A DNA stretch of 58,645 bases from Clostridia bacterium (lineage in GTDB: Bacteria > Bacillota > Clostridia > Oscillospirales > CAG-272). The stretch covers positions 1 to 58,645 of the forward strand of contig JAFTQV010000002.1 of the NCBI GenBank assembly GCA_017462605.1, in the 5' to 3' direction. Position numbers and translations under genes: made by a program. The notes below the pieces were generated by a model. The model made no database searches and had not been told where the DNA came from. It saw only the letters and a list, made by a program, of their open reading frames with translations. Shown piece by piece: positions 1 to 58,645 of the stretch; the stretch's first letter is position 1; each line of letters starts with the position of its first letter.

Positions 1-37
1 GCTTAGGCGACAGCATGGAAACGATGTCCTAAACTTA

Positions 38-75
38 AAAAAGAAAAAAGCCTTGGAACATAATGCTCCAAGGCT
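38..75 (-). terminator. Intrinsic terminator of tRNA-Ser
   Basis: A perfect 9-bp inverted repeat (AGCCTTGGA and its complement, spaced by 9 nt) lies directly after the tRNA on the minus strand. It is followed there by a run of T residues (seen as the A-rich tract 38-49 on the plus strand). This is a standard rho-independent terminator. Confidence 0.85.
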
Positions 76-76
76 C

Positions 77-167
77 TGGCGGAGGCAGAGGGATTCGAAC
101 CCCCGTGGGCTTTCAGAACCAAACTGTTTTCAAGACAGCCTCGTTATGACCGCTTCGATATGCCTCC
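77..167 (-). tRNA. tRNA-Ser (anticodon UGA)
   Basis: The minus strand folds as a class II tRNA. The 7-bp acceptor stem pairs 161-167 with 81-87, the discriminator is G, and CCA is encoded (77-79). The anticodon stem GCTGT/ACAGT closes a loop CTTGAAA whose anticodon is TGA, so it reads UCA serine codons. A long variable arm and a T-arm with GGTTCGAATCC are present, as expected for tRNA-Ser. The terminator at 38-75 follows immediately. Confidence 0.96.
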
Positions 168-315
168 GTGTATATTAACTGCTCTCGCAGAAAATAACTT
201 GGTATTCAATTGTCCACTAATGTTTTTGCGGAGTTTCCACTAATTTTTTGGCTTTAGATGTGCCTTTAGATGCTAAAAATTTTTTCCAACTTACAGTCGG
301 CAAAAAGCCAGATAC

Positions 316-396
316 GTCAAGGGATTTCGGCTCTCGGGCGTCCGATATCGGTCAAACATTTCAAGACCGCCTCGTTGTGACCGCTTCGATATTCCT
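316..396 (-). pseudogene. Decayed partial copy of tRNA-Ser(UGA)
   Basis: Positions 361-396 match 130-165 of the intact tRNA-Ser at 33 of 36 bases, covering the D-arm and 5' half of the anticodon arm. The rest (316-360) still resembles the variable and T arms but is eroded. The 3' side of the anticodon stem no longer pairs, the T-arm consensus is lost and there is no acceptor stem or CCA, so it should not be functional. It most likely arose by local duplication or by an element that once integrated at this tRNA. Confidence 0.7.
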
Positions 397-436
397 GCTT
401 ATATATGGTGTGGTTTACTGCACCATATATAAGCAG
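395..436. repeat. Perfect 16-bp inverted repeat
   Basis: Arms 395-410 and 421-436 are perfectly complementary and separated by 10 nt, giving a strong AT-rich hairpin that starts at the end of the tRNA-like remnant. A shortened copy of the left flank (388-411) recurs at 546-567. There is no adjacent T-run that would make it a clear terminator. Confidence 0.8.
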
Positions 437-753
437 TCCTGTTTCGAAGTGGCTCGTGAAACTCGTTTCACGAATCCGCTTCGCATACCCCACGAAGATG
501 CATCAAGCTCGCTTGTAAGCAGCAAGTGTGGGTATCCTCGTCAGAGATATTCCTGCATATATGGTGTTATTCACTACCCCATAAAGGCTCGCCTATAAAA
601 GCAAGCATTCGTGCTTTAGATAATACCATATTTTTATTTAAATGTCAATACATAAAGTAAAATCTCTTTTTATTAATTTATTTTTAACTGAAATTTACGT
701 TCGTGTATTCGGGCTTTTTTGTCTCATGGGACGTGGCAGCCCATTAATTATGC
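437..753. other. Gene-free spacer with repeat debris
   Basis: I see no coding region with a ribosome binding site and no family signature. The stretch holds a short palindrome at 454-471, the second copy of the tRNA-flank repeat (546-567), and AT-rich sequence downstream of the rhodanese gene. It looks like remnant DNA rather than a gene. Confidence 0.5.
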
Positions 754-1146
754 TTACCGCTCAATCTCGCCTTTCCAATCAAGGATACCGCCAAACTCAA
801 CTATGTTCGTGTATCCGAGCTTTACAAGCTTTTCCGAAGCTTCCTTGCTTCGTCTTCCGCTTCTGCAATATACGAGTATCAGCTGCGACTTATCGGGAAG
901 CTCGGAAATCTCGGCAGTGCCGATATCTTCATTCGGAACGTTTATCGCCCCCGGTATATGACCCTCGGCATATTCATCGGGTCTGCGCACGTCGAGAATT
1001 ATATAGTTTTTCTCATCTTTCATCATCTTCGCTGCCTCGTCCATGCTTATCTGACGATAGCTATTTGCATAACCGCCCGAAGTCCCGCAGGACGAGAGAA
1101 GCATCAGTGAAAGAATAAACGGCAAAAGCCTTCTGATTTTTCTCAT
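754..1146 (-). CDS. Rhodanese-domain lipoprotein
   Basis: The 130-residue protein has a lipoprotein signal peptide (basic n-region, hydrophobic core, lipobox LLSSC with Cys20), so it should be anchored to the outer face of the cell membrane. Residues 31-128 are one rhodanese domain: the LDVRRPDEYAEGHIPGA motif is near 51-67 and the active-site loop CRSGRRS carries the catalytic Cys94. Single-domain rhodaneses carry sulfane sulfur as a cysteine persulfide; the partner here is unknown. The gene lies 34 bp downstream of the peroxiredoxin gene on the same strand with its own GGAG ribosome binding site, suggesting a two-gene redox or sulfur operon. Confidence 0.92.
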   Translation of the reverse strand: MRKIRRLLPFILSLMLLSSCGTSGGYANSYRQISMDEAAKMMKDEKNYIILDVRRPDEYAEGHIPGAINVPNEDIGTAEISELPDKSQLILVYCRSGRRSKEASEKLVKLGYTNIVEFGGILDWKGEIER

Positions 1147-1180
1147 AATCGATCTCCGCGATTTTGGATTTCTTTGTTAT

Positions 1181-1633
1181 TTATATAAATTCTAATATTT
1201 CCGCCGCGTTTGTATCCGGCTTAACCTTTGGCATTACCTTTTCTATAATTCCGGTCTCATCAATGATGAAGGTAGTACGAGCGACACCGAAGCTGACCTT
1301 TCCGTAGAGCTTCTTCTCTTGCCACACGCCGTATGCCCCAATTGCCTCAAGCTCGGGGTCGGAAAGCAAGACGAAGGGGAGATTATATTTATCCGCAAAT
1401 TTAACGTGAGAGGCGATACCGTCACGGCTGATTCCGATAACCTCTACTCCTCTTTTTTGAAATTCCGCATATGCTCCTGCAAAGGCGCATGCCTGTCTTG
1501 TACATCCCGGTGTGTTGTCCTTGGGGTAGAAATAAAGCACCACCTTTTTGCCGATAAAGTCTGATAACCTGACGTCATTTCCGTTTTTATCTTTAAGAGT
1601 AAAGTTTGGCGCGCGATCACCTATATTTAGCAT
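1181..1633 (-). CDS. bcp: Thiol peroxidase, Bcp/PrxQ-type peroxiredoxin
   Basis: This AhpC/TSA-family protein reduces hydrogen peroxide and organic hydroperoxides with thioredoxin-type reductants in the cytoplasm. Counting from the preferred start it has 150 residues, the usual Bcp length. The peroxidatic Cys44 in TPGCTRQAC and the resolving Cys49 five residues later mark an atypical two-Cys PrxQ enzyme. An upstream in-frame ATG at 1672 would add 13 residues. I prefer 1633 because it has a GGAG ribosome binding site, and because the promoter at 1681-1709 places the transcription start almost on the upstream ATG. It is the first gene of a likely operon with the rhodanese lipoprotein. Confidence 0.95.
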   Translation of the reverse strand: MLNIGDRAPNFTLKDKNGNDVRLSDFIGKKVVLYFYPKDNTPGCTRQACAFAGAYAEFQKRGVEVIGISRDGIASHVKFADKYNLPFVLLSDPELEAIGAYGVWQEKKLYGKVSFGVARTTFIIDETGIIEKVMPKVKPDTNAAEILEFI

Positions 1634-1680
1634 TTTTCCGTCTCCTTTTTGTGGTACTGTAAGGTTCTCCATCTAAAAAT

Positions 1681-1709
1681 ATTATACCACAAACCGAAGG
1701 AAAATACAA
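1681..1709 (-). promoter_or_regulatory. Sigma-A promoter of bcp
   Basis: On the minus strand, TTGTAT (1704-1709) and TATAAT (1681-1686) are 17 bp apart, with a TG dinucleotide extending the -10 element. The predicted start falls near 1674, which argues for the internal bcp start codon at 1633. Confidence 0.75.
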
Positions 1710-1768
1710 GGCTCTATTCTTTGTTTGAGGCAGTGTAATTTTAGATAGCTTGGAAATGTAAATAAATT

Positions 1769-1815
1769 AACCTGCCTTTTACGTTGACTTCAGGTATCTT
1801 CGTGAAGGGCAGGTT
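1769..1815 (-). terminator. Possible terminator downstream of the nucleotidyltransferase gene
   Basis: AACCTGCC (1769-1776) and GGCAGGTT (1808-1815) are complementary around a long loop, and the minus strand continues into AT-rich sequence. The loop is long and the T-run is broken, so this is only a weak terminator candidate. Confidence 0.35.
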
Positions 1816-1851
1816 GTTCTTTAGGTATAGTGATTTCTTTCGATGATCGAT

Positions 1852-2601
1852 TCAGATCAGCTTTAAGAACAGCGCGTTAAGCGCTTCCCATCCGTGGGGC
1901 TCGGATTCGGGAAGCTCGGATATTGCTTTTTCGACCCTATCCATTTCGCCGAGAAGATATTCGTCGATCCTGCGGAAGCATTTGCCTTCGCCGATCTCGG
2001 GCATCGTCATCTTCATTTTGAGAAGAAGCTCCACGTCCGGCTTGATGCACTCGTCAAGGTACTTATCCATAAGTGTTTTGAAGAGCATAGGTGGCGGCGT
2101 GCCCTCTCCGAGAATCCATTTGCACGCGAGAAGCGGTCTCAGAACGTAGAAATACTTTTTATATCTGACGATCTCTTTGCCGAGATGCACGTGATAATTG
2201 CTTTTTGCGGTGCTGAGGTAGTGATATAAGCCCGACTTCTTGACGAAATGACTTTCGATTGCCCGCGAGACCTCTTTCCACTCATCCGTCGTTTTGTATA
2301 TTATGGGAGAATTATTCCATTCAAAGAGCGTGGGGTTAGATTTATGCAAAAGCCTCAATGCCTTTTGAAGATCCCAGCCGTTGATATCCAGGGTATCATC
2401 AAGCTGCCATTCGATCACGTCCTTCGTCTTATCAAGCCTCAGATAATACTCCTTCGGGCGCGCATAAATAAACCGAACGTCATAGTCGCTATCCGGGGAA
2501 GCGAAGCCCCAGGCTCTGCTGCCCGACTCAACGCAATGGAGTATCCTTACGTTCTCGCGCTCTTCTATTTCCTTAAGCTTTTCCTTGACCGTTTTTAGCA
2601 T
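1852..2601 (-). CDS. RlaP/YcgL-type nucleotidyltransferase
   Basis: The 249-residue protein begins with a short helix, then shows the Pol-beta-type nucleotidyltransferase signature: GSRAWGF (27-33) followed by SPDSDYDVRF, with metal-binding aspartates at 39 and 41. This arrangement is typical of the predicted nucleotidyltransferases of the RlaP family (PF10127). Its substrate is unknown, and family members occur near RNA-repair and phage-related genes. The C-terminal 150 residues are helical and match family length. It appears monocistronic, with a promoter at 2688-2717. Confidence 0.85.
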   Translation of the reverse strand: MLKTVKEKLKEIEERENVRILHCVESGSRAWGFASPDSDYDVRFIYARPKEYYLRLDKTKDVIEWQLDDTLDINGWDLQKALRLLHKSNPTLFEWNNSPIIYKTTDEWKEVSRAIESHFVKKSGLYHYLSTAKSNYHVHLGKEIVRYKKYFYVLRPLLACKWILGEGTPPPMLFKTLMDKYLDECIKPDVELLLKMKMTMPEIGEGKCFRRIDEYLLGEMDRVEKAISELPESEPHGWEALNALFLKLI

Positions 2602-2687
2602 TTTAATCCCCCTTTTGAGTGGTTTTATTTACAATATCACCGTCCGGCATAGAATATCTTCTGTGCTGAACATCTTTTACTGCACAT

Positions 2688-2717
2688 AGTATAACATATC
2701 TTGTTTTGATTTTGCAA
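2688..2717 (-). promoter_or_regulatory. Sigma-A promoter of the nucleotidyltransferase gene
   Basis: On the minus strand, TTGCAA (2712-2717) and TATACT (2688-2693) are spaced by 18 bp, about 90 bp upstream of the start codon. Spacing is one base longer than optimal. Confidence 0.55.
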
Positions 2718-2806
2718 CACAGCGGCAAAAATAAAATAATAATCTTTTTTCCACGTAACCTTCTTCCGTGATTCAAAGATAACATAAAACAAATTCCAAA
2801 AATACC

Positions 2807-2835
2807 TTGCCAAAATATCTGCGGTATGCTACAAT
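2807..2835 (+). promoter_or_regulatory. Sigma-A promoter of the 420-aa membrane protein gene
   Basis: TTGCCA (2807-2812) and TACAAT (2830-2835) are 17 bp apart, and the predicted transcript starts about 40 bp before the ATG at 2882. Confidence 0.6.
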
Positions 2836-2881
2836 TATTTTGAAGGGCGGATTGCTGAATTATCATTGAAGGGGGAATTGC

Positions 2882-4144
2882 ATGAACGAAGATTTTCATC
2901 AGAAACTAAAGAGTTGCTTTGCAAGGATCAGAGTTCTTTTTTCCTCTGACACTATTGATAGCAACAAGGTCAATGCCGCCATGGGTGACTTGCGATTTTG
3001 CGCAAAGCGGATCGAAAAGCGCGGCAGCAGAAAAGAGCGAAAAATATTGCTTTACTGCATACATAAGATCTTGCAATTTATTAAAGAAGATAACCGTGAG
3101 AAGATATGCAGCTTCACCGATCTGATATACGCAATGCCTGATATATTCATAGGGAAAAGAAATTTTTATTCTTTCAGAGATGAGATAAAAGCTTTCAACG
3201 AAAGGTTCGGGGAGTCTTGCTTTGAGAACATGAAGAACGTTCAACCGTTTTTCACGAAGAAAGCTCCGAAAAACGCTCTGTCTTACTTTCATCCTGATGC
3301 AGATAAGACCTTCAAGGCGAATTATCCTATCGGCTACGTTGTGCTTGTTATCTGCGGGATATTCGCATTCATTCTTCCCTTGATCGTCTACACGATATAT
3401 CTTTATAGCTTAGGTGAAAACACCGAAACGGGCGGTTGGCCGGTGCTTGCCATTGTCGGTTGCATAATAATGGGTGTTGGTTTATTCAATATTGTTGCCG
3501 CTTTTATAGGTCAATATCTCGGGCATATATTAACCGCTATATGCTTGACCGTTGGGGGAGCTTTCATTTCGCTTTCCGTTTTTATGACTAATCATCCCGA
3601 GCTGTATGATGAAAAATTATCAATTTATTATTTAGTTTCGCTCATTATGCTCTTGATACCGCTTTTATTCTACCCATGGTTTCGTTCGAGCTTAAAATCT
3701 CACTTAAGCCGTTTAAAACGAATAAGCGAATCAAAAATCAACAAATATATGAAAGGAAGTAAGAATTTTTGGTGGTACGAATCTCTGCACAAAGAGGTTG
3801 GATTGGGATTACTGTATTACGTCAACAAAATCTTTACTATCCTCTTCGCTTCAACACTCGTTCTTACCTTGTTTTTGGGATTTATTAAGGATATGTCTTT
3901 GATCCTATGCCCGATGAACGTTATTCTTCACGTTCTGAATGCGTTTATGATTTTGTTTGCCACTACCCGTGATAATCTTGATCGCTACGGCAAGCCTTTT
4001 GTTTTTATCGCAAAAAGGCCAAACGGCGGTATAGATTCTTTTATTTTTGATATTTTTTTGGTGATTTTTTGCTTAATGATAGCATATGTAAACATTCTGC
4101 TCTTTGGAGACGTTTGGGGCATATCGCTGCGCTTTAAGCTATAA
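2882..4144 (+). CDS. Polytopic membrane protein, unknown function
   Basis: I do not recognise this 420-residue protein. The first about 150 residues are charged, helical and probably cytoplasmic (lysine/arginine-rich, no signal peptide). Hydrophobic segments follow near 154-175, 189-210, 213-232, 247-265, 313-336, 341-360 and 387-410, so six to seven membrane passes are likely, with basic loops between. The start is well supported by an AGGGGG ribosome binding site and the promoter at 2807-2835. It is followed at 22 bp by the MmcQ-like gene on the same strand, so the two may be co-transcribed. Confidence 0.75.
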   Translation: MNEDFHQKLKSCFARIRVLFSSDTIDSNKVNAAMGDLRFCAKRIEKRGSRKERKILLYCIHKILQFIKEDNREKICSFTDLIYAMPDIFIGKRNFYSFRDEIKAFNERFGESCFENMKNVQPFFTKKAPKNALSYFHPDADKTFKANYPIGYVVLVICGIFAFILPLIVYTIYLYSLGENTETGGWPVLAIVGCIIMGVGLFNIVAAFIGQYLGHILTAICLTVGGAFISLSVFMTNHPELYDEKLSIYYLVSLIMLLIPLLFYPWFRSSLKSHLSRLKRISESKINKYMKGSKNFWWYESLHKEVGLGLLYYVNKIFTILFASTLVLTLFLGFIKDMSLILCPMNVILHVLNAFMILFATTRDNLDRYGKPFVFIAKRPNGGIDSFIFDIFLVIFCLMIAYVNILLFGDVWGISLRFKL

Positions 4145-4165
4145 ATTTTCATCTTGGTGGAGACG

Positions 4166-4531
4166 ATGACTCGAACAGAATTTGAAAACATAGTTTTGGA
4201 TAGGTACGGCGTTCGGGCAGACTATCCTTTTGAGGACGATCTTGTGACGGGTGTATTCCGCCACACGAGCGGAAAGTGGTTTGCGCTTGCTATGAACATT
4301 TCAGAAGGAAAGCTCGGGCGGAGGGGTTGCGAGCGGATAGAGGTCGTCAATCTTAAGTGCGCGCCCGAGGTCATAGAGTCGCTTATAGGAGAAGAGAAGG
4401 GAATATACCCTGCATATCATATGAATAAAACTCATTGGCTGACGGTCGCGCTTGACGAATGCGATGAGGCTACCGTCTCCTGGCTTCTCGGGATCAGCTA
4501 CGGCTTGACAAGCGGCAAGCGGAATAAATAA
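4166..4531 (+). CDS. MmcQ/YjbR family protein
   Basis: This 121-residue protein fits the MmcQ/YjbR family (PF04237, CyaY-like fold, assigned as DNA-binding). The characteristic C-terminal motif GIYPAYHMNKTHWLTV is followed by a helix ending at a conserved SY. Function in the cell is not established for the family. An in-frame TTG at 4154 would add four residues. I prefer the ATG at 4166, although its GGTGGAG ribosome binding site is close. It probably shares a transcript with the preceding membrane-protein gene. Confidence 0.85.
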   Translation: MTRTEFENIVLDRYGVRADYPFEDDLVTGVFRHTSGKWFALAMNISEGKLGRRGCERIEVVNLKCAPEVIESLIGEEKGIYPAYHMNKTHWLTVALDECDEATVSWLLGISYGLTSGKRNK

Positions 4532-4545
4532 ATTCGTCCCGACTA

Positions 4546-4574
4546 TTGCAAAATGACCATTCTTGTGCTATACT
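4546..4574 (+). promoter_or_regulatory. Sigma-A promoter of pnuC
   Basis: TTGCAA (4546-4551) and TATACT (4569-4574) are exactly 17 bp apart. The predicted start near 4581 leaves an untranslated leader of about 190 nt before the pnuC-like gene. Confidence 0.7.
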
Positions 4575-4580
4575 TATAAA

Positions 4581-4769
4581 GAAATCATAATAAAAAGATC
4601 ATCAGAAAAGAATGCGAGGGCATCTTTTCAGAAAAAATAAAACTGCCGCCGGGTAGTAAATGCGAAGCATTTGCCATGCGTATCATTAGGCCACAGAAGA
4701 TACGCGGACAAATGCTTCTTTTTTCGGCGTCAGCCAATATTGATTCAATAAAACTATACGGGAGATCTT
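4581..4769 (+). promoter_or_regulatory. Structured 5' leader, candidate riboswitch or attenuator
   Basis: The leader contains two mutually exclusive folds. One is a small hairpin AAATGC-GAA-GCATTT (4658-4672). The other is a longer terminator stem (4664-4673 with 4709-4718, enclosing 4678-4684 with 4699-4705) followed by six T residues. The two share bases 4664-4672, so only one can form. CTGCCGCCG (4643-4651) can also pair with CGGCGTCAG just after the T-run with one mismatch. An upstream hairpin (AAAAGAT/ATCTTTT, about 4592-4627) precedes this. The layout is that of transcription attenuation. I could not match it to a named riboswitch class; sensing of NAD precursors or the transported compound is inference. 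Confidence 0.55.
4664..4724 (+). terminator. Leader terminator upstream of pnuC
   Basis: GAAGCATTTG (4664-4673) pairs perfectly with CAAATGCTTC (4709-4718). An internal 7-bp stem GCGTATC/GATACGC has a 14-nt loop, and TTTTTT follows at 4719-4724. Its 5' arm is also the 3' arm of the hairpin at 4658-4672, the hallmark of a terminator/antiterminator switch. Confidence 0.7.
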
Positions 4770-5486
4770 ATGAAGAAAATTTTCACTGTCTTTACGAAAA
4801 CCGAGCTTGCCATAATGTCAGGCTCGATACTGACTATTCTGATCGCGTTTTTCGCCTTCGGCGGCGAGGGGTATCTTTCGCTTATTGCCTCACTTATAGG
4901 AGCAGTCTCGCTCATGTTCTGCGCTAAGGGAAATCCCTTGGGTCAGGTGCTTATAATTATATTCAGTATCCTTTACGGCATAATATCATTTGAGGTAGGA
5001 TATTACGGCGAAATGATAACATATGTTGGCATGTCTGCGCCAATGGCGGTCTTTGCTCTTATCGCCTGGATAAAGAATCCTGCGGAAAAAGGGAAGTCCG
5101 AGGTCAAGGCTTACCGCTTGACTTTCCGCGATGCTTTGGTAATGATCTTACTTACTCTTGCAGTCACCTTCGCCTTTTATTTTATTCTTAAATTTTTTGG
5201 AACGTCCAATCTGCCCGCAAGCACTCTTTCTGTCACAACGAGCTTTGCCGCAGTCTATCTCACTTATAAAAGAAGCCCCTTTTACGCCCTTGCATACGCC
5301 TTAAACGACGTTGTGCTTATCGCAATGTGGATCTTCGCTATGCGAAGCGATTCGTCCTACGTTTCCGTCGTCACCTGCTTTTTGGTATTCCTGCTCAATG
5401 ATCTTTACGGTTTCTTCTCATGGCAGAGAATGCAAAAAAGGCAGGAAGAGAAGAGCAGAAGGGAGAACGCGGATCAAAGTCTGTGA
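4770..5486 (+). CDS. pnuC: PnuC-type nicotinamide riboside (vitamin) transporter
   Basis: The 238-residue integral membrane protein has seven to eight hydrophobic segments and the PnuC-family pattern: GNPLGQVLIIIFSILYG, an EVGYYGEM segment, then an aromatic LNDLYGFFSW near the C-terminus. PnuC proteins move nicotinamide riboside by facilitated diffusion, trapped by phosphorylation inside. Relatives move thiamine, riboflavin or deoxynucleosides, so substrate is not certain. Regulation is probably through the structured leader at 4581-4769. Its stop codon overlaps the end of the convergent AraC gene by 13 bp. Confidence 0.88.
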   Translation: MKKIFTVFTKTELAIMSGSILTILIAFFAFGGEGYLSLIASLIGAVSLMFCAKGNPLGQVLIIIFSILYGIISFEVGYYGEMITYVGMSAPMAVFALIAWIKNPAEKGKSEVKAYRLTFRDALVMILLTLAVTFAFYFILKFFGTSNLPASTLSVTTSFAAVYLTYKRSPFYALAYALNDVVLIAMWIFAMRSDSSYVSVVTCFLVFLLNDLYGFFSWQRMQKRQEEKSRRENADQSL

Positions 5487-6295
5487 TCCCTCTTTCTTCT
5501 AAATTCGCCCGGCGTCAATCCTGTCATGGAAGCGAAAACGCGGTGGAAGCTGCGCTCTCCCGAAAATCCGCACTCAACGGCAATATCGGCTACCGTCCTT
5601 TCAGTATGTAAAAGATATAGCTTTGCGTGGTCCGCCCTTATGGAGTTTAAGAGGTATCTGAAATTCATTCCTCTTATCTCACCGAGGCATCTCGATACGT
5701 ATTCGGGATTATAATTCAGCTCCTTTGCAACGCCGACAAGAGAGACCTTTTCCCTAAAATGCTCTCTCATATACGATATGACCTTAAGCGCAGTTGAAAG
5801 AGCGCCGCTCTTCTTTAATACCTTAAATTCGGGAACTGTGCGCGCGTATTCCTCGTGAACGGCGTAAAGGGCAGCCTTGATCATACGGAACTGCTCCCTG
5901 TCGCAGGTGATAAGCTCTTCTTTAGTATCTATCATTCTGCTTTTCAAAAGATTCAGAACCTCATTTGAGGGCGTGAATACGGAGCGACCGGTATTGTAGT
6001 AATATTCCGTGTCCTGCGAGAAGTCTGAAATAAAATCATTTGAAAAAACAGCAAGCCATATATGAGAATAGCTTGGCGTATAAAATCCGTGAAGAGCGAA
6101 GGGCGGCACTATTACGACGTCTCCCGCTCTTGCAGTCTCCTCTTTGCCGTCTTTGCTTACCGTTATTTCCCCGTCAAGAACGAGAAGAAGCTCGGAAAAC
6201 TGATGCAAATGGGAGCGCATCTCATACTTCCCCTTTTTGACAGAAGTGCGGAGAGTTCCCGTAAAGCCAAAATTTGATGATTGTACCGTTATCAT
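5474..6295 (-). CDS. AraC-family regulator 1, cupin plus HTH
   Basis: The 273-residue protein has an N-terminal cupin-like sensor (about 20-110, with MRSHLHQFSELLLVLDGEIT) and a C-terminal AraC double helix-turn-helix (about 170-268, ending with AVECGFSGERSFHRVF and TGLTPGEFRRK). It should bind DNA as a dimer and respond to a small ligand, often a sugar. It lies head to head with the 2808-aa exoprotein gene, and the 225-bp gap carries two TTGTCA direct repeats 21 bp apart. Regulator 2 (49227-50030) is a clear paralogue with the same arrangement beside the second giant gene. Control of the divergent giant gene is inference from this context. Confidence 0.93.
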   Translation of the reverse strand: MITVQSSNFGFTGTLRTSVKKGKYEMRSHLHQFSELLLVLDGEITVSKDGKEETARAGDVVIVPPFALHGFYTPSYSHIWLAVFSNDFISDFSQDTEYYYNTGRSVFTPSNEVLNLLKSRMIDTKEELITCDREQFRMIKAALYAVHEEYARTVPEFKVLKKSGALSTALKVISYMREHFREKVSLVGVAKELNYNPEYVSRCLGEIRGMNFRYLLNSIRADHAKLYLLHTERTVADIAVECGFSGERSFHRVFASMTGLTPGEFRRKRDHRL

Positions 6296-6423
6296 TTTTG
6301 ATTTCCTTGTTAAAAACTATAATTACATCAATGTAATTTTATCATTTATTATCCAATATGTCAATACAGAAGAAGAGAAAAGTCTTCCGTATTTTTTTTA
6401 TTTTTTCTTAAAAACATCAAGTT

Positions 6424-6450
6424 TTGTCAGTTTATAATCAGTAATTGTCA
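6424..6450. promoter_or_regulatory. Candidate AraC operator 1 (direct repeats)
   Basis: TTTTGTCAGT and ATTGTCATA contain TTGTCA at 6424-6429 and 6445-6450, same orientation, 21 bp apart, or two helical turns. The same pair with the same spacing occurs at 50066-50092 before the paralogous giant gene. The second repeat lies where a -35 box would be: TATAAT occurs 15 bp after it (6466-6471) and again at 6474-6479, so an activator bound here could contact RNA polymerase. The rest of 6296-6520 is AT-rich, with no gene. Confidence 0.65.
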
Positions 6451-6520
6451 TAGTAAAGTTATTATTATAATGATATAATAGAATTAGCAAATAATTTTCT
6501 TTTAAAGAAAGGAAAAATTT

Positions 6521-9500
6521 ATGAAAAAGAACTTCAACAAAAAGCTGATCGCATCGCTTCTTTGCGTGCTGACGGTGATAGTCTCCGTTCTTACGGTGAC
6601 GGTATTCGCCGATACGCCGACCGATGCGATGACTGCGATCAAAGCCGAATTTGAGGCAGAAGGGAAAAATCTCCTCGTTGGCTCAAAGGTATCTGTGAGC
6701 GACGATGGATACATAGGAATTCCCGTTGAACTTACTACCTATTACGATTTTGCGACTCACGGAGCAGCAAAAGCGGGATACAACGGAACGCCTCTTATGA
6801 TCTACGTTGTCAACACCGGTGTGGAACGCATCGGCGCGAAGACTGACGTTGAGATCATCAAGGGTATGCTTGATGATGGCTACATAGTCGCCGTTCTTGA
6901 CTATAAGAACCACGCGAAGGCTGTCTCCCCCGATCTTGACTGGTCGACTCAGACGATCAGAAAGAATATAATGAACTCAAAGTATTTTAAAGACACATCT
7001 AAGGTTCCCTCGGGTACTTACTATTCAAACTATATCGTTCCCGCAGGATATGACGTTTCTATAAGAAACGTTTTCTGGGAAGCGGATAAGCACGGCGCGG
7101 ACGGTACTCTTGAAAAGATAGTTGAAAACTGGAACACCGACCTTCGCGGCTGGTTTTCTTCAAGCGTAAGAAGCAAGAAAACGTACGTTTACTGGCTTGA
7201 TAACGAGAATAAGCCGAAAAGCACTCAGAAGGGCTTTGACGGCACTGATCCCGTATGGTATGCCGATGCCGAAGGTAAGACCGTGGCTTCTCCCGATACC
7301 GACTCGGACAACGACGGCGTTCCGGACGGAAAATACGTTCACATTCAGCATACGCTCGCAGTCGATATAACCGACTGCGTTGGCAAGGACGGAACTCCGA
7401 TAGATCTTAACCTTTATATGGATATCGTCTATCCCACGACCAAAGAGGGAAGCGAGATAGATCCCGTTCCGATCGCGGTTCTTGCAAACTCCTCGGAATA
7501 TCTTTCGACCGCAAGCACAGGCTCCGGTCTCCGCCCTCAGCACAACGGCTTCCTTTTCAACGGCTATGCGGGCGCATCATTTGATTATCTCTATCAGCCC
7601 ATGGCGCAGTCTGATTACTACGGATATTACGACGGCAGAACAGACCAAGGCGCGCTCACAGGCGACCGTATGAACTACGGACTCCACCTTTATAACGACA
7701 AGAGAATAAATACCGCGGCGATGAGATATCTCAGATACCTCGCCCTTACCGACCCCGATACGTATAGCTTTGATATCACCTCGATAGGCGTATTCGGCAA
7801 CTCCAAGGGCGGTTGGTTCTCCTACCTTGGCGAAGAGATCGTCAAAAATCCTGCAACTCCCACCGAGGGTCAGACTCTTGCTGAGGCTATTGACGCTAAG
7901 ATCAACTCCTATACCTCGAAGAGAATGTTTGAGGGCAGCAACGGAGAGACGAGATACGAAATGGGCAGGGAGACCTACACCAAGCGCGGTGTGACTATCG
8001 ACGGCGGCGAGCTTCAGCCCTGGCTTACTTATACGAAGGACGGCGTTGAGTACGAGATCCCCTCATACGCAAGCTGGACCTACGCATCCAACGGCTCTCA
8101 GCCCGAAGACGTTTCAAAAGGTCACTCCCCTATGTTCATAGCTCTCCACCTTCAGGACGATTTCTCGACCTATGCAAACGCATTTGCAGAGGTTGCGGGC
8201 AATCTTAAGGACGTCCCCTCTTACTACGTTGTGGTCGACCTTGGGCACACCTTTGCATACGGACCCGATTGGTATCACGGATTTGATACGTATCAGGCAA
8301 TGTTTGACTTCGCGGGCTATTATCTTAAGGGCGATGCCGTTAAGGTAGTTTATATCACGCCTATCAATGCAACGGGTAACGTTTCTACAACGAAGGGTAT
8401 TACCTTAAAATTCTCGGGCGCAGTTCCCGCGAGCGAGATCGAAAAGGTAAAGATAACCGCTAAGAGCGGCGCTGCTGCTACGGGTAGCTGGGACTACGTT
8501 GCAGGTATGACCGAATGGACCTTCAGCCCCAACGCTCTTATTCCCGGCGAGGAATATACTATAACCGTCCCCGCGGATATCAAGGGTGACAACAATAAGG
8601 CTATGGGCGCGGCTTACACCGCTACCTTCTATACCGAAGCAGAGACTGTTGCCGACGTTACTACCGTCACCACCGAAAAGGGCACGTACCTCACCTTCAC
8701 AGCTCCCTCTCTTGCATCCGCATCAGATGCGCGCGTAAGATTCAAGGTTGACAACGACGCGGCTAATATCGCGGGACTTTACGCGGTAAGCAACTTCGAT
8801 GCATCGAACCCCGATGCGGCAACCGTCGGCGCTAAGATAGGCACCGTTAATCTTAAGGGCGGCGGATACTACGAGATCGATGCATCGTCGGTTATTTCCG
8901 CAGCATCGGGCAGCGAGCTTACCCTCTTGTTCAAGGCAGAGAAGGCTGAGTCTGAAAACACAAAAACCGCATCTCTTTCGAGCATTTCTCTCGGAGCGTA
9001 TGCAAGAAAGAACGATGAGACTACCGCTCCCGACGGAGTCACCGCGGCTATCGGTCTTTACGTTAATGAAAATATAAGACTGAACGGACAGAATCAGTAC
9101 CCCTACGACGTATTTTACAATAACGGAACAACTCTCTTCACCGCAAGCAACCTCTTCACCTCATCCGCGATCACCACTGCAGACTACGGAAGAAAGTTCA
9201 CGGTATCAATGAGAGTATACGATACGGTTTCAAGACTCATACAGCTCTCGCTCACCCCTGCTTACACGGCAACGAACGGCGTCCACGACTTTGACGTTGA
9301 GCGCCACAACTTCAAGACTGTTGCAGGCGAGTGGACCACACTTACATTTGACTACGTCGTTTACGAGCCGAGCTACGGAGATAAGGCTCTCGCGAAGAAG
9401 GCTCTGACCGTCCTTCTCGGAACAACGGGCGCTTCCGAAAAGCCTGTCTATATCGAAAGCATCAAGGTCACCGAGACGGTTACCGATATGTCGGTCAGCT

Positions 9501-12500
9501 CGGCATCTATCGTTCTCGGCGCAAGAGACGATGCTTACAAGGCGGATACCGAGGGCAAGCCCTTCACTATCGGAGCAACAGGCTATGACAGCTTTGCAAA
9601 GGCTCTTTCCGCAGCGAAGAGCGGCAATACCGTCAAGCTTAATAAGAACTACACCATGACCTCGAGCGATAACTTCTCGAACTGGACAGCTCTTGGAAAT
9701 ATCACAGTCGATCTGAACGGATATAAGCTTTACGCAAACGGCGGTTACTCACCCATCGTGGCAAAGGCTTCATCCAAAACAGTCGCTACCACCAATATCA
9801 CCTTCAAGAACGGAAGCGTTTATCTTTACAATAAGCCTCTCGTTTCTTACGGCGGCTCGAGCGCGGCAGGCGACGGAAAGGTATTCAATATCACCTTCGA
9901 TACCGTCAACGTCCTTAACGCCCCCGGATCAAGACTTTATAACGTTATTTCCGATACCGCGATCGATGCAAGCTCGGGCGCAGACGTCAACATCGCCTTC
10001 CTTAATTCAAATATCGATTTCAGAGTCGGAATGAATACAAGGCACGTTATGACCGTCTTCCCGATAGGAGAGGGAGCTCTTGATCTTTCCTACACAATAA
10101 CGGGCGGAAGCGTTTATCTTGACACTACCGCAAATCTCGACATCTTTACGTCTATAAAGAAGCTTGAGCTTCTTAAGACCTCAGGCGGCGCTTATACTAC
10201 CTTCTCAATTCCCGCGTCTGTGAACGTTGCGGATCTCGCGATCATGAGAGATGACGGAATCGCTACCTTCAAGAATAGCGGTGAAGCGAGCGGAATAGTT
10301 ACTTACACCACAGATAAGAGTCCTCTTTCGACCAAGTACGGAATTATCCCCGAGGCATACGCCGATGCCCAGGCTTATCCCTTCGTTCTCTTTGACGAGA
10401 AGGGAACCTTCAAGGGCGCGTATAACTGCTGGATAGGAAACAGCGACAACGGCGCGGGCGGCGTTTTCGGAGCGGCTAAGAATTACGTTGTCAACCCCTG
10501 GGACGGCGCATCCTACGGATATAACCCCAAGGAAGCATTCATCGTTATGCGCCGCAACTATACCTTTGACGCAACGAAGGACGTAAGATTCGTCAACCTT
10601 GCTCAGCTTCAGGGTACTATCAACGTGGATCTCGGCGGATTTACTCTTTCCGCAGGCAGCGTTGCATATCCTATAATCCCCGCATTCTCCAAGGGCTTCA
10701 GCGGCTCGGCGAGCGGTATTCACGTATTCCCCTCAACGATCGTCGTCAACAACGGTACTCTTCTTAACTACAAGAGCGGTACGGTTGCGATGAGCACCTG
10801 GGATTCAGCGCCTGATTTCACTATTGCAAATAAGCACTTCAACTTCATCTTCAACGGCGTTACCTTCGGATTTACCAACCCCAGAGATTGCCAGGGTCTC
10901 GTTGCTCACTCATGGGGAGAGACCGGCACTCCCGGCGCGGCAGCTCCCTTCAACTTCACTTACAACGACTGTACCTTTGATCTCACGACCGCGAGCGGAA
11001 ATTCAACGATCTTTTCTCTCAGCGGCGTTGCAAACAACTATATCAAGCTCACCGCAGTCGTCAACGGCGGTAAGATCCTTGCGACCGATCCCTCGAAGGT
11101 TACCGTTATAGACGGTACTACATCTGAGGCTACCTACGGCTCATCCGTTTCCTTCGGCAAGGGCTCGGACGGAAAGATGACCTATTACTCCGTTCCGAAC
11201 ACCGCGTCCGTCAGCATCGGAAGCTACAACGGCACAGACGGAAAGATCCTCGGCTTCGTTGAGAGCGGAGCAGAGGGAAGCAATAAGATCTATACACTTG
11301 TTGATAACCCGCTTGTCACAAAATACGGCACTATCTCTTCAACCTACGAGGATGCCGAGAAATACCCCTTCGCGGTATTCACAGATACGGGAACGTTCCG
11401 AGGCGGATTCTCACTCTTATCAACTGCGGCTCACAACGCAAAGGGCTATTCAAACGCAAGCAATAAAACCGCGATAATCTTTTTGAGAAGAGATTATACG
11501 ACGGTAGTCAACAACTATAACGACTCCCCTCAAGGCGACGCATATGATAACTGGGCGCAGGTAAAGGGCACTGTGGTCATAGATCTTAACGATCATACCA
11601 TTACTCAGGGAGACAGCGCATCCGGTATATTCGCGATAGTCAACTCCAAGGGTATGGACGGAACGACATTCCCCTCAAACTACGTTGTTAAAAACGGTAC
11701 TCTTCTTGCAGGCTCAAATCCCATTCTCAGAGCAAGAATGTGGACTACAAATCAGTCGGACGGCACAACGCCCGTTGATATATCCAAGAAGCTCTTTACC
11801 TGGGATTTCAACAATGTGACCTTCGGATTCAAGTCAGGCGCAACAACAAGCAATCTTTTGCTTGGCTACGAGAGCCCTCAGGTAACGAGCAACCCCAAGG
11901 CAGCGCCCTTCTTCTTCAACTACAACGACTGTACGTTTGATATGACGAACGCTCCTTCGGGCGCGAAGCTCTTCAATGCAAACGCGGCTGATTCAACCAT
12001 GATCACCTCTACGGTGACGGTAACGGGCGGCGAGATCAAAAACGCAGCCTCGCTCAGCCTTGCTCAGCTTTACTCACTTAATTCGACTAATACCAACGGC
12101 TCATCCGTCACCTTCAAGAAGAACGCGGACGGCGACTACACGAAGATCTACGTTACCGAAGGCGGAGCTGCTCCCTCGGGAGACGTTCCTACCGAAGACG
12201 GCGCTCTTATCTACGTCAAGACCGCAACAGACAGCGGATACGTGCTTTACACTCTTACAAATCTTACCACAAAGTACGGCGCGATCCCCGCTGACAAGGC
12301 TTCCATTCAGGATTATCCCTTCATTCTTTTCAAGAAGGTTGGAGAAACTTATACGTATTACGGTGCATACAAGCTTCTCTACGGAGATCAGGATTATACC
12401 AACGGCGTAATAGGTCAGGCAGTCGGACTCCTTAAGAACAACTCCTACAACGGAGAATCCTGGGCAGACGGCGCATGCGATGCTATCATACTTCTTCGCC

Positions 12501-14947
12501 GCGACTATACTTTGAGCTCGAATGAACGTTTTGACAATCTCGCTCACCTCAAAGGAAACATCACAATAGATCTTGGCGGAAATTCACTTTATGAAAGCAC
12601 AACAAAAACCGGCACGGCAGCAACCAGAAAAGCTTCGCTCTTCCATTCGATATCCAAGCGATTTGCCACAGATGTCGGAAATATGGTATTCCCCACTAAT
12701 TTCACTGTTGAAAACGGTTCGATCTACGTATACGGCTCAAGCGTACTTCATATGGAGTCCTGGCAGTGCTTAGATGAATACGGAATAATATCAGATAAGA
12801 AGTTCACTTGGAATTTCAATAACGTCACCTTCGGCTTGCAAAAAGGCGCTACCGCGCAGTCTCTGGTGACAGGATCGTTCGTTAAATATTCTTCAAACGT
12901 AGCAGGAAAGGGCGCAACGCCTTTTGGAATTACACTTAATAACTGTGTATTTGATCTCAAAACAGTTGCTCCCACCTCAGAGTTCACAATTTTAGGCAAC
13001 AACTTCGAACCCGATTGCTACATGACTCTTGATATATCTGTAAACGGAGGAAAGGTCCTCGCTAATTCGCTTACGAATATCCGTATCTACGATCTTAACA
13101 GTGAGGTTGGCTCGATCTGCTTTAACGCCTTAGGCGATGAAGCTCTGAAGCTTGAAATAAACAGCGGAGCAGCTTATCCTTCATATGATCCTTGCTTCTA
13201 TGACAAGGACGGTAAGGAATATACCTTCCTCTACTCTAAAGCAGAGAGCGGCTCAGACGTTTACGAGCTTGCGCTTTCCATAGCTACCAAGTACGGTAAT
13301 ATCCCCGCAAGATACGCATCGGAAGAAACCTATCCTCTCGTTGTATTCCTTGACGGAAAGTTTGTTTTTGCAACCGATAAGATCGGTGTTGATGCCAAGG
13401 ACAGCGCATTCCACAGAGCGAAGACAAACGGCTCGGTCATCCTTCTTCGCCGCAATTACACCTTCACAGGACCTAAGTACCAGAACTTAAGCCAGACGAA
13501 CGGCGCTATAACCTTCGACCTTGGCGGCTTCACTATCTCCTGCGAGCAGACGGGTGATTATCCTCTCTTCTTTGCGCAGAAGAAGACTACGTACGATTCG
13601 ACTGTCACCGTCATCAACGGAACTATCCTTACCGCTAAGAACCCGATTGTAACCTTCTCTGCATGGGCGGGCTCAAGCGGCTCTTACACAGGCGGAAAGC
13701 AGTTCAATATCAACTTTGAAGACGTTACGCTCGGCGCGGTTGCAGGCACGAAGCCTGCGGTCCTCATAGCGTCCGCAAGCGAAAACCTCAGCGAGCCGAA
13801 GACTCCCTGTGCGCTTACCCTTACCGACTGCACCATAGATCTTACGGGTCTTACGGATACGACGGTATTTAATATCAAGGATGCAAGCAGCATCATCTGC
13901 GTTGCTCTTACAGTAAACGGCGGAAAGATCATAGGAGACGACGTTTCAGCTATAAGCTTCGCTCTCACCGCAGGCGAAAGCACAGCTCTCTTCGATACCG
14001 CGATTAAGCTTTACGCAAAGGCAGGCACAAACGCTATATTCACTACCGCAGAGGGCAGATACGCATTCAATCCCCAAGGCACCGAGGGTGAATACACCGT
14101 ATACGAGCTTATCCCCGAGGCATACGCGACCTTCGTTCCCAAGACGAGCGTTACACTCTGGTCTGATTTCGTTTACAATATCTATCTTCCCGTAAGAGAC
14201 GGTATAACAGCTATCAACGTTGGCTCTGAGAGCTACACGGCAAGCGAGCTGCCCACCGAGACAATCAGCGGCACAAGCTACTACAAGATAGCATACGCTA
14301 TCAACGTTATGAGGGCTGCCGAAAGCTTTGAGCTTAAGGTAACTCTTGGAGATAGAAGCGCTTCCTGGACTCTCGGCATCCCGAGCTACGCTAAGACCGT
14401 TATTGACGGCGAGGCTTACTCTGCCGAGGAAAAGGCTCTTATGAAGGATATGCTCTCATACATCAGAGAGGCTTACTCCTACTTTAATATCACCTCTGAC
14501 GCCATCGCTGATATCAACGCGATAATTCCCGAGAGCTACGACGAGGAAAGTCTTCCCGATATGACTAAGACCCAGAAGACGCCCGAAGGATCCGGATTCA
14601 AGAACGTTACTCTTAATCTCGGAGAGACTCCCGCATACAGATTCTACTATGAGGGTGAAACCGCTCCTGCTTATACCTTCACGGTAGGCGGTGTTGAGAT
14701 CGCACCCGAAAGCGGTACAGACTCCAACGGTAAGTATCTTGAGGTTAAGGTTTACGCGTATATGATGCTCCTTGACGTAAGCTTTGGCGCGGAAGGGGAA
14801 GAACCCTTTGTATACAACGTTTATTCCTACTACAACTGGGCAAGCGCGAATGGCGAGACCAAAGCGGCAGAGCTTGTTGAAAGGCTTGTTAAATACTGCG
14901 AATCAGCAAATGCTTACAGAAATACAATGATACCCGAAACAAATTAA
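6521..14947 (+). CDS. Giant secreted hydrolase-like/beta-helix protein 1
   Basis: A 2808-residue exported protein; a signal peptide ends at about Ala30 (VFA/D) and an AAAGGA ribosome binding site precedes the ATG. Residues 31-605 look like an alpha/beta-hydrolase: nucleophile elbow GNSKGG (426-431, Ser428), a candidate acid Asp546 and His576 in LGHTFAYG. Residues 607-707 resemble a bacterial Ig-like (SbsA/Big_5) domain. Residues 710-828 and 840-987 resemble beta-sandwich carbohydrate-binding domains. From about 1017 come beta-helix-like turns (IDLGG-TL, NGT-L, NNVTFGF, NDCTFDL, NGGKI). Four full repeats open with TKYG at 1271, 1600, 1917 and 2256. Residues 2530-2808 form a C-terminal domain shared with the other two giants. 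No LPXTG, SLH or transmembrane anchor is visible. Esterase activity and substrate are inferred. Confidence 0.85.
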   Translation: MKKNFNKKLIASLLCVLTVIVSVLTVTVFADTPTDAMTAIKAEFEAEGKNLLVGSKVSVSDDGYIGIPVELTTYYDFATHGAAKAGYNGTPLMIYVVNTGVERIGAKTDVEIIKGMLDDGYIVAVLDYKNHAKAVSPDLDWSTQTIRKNIMNSKYFKDTSKVPSGTYYSNYIVPAGYDVSIRNVFWEADKHGADGTLEKIVENWNTDLRGWFSSSVRSKKTYVYWLDNENKPKSTQKGFDGTDPVWYADAEGKTVASPDTDSDNDGVPDGKYVHIQHTLAVDITDCVGKDGTPIDLNLYMDIVYPTTKEGSEIDPVPIAVLANSSEYLSTASTGSGLRPQHNGFLFNGYAGASFDYLYQPMAQSDYYGYYDGRTDQGALTGDRMNYGLHLYNDKRINTAAMRYLRYLALTDPDTYSFDITSIGVFGNSKGGWFSYLGEEIVKNPATPTEGQTLAEAIDAKINSYTSKRMFEGSNGETRYEMGRETYTKRGVTIDGGELQPWLTYTKDGVEYEIPSYASWTYASNGSQPEDVSKGHSPMFIALHLQDDFSTYANAFAEVAGNLKDVPSYYVVVDLGHTFAYGPDWYHGFDTYQAMFDFAGYYLKGDAVKVVYITPINATGNVSTTKGITLKFSGAVPASEIEKVKITAKSGAAATGSWDYVAGMTEWTFSPNALIPGEEYTITVPADIKGDNNKAMGAAYTATFYTEAETVADVTTVTTEKGTYLTFTAPSLASASDARVRFKVDNDAANIAGLYAVSNFDASNPDAATVGAKIGTVNLKGGGYYEIDASSVISAASGSELTLLFKAEKAESENTKTASLSSISLGAYARKNDETTAPDGVTAAIGLYVNENIRLNGQNQYPYDVFYNNGTTLFTASNLFTSSAITTADYGRKFTVSMRVYDTVSRLIQLSLTPAYTATNGVHDFDVERHNFKTVAGEWTTLTFDYVVYEPSYGDKALAKKALTVLLGTTGASEKPVYIESIKVTETVTDMSVSSASIVLGARDDAYKADTEGKPFTIGATGYDSFAKALSAAKSGNTVKLNKNYTMTSSDNFSNWTALGNITVDLNGYKLYANGGYSPIVAKASSKTVATTNITFKNGSVYLYNKPLVSYGGSSAAGDGKVFNITFDTVNVLNAPGSRLYNVISDTAIDASSGADVNIAFLNSNIDFRVGMNTRHVMTVFPIGEGALDLSYTITGGSVYLDTTANLDIFTSIKKLELLKTSGGAYTTFSIPASVNVADLAIMRDDGIATFKNSGEASGIVTYTTDKSPLSTKYGIIPEAYADAQAYPFVLFDEKGTFKGAYNCWIGNSDNGAGGVFGAAKNYVVNPWDGASYGYNPKEAFIVMRRNYTFDATKDVRFVNLAQLQGTINVDLGGFTLSAGSVAYPIIPAFSKGFSGSASGIHVFPSTIVVNNGTLLNYKSGTVAMSTWDSAPDFTIANKHFNFIFNGVTFGFTNPRDCQGLVAHSWGETGTPGAAAPFNFTYNDCTFDLTTASGNSTIFSLSGVANNYIKLTAVVNGGKILATDPSKVTVIDGTTSEATYGSSVSFGKGSDGKMTYYSVPNTASVSIGSYNGTDGKILGFVESGAEGSNKIYTLVDNPLVTKYGTISSTYEDAEKYPFAVFTDTGTFRGGFSLLSTAAHNAKGYSNASNKTAIIFLRRDYTTVVNNYNDSPQGDAYDNWAQVKGTVVIDLNDHTITQGDSASGIFAIVNSKGMDGTTFPSNYVVKNGTLLAGSNPILRARMWTTNQSDGTTPVDISKKLFTWDFNNVTFGFKSGATTSNLLLGYESPQVTSNPKAAPFFFNYNDCTFDMTNAPSGAKLFNANAADSTMITSTVTVTGGEIKNAASLSLAQLYSLNSTNTNGSSVTFKKNADGDYTKIYVTEGGAAPSGDVPTEDGALIYVKTATDSGYVLYTLTNLTTKYGAIPADKASIQDYPFILFKKVGETYTYYGAYKLLYGDQDYTNGVIGQAVGLLKNNSYNGESWADGACDAIILLRRDYTLSSNERFDNLAHLKGNITIDLGGNSLYESTTKTGTAATRKASLFHSISKRFATDVGNMVFPTNFTVENGSIYVYGSSVLHMESWQCLDEYGIISDKKFTWNFNNVTFGLQKGATAQSLVTGSFVKYSSNVAGKGATPFGITLNNCVFDLKTVAPTSEFTILGNNFEPDCYMTLDISVNGGKVLANSLTNIRIYDLNSEVGSICFNALGDEALKLEINSGAAYPSYDPCFYDKDGKEYTFLYSKAESGSDVYELALSIATKYGNIPARYASEETYPLVVFLDGKFVFATDKIGVDAKDSAFHRAKTNGSVILLRRNYTFTGPKYQNLSQTNGAITFDLGGFTISCEQTGDYPLFFAQKKTTYDSTVTVINGTILTAKNPIVTFSAWAGSSGSYTGGKQFNINFEDVTLGAVAGTKPAVLIASASENLSEPKTPCALTLTDCTIDLTGLTDTTVFNIKDASSIICVALTVNGGKIIGDDVSAISFALTAGESTALFDTAIKLYAKAGTNAIFTTAEGRYAFNPQGTEGEYTVYELIPEAYATFVPKTSVTLWSDFVYNIYLPVRDGITAINVGSESYTASELPTETISGTSYYKIAYAINVMRAAESFELKVTLGDRSASWTLGIPSYAKTVIDGEAYSAEEKALMKDMLSYIREAYSYFNITSDAIADINAIIPESYDEESLPDMTKTQKTPEGSGFKNVTLNLGETPAYRFYYEGETAPAYTFTVGGVEIAPESGTDSNGKYLEVKVYAYMMLLDVSFGAEGEEPFVYNVYSYYNWASANGETKAAELVERLVKYCESANAYRNTMIPETN
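10331..14110 (+). repeat. Four TKYG/YPF modules coding repeats in giant 1
   Basis: Module starts at nt 10331, 11318, 12269 and 13286, so the periods are 329, 317 and 339 codons. Each opens with TKYG, five to twelve residues, then YPF/L-x-x-F. An LRR-x-Y strand, IDLGG/DLNDH-TL, an NGTLL turn, a W-F-NNVTFGF turn, an NDCTFDL turn and VNGGKI follow. The copies are diverged at DNA level, so they are old duplications. Confidence 0.8.
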
Positions 14948-14970
14948 GTTATGACGAAGAAAGGACTGTT

Positions 14971-15129
14971 ATGGAAATAAAGATTTACAATTCTCCTGAA
15001 ATATCCGTTCTCGATCTTAAAAGCGCGGATATCATCACCACGTCAGATATTATCGGTGACGTGACGCTCGGAACCAACACCTCGACCGTTGAATTAAAAG
15101 GCGGCACGTGGGAAACCATAACCGAGTAA
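14971..15129 (+). CDS. 52-residue small protein behind giant 1
   Basis: An ATG at 14971, 23 bp after the giant's stop, opens a 52-codon frame ending at TAA 15127-15129, preceded by an AAAGGA ribosome binding site at good spacing. The peptide starts MEIKIYNSPEI, continues through an LDLKSADIITTSD stretch and ends acidic (ETITE). It has no signal peptide, membrane segment or cysteine. I do not recognise a named family. The K-Y-x-x-P-E-I ... D-I-I-T-x-S pattern resembles short ORFs I associate with gut anaerobe surface loci, but that is recollection and not evidence. It is probably co-transcribed with the giant and ends before the terminator at 15188-15235. No equivalent follows the second giant. 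Confidence 0.7.
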   Translation: MEIKIYNSPEISVLDLKSADIITTSDIIGDVTLGTNTSTVELKGGTWETITE

Positions 15130-15158
15130 AGCTACGTAATTTTGCAGCAATAAATGGA

Positions 15159-15321
15159 GGGCTGCTTCATTTAGGCATAACCCAAAAAGAGCGAAGATTC
15201 CGTCTAAAAAATACGGTTTCTTCGCTCTAATTTTATGCCTTGTTGTTTTTTGAGGTTGAAATTTTGCAAATTTCTTCCTTTTAATGCTCTTTTTGGGTTA
15301 TGACTAAATTAAGCAAGCCCC
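15159..15321. repeat. MITE-like element with 34-bp terminal inverted repeats
   Basis: The left arm 15159-15192 and right arm 15287-15321 are complementary at about 32 of 35 positions (one indel), enclosing about 95 bp with no coding capacity. The left end GGGCTGCTTCATTT recurs at 28772-28785. No clear target-site duplication is visible. It may be a non-autonomous mobile element, or a large stem that contributes to termination of the giant 1 transcript. Confidence 0.6.
15188..15235 (+). terminator. Terminator of the giant 1 operon
   Basis: AGAGCGAAGA pairs with TCTTCGCTCT (ends at 15228), with an inner CCGT/ACGG extension and an AATTTTA tail. It lies 59 bp after the 52-residue ORF and inside the inverted-repeat element. 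Confidence 0.65.
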
Positions 15322-15322
15322 A

Positions 15323-15410
15323 AAGGTGTTTCGCACTAAGAATTCAGATTTTTACTTATTTTTGTACGAATGCCTTTATCTATCTGAATTCTTAATGACT
15401 CAGCACCTTT
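15323..15410. repeat. Large imperfect palindrome
   Basis: TAAGAATTCAGAT (15338-15350) and its perfect complement (15382-15394) are framed by AAAGGTG (15323-15329) and CACCTTT (15404-15410). The long stem abuts the MITE-like element and contains no gene. Confidence 0.7.
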
Positions 15411-15493
15411 TCATATATCTGAGCGAGGTATATGGACAACCTGCTTTCAGGTCACCTTCGGTGACGTGAAAAAATACACGTCTTTGGGGGTCA

Positions 15494-15524
15494 GGGGGCA
15501 TTTGGACACCAAATACCCCCTTTT
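15494..15524. repeat. GC-rich hairpin, possible terminator
   Basis: GGGGGCATTTGG (15494-15505) and CCAAATACCCCC (15509-15520) form a 12-bp stem with one mismatch and a 3-nt loop, followed on the plus strand by TTTTC. It could back up termination of rightward transcription. Confidence 0.55.
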
Positions 15525-15550
15525 CTCGAGCATCCCTCTCTGATCATAGA

Positions 15551-15590
15551 TAAAAAGAGCAAAGATACCAAATGAGGCATCTTTGCTCTT
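15551..15590 (-). terminator. Terminator of giant 3
   Basis: AAGAGCAAAGAT pairs with ATCTTTGCTCTT around a short loop, and the minus strand runs into TTTTTA. It sits about 55 bp after the stop codon of the leftward 1890-aa gene. Confidence 0.8.
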
Positions 15591-15646
15591 AATACTTATT
15601 CTATTTTAATTTTAAAAATCAGTTATTAATGCGCCGATTTGAAAAA

Positions 15647-18600
15647 TCAAGGATTGGGTGTCTCTTCGCCTGTCTCCGTATCGGTTCCTTCGCCTGCCTC
15701 AGTATCGGGCTCGGGAGCAACGTCAGGGGTTACGTATGCGCTCGCAGACTTAACGTAGCGATAGAACGCCTCAATAACGCCAAGGCTCTTAGCCGACTCC
15801 TCTCTATTTGCGGCATTATCCGCGTGATACTTAACGAAGGTATCAAGGTTATACTCGCCGATAACAGGCTCAGCGCCCTCTACGGTGATCTCAAGGGTTA
15901 CGTTGGTCTCAAAGCTATTAGCGCTAAGAAGTCCAACCTCGATAAATCTCGGGGACTCTGCGGTTACGGTGAAGGTCTCTTCACTTGCTCCTGCAGTTGC
16001 CTTAACCGTTCCAACGAAGTCATCCGCAAGCACGAATACAAACTTAGGATCAGCGGTAATTCTTACCGATGCTCCAACGACTGCCGCGCCGAAGCTTACA
16101 CGGTCAAGCGCGTTTTCATAGTCGTATACGTTAGCATCCTTATATGCAGCATATGCATCATCGGAAACTATTGCAGAAAGGGCAAGATTAGCTGCGCCCT
16201 TAACGTACTTAACAGCCTCATTGACGTAGTCAACTACTGCGTAGACAAGCTTTTTATCCTTAGCCGTGTAGGTATTTGCGGTGTCATCAAGAATAGTCTT
16301 TGCATAAGCGGCGATAGAGAAGCTCTCGGTAAGAATGATCTCTTCGTTACCGTCATTGACCTTGAGAGTAAATACTACGTTCTTTTCAAGCTGATTTGCA
16401 ACGCGGTAGATAGTTGCCTTAACGTAGCTCTCGCTGCCAACGGTCACAGTCTCTGTGGGAAGCTGAGTCTCGCCGTCAAATACTGTGATATTTGTGCTGT
16501 AATTCGAAGGAATGTATATTCCTACTCCGATGTTATCCGAAAGAACAACGTTTGTCTTAACGCCCGTGATCTTAGAGGATACGGTGTAGCCGGGAGTGAT
16601 AGTAACGTTTTCCTGAACGTTGGTGGGAAGCGCACCCCACGTTCCGTCGGGAGTAAGGGTGAAGAGGTTTCCGTCGTATGCCTTAGGAGTGGGCAGATCA
16701 GCCGCGTCAACGTTTCCGCCCTTGATGTAATTCACGGTCTTATCGGCATTGGTACCAAGACCCTTGAAGGTTACGGTAACGATATCGCTCTGGTAAGCGG
16801 TACCGGATTCAAGATAAGGAAGAATTACCTTTTTATTGGTAGCTCTGTTGCTTGAATCGTTAAGCGCGAAGCCTTCGCCGGTATAGCCTGCGTTAGCATA
16901 GAAGTAAGACTGATAAGTGAAGTTACCCGCAGAATCCTTGCCGGTAGGAACCTTTACCTCGATATAATCTTCGGTGGTAAGGAATTCCGAGGGAATAGTC
17001 ATTGCCTGATTCTTCTTAGCGGTAACTATATCGCTCGTGGGAAGATCAACGCCAAGCTGCTCGCAAAGCGCAGCATCATCCGAGTCGATATAGTAGGTAT
17101 CTGAATTACAAGCGAAAATATCGCCTATAACACCGCCGAATACGCGGACTCTATAATTACCGATATTAGAGGGGTTTACGCGTCCGTTGGTAACAACGTT
17201 GTTAAATACAAGGCAAACGCCTGTTCCGTCACCGTTGTTGCCGACGATTCCGCCCTTAGCGCCGGAGCTATGCGCACCCTGATTTATAAGGGTACTGTTC
17301 TCAACGTAGACAAGGGGAGAGAAGGTATAGTTCTCAAAGCCTGAGTTTCTTCCCGAAAGAGGATCATTCATATCCGAGGGCTTGTTGCCGGATGTATAAT
17401 AGCTGAGCATATTGATTATCTGGCTATCTTTTTCGGAAGTGGTTCTCGGGCAGATGATAGTGGAGTTCTTTATAGTAATCGTTCCGTCGAAGCATCTCGT
17501 AAGAATTGCTCCTTTTGATTCTTCAACGCTCTTTATACCGAGAACGCCATCCATAGTCATAAATACGGAGTTATCTCCCGAGCGGCCCTCAAGAAGGACC
17601 GATCCGCTGAGAGTGAGGTTGCTTCCGGGAACAACTGTTCCGTCATCCTTTACAAACTTACCTATTGAAAGATATGCGTTGTACGCACTTTTTCTTCCTT
17701 CAACAGTCTCCGCATCTCCAAATGCGCAGAAGAGTCTTTGCGCTCTAATCTTATTTTCAGAGGTATTGTAATTATATCCTTCTATCGTCGCGCCGGGCTT
17801 AGAAGAATAGAAGCTGATGTCAACGTTTGACTTGATCACGGCTATATTATAGCCGCTCTTAAGGTTAAGTATCGAATTTCCGTTCAGGTCAACCGCGATC
17901 TTGACTGCTTTCTCCTTCATCTTTGCGATCTCTTCATCGGTATAATCGCCATCAATCGTTACACCGTTAACAGTCTTAACTCCACCGCTTTCGGATACCA
18001 TATAGGTAAAGTTGAAGGTCTTTGTTCCGTTAAGGTTAAGATCCTTAAGAAGCACGAGAGTATCACCGCTGTTAAGCTGAGTATACGCAGTGTAGCTCTC
18101 GGTATTGCTTGCCTGAACGCTCTCTATCGCGCCGTTATTTCTTACGTAAGAGGTAAGAGAATCGTCAACGCCGAGCGCGGGAGCATAGAATGCGCCGACT
18201 ACCTTATAGGCATTATAGTAATCAAGAGTGAGAGGAGAAATCTCCATTCCCTCGGTCACAGTACCGTTATTGGTATCAAACCATCCGGTCTGGCGCTCGA
18301 TCACGCCATATTCCTTCTCGGTATATATCGACGTAAACTCCTTGGGAGCAACGGGGGTCTCGCCGATCTTGACTTGGGTCTTGACTACGTAAGCGGGATC
18401 ATTCCAGGGGAAGGTAAGATTAGTTACCTCAGTATTGGTGGGATCCATGAGATTATTAAGCATGGTAAGATCGTCATTGACGTACCAATAGTAATCAAGA
18501 GTCTGATTATTGCTTTCCTTAAAGGTATAGGAAACTATCTCGCCGTTAAGATAATTCGGGTTTCCTCTCCAGGAGCCCTCGGTAAGAGCTAAGCTATAAC

Positions 18601-21319
18601 CGTTGGTATAGATAGTAATATTCTTCTTGATCTCAACGGGAGTAGCCACGTCTCTGTTAAGCGTAACTGCGCTTCCCTGAGCCTCTGCAGCCTCAATTGC
18701 CGCGGGAAGGCTATTGAAATCACGGCCTGCAACGCTTGCCACAGAGCCTACGTACTGAAGGACGGGAGCCTTGGTGATATAGCTTGCGTGAGCGGGAGTC
18801 GCATAGCTCTCGCCTTCCATATATTCATTATACGCGCGCATTGAAACGTTATCAAAACAAAGAGTCGAGCCGACCTTCTGATTTTCGCTCTTATTGATAG
18901 AAACTCTGAATCCGCGGAAGGTTGCCGCCTTCTTAAGATCTTTCGTATTGACCTTTGCTGTATCATAGAGCAAGCAGCATCCAACGTATTCACCGTTGAT
19001 ATAAACGTAGGTCACGCCGCCGTCAACGGTCTCGCCGTTCACATAAACGACGACCGAGAGTCTATTCCACTCTCCGAGAGGATTAAGAGCATTGGTGATC
19101 TTTGTGTTAATATCGTCATTACCCTTAGTGCCAACGAATTCGGTACCCGAGAAGCTATCGTAAAGCTTATTGGATACAACACCCGCAGCGTTTATTCCAA
19201 ACATTTCCTGAGAGCCACCGCCGGTCGATCCGCCGGTTCTCGTCTGAACGCCGATATTGAAGCCGGTAAAGCCCTTATCGGAATCAGTACCGAAGTCGAT
19301 CTCGGCAACCATTACCTTTCTCGTGGGACGCTTAGTGTCTCCGCTATCGAAGAGGTGGAGGTTGCTTGCGCTCTGCTCATGCTTCGAGCCAAGCACGAAG
19401 TACGGGTCTGCGTTTGAAGAGTTCTCCGCGTTAAAGTTTCTCGTCTCTGCATCGGGAGCATCGTCAAGAGGAGTTACGCAGTACTGCAAGTATCTGTTCT
19501 CACCGTCGGTGACAGAGAAGATAGTTCCTCTCTTACAGTTCCATTCCTGGTCGGTATTTACTCCGCCCGCATATGCGATAGCTCCCATTCCCTGATTCTC
19601 GGTCTTAAGGAGAACTCTGTCGCCGGTGTTGGGAGTTGTGGTCTCAAACTCGTAATGGTAAACCGTGTTTTCGGTAACTGTTATTATGCCGTTTGCATCG
19701 GGCTTTGATTCGGAAGAATTCGTCTTAGTATAATAGAATACTCTTGTAGGTATCCTTAAAGCTATATATTCTTCCTTTGTATATGCGCTTCCGTCGCTCT
19801 TTGCGGGATCGTGAGTAGTGCTGATGATATTTCCGTCCGCATCCTTTTTGATTATCTTCTTCTGAGTCGAAGTAGAGAAGGTGGGATGCAAGCACTCCAT
19901 ATTGTATTCAGCATAGAAGTCAGCCTGGGGAACGGCGTTCTCTATCGTAGTATCATTTGCAACTACTACCCAGGGATATGCCGCGTCGCCCGCAGGATCG
20001 TAAACGAGAGAGCAGTTTTCGGGAGTTACTATTCTCGCAACGGTGACCTTCCCACCGTCCTCTCCGTCAACCTCTTTTGTAAGAGCAATATTGTTATTGA
20101 ATCTTGTGCCGACAGCTGCGTTAAGCACACCCTCGGTTCCGAGAGAAGTACCGTTAAACTGGAATCTTACGCCGTTCATGGTATGTATAGGCATGTTTCT
20201 CGTCATCATATAGTTTGAGTCCGTACCGATATTACCAAAATTCTTAACGGTGGTGTTATCCAGAACCACGGAGCCGTTCAGGGCAATATTTTCAACGTCA
20301 TTACCGCCGAGGAAAACTCGAACCGCAGCTCCGATGGTAGAATTCTTAACGTAAACTCTACCTCTCATATAAGAGCCTTCGCCTGTCGCATCCCATACGT
20401 TTGAGGGAGCTTCAATTCCGGGCATAGCCTCAACAAAGTAAAGACGCGAACCGTCCTTGGTCATCGTACCCTCTGCATAGATCTCAGAATTCTCAACGTA
20501 AACTATTGTGTCTTCAGCTCTTTCGGCAGTTGCGCCAACAGTTCTGAAGGAGTTGAGAGCCGCGCGGATAAAGGAGTTCTTAACGGTTACGGTACCCTTA
20601 CCCTCAACGTTAAATACAGCCTTGGTGGAATTATTTAATCTATCGGGTCCGATAAGATTAACCGTATCGAAGAAAAAGTGCGCGCCCTCAAGAGAGTCGT
20701 ACCTCGTATAGAAAAGAGAGGACCAATCACACATATCGTTAACCGCGTCAACCGTGGAGATAATATTGACGTTCTTAAAGGAATAGCTTCCCTGAACAAC
20801 GTTGACTATCGCCGAGCAGCTGCCAGATGAAATCTTCGAGCTTGCAACGGTAGGAACGTTCATTCCTATCGCGCCCGTGTGCAGGATCTTAATACCGTTT
20901 GTTCCCGCATCGCCCGTTATATTAAATACAGGCTTATTGACTGTGGTAGCAGAATAAACGAGCGCTCCGGGAATCTCAATAACACCCGTTCCGACTACAT
21001 TTACCTCGCAACCAAGGTTAAGAGTGAAAAGGCTCGAATCTGCGGAAGAAAGGGTATATCCCCCGAGATCGATCGTCATATCCTTGGAAACGATGATTGC
21101 GCTTTCCGCAAGATAATCAGCCGTAAGTCTTACGGTTCTCGTCTCGCCTTCAGCAAGCTCCGCATCTTCTGCGGCATTTATCGCTTCTTCAAGAGTAGCG
21201 TACTGCTCGCCGTCGAATTCCGCGACGTTTTTGTTCTCAGCGCCGATCGCAAACGCAAGCGCGCCGCACAAAAGCGAGATCGCAAGAATTACTACGAAGA
21301 TCTTAGTAATTTTTTTCAT
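15647..21319 (-). CDS. Giant secreted beta-helix/LamG-like protein 3
   Basis: A 1890-residue exported protein with a signal peptide (cleavage near FAIGA/E) and an AAGGAGC ribosome binding site. Residues 35-440 consist of beta-helix turns (MTIDLGGYTL, YVENSEIYAEG, YVKNSTIGAA, LDNTTVKNFG), as in pectin-lyase-fold surface proteins. Residues about 555-832 resemble a concanavalin-like LamG/jelly-roll domain ending with CFDNVSMRAYNE. A second beta-helix block spans about 870-1480. Residues 1580-1860 share the C-terminal domain of giants 1 and 2 (LSDNIGVGIYIP ... AAYAKTILDD ... VDYVNEAVKYV). The protein ends with an acidic Glu/Thr/Pro tail. It lacks the hydrolase head and an adjacent AraC gene. It is probably an adhesin or glycan-binding surface protein; no covalent anchor motif is visible. 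Confidence 0.82.
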   Translation of the reverse strand: MKKITKIFVVILAISLLCGALAFAIGAENKNVAEFDGEQYATLEEAINAAEDAELAEGETRTVRLTADYLAESAIIVSKDMTIDLGGYTLSSADSSLFTLNLGCEVNVVGTGVIEIPGALVYSATTVNKPVFNITGDAGTNGIKILHTGAIGMNVPTVASSKISSGSCSAIVNVVQGSYSFKNVNIISTVDAVNDMCDWSSLFYTRYDSLEGAHFFFDTVNLIGPDRLNNSTKAVFNVEGKGTVTVKNSFIRAALNSFRTVGATAERAEDTIVYVENSEIYAEGTMTKDGSRLYFVEAMPGIEAPSNVWDATGEGSYMRGRVYVKNSTIGAAVRVFLGGNDVENIALNGSVVLDNTTVKNFGNIGTDSNYMMTRNMPIHTMNGVRFQFNGTSLGTEGVLNAAVGTRFNNNIALTKEVDGEDGGKVTVARIVTPENCSLVYDPAGDAAYPWVVVANDTTIENAVPQADFYAEYNMECLHPTFSTSTQKKIIKKDADGNIISTTHDPAKSDGSAYTKEEYIALRIPTRVFYYTKTNSSESKPDANGIITVTENTVYHYEFETTTPNTGDRVLLKTENQGMGAIAYAGGVNTDQEWNCKRGTIFSVTDGENRYLQYCVTPLDDAPDAETRNFNAENSSNADPYFVLGSKHEQSASNLHLFDSGDTKRPTRKVMVAEIDFGTDSDKGFTGFNIGVQTRTGGSTGGGSQEMFGINAAGVVSNKLYDSFSGTEFVGTKGNDDINTKITNALNPLGEWNRLSVVVYVNGETVDGGVTYVYINGEYVGCCLLYDTAKVNTKDLKKAATFRGFRVSINKSENQKVGSTLCFDNVSMRAYNEYMEGESYATPAHASYITKAPVLQYVGSVASVAGRDFNSLPAAIEAAEAQGSAVTLNRDVATPVEIKKNITIYTNGYSLALTEGSWRGNPNYLNGEIVSYTFKESNNQTLDYYWYVNDDLTMLNNLMDPTNTEVTNLTFPWNDPAYVVKTQVKIGETPVAPKEFTSIYTEKEYGVIERQTGWFDTNNGTVTEGMEISPLTLDYYNAYKVVGAFYAPALGVDDSLTSYVRNNGAIESVQASNTESYTAYTQLNSGDTLVLLKDLNLNGTKTFNFTYMVSESGGVKTVNGVTIDGDYTDEEIAKMKEKAVKIAVDLNGNSILNLKSGYNIAVIKSNVDISFYSSKPGATIEGYNYNTSENKIRAQRLFCAFGDAETVEGRKSAYNAYLSIGKFVKDDGTVVPGSNLTLSGSVLLEGRSGDNSVFMTMDGVLGIKSVEESKGAILTRCFDGTITIKNSTIICPRTTSEKDSQIINMLSYYTSGNKPSDMNDPLSGRNSGFENYTFSPLVYVENSTLINQGAHSSGAKGGIVGNNGDGTGVCLVFNNVVTNGRVNPSNIGNYRVRVFGGVIGDIFACNSDTYYIDSDDAALCEQLGVDLPTSDIVTAKKNQAMTIPSEFLTTEDYIEVKVPTGKDSAGNFTYQSYFYANAGYTGEGFALNDSSNRATNKKVILPYLESGTAYQSDIVTVTFKGLGTNADKTVNYIKGGNVDAADLPTPKAYDGNLFTLTPDGTWGALPTNVQENVTITPGYTVSSKITGVKTNVVLSDNIGVGIYIPSNYSTNITVFDGETQLPTETVTVGSESYVKATIYRVANQLEKNVVFTLKVNDGNEEIILTESFSIAAYAKTILDDTANTYTAKDKKLVYAVVDYVNEAVKYVKGAANLALSAIVSDDAYAAYKDANVYDYENALDRVSFGAAVVGASVRITADPKFVFVLADDFVGTVKATAGASEETFTVTAESPRFIEVGLLSANSFETNVTLEITVEGAEPVIGEYNLDTFVKYHADNAANREESAKSLGVIEAFYRYVKSASAYVTPDVAPEPDTEAGEGTDTETGEETPNP

Positions 21320-21386
21320 ACTTTTGCTCCTTTGTATGTAATGAAATCATTATAATACTTTAATTAAAAAATTTCGGTACAAAATT

Positions 21387-21415
21387 ATTATATCATTTTC
21401 TTTATTTTAAATCAA
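21387..21415 (-). promoter_or_regulatory. Sigma-A promoter of giant 3
   Basis: On the minus strand, TTGATT (21410-21415) and TATAAT (21387-21392) are exactly 17 bp apart, about 70 bp upstream of the start codon. No TTGTCA repeat pair lies here, unlike giants 1 and 2. Confidence 0.75.
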
Positions 21416-21471
21416 TTGACCGAAAAATAGATTTTTTAAAGACTTTTTTGTTCATATCATACAATTTTTAA

Positions 21472-21500
21472 TTGACACACGTTATTTTATGTGCTAAAAT
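21472..21500 (+). promoter_or_regulatory. Sigma-A promoter of the helicase gene
   Basis: A perfect TTGACA (21472-21477) is followed after 17 bp by TAAAAT (21495-21500), about 30 bp before the ATG at 21531. Confidence 0.8.
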
Positions 21501-21530
21501 CAAAGCATAAGCAAGAGAAAGGAGAGCCGT

Positions 21531-23873
21531 ATGCGTTACGAAGCAGCTAAAAATCTAATACACGTTCATGCAGAAGAGCTTGCAAAGATAGCAAAGCGCG
21601 GTATCTCCTCGTATCAGCAATACGATGATGACGGCTCCGCCGCCCGCCGCAAGGATGGATGCATACTTCTTTCGCGGAAGGTCGAGCTTGGTGAATTGCA
21701 TTTTCTTATTGAAGGCAGCTTTGACAGCGGAGAAAGAGTACCGAGGCTTTCGCTTTTCTCCGAGGAGATGACCCGATCCAAGAAGACTCACGCGCAAAAG
21801 CTTCTTCAAGCAGAAGCCTTCATTCTTGCCGCCATTCTTGCAAAACGGGACGGTCTGTGCGAGGTGGAGTTTGAGACCGAGCTTAAGGAGGGTGAAAGAG
21901 AGCCCGTCTTATCCTCTTATAAAATAAATGCGGAAAAGCTCGAGAGTTTTTTCTCAAGATGTATAGCCTCTCTCGCGCTTTACGGCAGAATAGAAATAGA
22001 GAGAGTCACTAAGAGGCTGCCCTCAATGAAGGCGGCAAAATTCCCTTACGGATCGCCAAGAGAAGGGCAGAGCGATTTCATTCATACGGCATACAGAGCC
22101 ATGGCGTCATCTCTTCGCCTTTACGCCGAGGCGCCAACGGGTACGGGCAAAACCGTCTCAGCATTATTTCCTGCGATCAGAGCTATCGGCAAAGAAAAAA
22201 TCAGCAAGGCATTTTATCTTACTCCGAAGGCTACAACTGCAATTGCGGCTAAAGAATGCTTAGAATTGTTTACAAAAATTGGTGTTTTTGTTCGTTCTGT
22301 GATAGTGACTGCTAAAGACAAGGTATGTATTCACTCTCACGTTTGCAGAGAATCAAAGCAGAGCTGCCCGACCTTTAAGGATAATAAATTATCCGCGGCA
22401 ACTCTCGCTCTTTGTGATCTTTCATTGCCGTGCGCTTCACCCGAAGACGTAAGAAAGACAGCTCTCGAATACGGCGTCTGCCCTTACGAGCTTTCGCTAT
22501 GCTACGCCGAGCTTTGCGATATCATTATATGTGATTTCAACTATCTTTTTGACCCCGACGTTTACTTCAGAAGATTTTTTGATAAGCGAGGAGACTACGT
22601 CTTTCTCGTTGACGAGGCGCACAACCTTCCCGAAAGGGCGCGAGAGATGTATTCGGCGAAGCTCTCGTTAAGTGAGCTTAGGGCGCCCGATATCTTAGGC
22701 GAAAGCTCGGATCTGTCTTTTGCGGCGAGCGATGCAATAAAGATAATAAAAAAGGCGCTTATGCCTCTTATACGCGATGAGATAAGAACCGATAAGGACG
22801 GCTCCCGCCACGCCGCTTATCACACAAAAAGTCTGCCCGCGGAGTTCTTTTCGGTATTTTCTTCATTATATGAGGCTGCGGACGGTGAGCTTTTCGCATC
22901 CTACCGCATAAGAGATGAGTATTCTGCGATGAGGACGCGCGCGCTTCGCGACTATTGCTTCAAGCTCGGCAAATTCAAAAGAGCGATAGAGCGATTTGAC
23001 GATGCCTACGAGCTATTCGTATTTCTTGATAATGATGAGATCGGTCTTGAGATATTCTGCCTTGACACAGGCTCCGTCATCGATTCAAGGCTTGATCTCG
23101 GCAGCTCCGCCGTGCTGTTTTCGGGCACGCTCAGCCCCCTCAACTACTATAAATCGGTATTAGGGGCAGACAGAACTGCTCTTACTCTTGAGGTCGACTC
23201 TCCCTTTGACACGGGTCAGCTTTCCGTTAATATCATTAATACGGTGACAACGAGGATTTCCGAAAGAGAAAAGTCTCTCGGAGCTATCATTTCCGTCATC
23301 GGCGCGACTCTCAGCGCAAAGCGCGGAAATTATATGATATTCTCGCCGTCCTTCGCGTATTCAAAAACTCTTTTTGAAGCCTTCAGAAAGAAATATCCTA
23401 AAATTCACGCTATATATCAATCGTCCGATATGAGCAAGGCAGAAAAGGATGAATTTTTAGCGAGCTTCTCAAAGAGTGACGGCAAGTATCTTGTTGCCTT
23501 CTGCGTTATGGGCGGTATTTTCTCCGAGGGAATTGACCTCGTTGGAGATAAGCTGATCGGCTCGGTCATCGTTGGTATAGGCATGCCCGCGCTTTCCTTT
23601 GAGAGAGAGGCGATCGCGGCTTATTACGCGGATAAGCTCGATTCGGGCGTTGAATACGCCTATCTGTATCCGGGAATGAACCGCGTTCTTCAAGCGGCAG
23701 GCAGAGTTATCAGAACCGAGGAAGACAGGGGCGTAATAGTTCTTATAGACGATAGATTCAATGATCCGCTTTATAAAAAGATAATACCGAGCCTTTGGTC
23801 TGAAATGAGATTTTTGCCAAATGCCGTTGCTCTGAAGGAAGTACTCGATAAATTCTGGAAAAGCAATAAATAA
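21531..23873 (+). CDS. DinG/XPD-like Fe-S DNA helicase
   Basis: This 780-residue superfamily 2 helicase belongs to the DEAD_2/Rad3 (XPD, DinG) group that unwinds DNA 5' to 3'. Walker A APTGTGKT is at 201-208, the DEAH box at 361-364, and a terminal motif VI QAAGRVIRTEEDRG precedes the C-terminus. Cysteines 266, 272, 279 and 317 lie between motifs I and II, where DinG/XPD proteins bind a 4Fe-4S cluster. About 190 residues precede the helicase core and contain an EVEFET-type acidic segment, compatible with a nuclease-like accessory fold, but I cannot assign it. An AAAGGAG ribosome binding site supports the start. Probably DNA repair or recombination; monocistronic. Confidence 0.9.
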   Translation: MRYEAAKNLIHVHAEELAKIAKRGISSYQQYDDDGSAARRKDGCILLSRKVELGELHFLIEGSFDSGERVPRLSLFSEEMTRSKKTHAQKLLQAEAFILAAILAKRDGLCEVEFETELKEGEREPVLSSYKINAEKLESFFSRCIASLALYGRIEIERVTKRLPSMKAAKFPYGSPREGQSDFIHTAYRAMASSLRLYAEAPTGTGKTVSALFPAIRAIGKEKISKAFYLTPKATTAIAAKECLELFTKIGVFVRSVIVTAKDKVCIHSHVCRESKQSCPTFKDNKLSAATLALCDLSLPCASPEDVRKTALEYGVCPYELSLCYAELCDIIICDFNYLFDPDVYFRRFFDKRGDYVFLVDEAHNLPERAREMYSAKLSLSELRAPDILGESSDLSFAASDAIKIIKKALMPLIRDEIRTDKDGSRHAAYHTKSLPAEFFSVFSSLYEAADGELFASYRIRDEYSAMRTRALRDYCFKLGKFKRAIERFDDAYELFVFLDNDEIGLEIFCLDTGSVIDSRLDLGSSAVLFSGTLSPLNYYKSVLGADRTALTLEVDSPFDTGQLSVNIINTVTTRISEREKSLGAIISVIGATLSAKRGNYMIFSPSFAYSKTLFEAFRKKYPKIHAIYQSSDMSKAEKDEFLASFSKSDGKYLVAFCVMGGIFSEGIDLVGDKLIGSVIVGIGMPALSFEREAIAAYYADKLDSGVEYAYLYPGMNRVLQAAGRVIRTEEDRGVIVLIDDRFNDPLYKKIIPSLWSEMRFLPNAVALKEVLDKFWKSNK

Positions 23874-23892
23874 ACAAAGTTATAAATAAGTA

Positions 23893-23938
23893 AAAACCCG
23901 AAATATTGACTACAATTATTAGCAATATATCGGGTTTT
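23893..23938. terminator. Bidirectional terminator
   Basis: AAAACCCG (23893-23900) pairs with CGGGTTTT (23931-23938), extended by ATATTG/CAATAT, with A and T runs at both sides. It serves the rightward helicase gene and the leftward zinc-ribbon gene. Confidence 0.8.
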
Positions 23939-23984
23939 ATGTATTTAATTAAGTTATGGAGATTAATTTATCCTGCGCTGATCT

Positions 23985-24317
23985 TTATTTCTTTTTCTTT
24001 GTGGTAGCGGGAGCCTTCATCATATTTCTGTCTTCGATCTTATCAGTCACCATCGCGGTCTTACTCTGATCAAGCTTGCTTCTGATTATTCCGTCAAGGC
24101 TTGAAGAAACGCCGATCCTTGAGCCCTGATCGAGCTTAGTTCCGCTTATAGCAAGTCTGCGCGCTCTTCCTGCGGCTGCCTTAGGAACCTTCTGCATATG
24201 CTTACAATGCTCGCATTCAGCCATAGTTGCGTCAGCAAAGGCGAGAAACTCCTTGCTACAATATACACACATTACCTTCGTCATTTTAGCTTTACTCCTA
24301 TTATCATTCATATTCAT
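23985..24317 (-). CDS. Small zinc-ribbon protein, unknown function
   Basis: The 110-residue protein carries CVYC and CEHC pairs (about 17-20 and 36-39) spaced like a zinc ribbon, followed by a basic, alanine-rich, probably disordered tail ending in lysines. The fold suggests nucleic-acid or protein binding; I do not recognise a family. The first ATG overlaps the upstream phosphatase stop as ATGA, implying translational coupling. An internal ATG at 24284 has a better AGGAG sequence at 10-nt spacing and would give a 99-residue product that still keeps both CxxC pairs. Confidence 0.65.
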   Translation of the reverse strand: MNMNDNRSKAKMTKVMCVYCSKEFLAFADATMAECEHCKHMQKVPKAAAGRARRLAISGTKLDQGSRIGVSSSLDGIIRSKLDQSKTAMVTDKIEDRNMMKAPATTKKKK

Positions 24318-25018
24318 TCTTTCAGATCATTAAGATGTTGGTCATGCGAATACTCGCCGGGTATAAGCTTATCCTTATCAAGATAAACGACCGAAACAGA
24401 TGCGTTTTCGGGATAAAAATAAGCGCTTGCAAGCTCCTCGGGAGCGGTGTTTGTGATCTTACCCCAAAATGCTCTTATAACTGCAGCATGAGCGGCAATA
24501 AGCACCGTCTTACCTTTGTTTTCAAGAGCAATTTTTAAAACCTCGCTATAAAATCTTTCTCTTGCATGAGGAACGCTTTCGCCATCGGGTAAAACCGCAA
24601 GTCCGAAATTACCTCGCCATTCATTTATAAACTTATCGCTCTCGGTAGCAAGAATATCATCAACGCACATACCTTCCCATCTTCCTGCATACGTTTCGCG
24701 AAGCTCCTTACTCGTCTTAACCTCAAGACCCCTGATTTTTGCATTTGGAAGAGCAGTATTATATGCCCTCAGAAGATCGGAGGAATATACCTCATCTATG
24801 TTCTCTGATGCAAGATACTCCGCCGTCCTGTAAGCCTGCCTATACCCGAGAGGAGAGAGATCAAGATCAGTCGTCCCCAAAAAACGCCTTGTTGCGTTAC
24901 CGATACTTTGACCGTGCCTGACAATAAGTATCTTGGTATCATACCTTGTATCAAAGCAAAGCTTACTCATATCGGGTTCAGAGATAACCTTTTCTTTAAA
25001 ATCTTTAAAATTGCCCAT
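24314..25018 (-). CDS. Histidine phosphatase family protein
   Basis: The 234-residue protein has the phosphoglycerate-mutase-like (branch 1 histidine phosphatase) signature LIVRHGQSIGNATRR, with the phospho-accepting His35. It also has the ELRETYAGRWEGM segment and a late AAHAAVIRAFWG, whose histidine completes the catalytic pocket. Such enzymes hydrolyse small phosphate esters, and GpmB/CobC-like substrates cannot be told apart here. It begins with about 28 extra residues before the core and is translationally coupled to the zinc-ribbon gene through a 4-bp overlap. Confidence 0.88.
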   Translation of the reverse strand: MGNFKDFKEKVISEPDMSKLCFDTRYDTKILIVRHGQSIGNATRRFLGTTDLDLSPLGYRQAYRTAEYLASENIDEVYSSDLLRAYNTALPNAKIRGLEVKTSKELRETYAGRWEGMCVDDILATESDKFINEWRGNFGLAVLPDGESVPHARERFYSEVLKIALENKGKTVLIAAHAAVIRAFWGKITNTAPEELASAYFYPENASVSVVYLDKDKLIPGEYSHDQHLNDLKE

Positions 25019-25798
25019 TTATTTTTCCCTTAATTTTAAAACCATCTAAGTAGTGTTAAAATGTTTTTCATATTTTCGTACAGTTTCGTATTTTTTTGAT
25101 TAATTAAACGAGACAGATAAAGTTAAGAAGCAAAAAACGCTGCCACACTTTTTTCATCAAAATAAAATATCTACCACCAGGGAACCTCAAGTTGGAGAAT
25201 TGAAGAACATCGCGGAAAAATCGGAGGTAAATATAACGATAAAGTACGAAAACGAATTCTCTATATACTATATATTACCACTTTTTGTTGCTTTTGTCAA
25301 CAAAATTTGCAATATATTGTATAATAGATGAATAATATTATTAAAAAATAGATATAAATCAAGAGATTTAATGATCAAATGGTGTTTTTCGGATGTTATC
25401 AGAGAGTTAAAACAGATCCCGCATTCGCAAATAAAATTATTTAAGAGAATTACAAAACAAATTTTCATCTGAGGTGTTATTATTATTTAATTAATTTACA
25501 TTTTATTCCATCTTATCTCAATTTATTATTCTTTTTTCTCCAGAAAATTACACCTTGTTTTATCGTATTATTTACGAATTTTTAAGAAAAAATCGAAAAA
25601 ATTAAATAAAAAATCAGTAAAAAAAACACGGAGCAATACAATAATACCATAAATTTCCATTATTTTCTTGATTTATTACCATATTTTTACATTTTTTAGA
25701 CTTTAGATTTTGTATTAGTCTCATATCATTTTAACTTAAATTGCATTATTTAAACTTAAATTTTATCATTTAAACTTAGATTTTATTATTAAAATTTC
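25019..25798. other. Long AT-rich intergenic region upstream of parA
   Basis: About 900 bp between the leftward phosphatase and parA have no convincing gene. The stretch 25480-25930 is extremely AT-rich, with many A and T homopolymers. It ends with the 20-bp direct repeats at 25729-25788 and a parS site. Such DNA is compatible with a bent or easily melted origin-proximal region, but no DnaA box close to TTATCCACA is visible here. Confidence 0.5.
25729..25788. repeat. Three 20-bp AT-rich direct repeats
   Basis: Three consecutive copies of a unit resembling TTTAAACTTAAATTTTATCA start near 25729, 25749 and 25769, with the first most diverged. A still weaker copy may begin near 25698. They lie 11 bp before the parS site upstream of parA. 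Confidence 0.65.
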
Positions 25799-25814
25799 TG
25801 TTTCACGTGAAACA
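25799..25814. promoter_or_regulatory. parS site 1
   Basis: TGTTTCACGTGAAACA is an exact match to the 16-bp palindromic parS consensus bound by Spo0J/ParB. It lies 123 bp upstream of the parA start. Confidence 0.97.
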
Positions 25815-25936
25815 TAAAGTATTTTTATTGATGATGACAAATTTTAATGAAAATTGTAAAAAATAAGACTTATTATTGACATTTTACCTTATAAAATGAT
25901 ATAATTAGTATATATTAAAATATTTTTGAGGAAATC

Positions 25937-26710
25937 ATGGGTAAAATTGTATCATTTTCAAATCAAAAAGGTGGTGTGGGAAAGACTACATCATGCGTTA
26001 ATATCGCTGCTCAGATAGCAAATAAGGGCAAAAAAGTTCTTATGATTGACATGGACCCGCAGGGTAATGCGACAAGCGGTATAGGTTTATCTAAATCTAA
26101 GATTAAAAAGACTATTTATGAAGTTATAATTGGAAAATGCGACGTTAAAGATGCCGTTATCAAGACAAAATTTAAGAATTTATCCGTTATTCCGGCAACA
26201 ATTGATCTCGCGGGTGCGGAAATTGAGCTTCATGACCTCCAAGAAGCCGGTGAAATTGAGATCGACTTCATTAAGGAAGCGATAAAATCAATTTCTAGTG
26301 AATTTGACTACGTTTTTATCGACTGTCCTCCTTCTTTAGGTATGCTTACCGTTAAAGCTTTATCGGTTTCCGACGGTGTTGTAATCCCCATGCAATGCGA
26401 ATTTTATTCGCTCGAGGGTATGTCTCAGCTATTTAATACAATAAAAATCATACATCAGAGATTTAATCCCGAACTTAGAATAGTGGGAATTTTACTTACA
26501 ATGTACAACGGTAGGCTCACTTTAACTAATCAAGTAGTCTCAGAACTTAAAAAATATTATGCGGACAAGCTTTTCAAGGTTCCGATTTCAAGAACCGTAC
26601 GCATTTCCGAGGCTCCAGGCTATGGTGAACCTATTTGCTATCATGATCCTTATGGAAAAGGCTCTCTTGAATATGCTGCAGTAGCAAAAGAACTGATGAT
26701 GAGGATATAA
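25937..26710 (+). CDS. parA: Chromosome partitioning ATPase ParA/Soj
   Basis: The 257-residue ParA/MinD-type ATPase has a deviant Walker A KGGVGKTTS (11-19, with the signature Lys11), a DMDPQGNAT segment and a FIDCPPSLG Walker B. It acts on the nucleoid with ParB bound at parS, and in Bacillus Soj also tunes DnaA. Length is typical of chromosomal Soj (about 250). The start follows a GAGG ribosome binding site. parS sites lie on both sides. parB is 475 bp downstream, an unusually long gap because the two genes normally abut. Confidence 0.97.
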   Translation: MGKIVSFSNQKGGVGKTTSCVNIAAQIANKGKKVLMIDMDPQGNATSGIGLSKSKIKKTIYEVIIGKCDVKDAVIKTKFKNLSVIPATIDLAGAEIELHDLQEAGEIEIDFIKEAIKSISSEFDYVFIDCPPSLGMLTVKALSVSDGVVIPMQCEFYSLEGMSQLFNTIKIIHQRFNPELRIVGILLTMYNGRLTLTNQVVSELKKYYADKLFKVPISRTVRISEAPGYGEPICYHDPYGKGSLEYAAVAKELMMRI

Positions 26711-26717
26711 CCTTAAC

Positions 26718-26733
26718 TGTTTCACGTGAAACA
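26718..26733. promoter_or_regulatory. parS site 2
   Basis: Exact 16-bp parS palindrome, 7 bp after the parA stop codon. Confidence 0.97.
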
Positions 26734-26805
26734 AGCAAAGAAATCTCGCTTAAAAATTAAATCATTTCGCTTTTTGATTTCTTATTTAAAGAACAGAATG
26801 CACAT

Positions 26806-26821
26806 TGTTTCACGTGAAACA
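26806..26821. promoter_or_regulatory. parS site 3
   Basis: Exact 16-bp parS palindrome, 88 bp from site 2, inside the parA-parB gap. Confidence 0.97.
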
Positions 26822-26971
26822 GTTTATAAGTATCTTGCATTTATTTATCATACTACTTTAGTTTAAGTTTAATTTTCATTTGTTTTTTATTAATTTGATT
26901 TATACTAATTTTTATTTACATTATTTTTAGTTTGCTTTTTGATTTTTAATTATTCTATCAAAAGCGGAGAA

Positions 26972-26987
26972 TGTTTCACGTGAAACT
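26972..26987. promoter_or_regulatory. parS site 4 (one mismatch)
   Basis: TGTTTCACGTGAAACT matches parS at 15 of 16 bases, with only the last base differing. It is in the same parA-parB gap, about 200 bp before parB. The rest of the 475-bp gap (26711-27185) is AT-rich and gene-free. Confidence 0.9.
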
Positions 26988-27185
26988 TTTCAAAAAAAGC
27001 AAATTTATTTGCATCTTTTATGAATTACTAAATTTTTAAAAAAGTCAAGTCATTTTTTATAAAGCAGTCGATATTATAATTTAACTTTATAATTTGGGTA
27101 AAATCTTATCACAATACGTCAATTTATGTTTTTAATTGAAGTATTGTGTTACTACATCATTATTATATAGAATAAGGAGAAAAGA

Positions 27186-28079
27186 ATGAGAAAAAAGAAT
27201 AGTGGTCTTGGAAGAGGCCTTGATGCCATATTTCTTGATAATTCACTCGAGGATAAGCAAAATAGCGGTGAAAATGTCATAACAATGCTAAAACTTGTAA
27301 TGATCGATCCCAAAATCGATCAGCCAAGAAAATATTTTGATCCCGAAGCTCTTGAAGAGCTTTCCGACTCTATAAAGCAAAATGGTTTGCTTCAGCCTAT
27401 TCTTGTTCGTGAATACGGAGACGGAAGATATCAGATCATAGCCGGTGAAAGAAGATTCAGAGCCTCAAAACTCGCAGGACTTGAAGAAATACCCACTATA
27501 ATTCTTGATAGCGACGATAAAAAGGTCGCAGAGCTTTCTTTGATAGAAAATATTCAGAGAGAAGACCTTAACCCCATAGAAGAAGCTATGGCGTTTAAAG
27601 CTCTCGCAGATGAATACGGACTTACTCAGGAGGAATTGTCGCAAAAGGTTGGAAAAAGCAGAAGCGCGATAGCAAATTCGACGCGACTTCTTGATCTTCC
27701 TGATGAAGTTCTCGAAATGGTCGCCAACGGTGATATATCCGCAGGTCACGGCAGAACACTTCTCGGTCTTAAAGAAAGAGAAAATATGCTTATTCTTGCG
27801 AATAAAGTCGTTGAATTTGATCTTTCAGTACGTCAGCTCGAAGAAGAAGTCAAAAGAATTAACAAAATCAGGCCTGATCATCTCGAAAAAGCTGTTACTC
27901 CCCCTGAAATGGTTGATTACACAAGAGAGCTTGAATTAAGAGTACAGACTCATCTTGGAAGAGTATGTAAGATCAACGAAAAGGGAAGAAAAAAATCAGT
28001 TACATTATTTTATGAAGACAACGAGGATCTTGACGAGCTTCTTAAAACTATCTGCGGAAGCGGATTTGTTGAAGAATAA
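27186..28079 (+). CDS. parB: Chromosome partitioning protein ParB/Spo0J
   Basis: The 297-residue ParB starts with the conserved GLGRGLDAIF, then a ParB/sulfiredoxin CTPase domain with the GERRFRASKLAG box (about 92-103) and LSLIENIQREDLNPIEEA. A helix-turn-helix (TQEELSQKVGKSRSAIANSTRLL) that reads parS and a C-terminal dimerisation domain follow. It clamps and slides from parS to load SMC and organise the origin. Length and order match Spo0J. An AAGGAG ribosome binding site precedes the ATG. The two-TM gene 35 bp downstream is likely in the same transcript. Confidence 0.97.
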   Translation: MRKKNSGLGRGLDAIFLDNSLEDKQNSGENVITMLKLVMIDPKIDQPRKYFDPEALEELSDSIKQNGLLQPILVREYGDGRYQIIAGERRFRASKLAGLEEIPTIILDSDDKKVAELSLIENIQREDLNPIEEAMAFKALADEYGLTQEELSQKVGKSRSAIANSTRLLDLPDEVLEMVANGDISAGHGRTLLGLKERENMLILANKVVEFDLSVRQLEEEVKRINKIRPDHLEKAVTPPEMVDYTRELELRVQTHLGRVCKINEKGRKKSVTLFYEDNEDLDELLKTICGSGFVEE

Positions 28080-28114
28080 GTTTATTTTACCATATTTTAC
28101 CAATTGGAGTATAT

Positions 28115-28747
28115 ATGAATTTCTTCAGAAAAATATATAATGATTATTTTTGCGTAAACCTCAAGGATTATGACAAAATAGGAATTGATCTTGAGATCAA
28201 TAAAATCCTTCTTTTTCTCTTTTTAGGTCTTATTGCAGCTACTGTATTTATCAGTATAAGGAGCGCAAACACCTCGCTTCTTTTGAAAAAGCTATTGCGT
28301 TCAGATGCATTTTCGGAAGAAAAGGCTAAAAAGTTATCCGAGCTTGGTCTTTCCGATAATAGAGCTGTTAAATCGCTTTTATCTAAGGGAAGCGGTCCTA
28401 TTGATAAGATAATACGCTTTGTCGGTTACCAAAAGCCTACGTATGAGGAATACATAGAGTATCAAAATCAGCAAAAGAAGGCAAAATATAAGCCTAATAG
28501 CGGCGAAAAAGATGATAAAAAGTCTATTACGGACGAAAGTACCTATCACATATCGATATCTCCCGATCTCTCTTCGGTTTCTATCTATATCGATCCGGAA
28601 AAGAAGGACTATGCAGAGAGGATCTATAAGATCAATTCTACTTCTATCACAAAAACCGTTCTCTCATGCTTAGCTATCCTTGCGTTTTATCTTCTGATAT
28701 TCTTCCTTATGCCGGGAATTTTATCGCTTATTAACGGTATTTTGTAA
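28115..28747 (+). CDS. Two-TM protein downstream of parB, unknown function
   Basis: I do not recognise this 210-residue protein. A hydrophobic segment at about 30-50 and another at about 182-207 bracket a charged middle (about 55-175) rich in Lys, Glu and Ser, with a YEEYIEYQNQQKKAKYK coiled-coil-like piece. The topology predicts a membrane-anchored loop domain. It begins 35 bp after parB on the same strand and has no obvious promoter of its own, so co-expression with the partition genes is likely. A role in tethering origin or division functions is possible, but nothing in the sequence proves it. Confidence 0.75.
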   Translation: MNFFRKIYNDYFCVNLKDYDKIGIDLEINKILLFLFLGLIAATVFISIRSANTSLLLKKLLRSDAFSEEKAKKLSELGLSDNRAVKSLLSKGSGPIDKIIRFVGYQKPTYEEYIEYQNQQKKAKYKPNSGEKDDKKSITDESTYHISISPDLSSVSIYIDPEKKDYAERIYKINSTSITKTVLSCLAILAFYLLIFFLMPGILSLINGIL

Positions 28748-28770
28748 TAAATATAAATACGCATATATAA

Positions 28771-28883
28771 GGGGCTGCTTCATTTGAGGCTGCAACAAAT
28801 AAAAAAACAGAGGTATTGTTTTATGAAGTGAACCCAAAAGTTAGACACTTTTTTGGGGGCATATCATTACGCAGTACCTCTGT
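28771..28883. repeat. Repeat-derived hairpin split by foreign sequence
   Basis: GGGGCTGCTTCATTT (28771-28785) repeats the left end of the 15159 element. ACAGAGGTA (28807-28815) and TACCTCTGT (28875-28883) are perfect complements, but 59 bp lie between them, including an IS3-like end. The outer arms look like a terminator that has been interrupted. The remaining spacer to 28998 is AT-rich and gene-free. Confidence 0.5.
28829..28854. mobile_element. Solitary IS3-family-like terminal repeat remnant
   Basis: TGAACCCAAAAGTTAGACAC followed by a T-run resembles the terminal inverted repeats of IS3-family (IS150-like) insertion sequences. Only one end is present and no transposase frame is near, so at most this is a remnant. 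Confidence 0.4.
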
Positions 28884-28998
28884 TATATTTATTGCTATCA
28901 TTAAGTAATTAAGATTGAAAACTGATTGTATTCTCCATTTTTTATTGTGTTTATGCTTGAATAACTCATTTTTGGCTTAAATAATAATTGATTCTTTA

Positions 28999-29781
28999 TT
29001 ATTTCTTTTCTGCAGCCAAAGCAATTATATACGTTCTTTTTCTGATTTTTTCAGCAAAAAATATATATCCATATTTTTCCATTATATCTTTTATCCTGCT
29101 AATCAAAGAAAAGCCGCCGCCATCGCACTTTAAAAGAGCTTCAAGCGCGCACCAATCAGAAAGAGCAGGGAAGCGCATTTCTTCAGGCTCGGCTGCTTTT
29201 TCATCATTGTTTTTCTCTTCAGTATTGATATCACAGAATATATCTTCAGGAGCAGCCTTCAGGATCTCGCCTTCCTTCAATGTATAAAGCTCGATCGATA
29301 ATTCTTTATCATTGATATTCGAAGGATTTTCTCTGTTTATCGATGCTTTCTTAAGATATCTATCATAAAATTTAGATGCTCTCTCTTCATTCTTTTCGGT
29401 CATCAGCTCGGCATCAATTCCGACTTTTTTTGCCTTTTCAAATGATATAGCTATTGCCGTCAGTCCTTCCGTATGAGAAAGAGATATATCGATATCTATA
29501 TCCTTAATATACGGTCTTCCAAAGCTATCAAACAGTATTTCAAGCTTAAAATTATCCGAAAAATATCTTTTTCCCGATATTCTGCAAAGCTTGATCTTTT
29601 CTTTTTCTATGATACTTTCCAAAAATAAATAGCTGATAGACCTATCTTTTTTCAGTTTTTCATCCTTTGTTGCTTCAATTTTATTCAAAACCGAAGGAGA
29701 AAGAGCAAAAAGCTCCTTCTCCCATTTTTTAAAGCTTAATGAATCAACGTTTTCAGTATCCAATAAATAAAGCTTGATCAT
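28999..29781 (-). CDS. 4'-phosphopantetheinyl transferase (Sfp-like)
   Basis: The 260-residue protein matches the Sfp-type phosphopantetheinyl transferase superfamily that moves the CoA arm onto carrier-protein serines. FGRPYI and SLSHTEGLTAIAI precede the metal-binding GIDAEL (121-126), and a late WCALEALLK (210-218) corresponds to the WxxKEAxxK motif. The first lysine of that motif is Leu here, while Glu214 and Lys218 are kept. About 45 extra charged residues lie between the two motifs. No polyketide, peptide-synthetase or acyl-carrier gene is in the window. The ATG is only 2 bp after the RNase J stop, so the genes are coupled. Confidence 0.85.
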   Translation of the reverse strand: MIKLYLLDTENVDSLSFKKWEKELFALSPSVLNKIEATKDEKLKKDRSISYLFLESIIEKEKIKLCRISGKRYFSDNFKLEILFDSFGRPYIKDIDIDISLSHTEGLTAIAISFEKAKKVGIDAELMTEKNEERASKFYDRYLKKASINRENPSNINDKELSIELYTLKEGEILKAAPEDIFCDINTEEKNNDEKAAEPEEMRFPALSDWCALEALLKCDGGGFSLISRIKDIMEKYGYIFFAEKIRKRTYIIALAAEKK

Positions 29782-29783
29782 AT

Positions 29784-31808
29784 TTAAACTTCCATAAGAA
29801 TAGGCAGTATCATAGGTCTGCGCTTTGTTTCTTTATATATAAATTTTGCAACGTCGTCTCTTATAGAATTCTTTATCTGCATCATATCTCTTATGCCCCG
29901 ATCGAGCATCTTTTCAAGAGCAGTGTTTGCAACGGCCCTCGTCTTATCAACAAGATCACCCGATTCCTTAACGTAAACAAAGCCTCTTGAAACGATATCG
30001 GGACCCGAGAATATTAGTCTTTCGCTGATATTTATTGAGGCAACGACTACGACAAGTCCATCCTCGGAGAGATGCTTTCTATCGCGAAGGACAACGCTGC
30101 CGATATCACCAACACCCGAGCCGTCAACGAGAATTTTACCCGCGGTAACCGTTCCTGCAAATTTGCAGCTCTTTTTATCAAGCTCGAGGACCTTACCGAT
30201 ATCCGATATAAATATATTTTCTGCGGGTATTCCCATAAACTCCGCGATTTCTTTATTGGCGTAAAGATGTCTTTCCTCGCCGTGGATTGGCATAAAGAAC
30301 TTAGGCTTAAGAAGAGCCATAAGAAGCTTTAATTCTTCCTTGCAGGCGTGACCCGAGACGTGAACGTCCTCAACAGAGTCATTGACGACCTTGACTCCAT
30401 TTTTGATCAATGCGTTTACTATCTTTCCGACAAGCTTTTCATTACCCGGTATTGCGCTTGATGAGAGAACCACAATATCATTCGAGGTGAGCTTTACTCT
30501 GTCGTGCTCAGAAAATGCAATTCTGTAAAGAGCTGACATAGGCTCGCCCTGGCTTCCTGTGGTTATCAGAGTTATCTCTCCGGGAGAGTAGTTTTTCATC
30601 TGTGAGACGTCAATAAGAACGTCATCGGGCAGATCGATATATCCAAGCTCCACTGCTGCGCCGAGAATATTTACCATGCTTCTTCCAAGCACCGCAACCT
30701 TCCTTGAATATTTTGCGCTTGCATTTATGATCTGCTGAACTCTGTGAACGTTTGATGAGAAGGTAGCTATGATAAGCCTCTTTCCCTGCGCCTGCATGAA
30801 TATTCTTTCAAGAGAACCGCCAACGGTTCTTTCAGACGGCGTAAATCCGCTTCTCTCCGCATTTGTGGATTCGCAGAGCATAAGCGCAACGCCTTCGTTT
30901 CCTATCTCTCCTATTCTTACGAGATCCATCATTCTTCCGTCAATAGGCGAGACGTCAAGCTTGAAATCTCCCGTATGGAAAACGTTGCCGACAGGGGTCT
31001 TAAGAAGTATTGCGCATGCATCGGCGATAGAGTGATTAACGTGTATAAACTCAGCTTTGAAAACGCCGAGCGATACGGTATCGCCCGCTTCAACCGTGTA
31101 AAGCCTCGGCTCAAAGGGCGGGGGATTTTCGTCAAGCTTGCCCTCAATTATTCCAAGTGAAAGACGGGTGCCGTATACGGGTACATCTATTGCTGAAAGA
31201 AGATATGAAACTGCGCCTATATGATCCTCGTGACCGTGAGTTATAAGAAGAGCCTTTACCTTATGCGCATTCTGTATAAGATAAGTAAAATCGGGGATAA
31301 CAAGATCCACTCCTGGCATATCCTCATCAGGGAAGGCAAGACCGGCATCAATGATAACTATATCATCTCCATATTCGAAAGCGGTAATGTTTTTACCTAT
31401 CTCTCCAAGTCCGCCAAGAGGTATTACCTTGAGCTTTTTATCTCTTGAATTACCTCTCTTTTGAGAAGTTTTCTTTTCATTTTCGGCATTTTTCTTAGAC
31501 ATTGATATGCCTTCAGAAATTTCGTCCATAAAAATCTGCGCTCGGTCTCCGCTCTTGAATTTTCCGCCGCTCTTAACCTTTTTATTTGTGATTTTCTGAG
31601 GCTTTACTTTCTTTTCCGCTTCAATATGCATAGGCTTATTCTGCCTCATTTTTTTATTTTTAGGTCTTGCTGTCTTTATCTCTTTAGTCTCTTTGACCTC
31701 TAAAGCCTTTTTAGTTTCCACAGCATCAGGCTGCATCTTTTTCGTCTTTTCCTTTTTTGGCTTTTTAAGGCCGCGTTCTCCTTTAATATATGTTTTATTG
31801 TTTTTCAT
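29784..31808 (-). CDS. rnj: Ribonuclease J
   Basis: The 674-residue metallo-beta-lactamase/beta-CASP ribonuclease has LKVIPLGGLGEIGKN at the core start, the HGHEDH zinc motif at 191-196, FHTGDFKLD, and STNAERSGFTPSE. Late motifs are VSGHACKEEL and MPIHGEERHL. RNase J carries out 5'-to-3' exonuclease and endonuclease decay and maturation of RNA in Firmicutes. Residues 1-120 are a lysine/glutamate-rich, low-complexity extension, about 120 residues longer than Bacillus RNase J1 but common in Clostridia. An AAGGAC ribosome binding site precedes the ATG. The downstream PPTase gene follows at 2 bp. Confidence 0.95.
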   Translation of the reverse strand: MKNNKTYIKGERGLKKPKKEKTKKMQPDAVETKKALEVKETKEIKTARPKNKKMRQNKPMHIEAEKKVKPQKITNKKVKSGGKFKSGDRAQIFMDEISEGISMSKKNAENEKKTSQKRGNSRDKKLKVIPLGGLGEIGKNITAFEYGDDIVIIDAGLAFPDEDMPGVDLVIPDFTYLIQNAHKVKALLITHGHEDHIGAVSYLLSAIDVPVYGTRLSLGIIEGKLDENPPPFEPRLYTVEAGDTVSLGVFKAEFIHVNHSIADACAILLKTPVGNVFHTGDFKLDVSPIDGRMMDLVRIGEIGNEGVALMLCESTNAERSGFTPSERTVGGSLERIFMQAQGKRLIIATFSSNVHRVQQIINASAKYSRKVAVLGRSMVNILGAAVELGYIDLPDDVLIDVSQMKNYSPGEITLITTGSQGEPMSALYRIAFSEHDRVKLTSNDIVVLSSSAIPGNEKLVGKIVNALIKNGVKVVNDSVEDVHVSGHACKEELKLLMALLKPKFFMPIHGEERHLYANKEIAEFMGIPAENIFISDIGKVLELDKKSCKFAGTVTAGKILVDGSGVGDIGSVVLRDRKHLSEDGLVVVVASINISERLIFSGPDIVSRGFVYVKESGDLVDKTRAVANTALEKMLDRGIRDMMQIKNSIRDDVAKFIYKETKRRPMILPILMEV

Positions 31809-31848
31809 TATATGTCCTTATTCTGCGCCGTTTGGCGCTAATTTTCAT

Positions 31849-32121
31849 TTAAAAATAATTTATTATATACACCGTAGCGCTGACTATTACGGCGCTTAAA
31901 AATCCGAGGGCGTATATCAGCTTACCCTTATTTCTTTCAAAAAAACCTTTACTTAAGCATTTGTGAGAATGCTCCTCAACTATACGGTTAGCTTCCTTAA
32001 CAAGATCAGCTTCAACTACGTCCCCTATCCTGCCGTCCTCTTTAATAATAAAATATGCTTCCTCGAAAAGCGAGCTTCCCGTATCCTTTAAATATACTAC
32101 CTTTTTCTGATAACCGCGCAT
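31849..32121 (-). CDS. Small tail-anchored membrane protein
   Basis: A 90-residue protein whose single hydrophobic segment (about 68-88) is at the C-terminus. The N-terminal part is soluble, begins with basic MRGYQKKVVYLK and contains an acidic helical stretch (about 40-55). I do not recognise it. A TTG at 32139 would add six residues, but the ATG at 32121 has a GGGGAG ribosome binding site at good spacing. It lies 40 bp upstream of RNase J on the same strand, so co-transcription is plausible. Confidence 0.65.
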   Translation of the reverse strand: MRGYQKKVVYLKDTGSSLFEEAYFIIKEDGRIGDVVEADLVKEANRIVEEHSHKCLSKGFFERNKGKLIYALGFLSAVIVSATVYIINYF

Positions 32122-32210
32122 AATTCTCCCCAAATCCAAACCTATATTTCAGATATTTAATTATTGTCCGCGCGTATTATTTTTATTCGTTATATTTTTT
32201 ATAATTTTTT

Positions 32211-32253
32211 GGGGCGGAAGACTGACTAAAATTTCGCCACGCTGATCCGCCCC
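32211..32253. repeat. GC-rich inverted repeat
   Basis: GGGGCGGA (32211-32218) and TCCGCCCC (32246-32253) pair around a 27-nt loop. The plus strand then reads ATTTTT, but no rightward gene precedes it; the minus strand lacks a T-run. The remaining spacer 32140-32355 shows nothing else I can name. Confidence 0.45.
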
Positions 32254-32355
32254 CATTTTTGTCTCTTTTCGGGCAAAATTCACGAGTTTACACCTGAAAA
32301 TGCAAATGAACAGAATTCACCCTTGTTACGTAAAATGCTTCTTAAAAAAGAAAAT

Positions 32356-32610
32356 TTAAGCGTTTTCCTTCTTAGCTCTTCTTTTTCTCTTCTTTTCGGG
32401 AAGCTCTACGTCGAAGGTATCGTCAAGAAGATCGTCAATGGAGATACCGAAGAGAAGCTTGATCTCACGAAGCTTTGCAACTTCAGGATAAGACTGACCG
32501 GACTCCCACTTATAAACTGCCTGGCGGGATACACCTACTGCCATTGCAAATTCGTCCTGAGTAAGCTTTTTGATTTTTCTGAGTCTTACGAGTTTTTCCT
32601 TGAACGTCAT
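32356..32610 (-). CDS. XRE-family transcriptional regulator
   Basis: The 84-residue protein is one Cro/C1-type helix-turn-helix (about 4-60): LVRLRKIKKLTQDEFAMAVG, then VSRQAVYKWESGQSYP and LLFGISIDDLLDD. A very basic C-terminal tail (KKRKRRAKK) follows. It binds DNA, target unknown. It has a GAGG ribosome binding site and lies 24 bp downstream of the lipoprotein gene on the same strand, so it may be the distal gene of a transcript that starts at or before gyrA. Confidence 0.88.
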   Translation of the reverse strand: MTFKEKLVRLRKIKKLTQDEFAMAVGVSRQAVYKWESGQSYPEVAKLREIKLLFGISIDDLLDDTFDVELPEKKRKRRAKKENA

Positions 32611-32634
32611 TTTTTCGTCCTCACTTTATTTAAT

Positions 32635-33315
32635 TTATTTATTTTCCAGATCGTCGTACGCTGATCGATCAAAGTACGTAGTATACGTGGGAGAATTTAT
32701 TCTCCATCCGTCACTCTCTTCAATAAGAGAGACCTCTAAGGTTTTATTCTGAACCTTTCCTTCATCATTTGTAACCTTTACGCCGATAGTAACGAAGACC
32801 TCTTCGCCCTTTGAATGAGTTACCTTTATGGAATTATAGTCATATTCAAGCTTATCTTTTAAGAATATATCAGCATCCTTATTTACCATTATAACGTCCG
32901 TATCCGCCGTATCCTGATAATATCTGACAAGAGATATGGGAGTTCCGTTTTCATCCATGATGGATGAAAGCTTCGTTCTTATTATAAGCTCGGAATATTC
33001 AAAGCTGAAGCATTCTCTTGTGAGAGTCTTCATCTCATCAACACTTTTTATTCCAAAATCCAGAACGGATATATAATCAGCCTCGTAATATACTCCGTTG
33101 AATTTAGTGCTTGAAAGATCCGGCGCAATGCCGTATCCATAAAAAAGCTCGTTTAGTAAAACCGATTTTGGGATAAGCTCTTTTGCGACCTCTAAAACCT
33201 TATTTTCATCATACTCTCTGTTTTTCTCCGCGCAGCTTACACAGATAAAAACATTAAATATGACTACTAATATTAGCAAAAACGAAGATATTTTCTTATT
33301 CATCATCTTCATCAT
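32635..33315 (-). CDS. Lipoprotein, unknown function
   Basis: A lipoprotein signal peptide (KK-rich n-region, long hydrophobic core, ICVSC lipobox) leads a soluble domain of about 195 residues. The C-terminal half ([17 protein letters not shown], then [15 protein letters not shown]) looks like a cystatin/NTF2-like beta-rich fold, but I cannot place the family. Alternative starts at 33303, 33306 and 33312 exist. From any of them the gene overlaps the end of gyrA by 8-20 bp, so it is coupled to gyrase expression. No strong ribosome binding site is visible. Confidence 0.75.
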
Positions 33316-35842
33316 CGGAAGGCTTAGGAACTATGGGAGTCTCAGCAATTATCTTACTGTTCTCCTCATCTATCTTATTACCCTCTTCCTCTATCTCCTC
33401 AATCTTATCAAGTCTTGAAAGAGTGATTATCTTATTATCAGAAGATGTTCTCATTACTATTACGCCGCCCGCAGTTCTCGAATAAACGTTGATATCAGAG
33501 ACGGACATTCTAATAATTGTACCCTTATCCGTAATAAGCATTACGTCATCATCATCGGCGACAGTCTGGATAGCGGCAAGCTTTCCGCTCTTTTCGGTAA
33601 GCTTATGGCAAGCAACGCCTCTTCCGCCTCTGTGCTTCATCTCGCGGAACTCATCGAAGTAGCTGCGCTTACCCATACCGTTTTCGGTAACGGTAAGAAG
33701 AGTCTTTGTATCGTCAACGATCGCAACTCCGATAACGTAATCGTCCTCGCCGAGCGTTATACCCTTAACACCTCTTGCAGTTCTGCCCATACCTCTTACG
33801 TTGCTTTCCTCAAATCTGACGGCAAGCGCGTTTCTCGTTGCAATCATTATGCTCTGATCGCCGAGAGTATGGCGAACAAAGATAAGCTCATCGCCCTCGT
33901 CAAGATTGATCGCGATCTTTCCTCCGCGGCGCTGATACTCAAACTCGCGAAGAAGAGTCTTCTTGATAACGCCGTTTCTCGTTACCATGGTAAGATACTC
34001 GTTATCGTTAAACTCAGAGATACTTATCATAGAGGTAACCTTTTCGCCCTCGCCAAGCTCTATGATGTTGACAAGATTCGTACCCTTTGCGGTCCTTCCT
34101 GCCTCGGGAATACGGTAAGCCTTCTTACAGTAAACACGTCCCTTATTGGTAAAGAACATAATGTGCGCGTGAGATGAGGTGACAAGAACCTTTTCAACAA
34201 AGTCCTCTTCCTTCGTGCTCATACCTATTATACCCTTACCGCCTCTGTTCTGTGAAACGTAGGTATCTGCCCTCTGGCGCTTTATGTAGCCTGTGTGGCT
34301 CATAGTAAGAATGCAGGTGTGCCTTTCAATAAGATCCTCAAGATCTATTTCCTCGGTCGCTTCAACTATTTCGGTCCTTCTCTTATCGCCGAATTTGTTT
34401 GCTGCCTCGGTAAGCTCGCCCTTAAGTATTTCTCTTATCTTCATTCTATCGGCAAGAATAGCGGTAAGCTCGTCGATAGTAACGGTAAGCTTTGCGATCC
34501 TATCCTCAACCTTCTGCCTTTCAAGTCCGGAAAGCTTTCCGAGAGTCATCTCAACTATAGCCTGAGCCTGAACGTCCGAAAGACCGAATCTTTCAATAAG
34601 TCTTTCCTTAGCATTGGGAATAGATTCGCTGCCCTTGATAATTGCTATTACCTCGTCAATATTATCGGTAGCTGTTCTGTATCCTTCAAGAATATGAACC
34701 TCACGAAGAGCCTTATCAAGATCGTATTCGCATCTCTTTCTGATGACCGATTCCTGGAATTCGATATAGTGATCAAGTATTTCGGGAAGAGAAAGAGTTT
34801 TCGGCTCGCCGTTTACTATAACGAGCATATTGATAGAGCAGGTATCCTGAAGCTGAGTATATTTATAAAGCTGATTGAGAATGACCTCTCCGTTAGCGTC
34901 CTTTTTATATTCAACGACTATTCTCATACCGCCTCTGCCCGATTCATCGCGAAGCGCGGTTATGCCCTCTATTCTTTTTTCCTTAACGAGGTTTGCCATG
35001 CTCTCTATAAGCATAGCCTTATTTACCATATAGGGGATCTCGGTAAATATGATCCTCTTCTTATCGTCCTCAACGGTGGCTCTCGCTCTTACGTATACTC
35101 TGCCTTTACCCGTCTCGTATGCTTCTCTTATTCCCCTCGTTCCGTATATCACAGCGGCGGTAGGGAAGTCAGGTCCCTTTATATGCTCCATAAGCTCGTC
35201 TACCGAGCATTCGGGGTTATCTATTCTGTAAACGGTTCCGTCAATTACCTCTCTTAAATTGTGAGGGGGAATATTCGTTGCCATACCAACGGCGATACCA
35301 ACAGATCCGTTGACAAGAAGGTTCGGAAATCTTGAGGGAAGAGCAACAGGCTCGTCTCTTGTATTATCGAAGTTTCTCGTCATCGGAACGACCTTTTTCT
35401 CAATGTCGCTCATCATAAGATCGGCGATCTTACTCATTCTCGCCTCGGTATAACGGTATGCGGCAGCGCCGTCTCCGTCTACGTTACCGAAGTTACCGTG
35501 ACCTTCAACCAAGGGATAGCGGTAAGAGAAGCTCTGCGCCATTCTTACCATTGCCTGATAGACCGCGGCGTCTCCGTGCGGATGGTATCTACCAAGAACG
35601 TTACCTACCGTCGTTGCCGATTTACGGAATGGCTTATCATACGTCAGATGATCCTCGTACATTGCGTAAAGTATTCTTCTCTGACCGGGCTTCATTCCGT
35701 CTCTTACGTCGGGCAGGGCTCTTGAGGTAATAACGCTCATTGAATATTCGATAAACGAGCTTTTTACCTCTTTTTCCATATCTCGGATCTCAATTCTTTG
35801 ATTAGGAAATTCTATATCATTAGATTTATACTCGTGATTCAT
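33296..35842 (-). CDS. gyrA: DNA gyrase subunit A
   Basis: The protein of 848 residues (from ATG 35842; an upstream TTG at 35848 would add two) cuts and reseals DNA as gyrase A2B2. It has the breakage-reunion core [17 protein letters not shown], the catalytic tyrosine in AAAYRYTE, and the C-terminal beta-pinwheel with the GyrA-box-like QRRGGKG family motif. An acidic tail follows. In the quinolone-resistance region it reads [17 protein letters not shown]: the positions equal to E. coli Ser83 and Asp87 are Ala and Gln. gyrB ends 22 bp upstream and a lipoprotein gene overlaps its 3' end. Ribosome binding site AAGGA at 9 nt. Confidence 0.98.
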
Positions 35843-35863
35843 TTTCAAAATTCCTTTTCTTCA

Positions 35864-38099
<2,236 letters not shown>

Positions 38100-38100
<1 letters not shown>

Positions 38101-39185
38101 TAAGAAAATCCTCCTCCGTCTACCTTAATGACCCTTCCGCCCGCCTTTATTTCTTCGCATGACGTTATTATTATCTGCTTATCCTTGATACCCGATAAAA
38201 CAAAGCTCTGCCTTTTTTCATCAAGCTCGGATAGCACGTCGTCAAAAAGAAATACGGGGTATTCGGAGAATATTTCGCGGCTTACCTCTCCCTCAGCCAT
38301 TTTCAAGGCTAAGACTATCGATCTTTGCTGACCCTGAGAAGCATAGGATCTTGAATCCATACCGTTGATCGAAATAACGATATCCTCTCTGTGCGGTCCG
38401 AAAAGAGTAGTACCGGCAAATCTTTCGCGCATAATGCTTTCAGAAAATATTTTTCTGTATTCTTCTCTGACAGCTTCTCTTTCGGATAGCTCCTCGGGAA
38501 TATCTGTCTGATATTTCATTTCAAGGCTCTCATTACCGCCCGAAATATCATTCATAAAGCCTTTTGCATAGACTTCAAGCTTTTTTATATAATCTTTTCT
38601 TTGAAGATAAATATAGGATGCGTATTCCGCAAGCAGCTCTGACCATGCCAAAAGCTCGTTTTCGTCGAAATATAAGCCCTTTGATGCATTTTTGAGCAGC
38701 GCATTTCTGTTTTCAAGAGCTTTTTTGTAGTTTGAATAGACAGAAATATACGAAGGATAGCACTGAGAGATCGCAACATTTAAAAATTCGCGCCTCATAT
38801 CGGGTCCGCCTTTAACGAGATCGAGATCGTCCGGGCAGAAGAGGACTGCCTTAAAGGAGCCTATCATCTCGCCTGCAGAGCGCACTCTGTACCCATTCTT
38901 TTTTCTGCGCCTTTCTCTTCCGAAAAAGGAGTATTCAAGAGTTCCTTCGCCGTCCTTGCTTTCGTATTCTATCGATATATAGAAGCCATCCTCGCCCATC
39001 CGAACAAGATCTTTATCGTCTCCGTGGCGAAAGGATCTTCCTCTTGCGAAAACGTATATTCCTTCTACCGCATTGGTTTTTCCTTGCGCGTTTTTGCCGA
39101 GAAGAACGTTTATTCCCTTATCAAAGAATATTTTAGAGGACTCAATGTTTCTGAAATTTTTAGCCGTAAAGCTTTTTATTATCAT
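38100..39185 (-). CDS. recF: DNA replication/repair protein RecF
   Basis: The 361-residue SMC-like ATPase begins MIIKSFTAKNFRNIES, with Walker A GKNAQGKT (30-37), the ABC signature region ASQGQQRSIVLALKMAE and Walker B FLFDDVLSELDE. It loads RecA at gaps with RecO and RecR. Its start overlaps the dnaN stop by 4 bp (ATGA) and its stop overlaps remB (TAATG), so the block is tightly coupled. The S4-domain gene (rlbA/yaaA) that often lies between dnaN and recF is absent. Confidence 0.97.
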
Positions 39186-40330
39186 CTTTCATTCATTCTT
39201 ACGGGAAGGATCATATAGAAGTAATTAAACTCCTCATCCTTCTCATAAGGCTCGATAGTTATCGCCTGAGTGGGGCTCTTCATCGAAAGAATGATCCTCT
39301 CGCCCTCGGAGACCTTAACGCTATTGATAAGATAACGGCAATTAAAGCCGATCTCAAGATCGGATCCCTCATGCTCGGCATCCATTTCATCGTATACCTT
39401 ACCGTTTACCGAAGAAGAGGTGAGTGAAAGGAAGTTATCCTCAGCCTTGATCTTAACGTAGCTCTTGCCGCTGCCCTGGATCTTCTCCTCGGCGATGATA
39501 TTGGCTCTCTCAAGTCCCGAGAGAAGTCTTTCGCGGTCAACCGTGACGAAAATATCGTTATCCTTGGGAATTATCCTATTGTAGTCTATAAATTCGGAGT
39601 CAATAGTTCTTGTAAAGAATACGATATCGCCGAGATCAACGATAGCGTGCTTTCTCGTGAGAGATATTCTTACCGTATCGTCGCTGTCGTCAACTATCTT
39701 CATCATTTCGGAAAGAGCGTGACCCGGAATAATCAGCGAATGTGAGTGAGACGAGCTTCCGAAGTAATCGATATCCGTGATTATCGAGCATTTTGAAAGA
39801 GTGTAGCTATCGCAGGAGACTACCTCAAGCTCGTTTTCATTAAACTTAAAGAATGCGCCTCTGAGCATAGGTCGGGTATCCTGCTCCGCGATAGAATGGA
39901 ATACCTTGCTTATCATCTTGCGAAGGACCGAGCCCTTAATTTCAAATCCCTGATCGAAGGTAAGCTCGGGAAGGGAAGGGAATTCCTCGCTATTCATAGC
40001 AAACATTGAGAAGGAAGCCTTTCCGCAGCTGATAGTGCAGCTGAGCTTATCGTTGATATCTATCGTTATCTCTCCTTCGGGAAGAACCTTCACCGTCTGG
40101 AAAAACCTCTGAGCATTGATGATAAATTTACCCTCTCTTTCGATATCGGTGGGGGTGAATACCGCTCTTACACCCTTATTCATATCGTAAGTAGAGAGTC
40201 TGACGTTGCCGTCTTCAAGAGTTTCTATAAGTACGCCTTCAATAGAGGTTATGGTATTTTTATTCGATACCGTTCCCATAGCAGGAACGAGCTTTGCCAT
40301 AAGATCCGATTTAAGAACTGTAAATTTCAT
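39182..40330 (-). CDS. dnaN: DNA polymerase III beta subunit (sliding clamp)
   Basis: The 382-residue clamp starts MKFTVLKSDLMAKL and contains three beta-clamp repeats, ending with YFYMILPVRMNER, the conserved clamp C-terminus. It encircles DNA and tethers polymerase III and many partners. The reading frame stays open upstream to 40492, but the ATG at 40330 is chosen because the protein begins there with the family N-terminus and has a GAGG ribosome binding site. The upstream extension would be proline-rich and unlike any clamp. dnaA lies 306 bp upstream. Confidence 0.97.
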   Translation of the reverse strand: MKFTVLKSDLMAKLVPAMGTVSNKNTITSIEGVLIETLEDGNVRLSTYDMNKGVRAVFTPTDIEREGKFIINAQRFFQTVKVLPEGEITIDINDKLSCTISCGKASFSMFAMNSEEFPSLPELTFDQGFEIKGSVLRKMISKVFHSIAEQDTRPMLRGAFFKFNENELEVVSCDSYTLSKCSIITDIDYFGSSSHSHSLIIPGHALSEMMKIVDDSDDTVRISLTRKHAIVDLGDIVFFTRTIDSEFIDYNRIIPKDNDIFVTVDRERLLSGLERANIIAEEKIQGSGKSYVKIKAEDNFLSLTSSSVNGKVYDEMDAEHEGSDLEIGFNCRYLINSVKVSEGERIILSMKSPTQAITIEPYEKDEEFNYFYMILPVRMNER

Positions 40331-40636
40331 TTTTATATCCTCTTCTCTGTATAGTTTATCGTGGGCGCTTCCCCCTGCCTTATCGCTCTTTTTGAGCGAA
40401 GCGAGAGAAACATATTTATTTATTAACGGTAGGAGTAGTTGTAGTAGGGGCGGTGGAAAAGGTGGAAAACTACGAAAGTCCTTGAAGGTCAAGGGATTTT
40501 TGCCGATTTATTCCACTTTTTCCGAAGATTTTTTCGGTGCAAAAGTTTGATCCTTGAATTAAACCGATTTATAAACGGATATCAACGGCTTTTACACACG
40601 GTCTTTTGCACCTTTCCACATAAAAAAGTGGAAAAC
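40331..40636. promoter_or_regulatory. dnaA-dnaN spacer with DnaA-box-like repeats (oriC candidate)
   Basis: The 306-bp spacer carries several TTTTCCAC-type 9-mers. GTGGAAAA on the plus strand occurs at 40453-40460, 40462-40469 and 40627-40634. TTTCCACA is at 40612-40619, and a TTATTCCAC-like site is near 40508. The 40612/40627 pair is an inverted repeat. They match the DnaA box TTATCCACA only partly. Together with the box at 42091 they frame dnaA, as in bipartite Firmicute origins. This is a candidate origin part, not a proven one. Confidence 0.5.
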
Positions 40637-42043
40637 TTAAGTACCCTTGATCTCCTTCATAAGCTTTTTGATATCGCTCTCTGCTTTTATCATAGTTTTT
40701 ATATTCGTTGTGACTCTTTCGCAGGACGCCATAACCGTCGTATGATCACGTGAGAAGATAGCTCCGATCTCCTTATAGGATTTTTCGGTAAGCTTTCTTA
40801 TTATGTAGATAGCCACGTGGCGCGCGTTTGCCACCGTGTCCGTCTTTTTCTTCGACTTCAATTCCTCAACGGATACGCCGTAATACGAAGAAACTGTCGC
40901 GATTATCTTATCAATAAGAATATCAACGGGAATATTGCCGGGATCTATTACGGAGATTACCTCGTCTATAAGAGCCTTTGTTACAGGTGAGTCATTCATT
41001 ATCTTCATCGCGCTGAGTCTCTTTATGACTCCCTCGATCTGGCGTATATTATCGTGAAGCCTTCCCGCCATGTATTCAACGAGGTCGTTTGATATCTCGA
41101 GATTGTAAAGATCGGATTTTTTCTTGATTATCGCCGCGCGAAGCTCGGGGCTCGGGGGCTGAATATCCGCTATAAGTCCGCCCTCAAATCTTGTTCTGAG
41201 TCTGTCCTCGAGAGGCTTTATCTCGTGAGGGGGTCTATCGGACGTAAGAATTATCTGCTTATTTGATTCGTAAAGATAAGAGAAGGTATGGAAAAATTCT
41301 TCCTGAGTCGATACCTTTCCTGCGATAAACTGGATATCGTCAATCAGCAGAACGTCCGCTCCTCTGTATTTTTCCTTAAATTCCTGGGTCGTAGAGGTCG
41401 ATATAGCTGCGATAAGCTCATTCATAAACTCCTCGCACCTCTTGTAAACGATCTTGAGGTGAGGATGCTTTATCTTCATATGATTGATGACTGCGCAAAG
41501 CAGATGAGTCTTACCGAGTCCTGAATTTCCGTGAATAAAAAGAGGGTTGAAATCATTAGCGGGAGTATTAGCTACCGCAAGGCAGGTCGCCTTTGCAAAT
41601 TTATTTGAAGCTCCCTCTATGAAGTTATCGAAGGTATATTCGTCAACAACGCTTTTTTTATCCGAAGCGGTGTCCGCATCCGCATTGATAAGAGAGGTGA
41701 TCTTCTTTTCTCTTTCCTCGTTCTCTCTCGTATCCTCAATGCTGGGAGTCATATTGACAGGCTCGGGATCTCCGAGATTTGCGGAAAGAGATTCGCTCGA
41801 CTCTATTCTGACCTTGACCTCAAAGCCGATTATCGCGGCAAGGGTCTCGGTTATAACGTCCATGTATTTAGAAGAGAGTATTTTTCTTCTAAGCTCTGTG
41901 GGAGTTGTGAAAACAGCTTCCTCGTCGGTTAAAGATGAAAGAACAAAATCACCGAACCAGAGCTTAAAGGTAGACGGAGCCGCGCTTATTCTTTTTTCAA
42001 TTTCGGGTAGCATATCGTCTACTATGCATTGTAACTCGTCCAT
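40637..42043 (-). CDS. dnaA: Chromosomal replication initiator DnaA
   Basis: The 468-residue initiator has an N-terminal oligomerisation domain (1-85), a variable acidic linker (about 90-130), and an AAA+ core with Walker A GNSGLGKTHLL and Walker B VLLIDDIQF. The C-terminal DNA-binding domain has the DnaA signature FSRDHTTVMASCERV. It melts oriC and starts replication. Length is typical. It has an AAAGGA ribosome binding site, a DnaA-box-like site 48 bp upstream, and a sigma-A promoter at 42128-42156, allowing autoregulation. Confidence 0.99.
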   Translation of the reverse strand: MDELQCIVDDMLPEIEKRISAAPSTFKLWFGDFVLSSLTDEEAVFTTPTELRRKILSSKYMDVITETLAAIIGFEVKVRIESSESLSANLGDPEPVNMTPSIEDTRENEEREKKITSLINADADTASDKKSVVDEYTFDNFIEGASNKFAKATCLAVANTPANDFNPLFIHGNSGLGKTHLLCAVINHMKIKHPHLKIVYKRCEEFMNELIAAISTSTTQEFKEKYRGADVLLIDDIQFIAGKVSTQEEFFHTFSYLYESNKQIILTSDRPPHEIKPLEDRLRTRFEGGLIADIQPPSPELRAAIIKKKSDLYNLEISNDLVEYMAGRLHDNIRQIEGVIKRLSAMKIMNDSPVTKALIDEVISVIDPGNIPVDILIDKIIATVSSYYGVSVEELKSKKKTDTVANARHVAIYIIRKLTEKSYKEIGAIFSRDHTTVMASCERVTTNIKTMIKAESDIKKLMKEIKGT

Positions 42044-42090
42044 ATATAAGTCCTTTCGCTTAGGTTGGTATTGGCTTTTTTAGAGGTAAG

Positions 42091-42099
42091 TTATCCACT
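42091..42099 (+). promoter_or_regulatory. DnaA box upstream of dnaA
   Basis: TTATCCACT matches the DnaA-box consensus TTATCCACA at 8 of 9 bases. It lies between the dnaA promoter and the start codon, next to AT-rich sequence (42100-42170) suitable for unwinding. Confidence 0.7.
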
Positions 42100-42127
42100 T
42101 TTCCCCTTAAATATATAATACAGATAT

Positions 42128-42156
42128 ATTATAACACATAAATATTTAAAAAGCAA
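42128..42156 (-). promoter_or_regulatory. Sigma-A promoter of dnaA
   Basis: On the minus strand, TTGCTT (42151-42156) and TATAAT (42128-42133) are 17 bp apart, with an extended TG before the -10. It sits downstream of the spoVA terminator, so dnaA has its own transcript. Confidence 0.7.
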
Positions 42157-42183
42157 GAAGAAAATGTAAAAAAGTGCTTACAA

Positions 42184-42227
42184 AATAAAAAACGGAAAAG
42201 GCACATCGGAAAAATGCGCCTATCCGC
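42184..42227 (-). terminator. Terminator of the spoVA operon
   Basis: On the minus strand a stem CGGATAGGCGCA/TGTGCCTTTTCCG (with wobbles and a bulge) is followed by TTTTTTATTTT, 35 bp after the spoVAE stop. It separates sporulation transcription from dnaA. Confidence 0.7.
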
Positions 42228-42261
42228 TTTAAAAAGATAAAAAGCTGTTTTTAAAAAATGA

Positions 42262-42633
42262 TTATCTGCTTCTTTTCGGCTTTCCTTTGAATATGAGGCA
42301 GGCAAGATAACCGAAAATAAGAGCCGCGGTACAGCCCGCCGATGCTGCTGCAAATGGACCCTTGAATATGCCTATGAATCCGAATGAATCCACAGCTTCT
42401 TTGACTCCCTTTGCAACGTTTGCTCCGAAGCCGATTAAGGGAACGGAAATACCCGCGCCCGCAAGCTCAAACAGAGACTCGTAAAGACCAACCGCGCCAA
42501 GAAAAGTACCAAAGCAAACGAGAATGACGAGTATTCTCGCGGGAGTGAGCTTGGTAAGATCGATAAGGACCTGGATCAGCGCGCAAACAATGCCGCCGAC
42601 CAGAAATGCTAAAAAAAGCTTTGATATATCCAT
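42262..42633 (-). CDS. spoVAE: Stage V sporulation protein AE
   Basis: The 123-residue membrane protein has four hydrophobic segments and the SpoVAC/AE family core GAGISVPLIGFGANVAKGVKEAV. SpoVA proteins form the inner-membrane channel moving dipicolinic acid into spores and out at germination. Its start shares a base with the spoVAD stop (TAATG), so translation is coupled. It is the last gene of the operon, followed by a terminator. Confidence 0.93.
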   Translation of the reverse strand: MDISKLFLAFLVGGIVCALIQVLIDLTKLTPARILVILVCFGTFLGAVGLYESLFELAGAGISVPLIGFGANVAKGVKEAVDSFGFIGIFKGPFAAASAGCTAALIFGYLACLIFKGKPKRSR

Positions 42634-43643
42634 TACAAATCCTCTCCTTCAATAACTATAAGCGGCGCGACTCCTAAAATGTGATCCCCTTGACCAACGC
42701 TTCCGGTGCTCATAAGAGCGCCCGTTGAAAGGAGAGCTATTCTTTTATACTCACCCGATTTTACCTTTGGTAATATAAGTGAAGATAAGACCGAAGCCGA
42801 GCAGCCGCAGCCCGATCCGCCCGCATGCATATCCTGATTTTTAAGATCGTACAAGAGAAGACCTGCGTCCTTGTGGAGAGAAGATATCGTCCTTCCGTTT
42901 TCACCGAGCTTTTCGCATAGCATCTCCTCGAGAATAGAGCTGCCGACAGAGCCAAGATCCCCCGTAAGAATAAGATCAAAGCGCGAAGGATCGTTTTCAC
43001 TGAAATAAGCGGCGATCGAATCGTAGGCGGCGAGTGCCATTGCGGAGCCCATATTGGATTGATCCTTCACGTAGCCGTCTATAACTCTTCCCGGCATAAA
43101 AGATGTGATCTTTATATCGCTTTTTTCCTTACCGAGGATAAATGCGCCCGCGGCGGTTGCAGTCCATTGCGAGGTAGGCGTTCTCTGAGCACCGTATTCG
43201 ATGGGAGTTCTGAATTGCCTTTCGGCAGCGCAGTTATGAGAGGATGTGACCGAAGCGCCGCGAGAGTAGTTTTTTGATGCCGTCAGCATAGCTGTTAGGA
43301 CTAAAAGACCTTCAGTGCAGGTAGAGCAAGCTCCGTAAAGACCGAGAAAGGGAATACCAAAGGTGAAAAGTCCGCCCGAGGATGCGACGCACTGGTTCTG
43401 CAGATCTCCCGCAACGAGGATGTCAAGATCATCGGGAGAGAGCTTATTTTTATTTAGAGCGATATTGAGCGCTAAGCGGCTCATCTCTCCCTCGGCTCTT
43501 TCCCAGGTCTTCATGCCGAAAAGATCTTTTTCGTCTATAAGGTCGAATTTATCTCCGAGAGGACCTCTTGATTCTTCGAGGCCGCCGACCGCGGAAAAGC
43601 TTTCAATGTAAACGGGTTTATCAAGATAGGTTATTTTTTGCAT
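42633..43643 (-). CDS. spoVAD: Stage V sporulation protein AD
   Basis: The 336-residue soluble protein has a thiolase-like fold. Conserved SpoVAD pieces include NQCVASSGGLFTFGIPFLGL, YGACSTCTEGL and the C-terminal ALLSTGALMSTGSVGQGD. SpoVAD binds dipicolinic acid at the spore inner membrane next to SpoVAC and SpoVAE. It starts 16 bp after spoVAC with a GGAG-type ribosome binding site. The AC-AD-AE order is the minimal spoVA set of many Clostridia. Confidence 0.96.
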   Translation of the reverse strand: MQKITYLDKPVYIESFSAVGGLEESRGPLGDKFDLIDEKDLFGMKTWERAEGEMSRLALNIALNKNKLSPDDLDILVAGDLQNQCVASSGGLFTFGIPFLGLYGACSTCTEGLLVLTAMLTASKNYSRGASVTSSHNCAAERQFRTPIEYGAQRTPTSQWTATAAGAFILGKEKSDIKITSFMPGRVIDGYVKDQSNMGSAMALAAYDSIAAYFSENDPSRFDLILTGDLGSVGSSILEEMLCEKLGENGRTISSLHKDAGLLLYDLKNQDMHAGGSGCGCSASVLSSLILPKVKSGEYKRIALLSTGALMSTGSVGQGDHILGVAPLIVIEGEDL

Positions 43644-43659
43644 ACGCAGAGTCTCTCCT

Positions 43660-44103
43660 TTAAATAAACAAAGTCAGAAAATAGTATATGAGACCGTAAA
43701 TAAAGCCCGATATAAGAGAGAAAAGTATAACGGGTCCCGCAACGGTGAATATCTTCGCGCCTACTCCAAGAACGTATCCCTCGGCCTTGTTGTCTATCGC
43801 GCAGGAGACAACGGAGTTTGCAAAACCCGTGACAGGGACGAGAGTTCCCGCTCCTGCATGTCTTGCGATCTTATCAAATACTCCAAGACCCGTCATAAGC
43901 GCAGAAATAAGTATAAGAGTAATAGTGACCCAAATATAAACGTCCTCGCTTTTTACACCTAAAAGTAAATAAATATTAGCAATTATCTCCCCAAATAAAC
44001 AAATTATACCGCCAAACAAAAAAGCAGATAAGGTGTTTTTTAGAAGCTTTGAATGAGGAGAATGCACCTTAACTCTTCTTTTATAAGACTCTGAATTTTC
44101 CAT
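43660..44103 (-). CDS. spoVAC: Stage V sporulation protein AC
   Basis: The 147-residue membrane protein has a basic N-terminus and four hydrophobic segments. GAGTLVPVTGFANSVVS is the family core, and GLGVFDKIARH matches SpoVAC. SpoVAC is a mechanosensitive part of the dipicolinate channel. First gene of the operon, with an AGAGG ribosome binding site. The 44104-44189 spacer upstream should hold a forespore (sigma-G) promoter, but I could not find a pair with correct spacing. Confidence 0.95.
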   Translation of the reverse strand: MENSESYKRRVKVHSPHSKLLKNTLSAFLFGGIICLFGEIIANIYLLLGVKSEDVYIWVTITLILISALMTGLGVFDKIARHAGAGTLVPVTGFANSVVSCAIDNKAEGYVLGVGAKIFTVAGPVILFSLISGFIYGLIYYFLTLFI

Positions 44104-44189
44104 AGTAAACCTCTTTACACCGTTTTATTATGGGTATTATTGGATGTTTTTTTGAAAAATATTCAGAAAAAAGAGACGAAAAAATTGTA

Positions 44190-44218
44190 TTGACAAAATA
44201 TATAAAAGTAAGTATAAT
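44190..44218 (+). promoter_or_regulatory. Perfect-consensus sigma-A promoter
   Basis: TTGACA (44190-44195), 17 bp, TATAAT (44213-44218). Transcription should begin near 44225, which rules out the ATG at 44222 as the start of the next gene. Confidence 0.85.
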
Positions 44219-44239
44219 AAAATGCAGGAGGTAATTGCT

Positions 44240-44704
44240 ATGGAGAATAATGATTTTGAGCGCCTGCCGGCAAGCGGAGATAATCTTTATAATGAAAAGA
44301 ACGACTCGGTCATAGTCCCCGATTCTTACTATTCGGATCTTACCGAGATAAAGAAGAACGAGGAAGAGCGCTACGATGAGGTATTTGACAGCGCAAAGCC
44401 GAGGACTCTCGGTTGGTCAATAGCTTCAATGGTGCTTGGCATAATATCCGTGCTTTACGGTTTTATAGGCTGGGTAGGACTTATAATAGGAGCTGTCGCA
44501 ATAGCTCTTGCTATAGTTTCGAGAGTGAGACTCGGATATTTCAACAGTATGGCGATAGCGGGACTTCTTCTCGGCATATTCGGAGTTGTCTTCGGCGCGT
44601 TTTACCTCGTTATCAGCTCTATATTTGGTATAGACGGTATTTTTGATATGTTTTCGGGAGTTTCCGATAATGTGGGAGACAACGGAACTATAACTGATAT
44701 ATAA
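44240..44704 (+). CDS. DUF4190-type membrane protein
   Basis: The 154-residue protein has a polar, acidic N-terminal half (about 1-60) and two long hydrophobic stretches (about 64-95 and 102-132). The pattern resembles DUF4190 (SIASMVLGIISVLYGF ... AIAGLLLGIFGVVFG). Function unknown. Start 44240 has an AGGAGG ribosome binding site at 8 nt, and an upstream in-frame ATG (44222) lies before the predicted transcript start. The sodium/phosphate transporter gene follows at 26 bp and probably shares this strong promoter. Confidence 0.82.
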   Translation: MENNDFERLPASGDNLYNEKNDSVIVPDSYYSDLTEIKKNEEERYDEVFDSAKPRTLGWSIASMVLGIISVLYGFIGWVGLIIGAVAIALAIVSRVRLGYFNSMAIAGLLLGIFGVVFGAFYLVISSIFGIDGIFDMFSGVSDNVGDNGTITDI

Positions 44705-44730
44705 TTCAGGATAAAATAAAGGAGAATTAG

Positions 44731-46485
44731 ATGAACATCGTTTTAAGCTTGCTTTGCGGTCTCGCACTCTTCCTTTACGGAATGGACGTTATGGGCGAGT
44801 CGCTCAAAAAAAGCGCAGGTACAAGACTTAAACAAATACTGGAAAAAATGACCTCAAACCCCTTTAAGGGATTTCTTTTGGGTCTCGGTGTAACCGCGAT
44901 CATTCAGTCCTCGTCTGCGACGACGGTAATGGTCGTCGGCTTCGTTAACTCGGGAACGATGACCCTTCTTCAATCGGTAGGCGTTATCATGGGAGCAAAC
45001 GTGGGAACGGCGGTCACCGCGTGGCTCACGGCAATGTCGGGAATAGGAAGCGACGGCGTTAATGAAGCTCTCGGTATTATCGAATGGCTTAAGCCCGATT
45101 CCTGGATGCCCATTCTTGCCGTAATAGGCATATGCCTCGTGATGTTCTCAAAAAGAGGAAAGAAAAAGGATATAGGAGCTATTCTTCTCGGATTTTCGAT
45201 CCTTATGGTCGGTATGTCTATGATGTCCGACTCCGTTAAGGATATCCCCGAGGAGTCCTTGAAATCGATCCTCACAATGTTTGAAAATCCTATACTCGGA
45301 GTTCTTGCGGGATGCCTCCTTACCTGCATAGTTCAGTCCTCATCCGCATCTATCGGTATTCTTCAGTCTCTTACCGTTACGGGCGCCGTATCCTACGGTA
45401 TGGCGATCCCGCTTATTATGGGTCAGAATATAGGTACTTGTATAACGGCGATCCTCTCGTCTTTGGGAGCAAGCAGAAACGGAAAGAGAGCCGCGTGCAT
45501 TCACCTCTTCTTCAACGTTATAGGAGTTGTTGTCTTGCTTTCGGTATTCTCAATATTCAATGCGATATTCAAATTCCCGTTTGTCGCGGGAGCTATCGAT
45601 ATGTGGGGCATATCTCTTGTGCATACCGTCTTCAAGCTTATGACGGTTGCGCTCATCTTCCCCTTCCATAAGCTTCTCGTCACACTTACTAATCTTGTTA
45701 TTAAAGATAAAAAGGATGAAAGAGAAAAGACAAATCTTCTTGATGAAAGACTTTTCGAAACTCCCGGTGTTGCTGTCGGAGCGGCTACGTCCGTCACCGT
45801 TGCTATGGCTAAGATCTCTGCGGACGCGCTTAAAAAATCGCTCGAGGTATTCAATAGCTATGACGTCAAGCTTGCCGATGAGGTAAGAGATCTCGAGAGT
45901 AAGGCTGATACTTACGAGGACCTTCTCGGCTCGTATCTTGTCAAGCTCTCGTCCTACGATATGAATGAGCAGGATTCAAATCAGATAACGAAGCTTCTGC
46001 ATATTATAGGAGATTTCGAGAGAATTTCCGATCACGCCGTCAATATAGTCGAATCGGCAGAGGAAATGAAGGATAAGAAGCTTGACTTTTCAAGCGAAGC
46101 AAAGCATCAGATATCGGTTATGGTAAAGGCTATCGGAGATATCGTTGAGATGACGTACAGTGCCTTTGCTAATAATGACGTTAAGCTTGCTGAGCAGATA
46201 GAGCCCCTTGAAGAGGTTGTGGACAGGCTTCGCGATGAGATCAAGAGAGGCCACGTCATAAGACTTCAGAAGAGCGAGTGCGATATAGAGCATGGCTTCG
46301 TTCTCTCGGATCTTCTCAATGATTTTGAAAGAGTATCCGACCACTGCTCCAACGTTGGCAGCTGTGTTGTTGAGATCTCGAAGTATGACGATCTCAGTAT
46401 GCATAAATACACCGATAATGTAAAGGCAAACAGAGATGTCTTTGAAGAAACTGTAAATGAATATATGAAGAAGTATAGCTTCTGA
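44731..46485 (+). CDS. Na/Pi cotransporter with PhoU-like domain
   Basis: The 584-residue protein has two inverted transporter repeats, each with a QSSSA motif (QSSSATT at 59-65 and QSSSASIG near 205), typical of the NptA/YjbB sodium-dependent phosphate transporter family. About eight membrane segments span 1-320. Residues about 350-560 are helical and PhoU-like (LLHIIGDFERISDHAVNI and DLLNDFERVSDHCSNV), which in relatives tunes phosphate flux. AAAGGAG ribosome binding site. It is likely co-transcribed with the DUF4190 gene. Confidence 0.93.
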   Translation: MNIVLSLLCGLALFLYGMDVMGESLKKSAGTRLKQILEKMTSNPFKGFLLGLGVTAIIQSSSATTVMVVGFVNSGTMTLLQSVGVIMGANVGTAVTAWLTAMSGIGSDGVNEALGIIEWLKPDSWMPILAVIGICLVMFSKRGKKKDIGAILLGFSILMVGMSMMSDSVKDIPEESLKSILTMFENPILGVLAGCLLTCIVQSSSASIGILQSLTVTGAVSYGMAIPLIMGQNIGTCITAILSSLGASRNGKRAACIHLFFNVIGVVVLLSVFSIFNAIFKFPFVAGAIDMWGISLVHTVFKLMTVALIFPFHKLLVTLTNLVIKDKKDEREKTNLLDERLFETPGVAVGAATSVTVAMAKISADALKKSLEVFNSYDVKLADEVRDLESKADTYEDLLGSYLVKLSSYDMNEQDSNQITKLLHIIGDFERISDHAVNIVESAEEMKDKKLDFSSEAKHQISVMVKAIGDIVEMTYSAFANNDVKLAEQIEPLEEVVDRLRDEIKRGHVIRLQKSECDIEHGFVLSDLLNDFERVSDHCSNVGSCVVEISKYDDLSMHKYTDNVKANRDVFEETVNEYMKKYSF

Positions 46486-46493
46486 TAAAAAAT

Positions 46494-46552
46494 AAAAAAG
46501 CAAGAATTTGCAAATGATAGTTGTCATTATCAAATACATTTTCTTGCTTTTT
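46494..46552. terminator. Bidirectional terminator
   Basis: AAAAAGCAAGAA pairs with TTCTTGCTTTTT (46541-46552) around a 34-nt loop, with A- and T-runs at both ends. It lies between the rightward Na/Pi gene and the leftward DUF368 gene. Confidence 0.75.
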
Positions 46553-46570
46553 ATTTTTTTGATCAGTTTA

Positions 46571-47434
46571 TTAATCCTCGTGATTTTCGATAGAAGCATC
46601 AACTTTATTTTTCTTTAAAAGCTTTTTTAGCCTTTCATTGTTTTCTTTGATATCGCCAAGGTAGAAGGATATTAAAAAGCCTATCGGTACTAAGATAAAC
46701 GCAATGGCTGTGCCGAGAGATAGAGAGGGGATGCAGCTCTCGTTCATTACTCCCGGAATTATGGATATAAAAAGTCCGAAGATGACCGAGAAGGTCACGG
46801 TATAGAACCTTTTCAAAAGAAGATTCATCAGAACCGAGACGAGAAGCGCGCCGAAGGCAAGTCCGATAGCCGCAGGCAGAAGTATCTTGAAGTTCAGATC
46901 GGCAAGCGCGCCGACGTAGGTTTCGTAAAGCCCGAGGGCGGAGAGTATCACCGCGCTGTCAACTCCGGGTATGATATATGATGCGGCGACCGCAAAGCCG
47001 AGAAGTACAGACTGAATAAAGTTCGGCTCGGAGACTGAAGGCAAAAGACCTCTTCCAAATATGGTGAAGGCAAGCCCCAAAACGGCAACGCCGCCGACTA
47101 AAAAATAGTATTTATTTGACCAGCCGCATTTTTTGACCTCTTTATAGAAAAGGGGCAGAGTGCCGAGGACAAGACCCAAGAAAAGATATCTCGTTTGCAT
47201 CTCGAAGGTCTCGAGAGCAAAGTCAACGAGCTTGCTGAAAAGCAGAACTCCAACGCCGAAGCCTAAAAATAGCGGGACGAGAAAAAGCACGTTTTTCTTG
47301 AATTCCTTAAAAATAGTGCCTATGGCGTTTATGGTTTTTTCGTAAAGACCGAAAATAACGAGAAGGACGCTGCCGCTGAGACCGGGAGCGATACCCCCCA
47401 TTCCAACAACTATGCCCTTAAGGAAATTTTTCAT
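46571..47434 (-). CDS. DUF368 (PopT-type) polyprenyl-phosphate transporter
   Basis: The 287-residue protein has eight to nine hydrophobic segments and the DUF368 signature at its start (GIVVGMGGIAPGLSGSV) plus ASYIIPGVDSAVILSALGLYE. DUF368 proteins were shown to recycle undecaprenyl phosphate across the membrane for cell-wall synthesis (PopT). It has a C-terminal basic, charged tail. Monocistronic, opposite to its neighbours, with a GGGAG-like ribosome binding site. Confidence 0.9.
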   Translation of the reverse strand: MKNFLKGIVVGMGGIAPGLSGSVLLVIFGLYEKTINAIGTIFKEFKKNVLFLVPLFLGFGVGVLLFSKLVDFALETFEMQTRYLFLGLVLGTLPLFYKEVKKCGWSNKYYFLVGGVAVLGLAFTIFGRGLLPSVSEPNFIQSVLLGFAVAASYIIPGVDSAVILSALGLYETYVGALADLNFKILLPAAIGLAFGALLVSVLMNLLLKRFYTVTFSVIFGLFISIIPGVMNESCIPSLSLGTAIAFILVPIGFLISFYLGDIKENNERLKKLLKKNKVDASIENHED

Positions 47435-47533
47435 TTTAATCTCCCTTTAAAGTAAAATACGTTAAGATGATAACATATTTTTTGCCCTTTGTCAACAAAG
47501 TAAAAAAAGCTTAGAAAAATATTTAAAAAAGCC

Positions 47534-47562
47534 TTGACTTTTACCACTCTCGGTGCTATATT
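47534..47562 (+). promoter_or_regulatory. Sigma-A promoter of the antiporter gene
   Basis: TTGACT (47534-47539) and TATATT (47557-47562) are 17 bp apart, about 55 bp before the ATG at 47617. Confidence 0.7.
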
Positions 47563-47616
47563 ATTGATTTGGTAAATACGGACTATTATATATATGAAAG
47601 AAGGCGACGGTAAAAG

Positions 47617-48960
47617 ATGTCAGAAACAGCCGTAATTTTAATAACTCTCTCGATAGCTCTGCTCTCGGGACTCTTACTTTCAAGAGTAATGAAAAAGCTC
47701 CAGCTCCCTGCGGTCACAGCGTATCTCATCGCAGGAGTTCTTATAGGACCTTATCTTCTCGGTTCTTTAGGCTTTGGATTCAATGCGGATAGCAATGCGC
47801 CCGAAAAATATTCTATCCTTTGCGATCTCGCTCTTGGATTTATTGCCTTTGCGATAGGAAATGAATTCAGAGTAAGCCAGCTTAAGAAGATAGGCAAGCA
47901 GGCAACCGTTATAGGTATTTTGCAGGCTGTGGTCACAACGGTGGTGACGGATGCGGTTCTTATAGCCCTCTCCTTTATTCTTCCCGACGGTATGCTTCCC
48001 ATTCCTGCCGCAATAATTCTCGGCGCTGTCGCAACCGCAACCGCGCCCGCCGCGACCCTCATGGTCGTGCGCCAGTATAAAGCAAAGGGACCTGTTACGG
48101 ATATTCTTCTTCCCGTCGTTGCGCTTGACGATGCGGTAGGTCTCGTTGTATTTGCTATCTCATTCGGCGTTGCGGATGCTATCAATACGGGAACGGTAGA
48201 CGCCGTATCTATGATAGTCAATCCTCTGATCGAGGTAATTGTCTCGCTTGTACTCGGAGCGGCTATGGGCTTTTTGTTTAACCTTTGCGAAAGATTATTC
48301 CATTCAAGATCGAAGAGAATGGCAGTCTCGGTCACCTTCGTTATGCTCACGGTTGCGATATCCTCGCTTAAGTTTGATAACCTTCCCGGCGGAATACATA
48401 TACATTTCTCCTCGCTTCTTGCATGCATGATGCTCGGAACGATATTCTGCAATATCTGCGATTTCTCAGAGGAGCTTATGGCGAGAGCGGATAGATGGAC
48501 GGCGCCTCTTCTTATACTCTTCTTCGTTATCAGCGGAGCAGAGCTTAAGCTTGACGTATTCCTTAACTGGGTATTCGTCGTTATCGGCGTTGTATATATT
48601 ATCGCAAGATCCTTCGGTAAGATGTTTGGCGCGACGGTTAGCGCTAAGCTTATGAAGGCAGACGATAATGTTGTTAAGTATCTCGGTATAACCCTTCTGC
48701 CTCAAGCAGGAGTAGCTCTCGGAATGGCAAGCCAGGCATTGCTCTTTGGCGGCGAGGTCGGAACGCTGGTCCAGAGCATAACTCTTTTCGCGGTCCTCAT
48801 CTATGAGCTTGTCGGTCCCTTCCTCACCAAGGTAGCTCTGACCAAGGCGGGCGATATACAGTCTGAGGGCAAGGTCAGCGCAAGAGAGGAAGCAAGAATA
48901 CAGATAGAAGAGAAAAAGCATAAGTCTCATTCGGAAAAGAGACATTTCAGATTAAGATAA
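47617..48960 (+). CDS. CPA2-family cation/proton antiporter
   Basis: The 447-residue membrane protein has about 12 hydrophobic segments of the Kef/NapA-type Na+/H+ exchanger fold (QLPAVTAYLIAGVLIGPYLLG, FAIGNEFRVSQLKKIGK, VALDDAVGLVVFAI). The LDDAVG segment carries the acidic pair used for ion exchange. The tail (about 415-447) is short, polar and basic, without TrkA-type nucleotide-binding domains. Whether it exchanges Na+ or K+ cannot be told. Confidence 0.9.
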   Translation: MSETAVILITLSIALLSGLLLSRVMKKLQLPAVTAYLIAGVLIGPYLLGSLGFGFNADSNAPEKYSILCDLALGFIAFAIGNEFRVSQLKKIGKQATVIGILQAVVTTVVTDAVLIALSFILPDGMLPIPAAIILGAVATATAPAATLMVVRQYKAKGPVTDILLPVVALDDAVGLVVFAISFGVADAINTGTVDAVSMIVNPLIEVIVSLVLGAAMGFLFNLCERLFHSRSKRMAVSVTFVMLTVAISSLKFDNLPGGIHIHFSSLLACMMLGTIFCNICDFSEELMARADRWTAPLLILFFVISGAELKLDVFLNWVFVVIGVVYIIARSFGKMFGATVSAKLMKADDNVVKYLGITLLPQAGVALGMASQALLFGGEVGTLVQSITLFAVLIYELVGPFLTKVALTKAGDIQSEGKVSAREEARIQIEEKKHKSHSEKRHFRLR

Positions 48961-48968
48961 AAATAAAA

Positions 48969-49211
48969 TTATTTGTCACTTAAAAGCCATTCGGGAGAAA
49001 CGCCGAGAATTTCGGATAACACCAAAAGCTCGTAATCCGCAACGAATCGCGTGCCTATCTCGATCCTGCTAACACTATCCCTCTCTATATTTATTCCTTC
49101 TGTCTGAAGCTTCGCGGCAAGATTTTCCTGCGATAACTTTAATCTTTTTCTCGCTTCTTTTATTTTCTTTCCGCAAATGTTTTTCTTACCGTTATAATCG
49201 TATATTTTCAT
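48969..49211 (-). CDS. XRE-family transcriptional regulator
   Basis: An 80-residue single-domain Cro/C1-type helix-turn-helix protein (IKEARKRLKLSQENLAAKLQ, RDSVSRIEIGTRFVADYEL, ILGVSPEWLL). It lies 15 bp downstream of AraC regulator 2 on the same strand and is probably co-transcribed with it. The first giant locus has no equivalent. Its target is unknown. Confidence 0.85.
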   Translation of the reverse strand: MKIYDYNGKKNICGKKIKEARKRLKLSQENLAAKLQTEGINIERDSVSRIEIGTRFVADYELLVLSEILGVSPEWLLSDK

Positions 49212-49226
49212 GTTTTTCTCGTTTTC

Positions 49227-50030
49227 TTAAATATAGTCGCCTTTTCTGTATTCTCCGGGGGTCAAGCCTGTCTCGGCGAGAAAGGCTCTGTGAAAGCTTC
49301 TTTCGCCCGAAAAGCCGCATTCGAGCGCAATGTCTATCATTTTAAAATCGGTTTTCTTTAAAAGAGACATAGCAAAGTCGATACGGAAGGAGTTAAGCAG
49401 CTGCCTGAAATTCATATTGTAAAGCGAGCTTATACACCTTGAAACGTATGCGGGATGATATCCGAGAGCCGCTCCTACCGATTCTCTTGAAATGTCCTCT
49501 CTTGCATGGGAATTAATATATAAAAGGATAGAGGTGAGCGCATCGCCTCGGTATCTCTTTTCGCTCGGCTCGGCAGAAGAGAGAAATTCTTCCATAATAG
49601 GGAAGAGAAGCGCCTTATAGAATCTGTTCGTTCTTTTTTCTTGTGAAACGAAAAGCTCCTTGTTATCGGGGAGCTTCTTTTTTATGTATTCAAAAAGCCC
49701 GTCCGAGAGCTTGAATTTAAAGTTTCTCCAGCCTGCAAGCAGCTCCGAGTCGGAGACAAGAGCATTGATATAGCTATTGGAGAAGACGCATATCCAGATC
49801 TTCACCCGATCAGCACTTTTGTATGAATGCGCCTTGAAGGGAGATATAAATATAGCCTCGCCGGGTCTTACGGTGGTTTTCTCTTTGTCAACCGTCACCG
49901 TTATTTCATTCTCTAAAACTATAAGAAGCTCGTTGTATTGATGAAGGTGAGAGTCAAAGCAATACTTCTCGTTCTTTATTCCGCATTTTAAATTCTCACC
50001 CGAGCCGAAATTAGTCGTTTGTATTCTCAT
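49227..50030 (-). CDS. AraC-family regulator 2, cupin plus HTH
   Basis: The 267-residue protein parallels regulator 1 along its length: cupin sensor with DSHLHQYNELLIVLENEITV, a helical linker, and the AraC double helix-turn-helix with ALECGFSGERSFHRAF and TGLTPGEYRKG near the end. The motif LLNSFRIDFA corresponds to LLNSIRADHA of regulator 1. It is divergent from the second giant gene. Its own promoter (50075-50103) overlaps the TTGTCA repeats, so autoregulation is likely. Confidence 0.93.
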   Translation of the reverse strand: MRIQTTNFGSGENLKCGIKNEKYCFDSHLHQYNELLIVLENEITVTVDKEKTTVRPGEAIFISPFKAHSYKSADRVKIWICVFSNSYINALVSDSELLAGWRNFKFKLSDGLFEYIKKKLPDNKELFVSQEKRTNRFYKALLFPIMEEFLSSAEPSEKRYRGDALTSILLYINSHAREDISRESVGAALGYHPAYVSRCISSLYNMNFRQLLNSFRIDFAMSLLKKTDFKMIDIALECGFSGERSFHRAFLAETGLTPGEYRKGDYI

Positions 50031-50065
50031 TTTTTCTTCCTCATCAAAAACTAAAAGGTTACATT

Positions 50066-50092
50066 TTGTCAGTAATTATAACACTTTTGTCA
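50066..50092. promoter_or_regulatory. Candidate AraC operator 2 (direct repeats)
   Basis: TTTTGTCAGT and CTTTTGTCATA contain TTGTCA at 50066-50071 and 50087-50092, same orientation, 21 bp apart. They reproduce the pair and spacing at 6424-6450. The second repeat doubles as the -35 of the giant promoter, and the pair covers the -10 and spacer of the divergent araC promoter. Confidence 0.7.
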
Positions 50093-50103
50093 TACGAAGT
50101 CAA
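50075..50103 (-). promoter_or_regulatory. Sigma-A promoter of AraC regulator 2
   Basis: On the minus strand, TTGACT (50098-50103) and TATAAT (50075-50080) are 17 bp apart, directing transcription into the regulator gene. Confidence 0.7.
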
Positions 50104-50114
50104 TTACGTATGAT
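50087..50114 (+). promoter_or_regulatory. Promoter of giant 2
   Basis: TTGTCA (50087-50092) and TATGAT (50109-50114) are 16 bp apart. The -35 hexamer is the second half of the candidate operator, as expected for activation by a protein touching RNA polymerase. Confidence 0.55.
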
Positions 50115-50205
50115 AAAATAAATATGAAGAAAGAAACAATATTTCTTTTTGCTTGTTAATATTGCACAAAAATATTTGGTAAAAATGCATTTTCAGGAGG
50201 AAATT

Positions 50206-53200
50206 ATGAGATCCGGAAAGAAAAGAAAGTTAAAAATTGTCGCTCTCATCTGCTCGCTTGCATGCCTGCTTTCAACAGGTGTTATAGCTGCATTCGCAAG
50301 CAGCGCTATCGAGACGGTGGGTGAAATGGCGAAGGACGTTGACGGGGGCGATGGAATTGCGACCGCCTTCTCCTCGTATAAGGTGCAGGACACCGTGAGG
50401 GCGTCAAGCTCGCTTGTCGGCGATGTTCAGTACACCGTTTATCACAATAAGACGAGCGCGATAAAGACGGGCTATGAAGGCACGCCTATCGTTGTCTATA
50501 CCGTCAACCATCCTACCGTACAAAGAGTCGGAACGGATAGCAATAAGACGATAATAACCTCTATGCTTGATAAGGGTTACGTCGTTATAGTCCTGGACTT
50601 CCTTAATAATAGCGATATAACCACAACGGATATTGCAAATTATACTCAGCAGTTCAGGCAGGATATCGTAAATAAAAAGGTCATCACCTATTCGGGATTT
50701 CCCGAGGGAAATCCCCGAGAGACTTTTATTGCTCCCTCGGGCTGCAACGTGCTTCTTCAGCAGGTGTTCTGGAGTATAGATAAGCATTCTGCTGAAGGAA
50801 CTCTTGAGAAGATAGTTGAAAACTGGAATACGGATTTCCGTACCACAAAGGGCGGAAAGCTTGTTAAATGGGTGCATTCGGACGGAACGAGAAAGAAGGT
50901 TCTTGATGGCGCGACCTGGCATAATGCCGACGGCAGCGCGAATACCTCGGGCGGTCAGTATACGTACGTTAAGTACACCGTAGCGGAAACTATTACCGAC
51001 TGCGTTGATCCGGACGGCAGCTTCATTGATATGGATCTCTATATCAACGTAGTATATCCCACCTCGCCTAATACCGAAGTACCCGTTATGTCTCTCGCAA
51101 ACTCCTCGGGATATCCCACAACTTCCGTGACAAGCGCGGATCTGCGCCCACACTCCAATGACTTCCTTTATAACGGATACGCAAACGTGGTATTCGACTA
51201 TATGTGGGAGCCAATGTCGAGAAACGCGAGCTGGGGCTACTATGACGGCAGCCAGGGCAATACGAAGGACCATATGAACTACGGTCTTATGATGTATAAC
51301 GATAAGCTCGTCAATACCGCAGCAATGCGTTACTTAAGAAATCTTTCTCTTTCGGATAAGACGGGAGAATATAACTTCGATCTTGACGCATTCGGAGTAT
51401 ACGGCAACTCGAAGGGCGGCTGGTTCTCCTACCTCGGAGAGGCTGTGCTTCAGAAGGAGCTTATTTCAAGCACCGAGGGTATGACGAAAGATGCGCTTGA
51501 GACCGCGATAGACCTTAAGCTTGCATCCTTGGTGCCCGACCGCTATTATAACGGTCACGACGGAACTACCCGTTACCAGGCGAATGCGGGTAAAATAGAG
51601 AAGGACGGCTTTACCGTAAGAGCGGGAGAAAAGCAGCCTTGGCTTACCTATGACGGCAAGGAGATAATCTCCGGTTGCCAGCTTACCAACGCCTGCAACG
51701 GCTCGCAGGAAGAGGATATTTCAGAAGGTCACGTGCCGATCTTCATATCCTGCAATATGACTGATACCTATAACGCGGCATACGGCTATTCGATAAATAT
51801 TTATAACATCTGCCGCATGCTCGATATACCTCTTCTTCATTTTGAAGTGCCGATCGGCCATACTCTTACCAGCGGTAAGGATATGAATTACAACGTAGAC
51901 ACCTATGAGAATTACTTCAAATACGTTGGCTATTTTCTTAAAGATCTTCCTATCGACGTAGCGTACGTCTCCCCTATGGATAAGGCGGGAGAGGTTGCCG
52001 TTACCGATAAGATCGAAATTCACTTCACGGGCATTGTAGAAAGCAGCGAAATAGCTAAAATAACCGTTACTTCTGAAAATTCCTCTGTAAGCGGATCGTG
52101 GGAGTCTTCCTTCGGCGGAACTGTATGGACGTTTACTCCCGAGGCTCTTTCGGGAGACACCGTTTATACCCTTGCTATCCCCTCTGATTTTGCGGGCAAT
52201 AACGGCGTTGCCATGGGCAAGGCGTATACCCTTAGCTTTGAGACCGAGAAGGACTCGGCTAAGTATCTTGGCGCAAGCGGCGAATATTATACCTTCACCG
52301 CTCCTAAGGAATTCACCTTCGGCAATACCTATGTTTTCCGCTTCCTCGTTACCAACGATGCGGCTAATAAGGCTATGCTTTATGCTGTTGACGGTGCGGG
52401 AGACACAGAGGGCGAGCTTCTCGGCAGCGTAAACCTCAGAGGAGCGGGAACTTACGAGATCGACGTCACGGATTATATCGCGGCGAAAGCAGATCAAGAG
52501 GTCACTCTTATGCTTAAGGCAGAGAACGCCAAGGGCGAAAGAGAGGTTCTTAATAGCGAGGACGGCTCGGCTATATATAATCTTCCCTCAAAAAATAAGA
52601 ACTCCAAGGTCACCTTCGAAAATGGCGTTACCATCGGAGAAGAGACTGCGGTTTCGGTATATGTAAGCACACCTACTCCGAAGCCTAATGCAGATAATCC
52701 TCTTTCGGTTTATTACGACAATCCCACACATTTATTTACATATTCGGGTATAATGGGCGGATTTAAGACCACTCCCGAAAACTATGGAAGAAGATTTACC
52801 GTTGAGTTTGACGTGTATGATACGGTCGAGCGAGTAATGAGAGTTCAGCTCAATACCATGACCAAGCGTGTAGATTACGGCACGATCGACTACGACCACG
52901 TGTTCTTCAACGTAAAGACCAAGGCAAACGGTTGGACTCACGTTGAATTTACCTATAACGTATACGAGCCCGATTACGGCTTTGCATCAGACGGCAACTC
53001 TCAGTCTCTTGCGGTATACCTTTCTCCTACTGGCTATCAGGCGGCGGGAGAAGAGAAGCTTGCTTATATCAACGGACTCAAGGTCACCGAGATCACGACC
53101 GAGATGACCGTTGGCAATGCTTTCCTTGCAGAGAAAGAAGACGGAACGGGCATTAGCTATAAAGCGCCTCAAAACGCGGTGAAGCCTCTTGCGGTCTACA

Positions 53201-56200
53201 ACGGCGATACCAAGGTCGGCGAGTATTCGACTCTTGCCGAAGCATTCGCGGCTTACACCTCGGGATATACTCTTAAGCTTCAGTCCGATTATACCCTTAC
53301 CGATAGCGGAATTTATTCGGGAATGGGAAGCTTTGCCGAGATCAATATTGATCTGAACGGCTATACCGTATATTCAATGAACACTACGGGAGCATTTCTC
53401 TGGCTTAAGTCAACGACTAAGAGCGCTACCGTTATCAACGTTTCGGGCGGAGCTATCCGCCTCGGAAGATGCGCGCTGATATCCTATGCCGACTCCACCT
53501 TGGAGGGAGCAGGCAAGGCGTGGGGCGTGAAGCTTGACGGCGTATATATAGGACTCACCGAAAACTCATTCGCGACCGAGCTTCTCTCAACATCGGATTT
53601 ACCGAGCGGCGCTGAGACAGACGTCAACGTTGAATTCAATAACTGTATTTTCGATATCCCCGATGAAAAGAGAGCAAAAGACGCAGCAGTCCTCTTTACC
53701 GCTCCCGCCTCAAAGTCGCTCGGACTTACCTATGACGTAACGGGCGGCGAGATAAGGCTTTCAAGTCAGAGATGGATAACCGTTATCGATAACGCGATGA
53801 TCGTTGAATTCCATAAGGACGCATCAGATAACTATACCGTACTTAAGATGCCCGAGTCAATAACGACGTCTGTCAGCGGTTCTTACCTCACGAAGGACGG
53901 CTACGCTAAGTTTGACAAGGCAGCCTCGAGTGAGTATATCACTACCTATACCTTGGCGTGCGACGAGAATTCGACCCTTTACGGAGTAATTACGGACGAT
54001 TACCTCGATGACGAGGCTTACCCCTTCCTCGTATTCAAAAACGGCGTTCTTATCAGCGGAGAAGCAACCTTTGCCGCGGCGATAACCAAAGCGAACGGAT
54101 ACCTTAAAGGCACCGATCTTGCCGATGAGAAAGTAGAAATACTTCTGCGCCGCGACTTTGTCAACACGGGCGAAGCATCCTTCGGCTCGACCAACGGCAC
54201 GATACTTATAGACCTCGGCGGACATACTCTTTCAAGAAGCAGCACTTTAGTGAATGCTGTCGTCAATTCCTCAACCGTATTCACCTATCCCACTTCCGTC
54301 ATCTTCACCAACGGAAGACTTGACGTAATGAAGGATAAGGGAGTAATAGGCGTTACCCATTGCCTTATAGCGGCATCGTCTACCAAGACCTTCAACGTGA
54401 CCTTTGATAAGGTAACCTTCGGCTTCGGCGCACAAAGCCCCGAGACTATCACAAAATCAGAGGGTATTTTCTGGTCGATGTGGCAGAACGGCTACGATGC
54501 AAGTACCGTAACCAATCTTACTCTTAAGGATTGCACGCTTGACCTCGTGACCAATGCGCCCGCGAACGGAGCTACGCTCTTCAAGCTCACAAATACCGAA
54601 AAGGGTCAGGTAAACTTTAAAATGCTCGGTGGAGAGATCATTTCGAGCGGAGCGGAGTATACGTTTGCAACGACTGACTCAAAGGATTCCGTCCTCGTTG
54701 GACTTGGCAGCGGCGGAAAGCTTCCCACCCTCAAGGTCAAGAGCGGCGGCGCGGTTATAGATTACGCATTCAGAACCGAATCGGGAGACTACACTAACTT
54801 CACGACAGATGGAAGCACTGAGGGCGGATACGACCTTTACGAGCTTACCGTAAACCAGAACGTGACCGATTACGGAATGATCCCCGGAACGTATGAGAAT
54901 GCCGAAAGCTACCCCTTCGTCCTCTTTATGGACGGTCAGTTCGTTGGCGCTTACGGCACTTGGAAGGCGGCGACGCAGGGCGCGGGAACAGCTCTTGACG
55001 GTAAATCCGATAAGACCGCGTATCTGCTTATGCGCAGAGACTACAACAATACGGGCGATTCCGCAGACGGCGGATCCATCAATAAGGTCAACGGCACGCT
55101 CGTTGTCGATCTCGGCGCGCACACCTTCACAAGAGGCGCAAATATTTTCGATATGTATTATTACAAGTCGAATACCGCGCCTGTCAATATGATAATAAAG
55201 AACGGCTCGCTTCGCACTCTCGGAAAGCCGATCTTTGCAAACCAGATAAATGCGGATACCGAAAGCGCGGTCAAATCCTGGAACGTCACCGTTACGGGAG
55301 TGACCCTTGGATTTGCCGAGGGCGCGGAGTCCACGGGTGAAACCTTCGTTACCACCTGGACGAACCCTGTCAAGGATGCGGATAAGGTAATAACAACGCC
55401 CTGCACGATGAGATCGCACACCACTCTCGTATTCAAGGATTGTACCTTCGATCTTAATACGAACAGACCCACGACCAAGCCCACTCTCTTCGATCTTTCG
55501 GATAATAACGGATACGACCTCGTTAAGACTGATATCGTTATCGAGGGCGGAGAAATTATCTGCGATAGCTTGAAGAACGTTACTATCGCAACCAAAAACG
55601 AGGGTACGGACAGCGTTACCTTCACAAAGAGCGGCGGTAAATACGCAACTCTTACGGCAACAACTACCGCAAAGGATGCTTCGCATTACACAGGCGCATT
55701 CGATACTCCCGAGGGCACGATGTATTACGTTGAGATCGCGGATGACGGAGTTAATTCGACCTACGTTCTCGATAAAATGACCTTCGGCGAGCTTTCCGCT
55801 CCCATTACGGCTAAGTATCTTTCGGCTCTTGATTATCCGTTCTTCGTATTTTCCGACAGCAGCTTCAGCAGCGCGAAGGATTACTGGAGAAATGCGATAG
55901 ATGCGGCGAAGGAGCTTGTCAACGATGATAGCGAAAAGAATGTTACGGCAAATATCGTTTTAAGACGCGACTATGACGTAAGCAAGACGAATACCGCGGG
56001 CAAAAGCGATGCGGGCAGCAACTTCAATAACGCGAAGGGGAAGATCTCGATCGACCTCAACGGAAAAACTATCAATAACGTTGATACCTACTTTATAGAC
56101 GTTTACTTTGAATACAAAAATGCTTCTTACCTCGGCTACAAATCTACCGTGGAGATCAAGGGCGGAACTCTTAAAAATTCAAGAGCGACCTTCCCCATGA

Positions 56201-58482
56201 TAGCTCTCGGACATTCCGGCACTACCGCCGATGACGATACAAAGGAGCTTGAGTTCATCTTTAAAGACGTTGATTTCGCTTTCGGAACTGGAGCAGAGGT
56301 CCTCATCAGAGAATGGAAGGACCACACGGGAGACGGACTTAACGTAAGCTATCTCTTTGACGAATGCCGAATTGATTTTGCAAATGCAAAGAGCGGAGCT
56401 ATTGCTTTCGATTTCCTTGATACCAATAAAAAGACTCTAACGGCTGCCACCTTCAAGGGCGGACTTATCAAGGCGGATGATCTCAATAGCTACTCGGTAG
56501 TTAAAAACAATTCCGAAGAAAACGTCACATTCATCAAGAATGATAGCGGAAGCTACACAAAGGCAGAGCTTCCTCTCAGCGCGCCCGATCCCACAGCGAC
56601 CTTCAAGAGTGAAAGCGGAGAGACTCTTTCCTTCGGCAAGGAGAGCATAGGCGCACAAAGCAAGATCTACGTGCTTGGAGAAAACGTTTTCATAAAGTAC
56701 GGAAGCGTACCCTTCGCTTATACGAACGCCGAGTTCTATCCCTTCCTCGTTTTCGATAAAAACGGCGCATTCCTCGGAGCGGACGATACCTTCCTTGATA
56801 CGGTAGCGCCTACCGACAATGAAGGCGCTATCCATATAGCGAAGAGTCATATGCAATCGAACTCCTGGAACGGAACGGACTTCGGATCGGACGAAAGATC
56901 GGCAACGATCCTTATGAGAGCTGACTATTCCATGGCAAGCACCGAGACTTACAATAACTTAGCTCAGATCATAGGAACCGCCACCGTTGATCTTGACGGA
57001 CACACCCTTACCGCTTATAAGACGAGGACTCTTTTTGGCACCTCGATCAAGCCTTGGGGCGAAAGAGGTATATATCCGACAACGATCACGGTCAAGGACG
57101 GAACCGTTGAGATATTTGATGCTCCCCTTATCAAGGTTGAAACCTGGACCGGAAGCGATTCAAGACCCGATGATTATGTGAAGAATAAGAAATTTACGTA
57201 TAATTTCGAGGGCGTATCGGTTAAGGCTCTCGGAACGTCGGATAAGATCGTTTCGCAGTCCAACGTCGGAACGGGAACTCCGAATGCTGTCGGAAACCTC
57301 TACGTAGGATTTACCGATTCCACGATAGACGTAAGCGAGTCAAAGGCGGCGAGCCTTACCGTGATGAATTCGGGCAACGGACTTACTCACGTCACCGTGA
57401 CGTACAGAGGCGGATCTATCATTGCCAAAGAGGGCGTCACTATATTTGACGGATCGGCGGACGCTGAGGGATCTCTCAGCTTCGAGAGAGGTAAGGACGG
57501 AAAGCTCACCTCGCTCAGAATGATCTCGGGCAAAGCTCCTCTCGATGAGTATTCGGGTAGCCTCGGCAAGCTCGTATTCGTCAGCGAGGGTGTGAATACT
57601 TACAGACTTACGCCTAAGGCTGCAGCCGAATTCGGCGTAAAGAAGAGCATAACTCTTTCCTCGGATCTTATTCTTAACGTTTACGTTGAGGCGATCGACG
57701 AGCTTCTTTCCTTCAAGATTGCGGGAAAGATTTACGAAAAGAATGATTTTGCTTCTCTTACCACAGAGGTGATAGAGGGCGAGACCTATTATAAGGTTTC
57801 CGTTTCCCTTGCTTCGTACAATGCGCTCGATGACGTTGCGCTTTCTGCCAAGATCTCTCTTGCGGATGGAAGCGAGCTTGAAAGCGTGCGCACGCTTAAC
57901 GCCGTAAATTATGCGAAGAGCGTGATAGCGGGAGAGGGAAGCGAGAAGGAGAAGACTCTCGCTCTTGATATGCTTTCATATATCAGAGCGGCTTACGCCT
58001 ACTTCGGCTCTGCGAACACGGCAAAACTTGCCGAGATAGACGAGATCCTCGGAGATGAGTACGACGATACGAGCGCACCCGATCTTACGGCAGATGCCAA
58101 GACTCCTGCGGCAGGCTCAGGGCTCTCGGGCGCTACGCTTAAGCTCGGCGCGACAGCTGACTTCATCTTCATTCTTGATAAGGGCTGCTCGGCGAGCGAC
58201 TTCACCTTCAGGATAGGCGATACCGCGCTTAAGGTCACTGACTGCGAGACCTACGTTATAGTTGAAGCTCCCTTAGGCTCTCTTACAGAGACTGTAAGCT
58301 TTGAGGGCAAGAATAAGGACGGCGAGACCGTATCGGGCGAATATAACGTTATGTCCTACTACGCGTGGGCGGCAGCCGAGGGCAATGAAAAATCGTCTCC
58401 CGAGCTTATAAAGCTTCTCGAAAGACTTATAAAATATTCCGAGAGCGCGAAGGCGTTCTCGGAAGAGACGGCAAACGGCTGA
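50206..58482 (+). CDS. Giant secreted hydrolase-like/beta-helix protein 2
   Basis: A 2758-residue exported paralogue of giant 1. The start 50206 has an AGGAGG ribosome binding site and opens a normal signal peptide (MRSGKKRKLK, hydrophobic core, cleavage near AFA/S). An upstream ATG at 50149 would spoil it. Residues 40-590 form the alpha/beta-hydrolase-like head: GNSKGG at 400-405 (Ser402), candidate acid Asp520 and His552 in PIGHTLTSG. An Ig-like SbsA/Big_5 domain and two beta-sandwich (CBM-like) domains follow to about 990. A beta-helix start lies near 995 (INIDLNGYTVY), then four repeats open at about 1258, 1555, 1859 and 2163 (LYG/DYG/TFG/KYG ... YPF-x-x-F). From about 2470 is the shared C-terminal domain. 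No LPXTG, SLH or transmembrane anchor. Hydrolase function and glycan substrate are inference. Confidence 0.86.
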   Translation: MRSGKKRKLKIVALICSLACLLSTGVIAAFASSAIETVGEMAKDVDGGDGIATAFSSYKVQDTVRASSSLVGDVQYTVYHNKTSAIKTGYEGTPIVVYTVNHPTVQRVGTDSNKTIITSMLDKGYVVIVLDFLNNSDITTTDIANYTQQFRQDIVNKKVITYSGFPEGNPRETFIAPSGCNVLLQQVFWSIDKHSAEGTLEKIVENWNTDFRTTKGGKLVKWVHSDGTRKKVLDGATWHNADGSANTSGGQYTYVKYTVAETITDCVDPDGSFIDMDLYINVVYPTSPNTEVPVMSLANSSGYPTTSVTSADLRPHSNDFLYNGYANVVFDYMWEPMSRNASWGYYDGSQGNTKDHMNYGLMMYNDKLVNTAAMRYLRNLSLSDKTGEYNFDLDAFGVYGNSKGGWFSYLGEAVLQKELISSTEGMTKDALETAIDLKLASLVPDRYYNGHDGTTRYQANAGKIEKDGFTVRAGEKQPWLTYDGKEIISGCQLTNACNGSQEEDISEGHVPIFISCNMTDTYNAAYGYSINIYNICRMLDIPLLHFEVPIGHTLTSGKDMNYNVDTYENYFKYVGYFLKDLPIDVAYVSPMDKAGEVAVTDKIEIHFTGIVESSEIAKITVTSENSSVSGSWESSFGGTVWTFTPEALSGDTVYTLAIPSDFAGNNGVAMGKAYTLSFETEKDSAKYLGASGEYYTFTAPKEFTFGNTYVFRFLVTNDAANKAMLYAVDGAGDTEGELLGSVNLRGAGTYEIDVTDYIAAKADQEVTLMLKAENAKGEREVLNSEDGSAIYNLPSKNKNSKVTFENGVTIGEETAVSVYVSTPTPKPNADNPLSVYYDNPTHLFTYSGIMGGFKTTPENYGRRFTVEFDVYDTVERVMRVQLNTMTKRVDYGTIDYDHVFFNVKTKANGWTHVEFTYNVYEPDYGFASDGNSQSLAVYLSPTGYQAAGEEKLAYINGLKVTEITTEMTVGNAFLAEKEDGTGISYKAPQNAVKPLAVYNGDTKVGEYSTLAEAFAAYTSGYTLKLQSDYTLTDSGIYSGMGSFAEINIDLNGYTVYSMNTTGAFLWLKSTTKSATVINVSGGAIRLGRCALISYADSTLEGAGKAWGVKLDGVYIGLTENSFATELLSTSDLPSGAETDVNVEFNNCIFDIPDEKRAKDAAVLFTAPASKSLGLTYDVTGGEIRLSSQRWITVIDNAMIVEFHKDASDNYTVLKMPESITTSVSGSYLTKDGYAKFDKAASSEYITTYTLACDENSTLYGVITDDYLDDEAYPFLVFKNGVLISGEATFAAAITKANGYLKGTDLADEKVEILLRRDFVNTGEASFGSTNGTILIDLGGHTLSRSSTLVNAVVNSSTVFTYPTSVIFTNGRLDVMKDKGVIGVTHCLIAASSTKTFNVTFDKVTFGFGAQSPETITKSEGIFWSMWQNGYDASTVTNLTLKDCTLDLVTNAPANGATLFKLTNTEKGQVNFKMLGGEIISSGAEYTFATTDSKDSVLVGLGSGGKLPTLKVKSGGAVIDYAFRTESGDYTNFTTDGSTEGGYDLYELTVNQNVTDYGMIPGTYENAESYPFVLFMDGQFVGAYGTWKAATQGAGTALDGKSDKTAYLLMRRDYNNTGDSADGGSINKVNGTLVVDLGAHTFTRGANIFDMYYYKSNTAPVNMIIKNGSLRTLGKPIFANQINADTESAVKSWNVTVTGVTLGFAEGAESTGETFVTTWTNPVKDADKVITTPCTMRSHTTLVFKDCTFDLNTNRPTTKPTLFDLSDNNGYDLVKTDIVIEGGEIICDSLKNVTIATKNEGTDSVTFTKSGGKYATLTATTTAKDASHYTGAFDTPEGTMYYVEIADDGVNSTYVLDKMTFGELSAPITAKYLSALDYPFFVFSDSSFSSAKDYWRNAIDAAKELVNDDSEKNVTANIVLRRDYDVSKTNTAGKSDAGSNFNNAKGKISIDLNGKTINNVDTYFIDVYFEYKNASYLGYKSTVEIKGGTLKNSRATFPMIALGHSGTTADDDTKELEFIFKDVDFAFGTGAEVLIREWKDHTGDGLNVSYLFDECRIDFANAKSGAIAFDFLDTNKKTLTAATFKGGLIKADDLNSYSVVKNNSEENVTFIKNDSGSYTKAELPLSAPDPTATFKSESGETLSFGKESIGAQSKIYVLGENVFIKYGSVPFAYTNAEFYPFLVFDKNGAFLGADDTFLDTVAPTDNEGAIHIAKSHMQSNSWNGTDFGSDERSATILMRADYSMASTETYNNLAQIIGTATVDLDGHTLTAYKTRTLFGTSIKPWGERGIYPTTITVKDGTVEIFDAPLIKVETWTGSDSRPDDYVKNKKFTYNFEGVSVKALGTSDKIVSQSNVGTGTPNAVGNLYVGFTDSTIDVSESKAASLTVMNSGNGLTHVTVTYRGGSIIAKEGVTIFDGSADAEGSLSFERGKDGKLTSLRMISGKAPLDEYSGSLGKLVFVSEGVNTYRLTPKAAAEFGVKKSITLSSDLILNVYVEAIDELLSFKIAGKIYEKNDFASLTTEVIEGETYYKVSVSLASYNALDDVALSAKISLADGSELESVRTLNAVNYAKSVIAGEGSEKEKTLALDMLSYIRAAYAYFGSANTAKLAEIDEILGDEYDDTSAPDLTADAKTPAAGSGLSGATLKLGATADFIFILDKGCSASDFTFRIGDTALKVTDCETYVIVEAPLGSLTETVSFEGKNKDGETVSGEYNVMSYYAWAAAEGNEKSSPELIKLLERLIKYSESAKAFSEETANG
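53977..57610 (+). repeat. Four YG/YPF module coding repeats in giant 2
   Basis: Modules start at nt 53977, 54868, 55780 and 56692, with periods of 297, 304 and 304 codons, slightly shorter than in giant 1. Each has a YPFLVF-like opening, an LRRD strand, IDLGGHTL, a turn with NGTL or NGRL, VTFGFG and NDCTLDL-like strands, and a GGEI turn. Confidence 0.8.
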
Positions 58483-58493
58483 TAAAAAAGAAC

Positions 58494-58533
58494 ACCGCAT
58501 TTTCGGGTCAAGGCTCGGGGATGCGGTATTTTT
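58494..58533 (+). terminator. Terminator of giant 2
   Basis: ACCGCAT (58494-58500) pairs with ATGCGGT (58521-58527), followed by ATTTTT. The next base begins the group II intron. Confidence 0.8.
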
Positions 58534-58645
58534 GTGCGCTCGGCACGCGTTACAACTTGGCGGTGGAAGTCCGCTACAGGCTTGGCAGTAGGAACTGTTA
58601 GCTGAGGGCAAGGGCGTCCGTCGTGAGGCGGAGTCTGAAGGAAGC
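58534..58645 (+). mobile_element. Group IIC intron, 5' end (cut by window edge)
   Basis: From 58534 the sequence starts GTGCGCTCGGC and continues with group II domain I motifs: ACTGTTAGCTGAGGGCAAGG and GGAGTCTGAAGGAAGC. These match the IIC-type intron architecture known from Oceanobacillus iheyensis (GUAACAGUUAGCC, GCAAGGGUGUCC, UCUGAAGGAAGC). It sits directly after a terminator stem and T-run, the preferred landing site of class IIC introns. The reverse transcriptase and 3' end lie outside the window. An open frame on the opposite strand here is not a gene. Confidence 0.88.

Follow-up and report, generated by a model that had tools for sequence, protein, structure and literature searches.

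Two gene pairs of unusual composition lie on either side of a chromosomal origin region, each formed by an AraC-type regulator and a divergently transcribed exported protein of some 2.8 thousand residues, and they raise the question of what such pairs are for, how many a genome contains and whether their two members are inherited together. We addressed this for a window (the whole stretch of DNA analysed, 58,645 nucleotides) from a ruminant-gut Clostridia MAG of 1.71 Mb in 94 contigs that is 60% complete; nearly all genomes used were MAGs.

At both loci the layout given in the original prediction was recovered (Table 1). An AraC/cupin regulator is divergent from an exported giant, the regulators are paralogous (39% identity over 264 columns, E 3e-69), as are the giants (33% identity over 2104 columns in the best aligned segment, E 0), the domain order of the giants matches, and TTGTCA-N15-TTGTCA occurs exactly at both loci. 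Two differences between the loci had also been pointed out and are present: a 52-aa ORF follows giant 1, with no such ORF seen in the 163 nt remaining after giant 2, and locus 2 has an extra regulator-like ORF. For the latter, a similar ORF start is found in L066 (3257-3541). The start of giant 2 is preceded by an AGGAGG site (by eye), and a TTG at 50149 lies upstream of this likely start. Between the loci lie dnaA, dnaN, recF, gyrB, gyrA, parA and parB, the recF label resting on a RecF/RecN/SMC domain and on gene position. The window also holds a third giant, missed earlier, whose clear similarity to giant 1 lies in the C-terminal (CT) domain, and a gene for RlaP (RNA repair pathway DNA polymerase beta family) at 1852-2601 on the minus strand.

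Table 1. Positions of the AraC-giant loci and associated features in the window
Feature	Position	Strand	Basis or remark
AraC/cupin regulator 1	5474..6295	-	Pfam HTH_18 75.1 bits (cut-off 33.6), Cupin_2 45.4 (cut-off 27.2)
Operator 1, two TTGTCA half-sites 21 bp apart	6424..6450	+	exact pattern
Giant exoenzyme 1, 2808 aa	6521..14947	+	N-terminal hydrophobic segment by eye
Alpha/beta-hydrolase (esterase-like) domain, giant 1	6611..8335	+	about residues 31-605
Big_5 Ig-like domain, giant 1	8336..8635	+	residues 606-705; Pfam 41.8 bits
Beta-helix-like stalk, giant 1	9548..14092	+	repeats of ~330 aa; approximate limits
CT domain, giant 1	14093..14929	+	HMM of own copies; alignment A3, n=23
Microprotein gene, 52 aa	14971..15129	+	23 nt past giant 1 stop; E 4.1e-19, itself a row of the scoring alignment
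Third giant, 1890 aa	15647..21319	-	divergent CT domain 15731-16564; without adjoining AraC
80-aa ORF	48969..49211	-	HTH-like by eye; downstream of regulator 2
AraC/cupin regulator 2	49227..50030	-	HTH_18 67.4 bits, Cupin_2 36.9, both over Pfam cut-offs
Operator 2, identical half-sites and spacing	50066..50092	+	exact pattern
Giant exoenzyme 2, 2758 aa	50206..58482	+	counted from ATG 50206
CT domain, giant 2	57595..58464	+	HMM
Hairpin and U-run, terminator-like, after giant 2	58488..58533	+	fold z -4.16

The view of two copies flanking an origin region was right in that dnaA lies between the loci, and it undercounted the family. Giant 1 as a query against its own genome gave 69 matching segments on 17 contigs, and 27 giants were counted (ORFs of 1260-2808 aa), which by hand sum of their lengths amount to ~154 kb, or ~9% of the MAG. 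In this count export-signal-like starts were judged by eye where a start was present, several giants are cut by contig ends, and c38 is entered as one giant though it lies in two frameshifted pieces; the giant counts are lower bounds because the main genome is 60% complete. Fourteen of the 30 AraC genes are divergent from a giant (binomial tail 4e-11 at a generous per-gene rate of 5%), one more stands in tandem behind a divergent AraC gene (C14), and another precedes, in the same direction, a large ORF that is truncated where the contig ends (C4). These counts of giants and of divergent pairs, from a genome that is incomplete, support the earlier suggestion of a regulated family of extracellular enzymes. 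A phosphoesterase-type giant in L048 (3652-9954) has a frameshift near its N-terminus, an assembly error or a pseudogene.

The arrangement extends to other species. Relatives with the same hydrolase domain have a divergent AraC gene at 11 of 14 Clostridia loci, mostly from ruminant-gut MAGs (L061 and L069 are without one and L065 is cut); the 12 AraC proteins used from relatives, one of them from a second pair in L071, all match an AraC HTH profile, and HTH_18 is over its cut-off in all four of those checked. A recent tandem or segmental duplication of the two window loci was rejected, each being closer to another species than to its own genome (giant 1 to L059/L072 and giant 2 to L067). In other species, AraC-giant pairs occur close to ORFs that resemble dnaA/gyrB (L064) or parA/parB (L067; labels by eye), and the origin region therefore repeatedly hosts giants.

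The spread of the CT family is patchy, with 21 of 69 genus genomes positive at E<=1e-15 and at least 10 copies in only seven. Outside the genus, none of 393 other genomes of the order had a CT domain at E<=1e-20 (few candidates scored per genome), and the hydrolase domain was found in 5 of 390 other genomes across the class (two candidates scored per genome). AraC gene number was tried as a proxy for giants and was weak (rho 0.37 over 69 genomes, five of the counts being at least 67). Five genomes of the genus (G442, G419, G436, G445 and G446) have from 64 to at least 67 AraC genes, yet 0-3 CT domains at E<=1e-15. In the stretches examined of the CT-poor G442 and G445 no AraC gene lies directly beside a giant, and in G436 an AraC gene adjoins a 2211-aa or 2775-aa ORF in two of four stretches. 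The patchiness, together with the tandem giants of the own genome (c11a/b, c15a/b and c7a/b), would fit an ordinary expansion, in which CAZyme-like proteins duplicate species by species, the likeness of CT domains reflects recent duplication and the microprotein gene (microgene) is a passenger. We consider this account unlikely, for reasons that lie in the CT domain and the microgene and are given with them below.

The exact operator pattern has only three matches in the whole MAG, and the third of them (C39), located on the 3' side of an AraC gene, could have arisen by chance. As a genome-wide regulon the exact operator was rejected: besides the 3 exact sites, 15 sites have at most one mismatch, compared with 5 in the reversed control. 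The half-sites to which AraC/XylS regulators bind are direct repeats, spaced by about 21 bp, in the promoter they control, and we scored the best 10-mer repeat at 21 or 22 bp in 26 AraC-giant intergenic regions (14 own and 12 of relatives). The mean for the own 14 regions is 8.07 of 10, compared with 7.01 +/- 0.20 (maximum 7.5) for 200 dinucleotide-shuffled sets, and that for all 26 is 8.04, compared with 7.02 +/- 0.16; both means exceed those of every one of the 200 shuffled sets. No other pair of spacings gives more than 7.43 (own 14) or 7.54 (all 26). This direct-repeat signal belongs to the set of regions and not to single regions. For c68a (window locus 1), c49, c39 and c14 the top-scoring repeat reaches 7 of 10, close to what shuffling gives on average, and that of c68a and c49 is found at some distance from the marked operator site. 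Half-sites vary among the pairs (AGTATTTGAT in c38, CTGGCGTAA in c15b and TTTTGTCA in locus 2), as they should if every regulator recognises a site of its own.

Promoter elements were assigned by eye. The araC2 promoter, TTGACT-N17-TATAAT on the minus strand at 50103-50075, encloses the second half-site, and the -10 candidate of giant 2 (TAAAAT, 50114-50119) lies 21 bp downstream of that half-site with no good -35. Giant 1 has a -10 candidate TATAAT at 6474-6479, and the araC promoter of locus 1 is less distinct than that of locus 2. One reading of the locus 2 layout is that of an AraC activator which would sit at the -35 position and shut its own promoter.

The proposal that a regulator and its giant move as a unit stands for some clades and fails for others. 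The groups {c49, L062} and {L063, L066} recur in both the regulator and the hydrolase tree, as do {giant 1, L059, L072}, with c38 and L068 added in the regulator tree, and {c21a, L060, L071}, with c84 added there. Other relationships are in supported conflict: giant 2 and L067 have sister hydrolases (100/100), L070 being close to them, and yet the regulator of L067 forms a pair with that of L070 (100/98) in a group (98/96) that includes, among others, c81a and c39 and excludes regulator 2; the regulator of L068 pairs (100/100) with that of the phosphoesterase giant c38. These conflicts led us to reject strict co-inheritance of regulator and giant. Close relatives of a regulator beside unrelated genes had been named as evidence against the pair, and what we found goes part of the way, namely giants of the same family with other enzyme domains. 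Judging by the trees, regulators and heads have been reshuffled.

The heads are exchangeable between giants. Those of giants 1 and 2 are esterase-like alpha/beta hydrolases, other giants of the genome have GH95, rhamnosidase, SASA or phosphoesterase domains, and enzyme domains are over cut-off in 15 of 18 giants scanned. Pfam gives no hydrolase match in the head region of giants 1 and 2; the alpha/beta-hydrolase fold of the giant 1 head was found by structure comparison. It resembles tannase and carbohydrate-esterase hydrolases (6nkf, 6mly, 6xyc and 4j0c), with 18% identity to 6nkf over aligned residues, and differs from these in being part of a giant. Two Planctomycetes proteins of 566-590 aa, L073 (6661-8433) and L074 (9995-11695), have little beyond the hydrolase and Ig-like region, are 24-25% identical and are a lead to a free-standing form of the hydrolase. 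The giant 1 stalk has repeats, recognized by eye, with the motif TKYG...YPF...RRDY...DLGG...CTFD...GGKI; the last of them was modelled and has beta-helix proteins as its best structural matches (Z to 11.9), the others being assigned from sequence by eye.

Stalks of this kind, and the lectin-like LamG and F5/8 domains that occur among the giants, would also suit adhesins or binding proteins with catalytically dead N-terminal folds. We regard this as quite improbable, since residues S428, D546 and H576 (giant 1 numbering), at triad-like positions, are invariant in 18 of 18 aligned hydrolase sequences, including two from Planctomycetes, and GH95 and rhamnosidase domains score strongly.

The CT domain, of about 280 aa, is the part that joins these different proteins. 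It has no match over cut-off in Pfam or NCBIfam and no PDB relative by sequence. In a comparison of a CT-containing model with the PDB, good coverage was limited to the beta-helix and the initial, Ig-like part (model residues 298-388), and Foldseek returned nothing under E 1e-3. An HMM built from the own giants, which it then scored, detects 26 of the 27, the exception (c15a) being cut by a contig end. In three own giants the CT domain is internal, with further sequence after it, which is odd for a terminal anchor. L051 (C29) and L054 (C83) have a reversed order, in which a domain of GDSL-like (below cut-off), S9 or DUF4886 type comes after the internal CT.

The CT domain and the heads differ in their histories. 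For the 82 best-scoring listed CT domains of nine genomes (L132, a row with a stop, was dropped), the nearest neighbour lies in the same genome in 59 cases, against 14.7 +/- 4.0 (maximum 32) with shuffled labels. For the hydrolase domain this is so in only 1 of 18, though another copy exists in the same genome for 15 of them. Same-genome CT neighbours are less frequent in the own genome (14/23) than in SIG656 (10/11), and such counts are no formal gene-conversion test. The giant of L071 illustrates the difference: against c21a of the own genome it is 50-62% identical in the first three 250-residue windows and 24.5% in the CT domain, and its CT domain shares 83.5% identity with that of a paralogue from the same genome as L071 (G418, treated here as SIG656).

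The cassette has edges at the DNA level in one genome and, less sharply, in two more. Among four giants of SIG656, the DNA around the stop codon is 55-100% identical in each 75-nt bin between -825 and +150 and 23-59% identical in bins outside, and the edge at +150 is about the end of the microgene. The spacer between giant and microgene is nearly identical in SIG656, so copying is recent there too. In G445 the drops in DNA identity come near -900 and +150 relative to the giant stop, and in G005 there is a sharp fall at +150 (84% to 42%) with a weak upstream edge (44-61% inside and 35-43% outside). The CT of G445 is a distant member of the window CT family (profile probability 98.7), and that of G005 has no profile match to it. 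Within genomes, CT domains show more likeness to each other when a microgene accompanies them (median 59.4, vs 46.2 when none does, p 6e-4), and their rate of same-genome neighbours is 33/42 vs 17/28, which is not significant (p 0.12); labels in this comparison were given by hand, with 6 edge and 6 unlabelled rows set aside. On these patterns, CT and microgene behave as a 3' cassette of about 1 kb that is probably homogenised within genomes. Ordinary expansion would not explain why upstream parts group by orthology across species and CT domains by genome, nor the fall in identity at either end of the cassette in SIG656 and G445, since whole-gene duplication would not give edges; for SIG656 these edges largely refute it. 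The strong purifying selection on the microprotein, described below, is a further argument against a mere passenger gene.

The 52-aa ORF, originally recorded as no more than a difference between the loci, turned out to be the most informative part. It belongs to a family of microproteins of about 42-56 aa encoded just after many giants. An alignment of 17 sequences has invariant Y, P, I, S, G and W and near-invariant K, D, T and a second G, and Pfam and NCBIfam scans of five microproteins gave nothing. The own genome contains 11 strong and 6 weak copies of the microgene; ten of the strong ones follow a giant or CT fragment and one lies at a contig edge. In seven genomes, 50 of 64 strong microgenes follow a CT domain on their own strand at a distance of at most 300 bp; the 14 that lie off a listed CT include one after an internal-CT giant (c29a), two at contig edges and three about 1.3 kb past a CT. 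Among the CT places listed (n=90), 50 have a microgene and 40, with giant 2 among them, have none nearby, and the microprotein is therefore not obligatory. A pattern of giant stop followed by microgene flagged 20 of 45 giants, two of them (c21a and c29c) false by eye, and several of the others end at a contig edge.

The microprotein is under purifying selection. Six copies from G005 have a pN/pS of 0.13 over the whole gene and 0.05 in the C-terminal half, and the C-terminal half of three G418 copies gives 0.07. Each of the six G005 microgenes has a GGAG-type ribosome site. The low pN/pS and the ribosome sites indicate that the microgene is translated and selected and is not a by-product of copying. 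G005 and G445 are genomes of the genus that contain microgenes and have few CT matches or none. All microgenes fetched from G005 (six of 9 found) and from G445 (four of 5 found) start 14-21 nt past the stop of an exported-type protein. These preceding proteins, of 910-2074 aa, have an export-signal-like start (by eye) and are alike within each genome over their last 280 aa (29-71%). The microprotein thus keeps its position and motif even where the CT is not detectably related, as in G005. In seven other genomes, only two of ten microgene-like matches start at most 20 nt from the stop of an exported-type protein of 848 aa or 915 aa (L175 and L179), and the other eight are behind other genes or far from one. 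The generality of this plan is a lead, not a rule.

The microprotein could be a RiPP-like precursor, with a genus-wide N-terminal leader and a genome-specific C-terminal core that would mature to a ligand or signal tied to the giants. Many weaker matches outside CT-rich genomes cover mainly the first ~25-30 of 46 positions and have other C-termini, and seven of eight genomes have one strong stand-alone match to PqqD, a recognition element of RiPP enzymes. Pattern search of the 12-kb stretches around seven PqqD genes nevertheless gave no microgene-like ORF, the window's own 60%-complete genome has no PqqD, and the C-terminal half of the microprotein is acidic-rich and without Cys, so that this reading seems unlikely to us. 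In L185 (5910-6661), L188 (5851-6619) and L190 (near 6000-6660) the PqqD-like gene is followed by a signal-peptidase-like gene (by eye), and an enolase-like ORF (by eye) is near the PqqD-like gene in some genomes.

A small gene directly downstream of a large exported protein also recalls polymorphic toxin-immunity systems (cf. PMC3482391), in which the giant C-terminus would be the toxin and the microgene its immunity gene. Such systems vary the C-terminus; here the CT stays uniform among the many copies of a genome and has matches to Ig-like domains in its first part, and the downstream product is only about 45 aa, all of which make this explanation extremely improbable. The microprotein, which keeps its place even where the CT changes, would either belong to a contact between giant and partner, assist export or be processed to a peptide.

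A single C-terminal module carried by many exported enzymes that differ in their other parts is known from the type IX secretion CTD and from dockerins. The CT resembles both in this respect and differs in that it often has a microgene after it and in a sequence that is genome-specific and homogenised. A uniform shared tail is expected if all giants meet one partner, such as a wall polymer, a receptor or an export path. Sortase (PF04203) was found in none of eight genomes, including the 60% complete own genome, and in 3 of 14 control genomes; sortase anchoring is therefore unlikely.

The AraC-giant pair itself has precedent in AraC-large-protein pairs of cocci and in AraC control of CAZymes in gpPULs. 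EbrB of E. faecium, an AraC-family protein, is encoded upstream of esp and regulates it (PMC3669262), and Spy1337 of S. pyogenes is divergently transcribed from R28 (PMC7098570). In both of these examples of the YSIRK-targeted surface antigen regulators (TIGR04094), an AraC gene likewise stands next to a large repetitive surface protein. The present system differs in that regulator 1 scores 27.2 against the 200-bit cut-off of that model, in that no sortase was found in eight genomes, in the enzyme domains and CT/microgene cassette of the giants, and in the many pairs per genome. The gpPULs of gut Firmicutes similarly have AraC-type local control of carbohydrate-active enzymes (PMC5320581), and their definition requires a transport system in the locus. 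No carbohydrate transporter was seen by Pfam beside the window pairs, the right side of locus 2 being off the contig; their neighbours include an NMN transporter and a Na+/H+ exchanger. The homogenised CT-plus-microgene cassette matched nothing in the models searched or in the literature searched, which mostly comprised sources outside subscription journals and was also queried with motif strings, and no description of this system was found there.

Taken together, we put the probability at roughly one half that each locus is one unit of a genome-wide, effector-induced system of giant exoenzymes with a shared CT/microprotein cassette, odds that rest mainly on SIG656, G445 and the selection data, the G005 edge being weaker. 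In this scheme the cupin-type AraC protein would sense an effector (presumably a sugar, uronate or oligosaccharide), bind the divergent promoter region at two half-sites with a spacing of 21-22 bp and activate the giant promoter, with the near half-site over its -35 position; it probably represses its own promoter, which would enclose that near half-site. The giant would then be exported, carrying an N-terminal hydrolase, in the window giants a tannase/carbohydrate-esterase-like head, on a stalk of Ig and beta-helix-like domains with the CT at its end. Recombination and selection would keep the CT/microprotein cassette alike across the giants of one genome while the enzyme domains follow their own history. 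The simplest reason for this would be that all giants dock to one genome-specific partner or surface, a form of retention or assembly without sortase, and the microprotein may be part of the docking or export step. The data themselves establish the family and its architecture, the operators as a set, the cassette edges, the linkage of CT and microgene and the selection on the microprotein. We infer here the effector, the direction of regulation, the substrate, the docking and the role of the CT/microprotein pair. A more specific version, which we offer tentatively and hold to be somewhat doubtful, is a sortase-free display in which the genome-specific cassette of about 1 kb would act as a 'tail code' on many giants and the microprotein as its constant element, a pilot, ligand or processed peptide that locks giants onto their own cell.

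These results name two protein families that had no models, the CT domain and the ITTS/G.W microprotein, and they provide a searchable genomic signature in which the stop of an exoprotein is followed by a microgene within about 5-30 nt. The many natural AraC-promoter pairs with differing half-sites are material for a study of regulator specificity. The findings point to an undescribed way to equip one cell with many sugar-degrading enzymes. If the proposed scheme is true, dozens of different giant enzymes in a Gram-positive gut lineage share a single address, which recombination and selection would keep uniform while the enzyme domains exchange freely.
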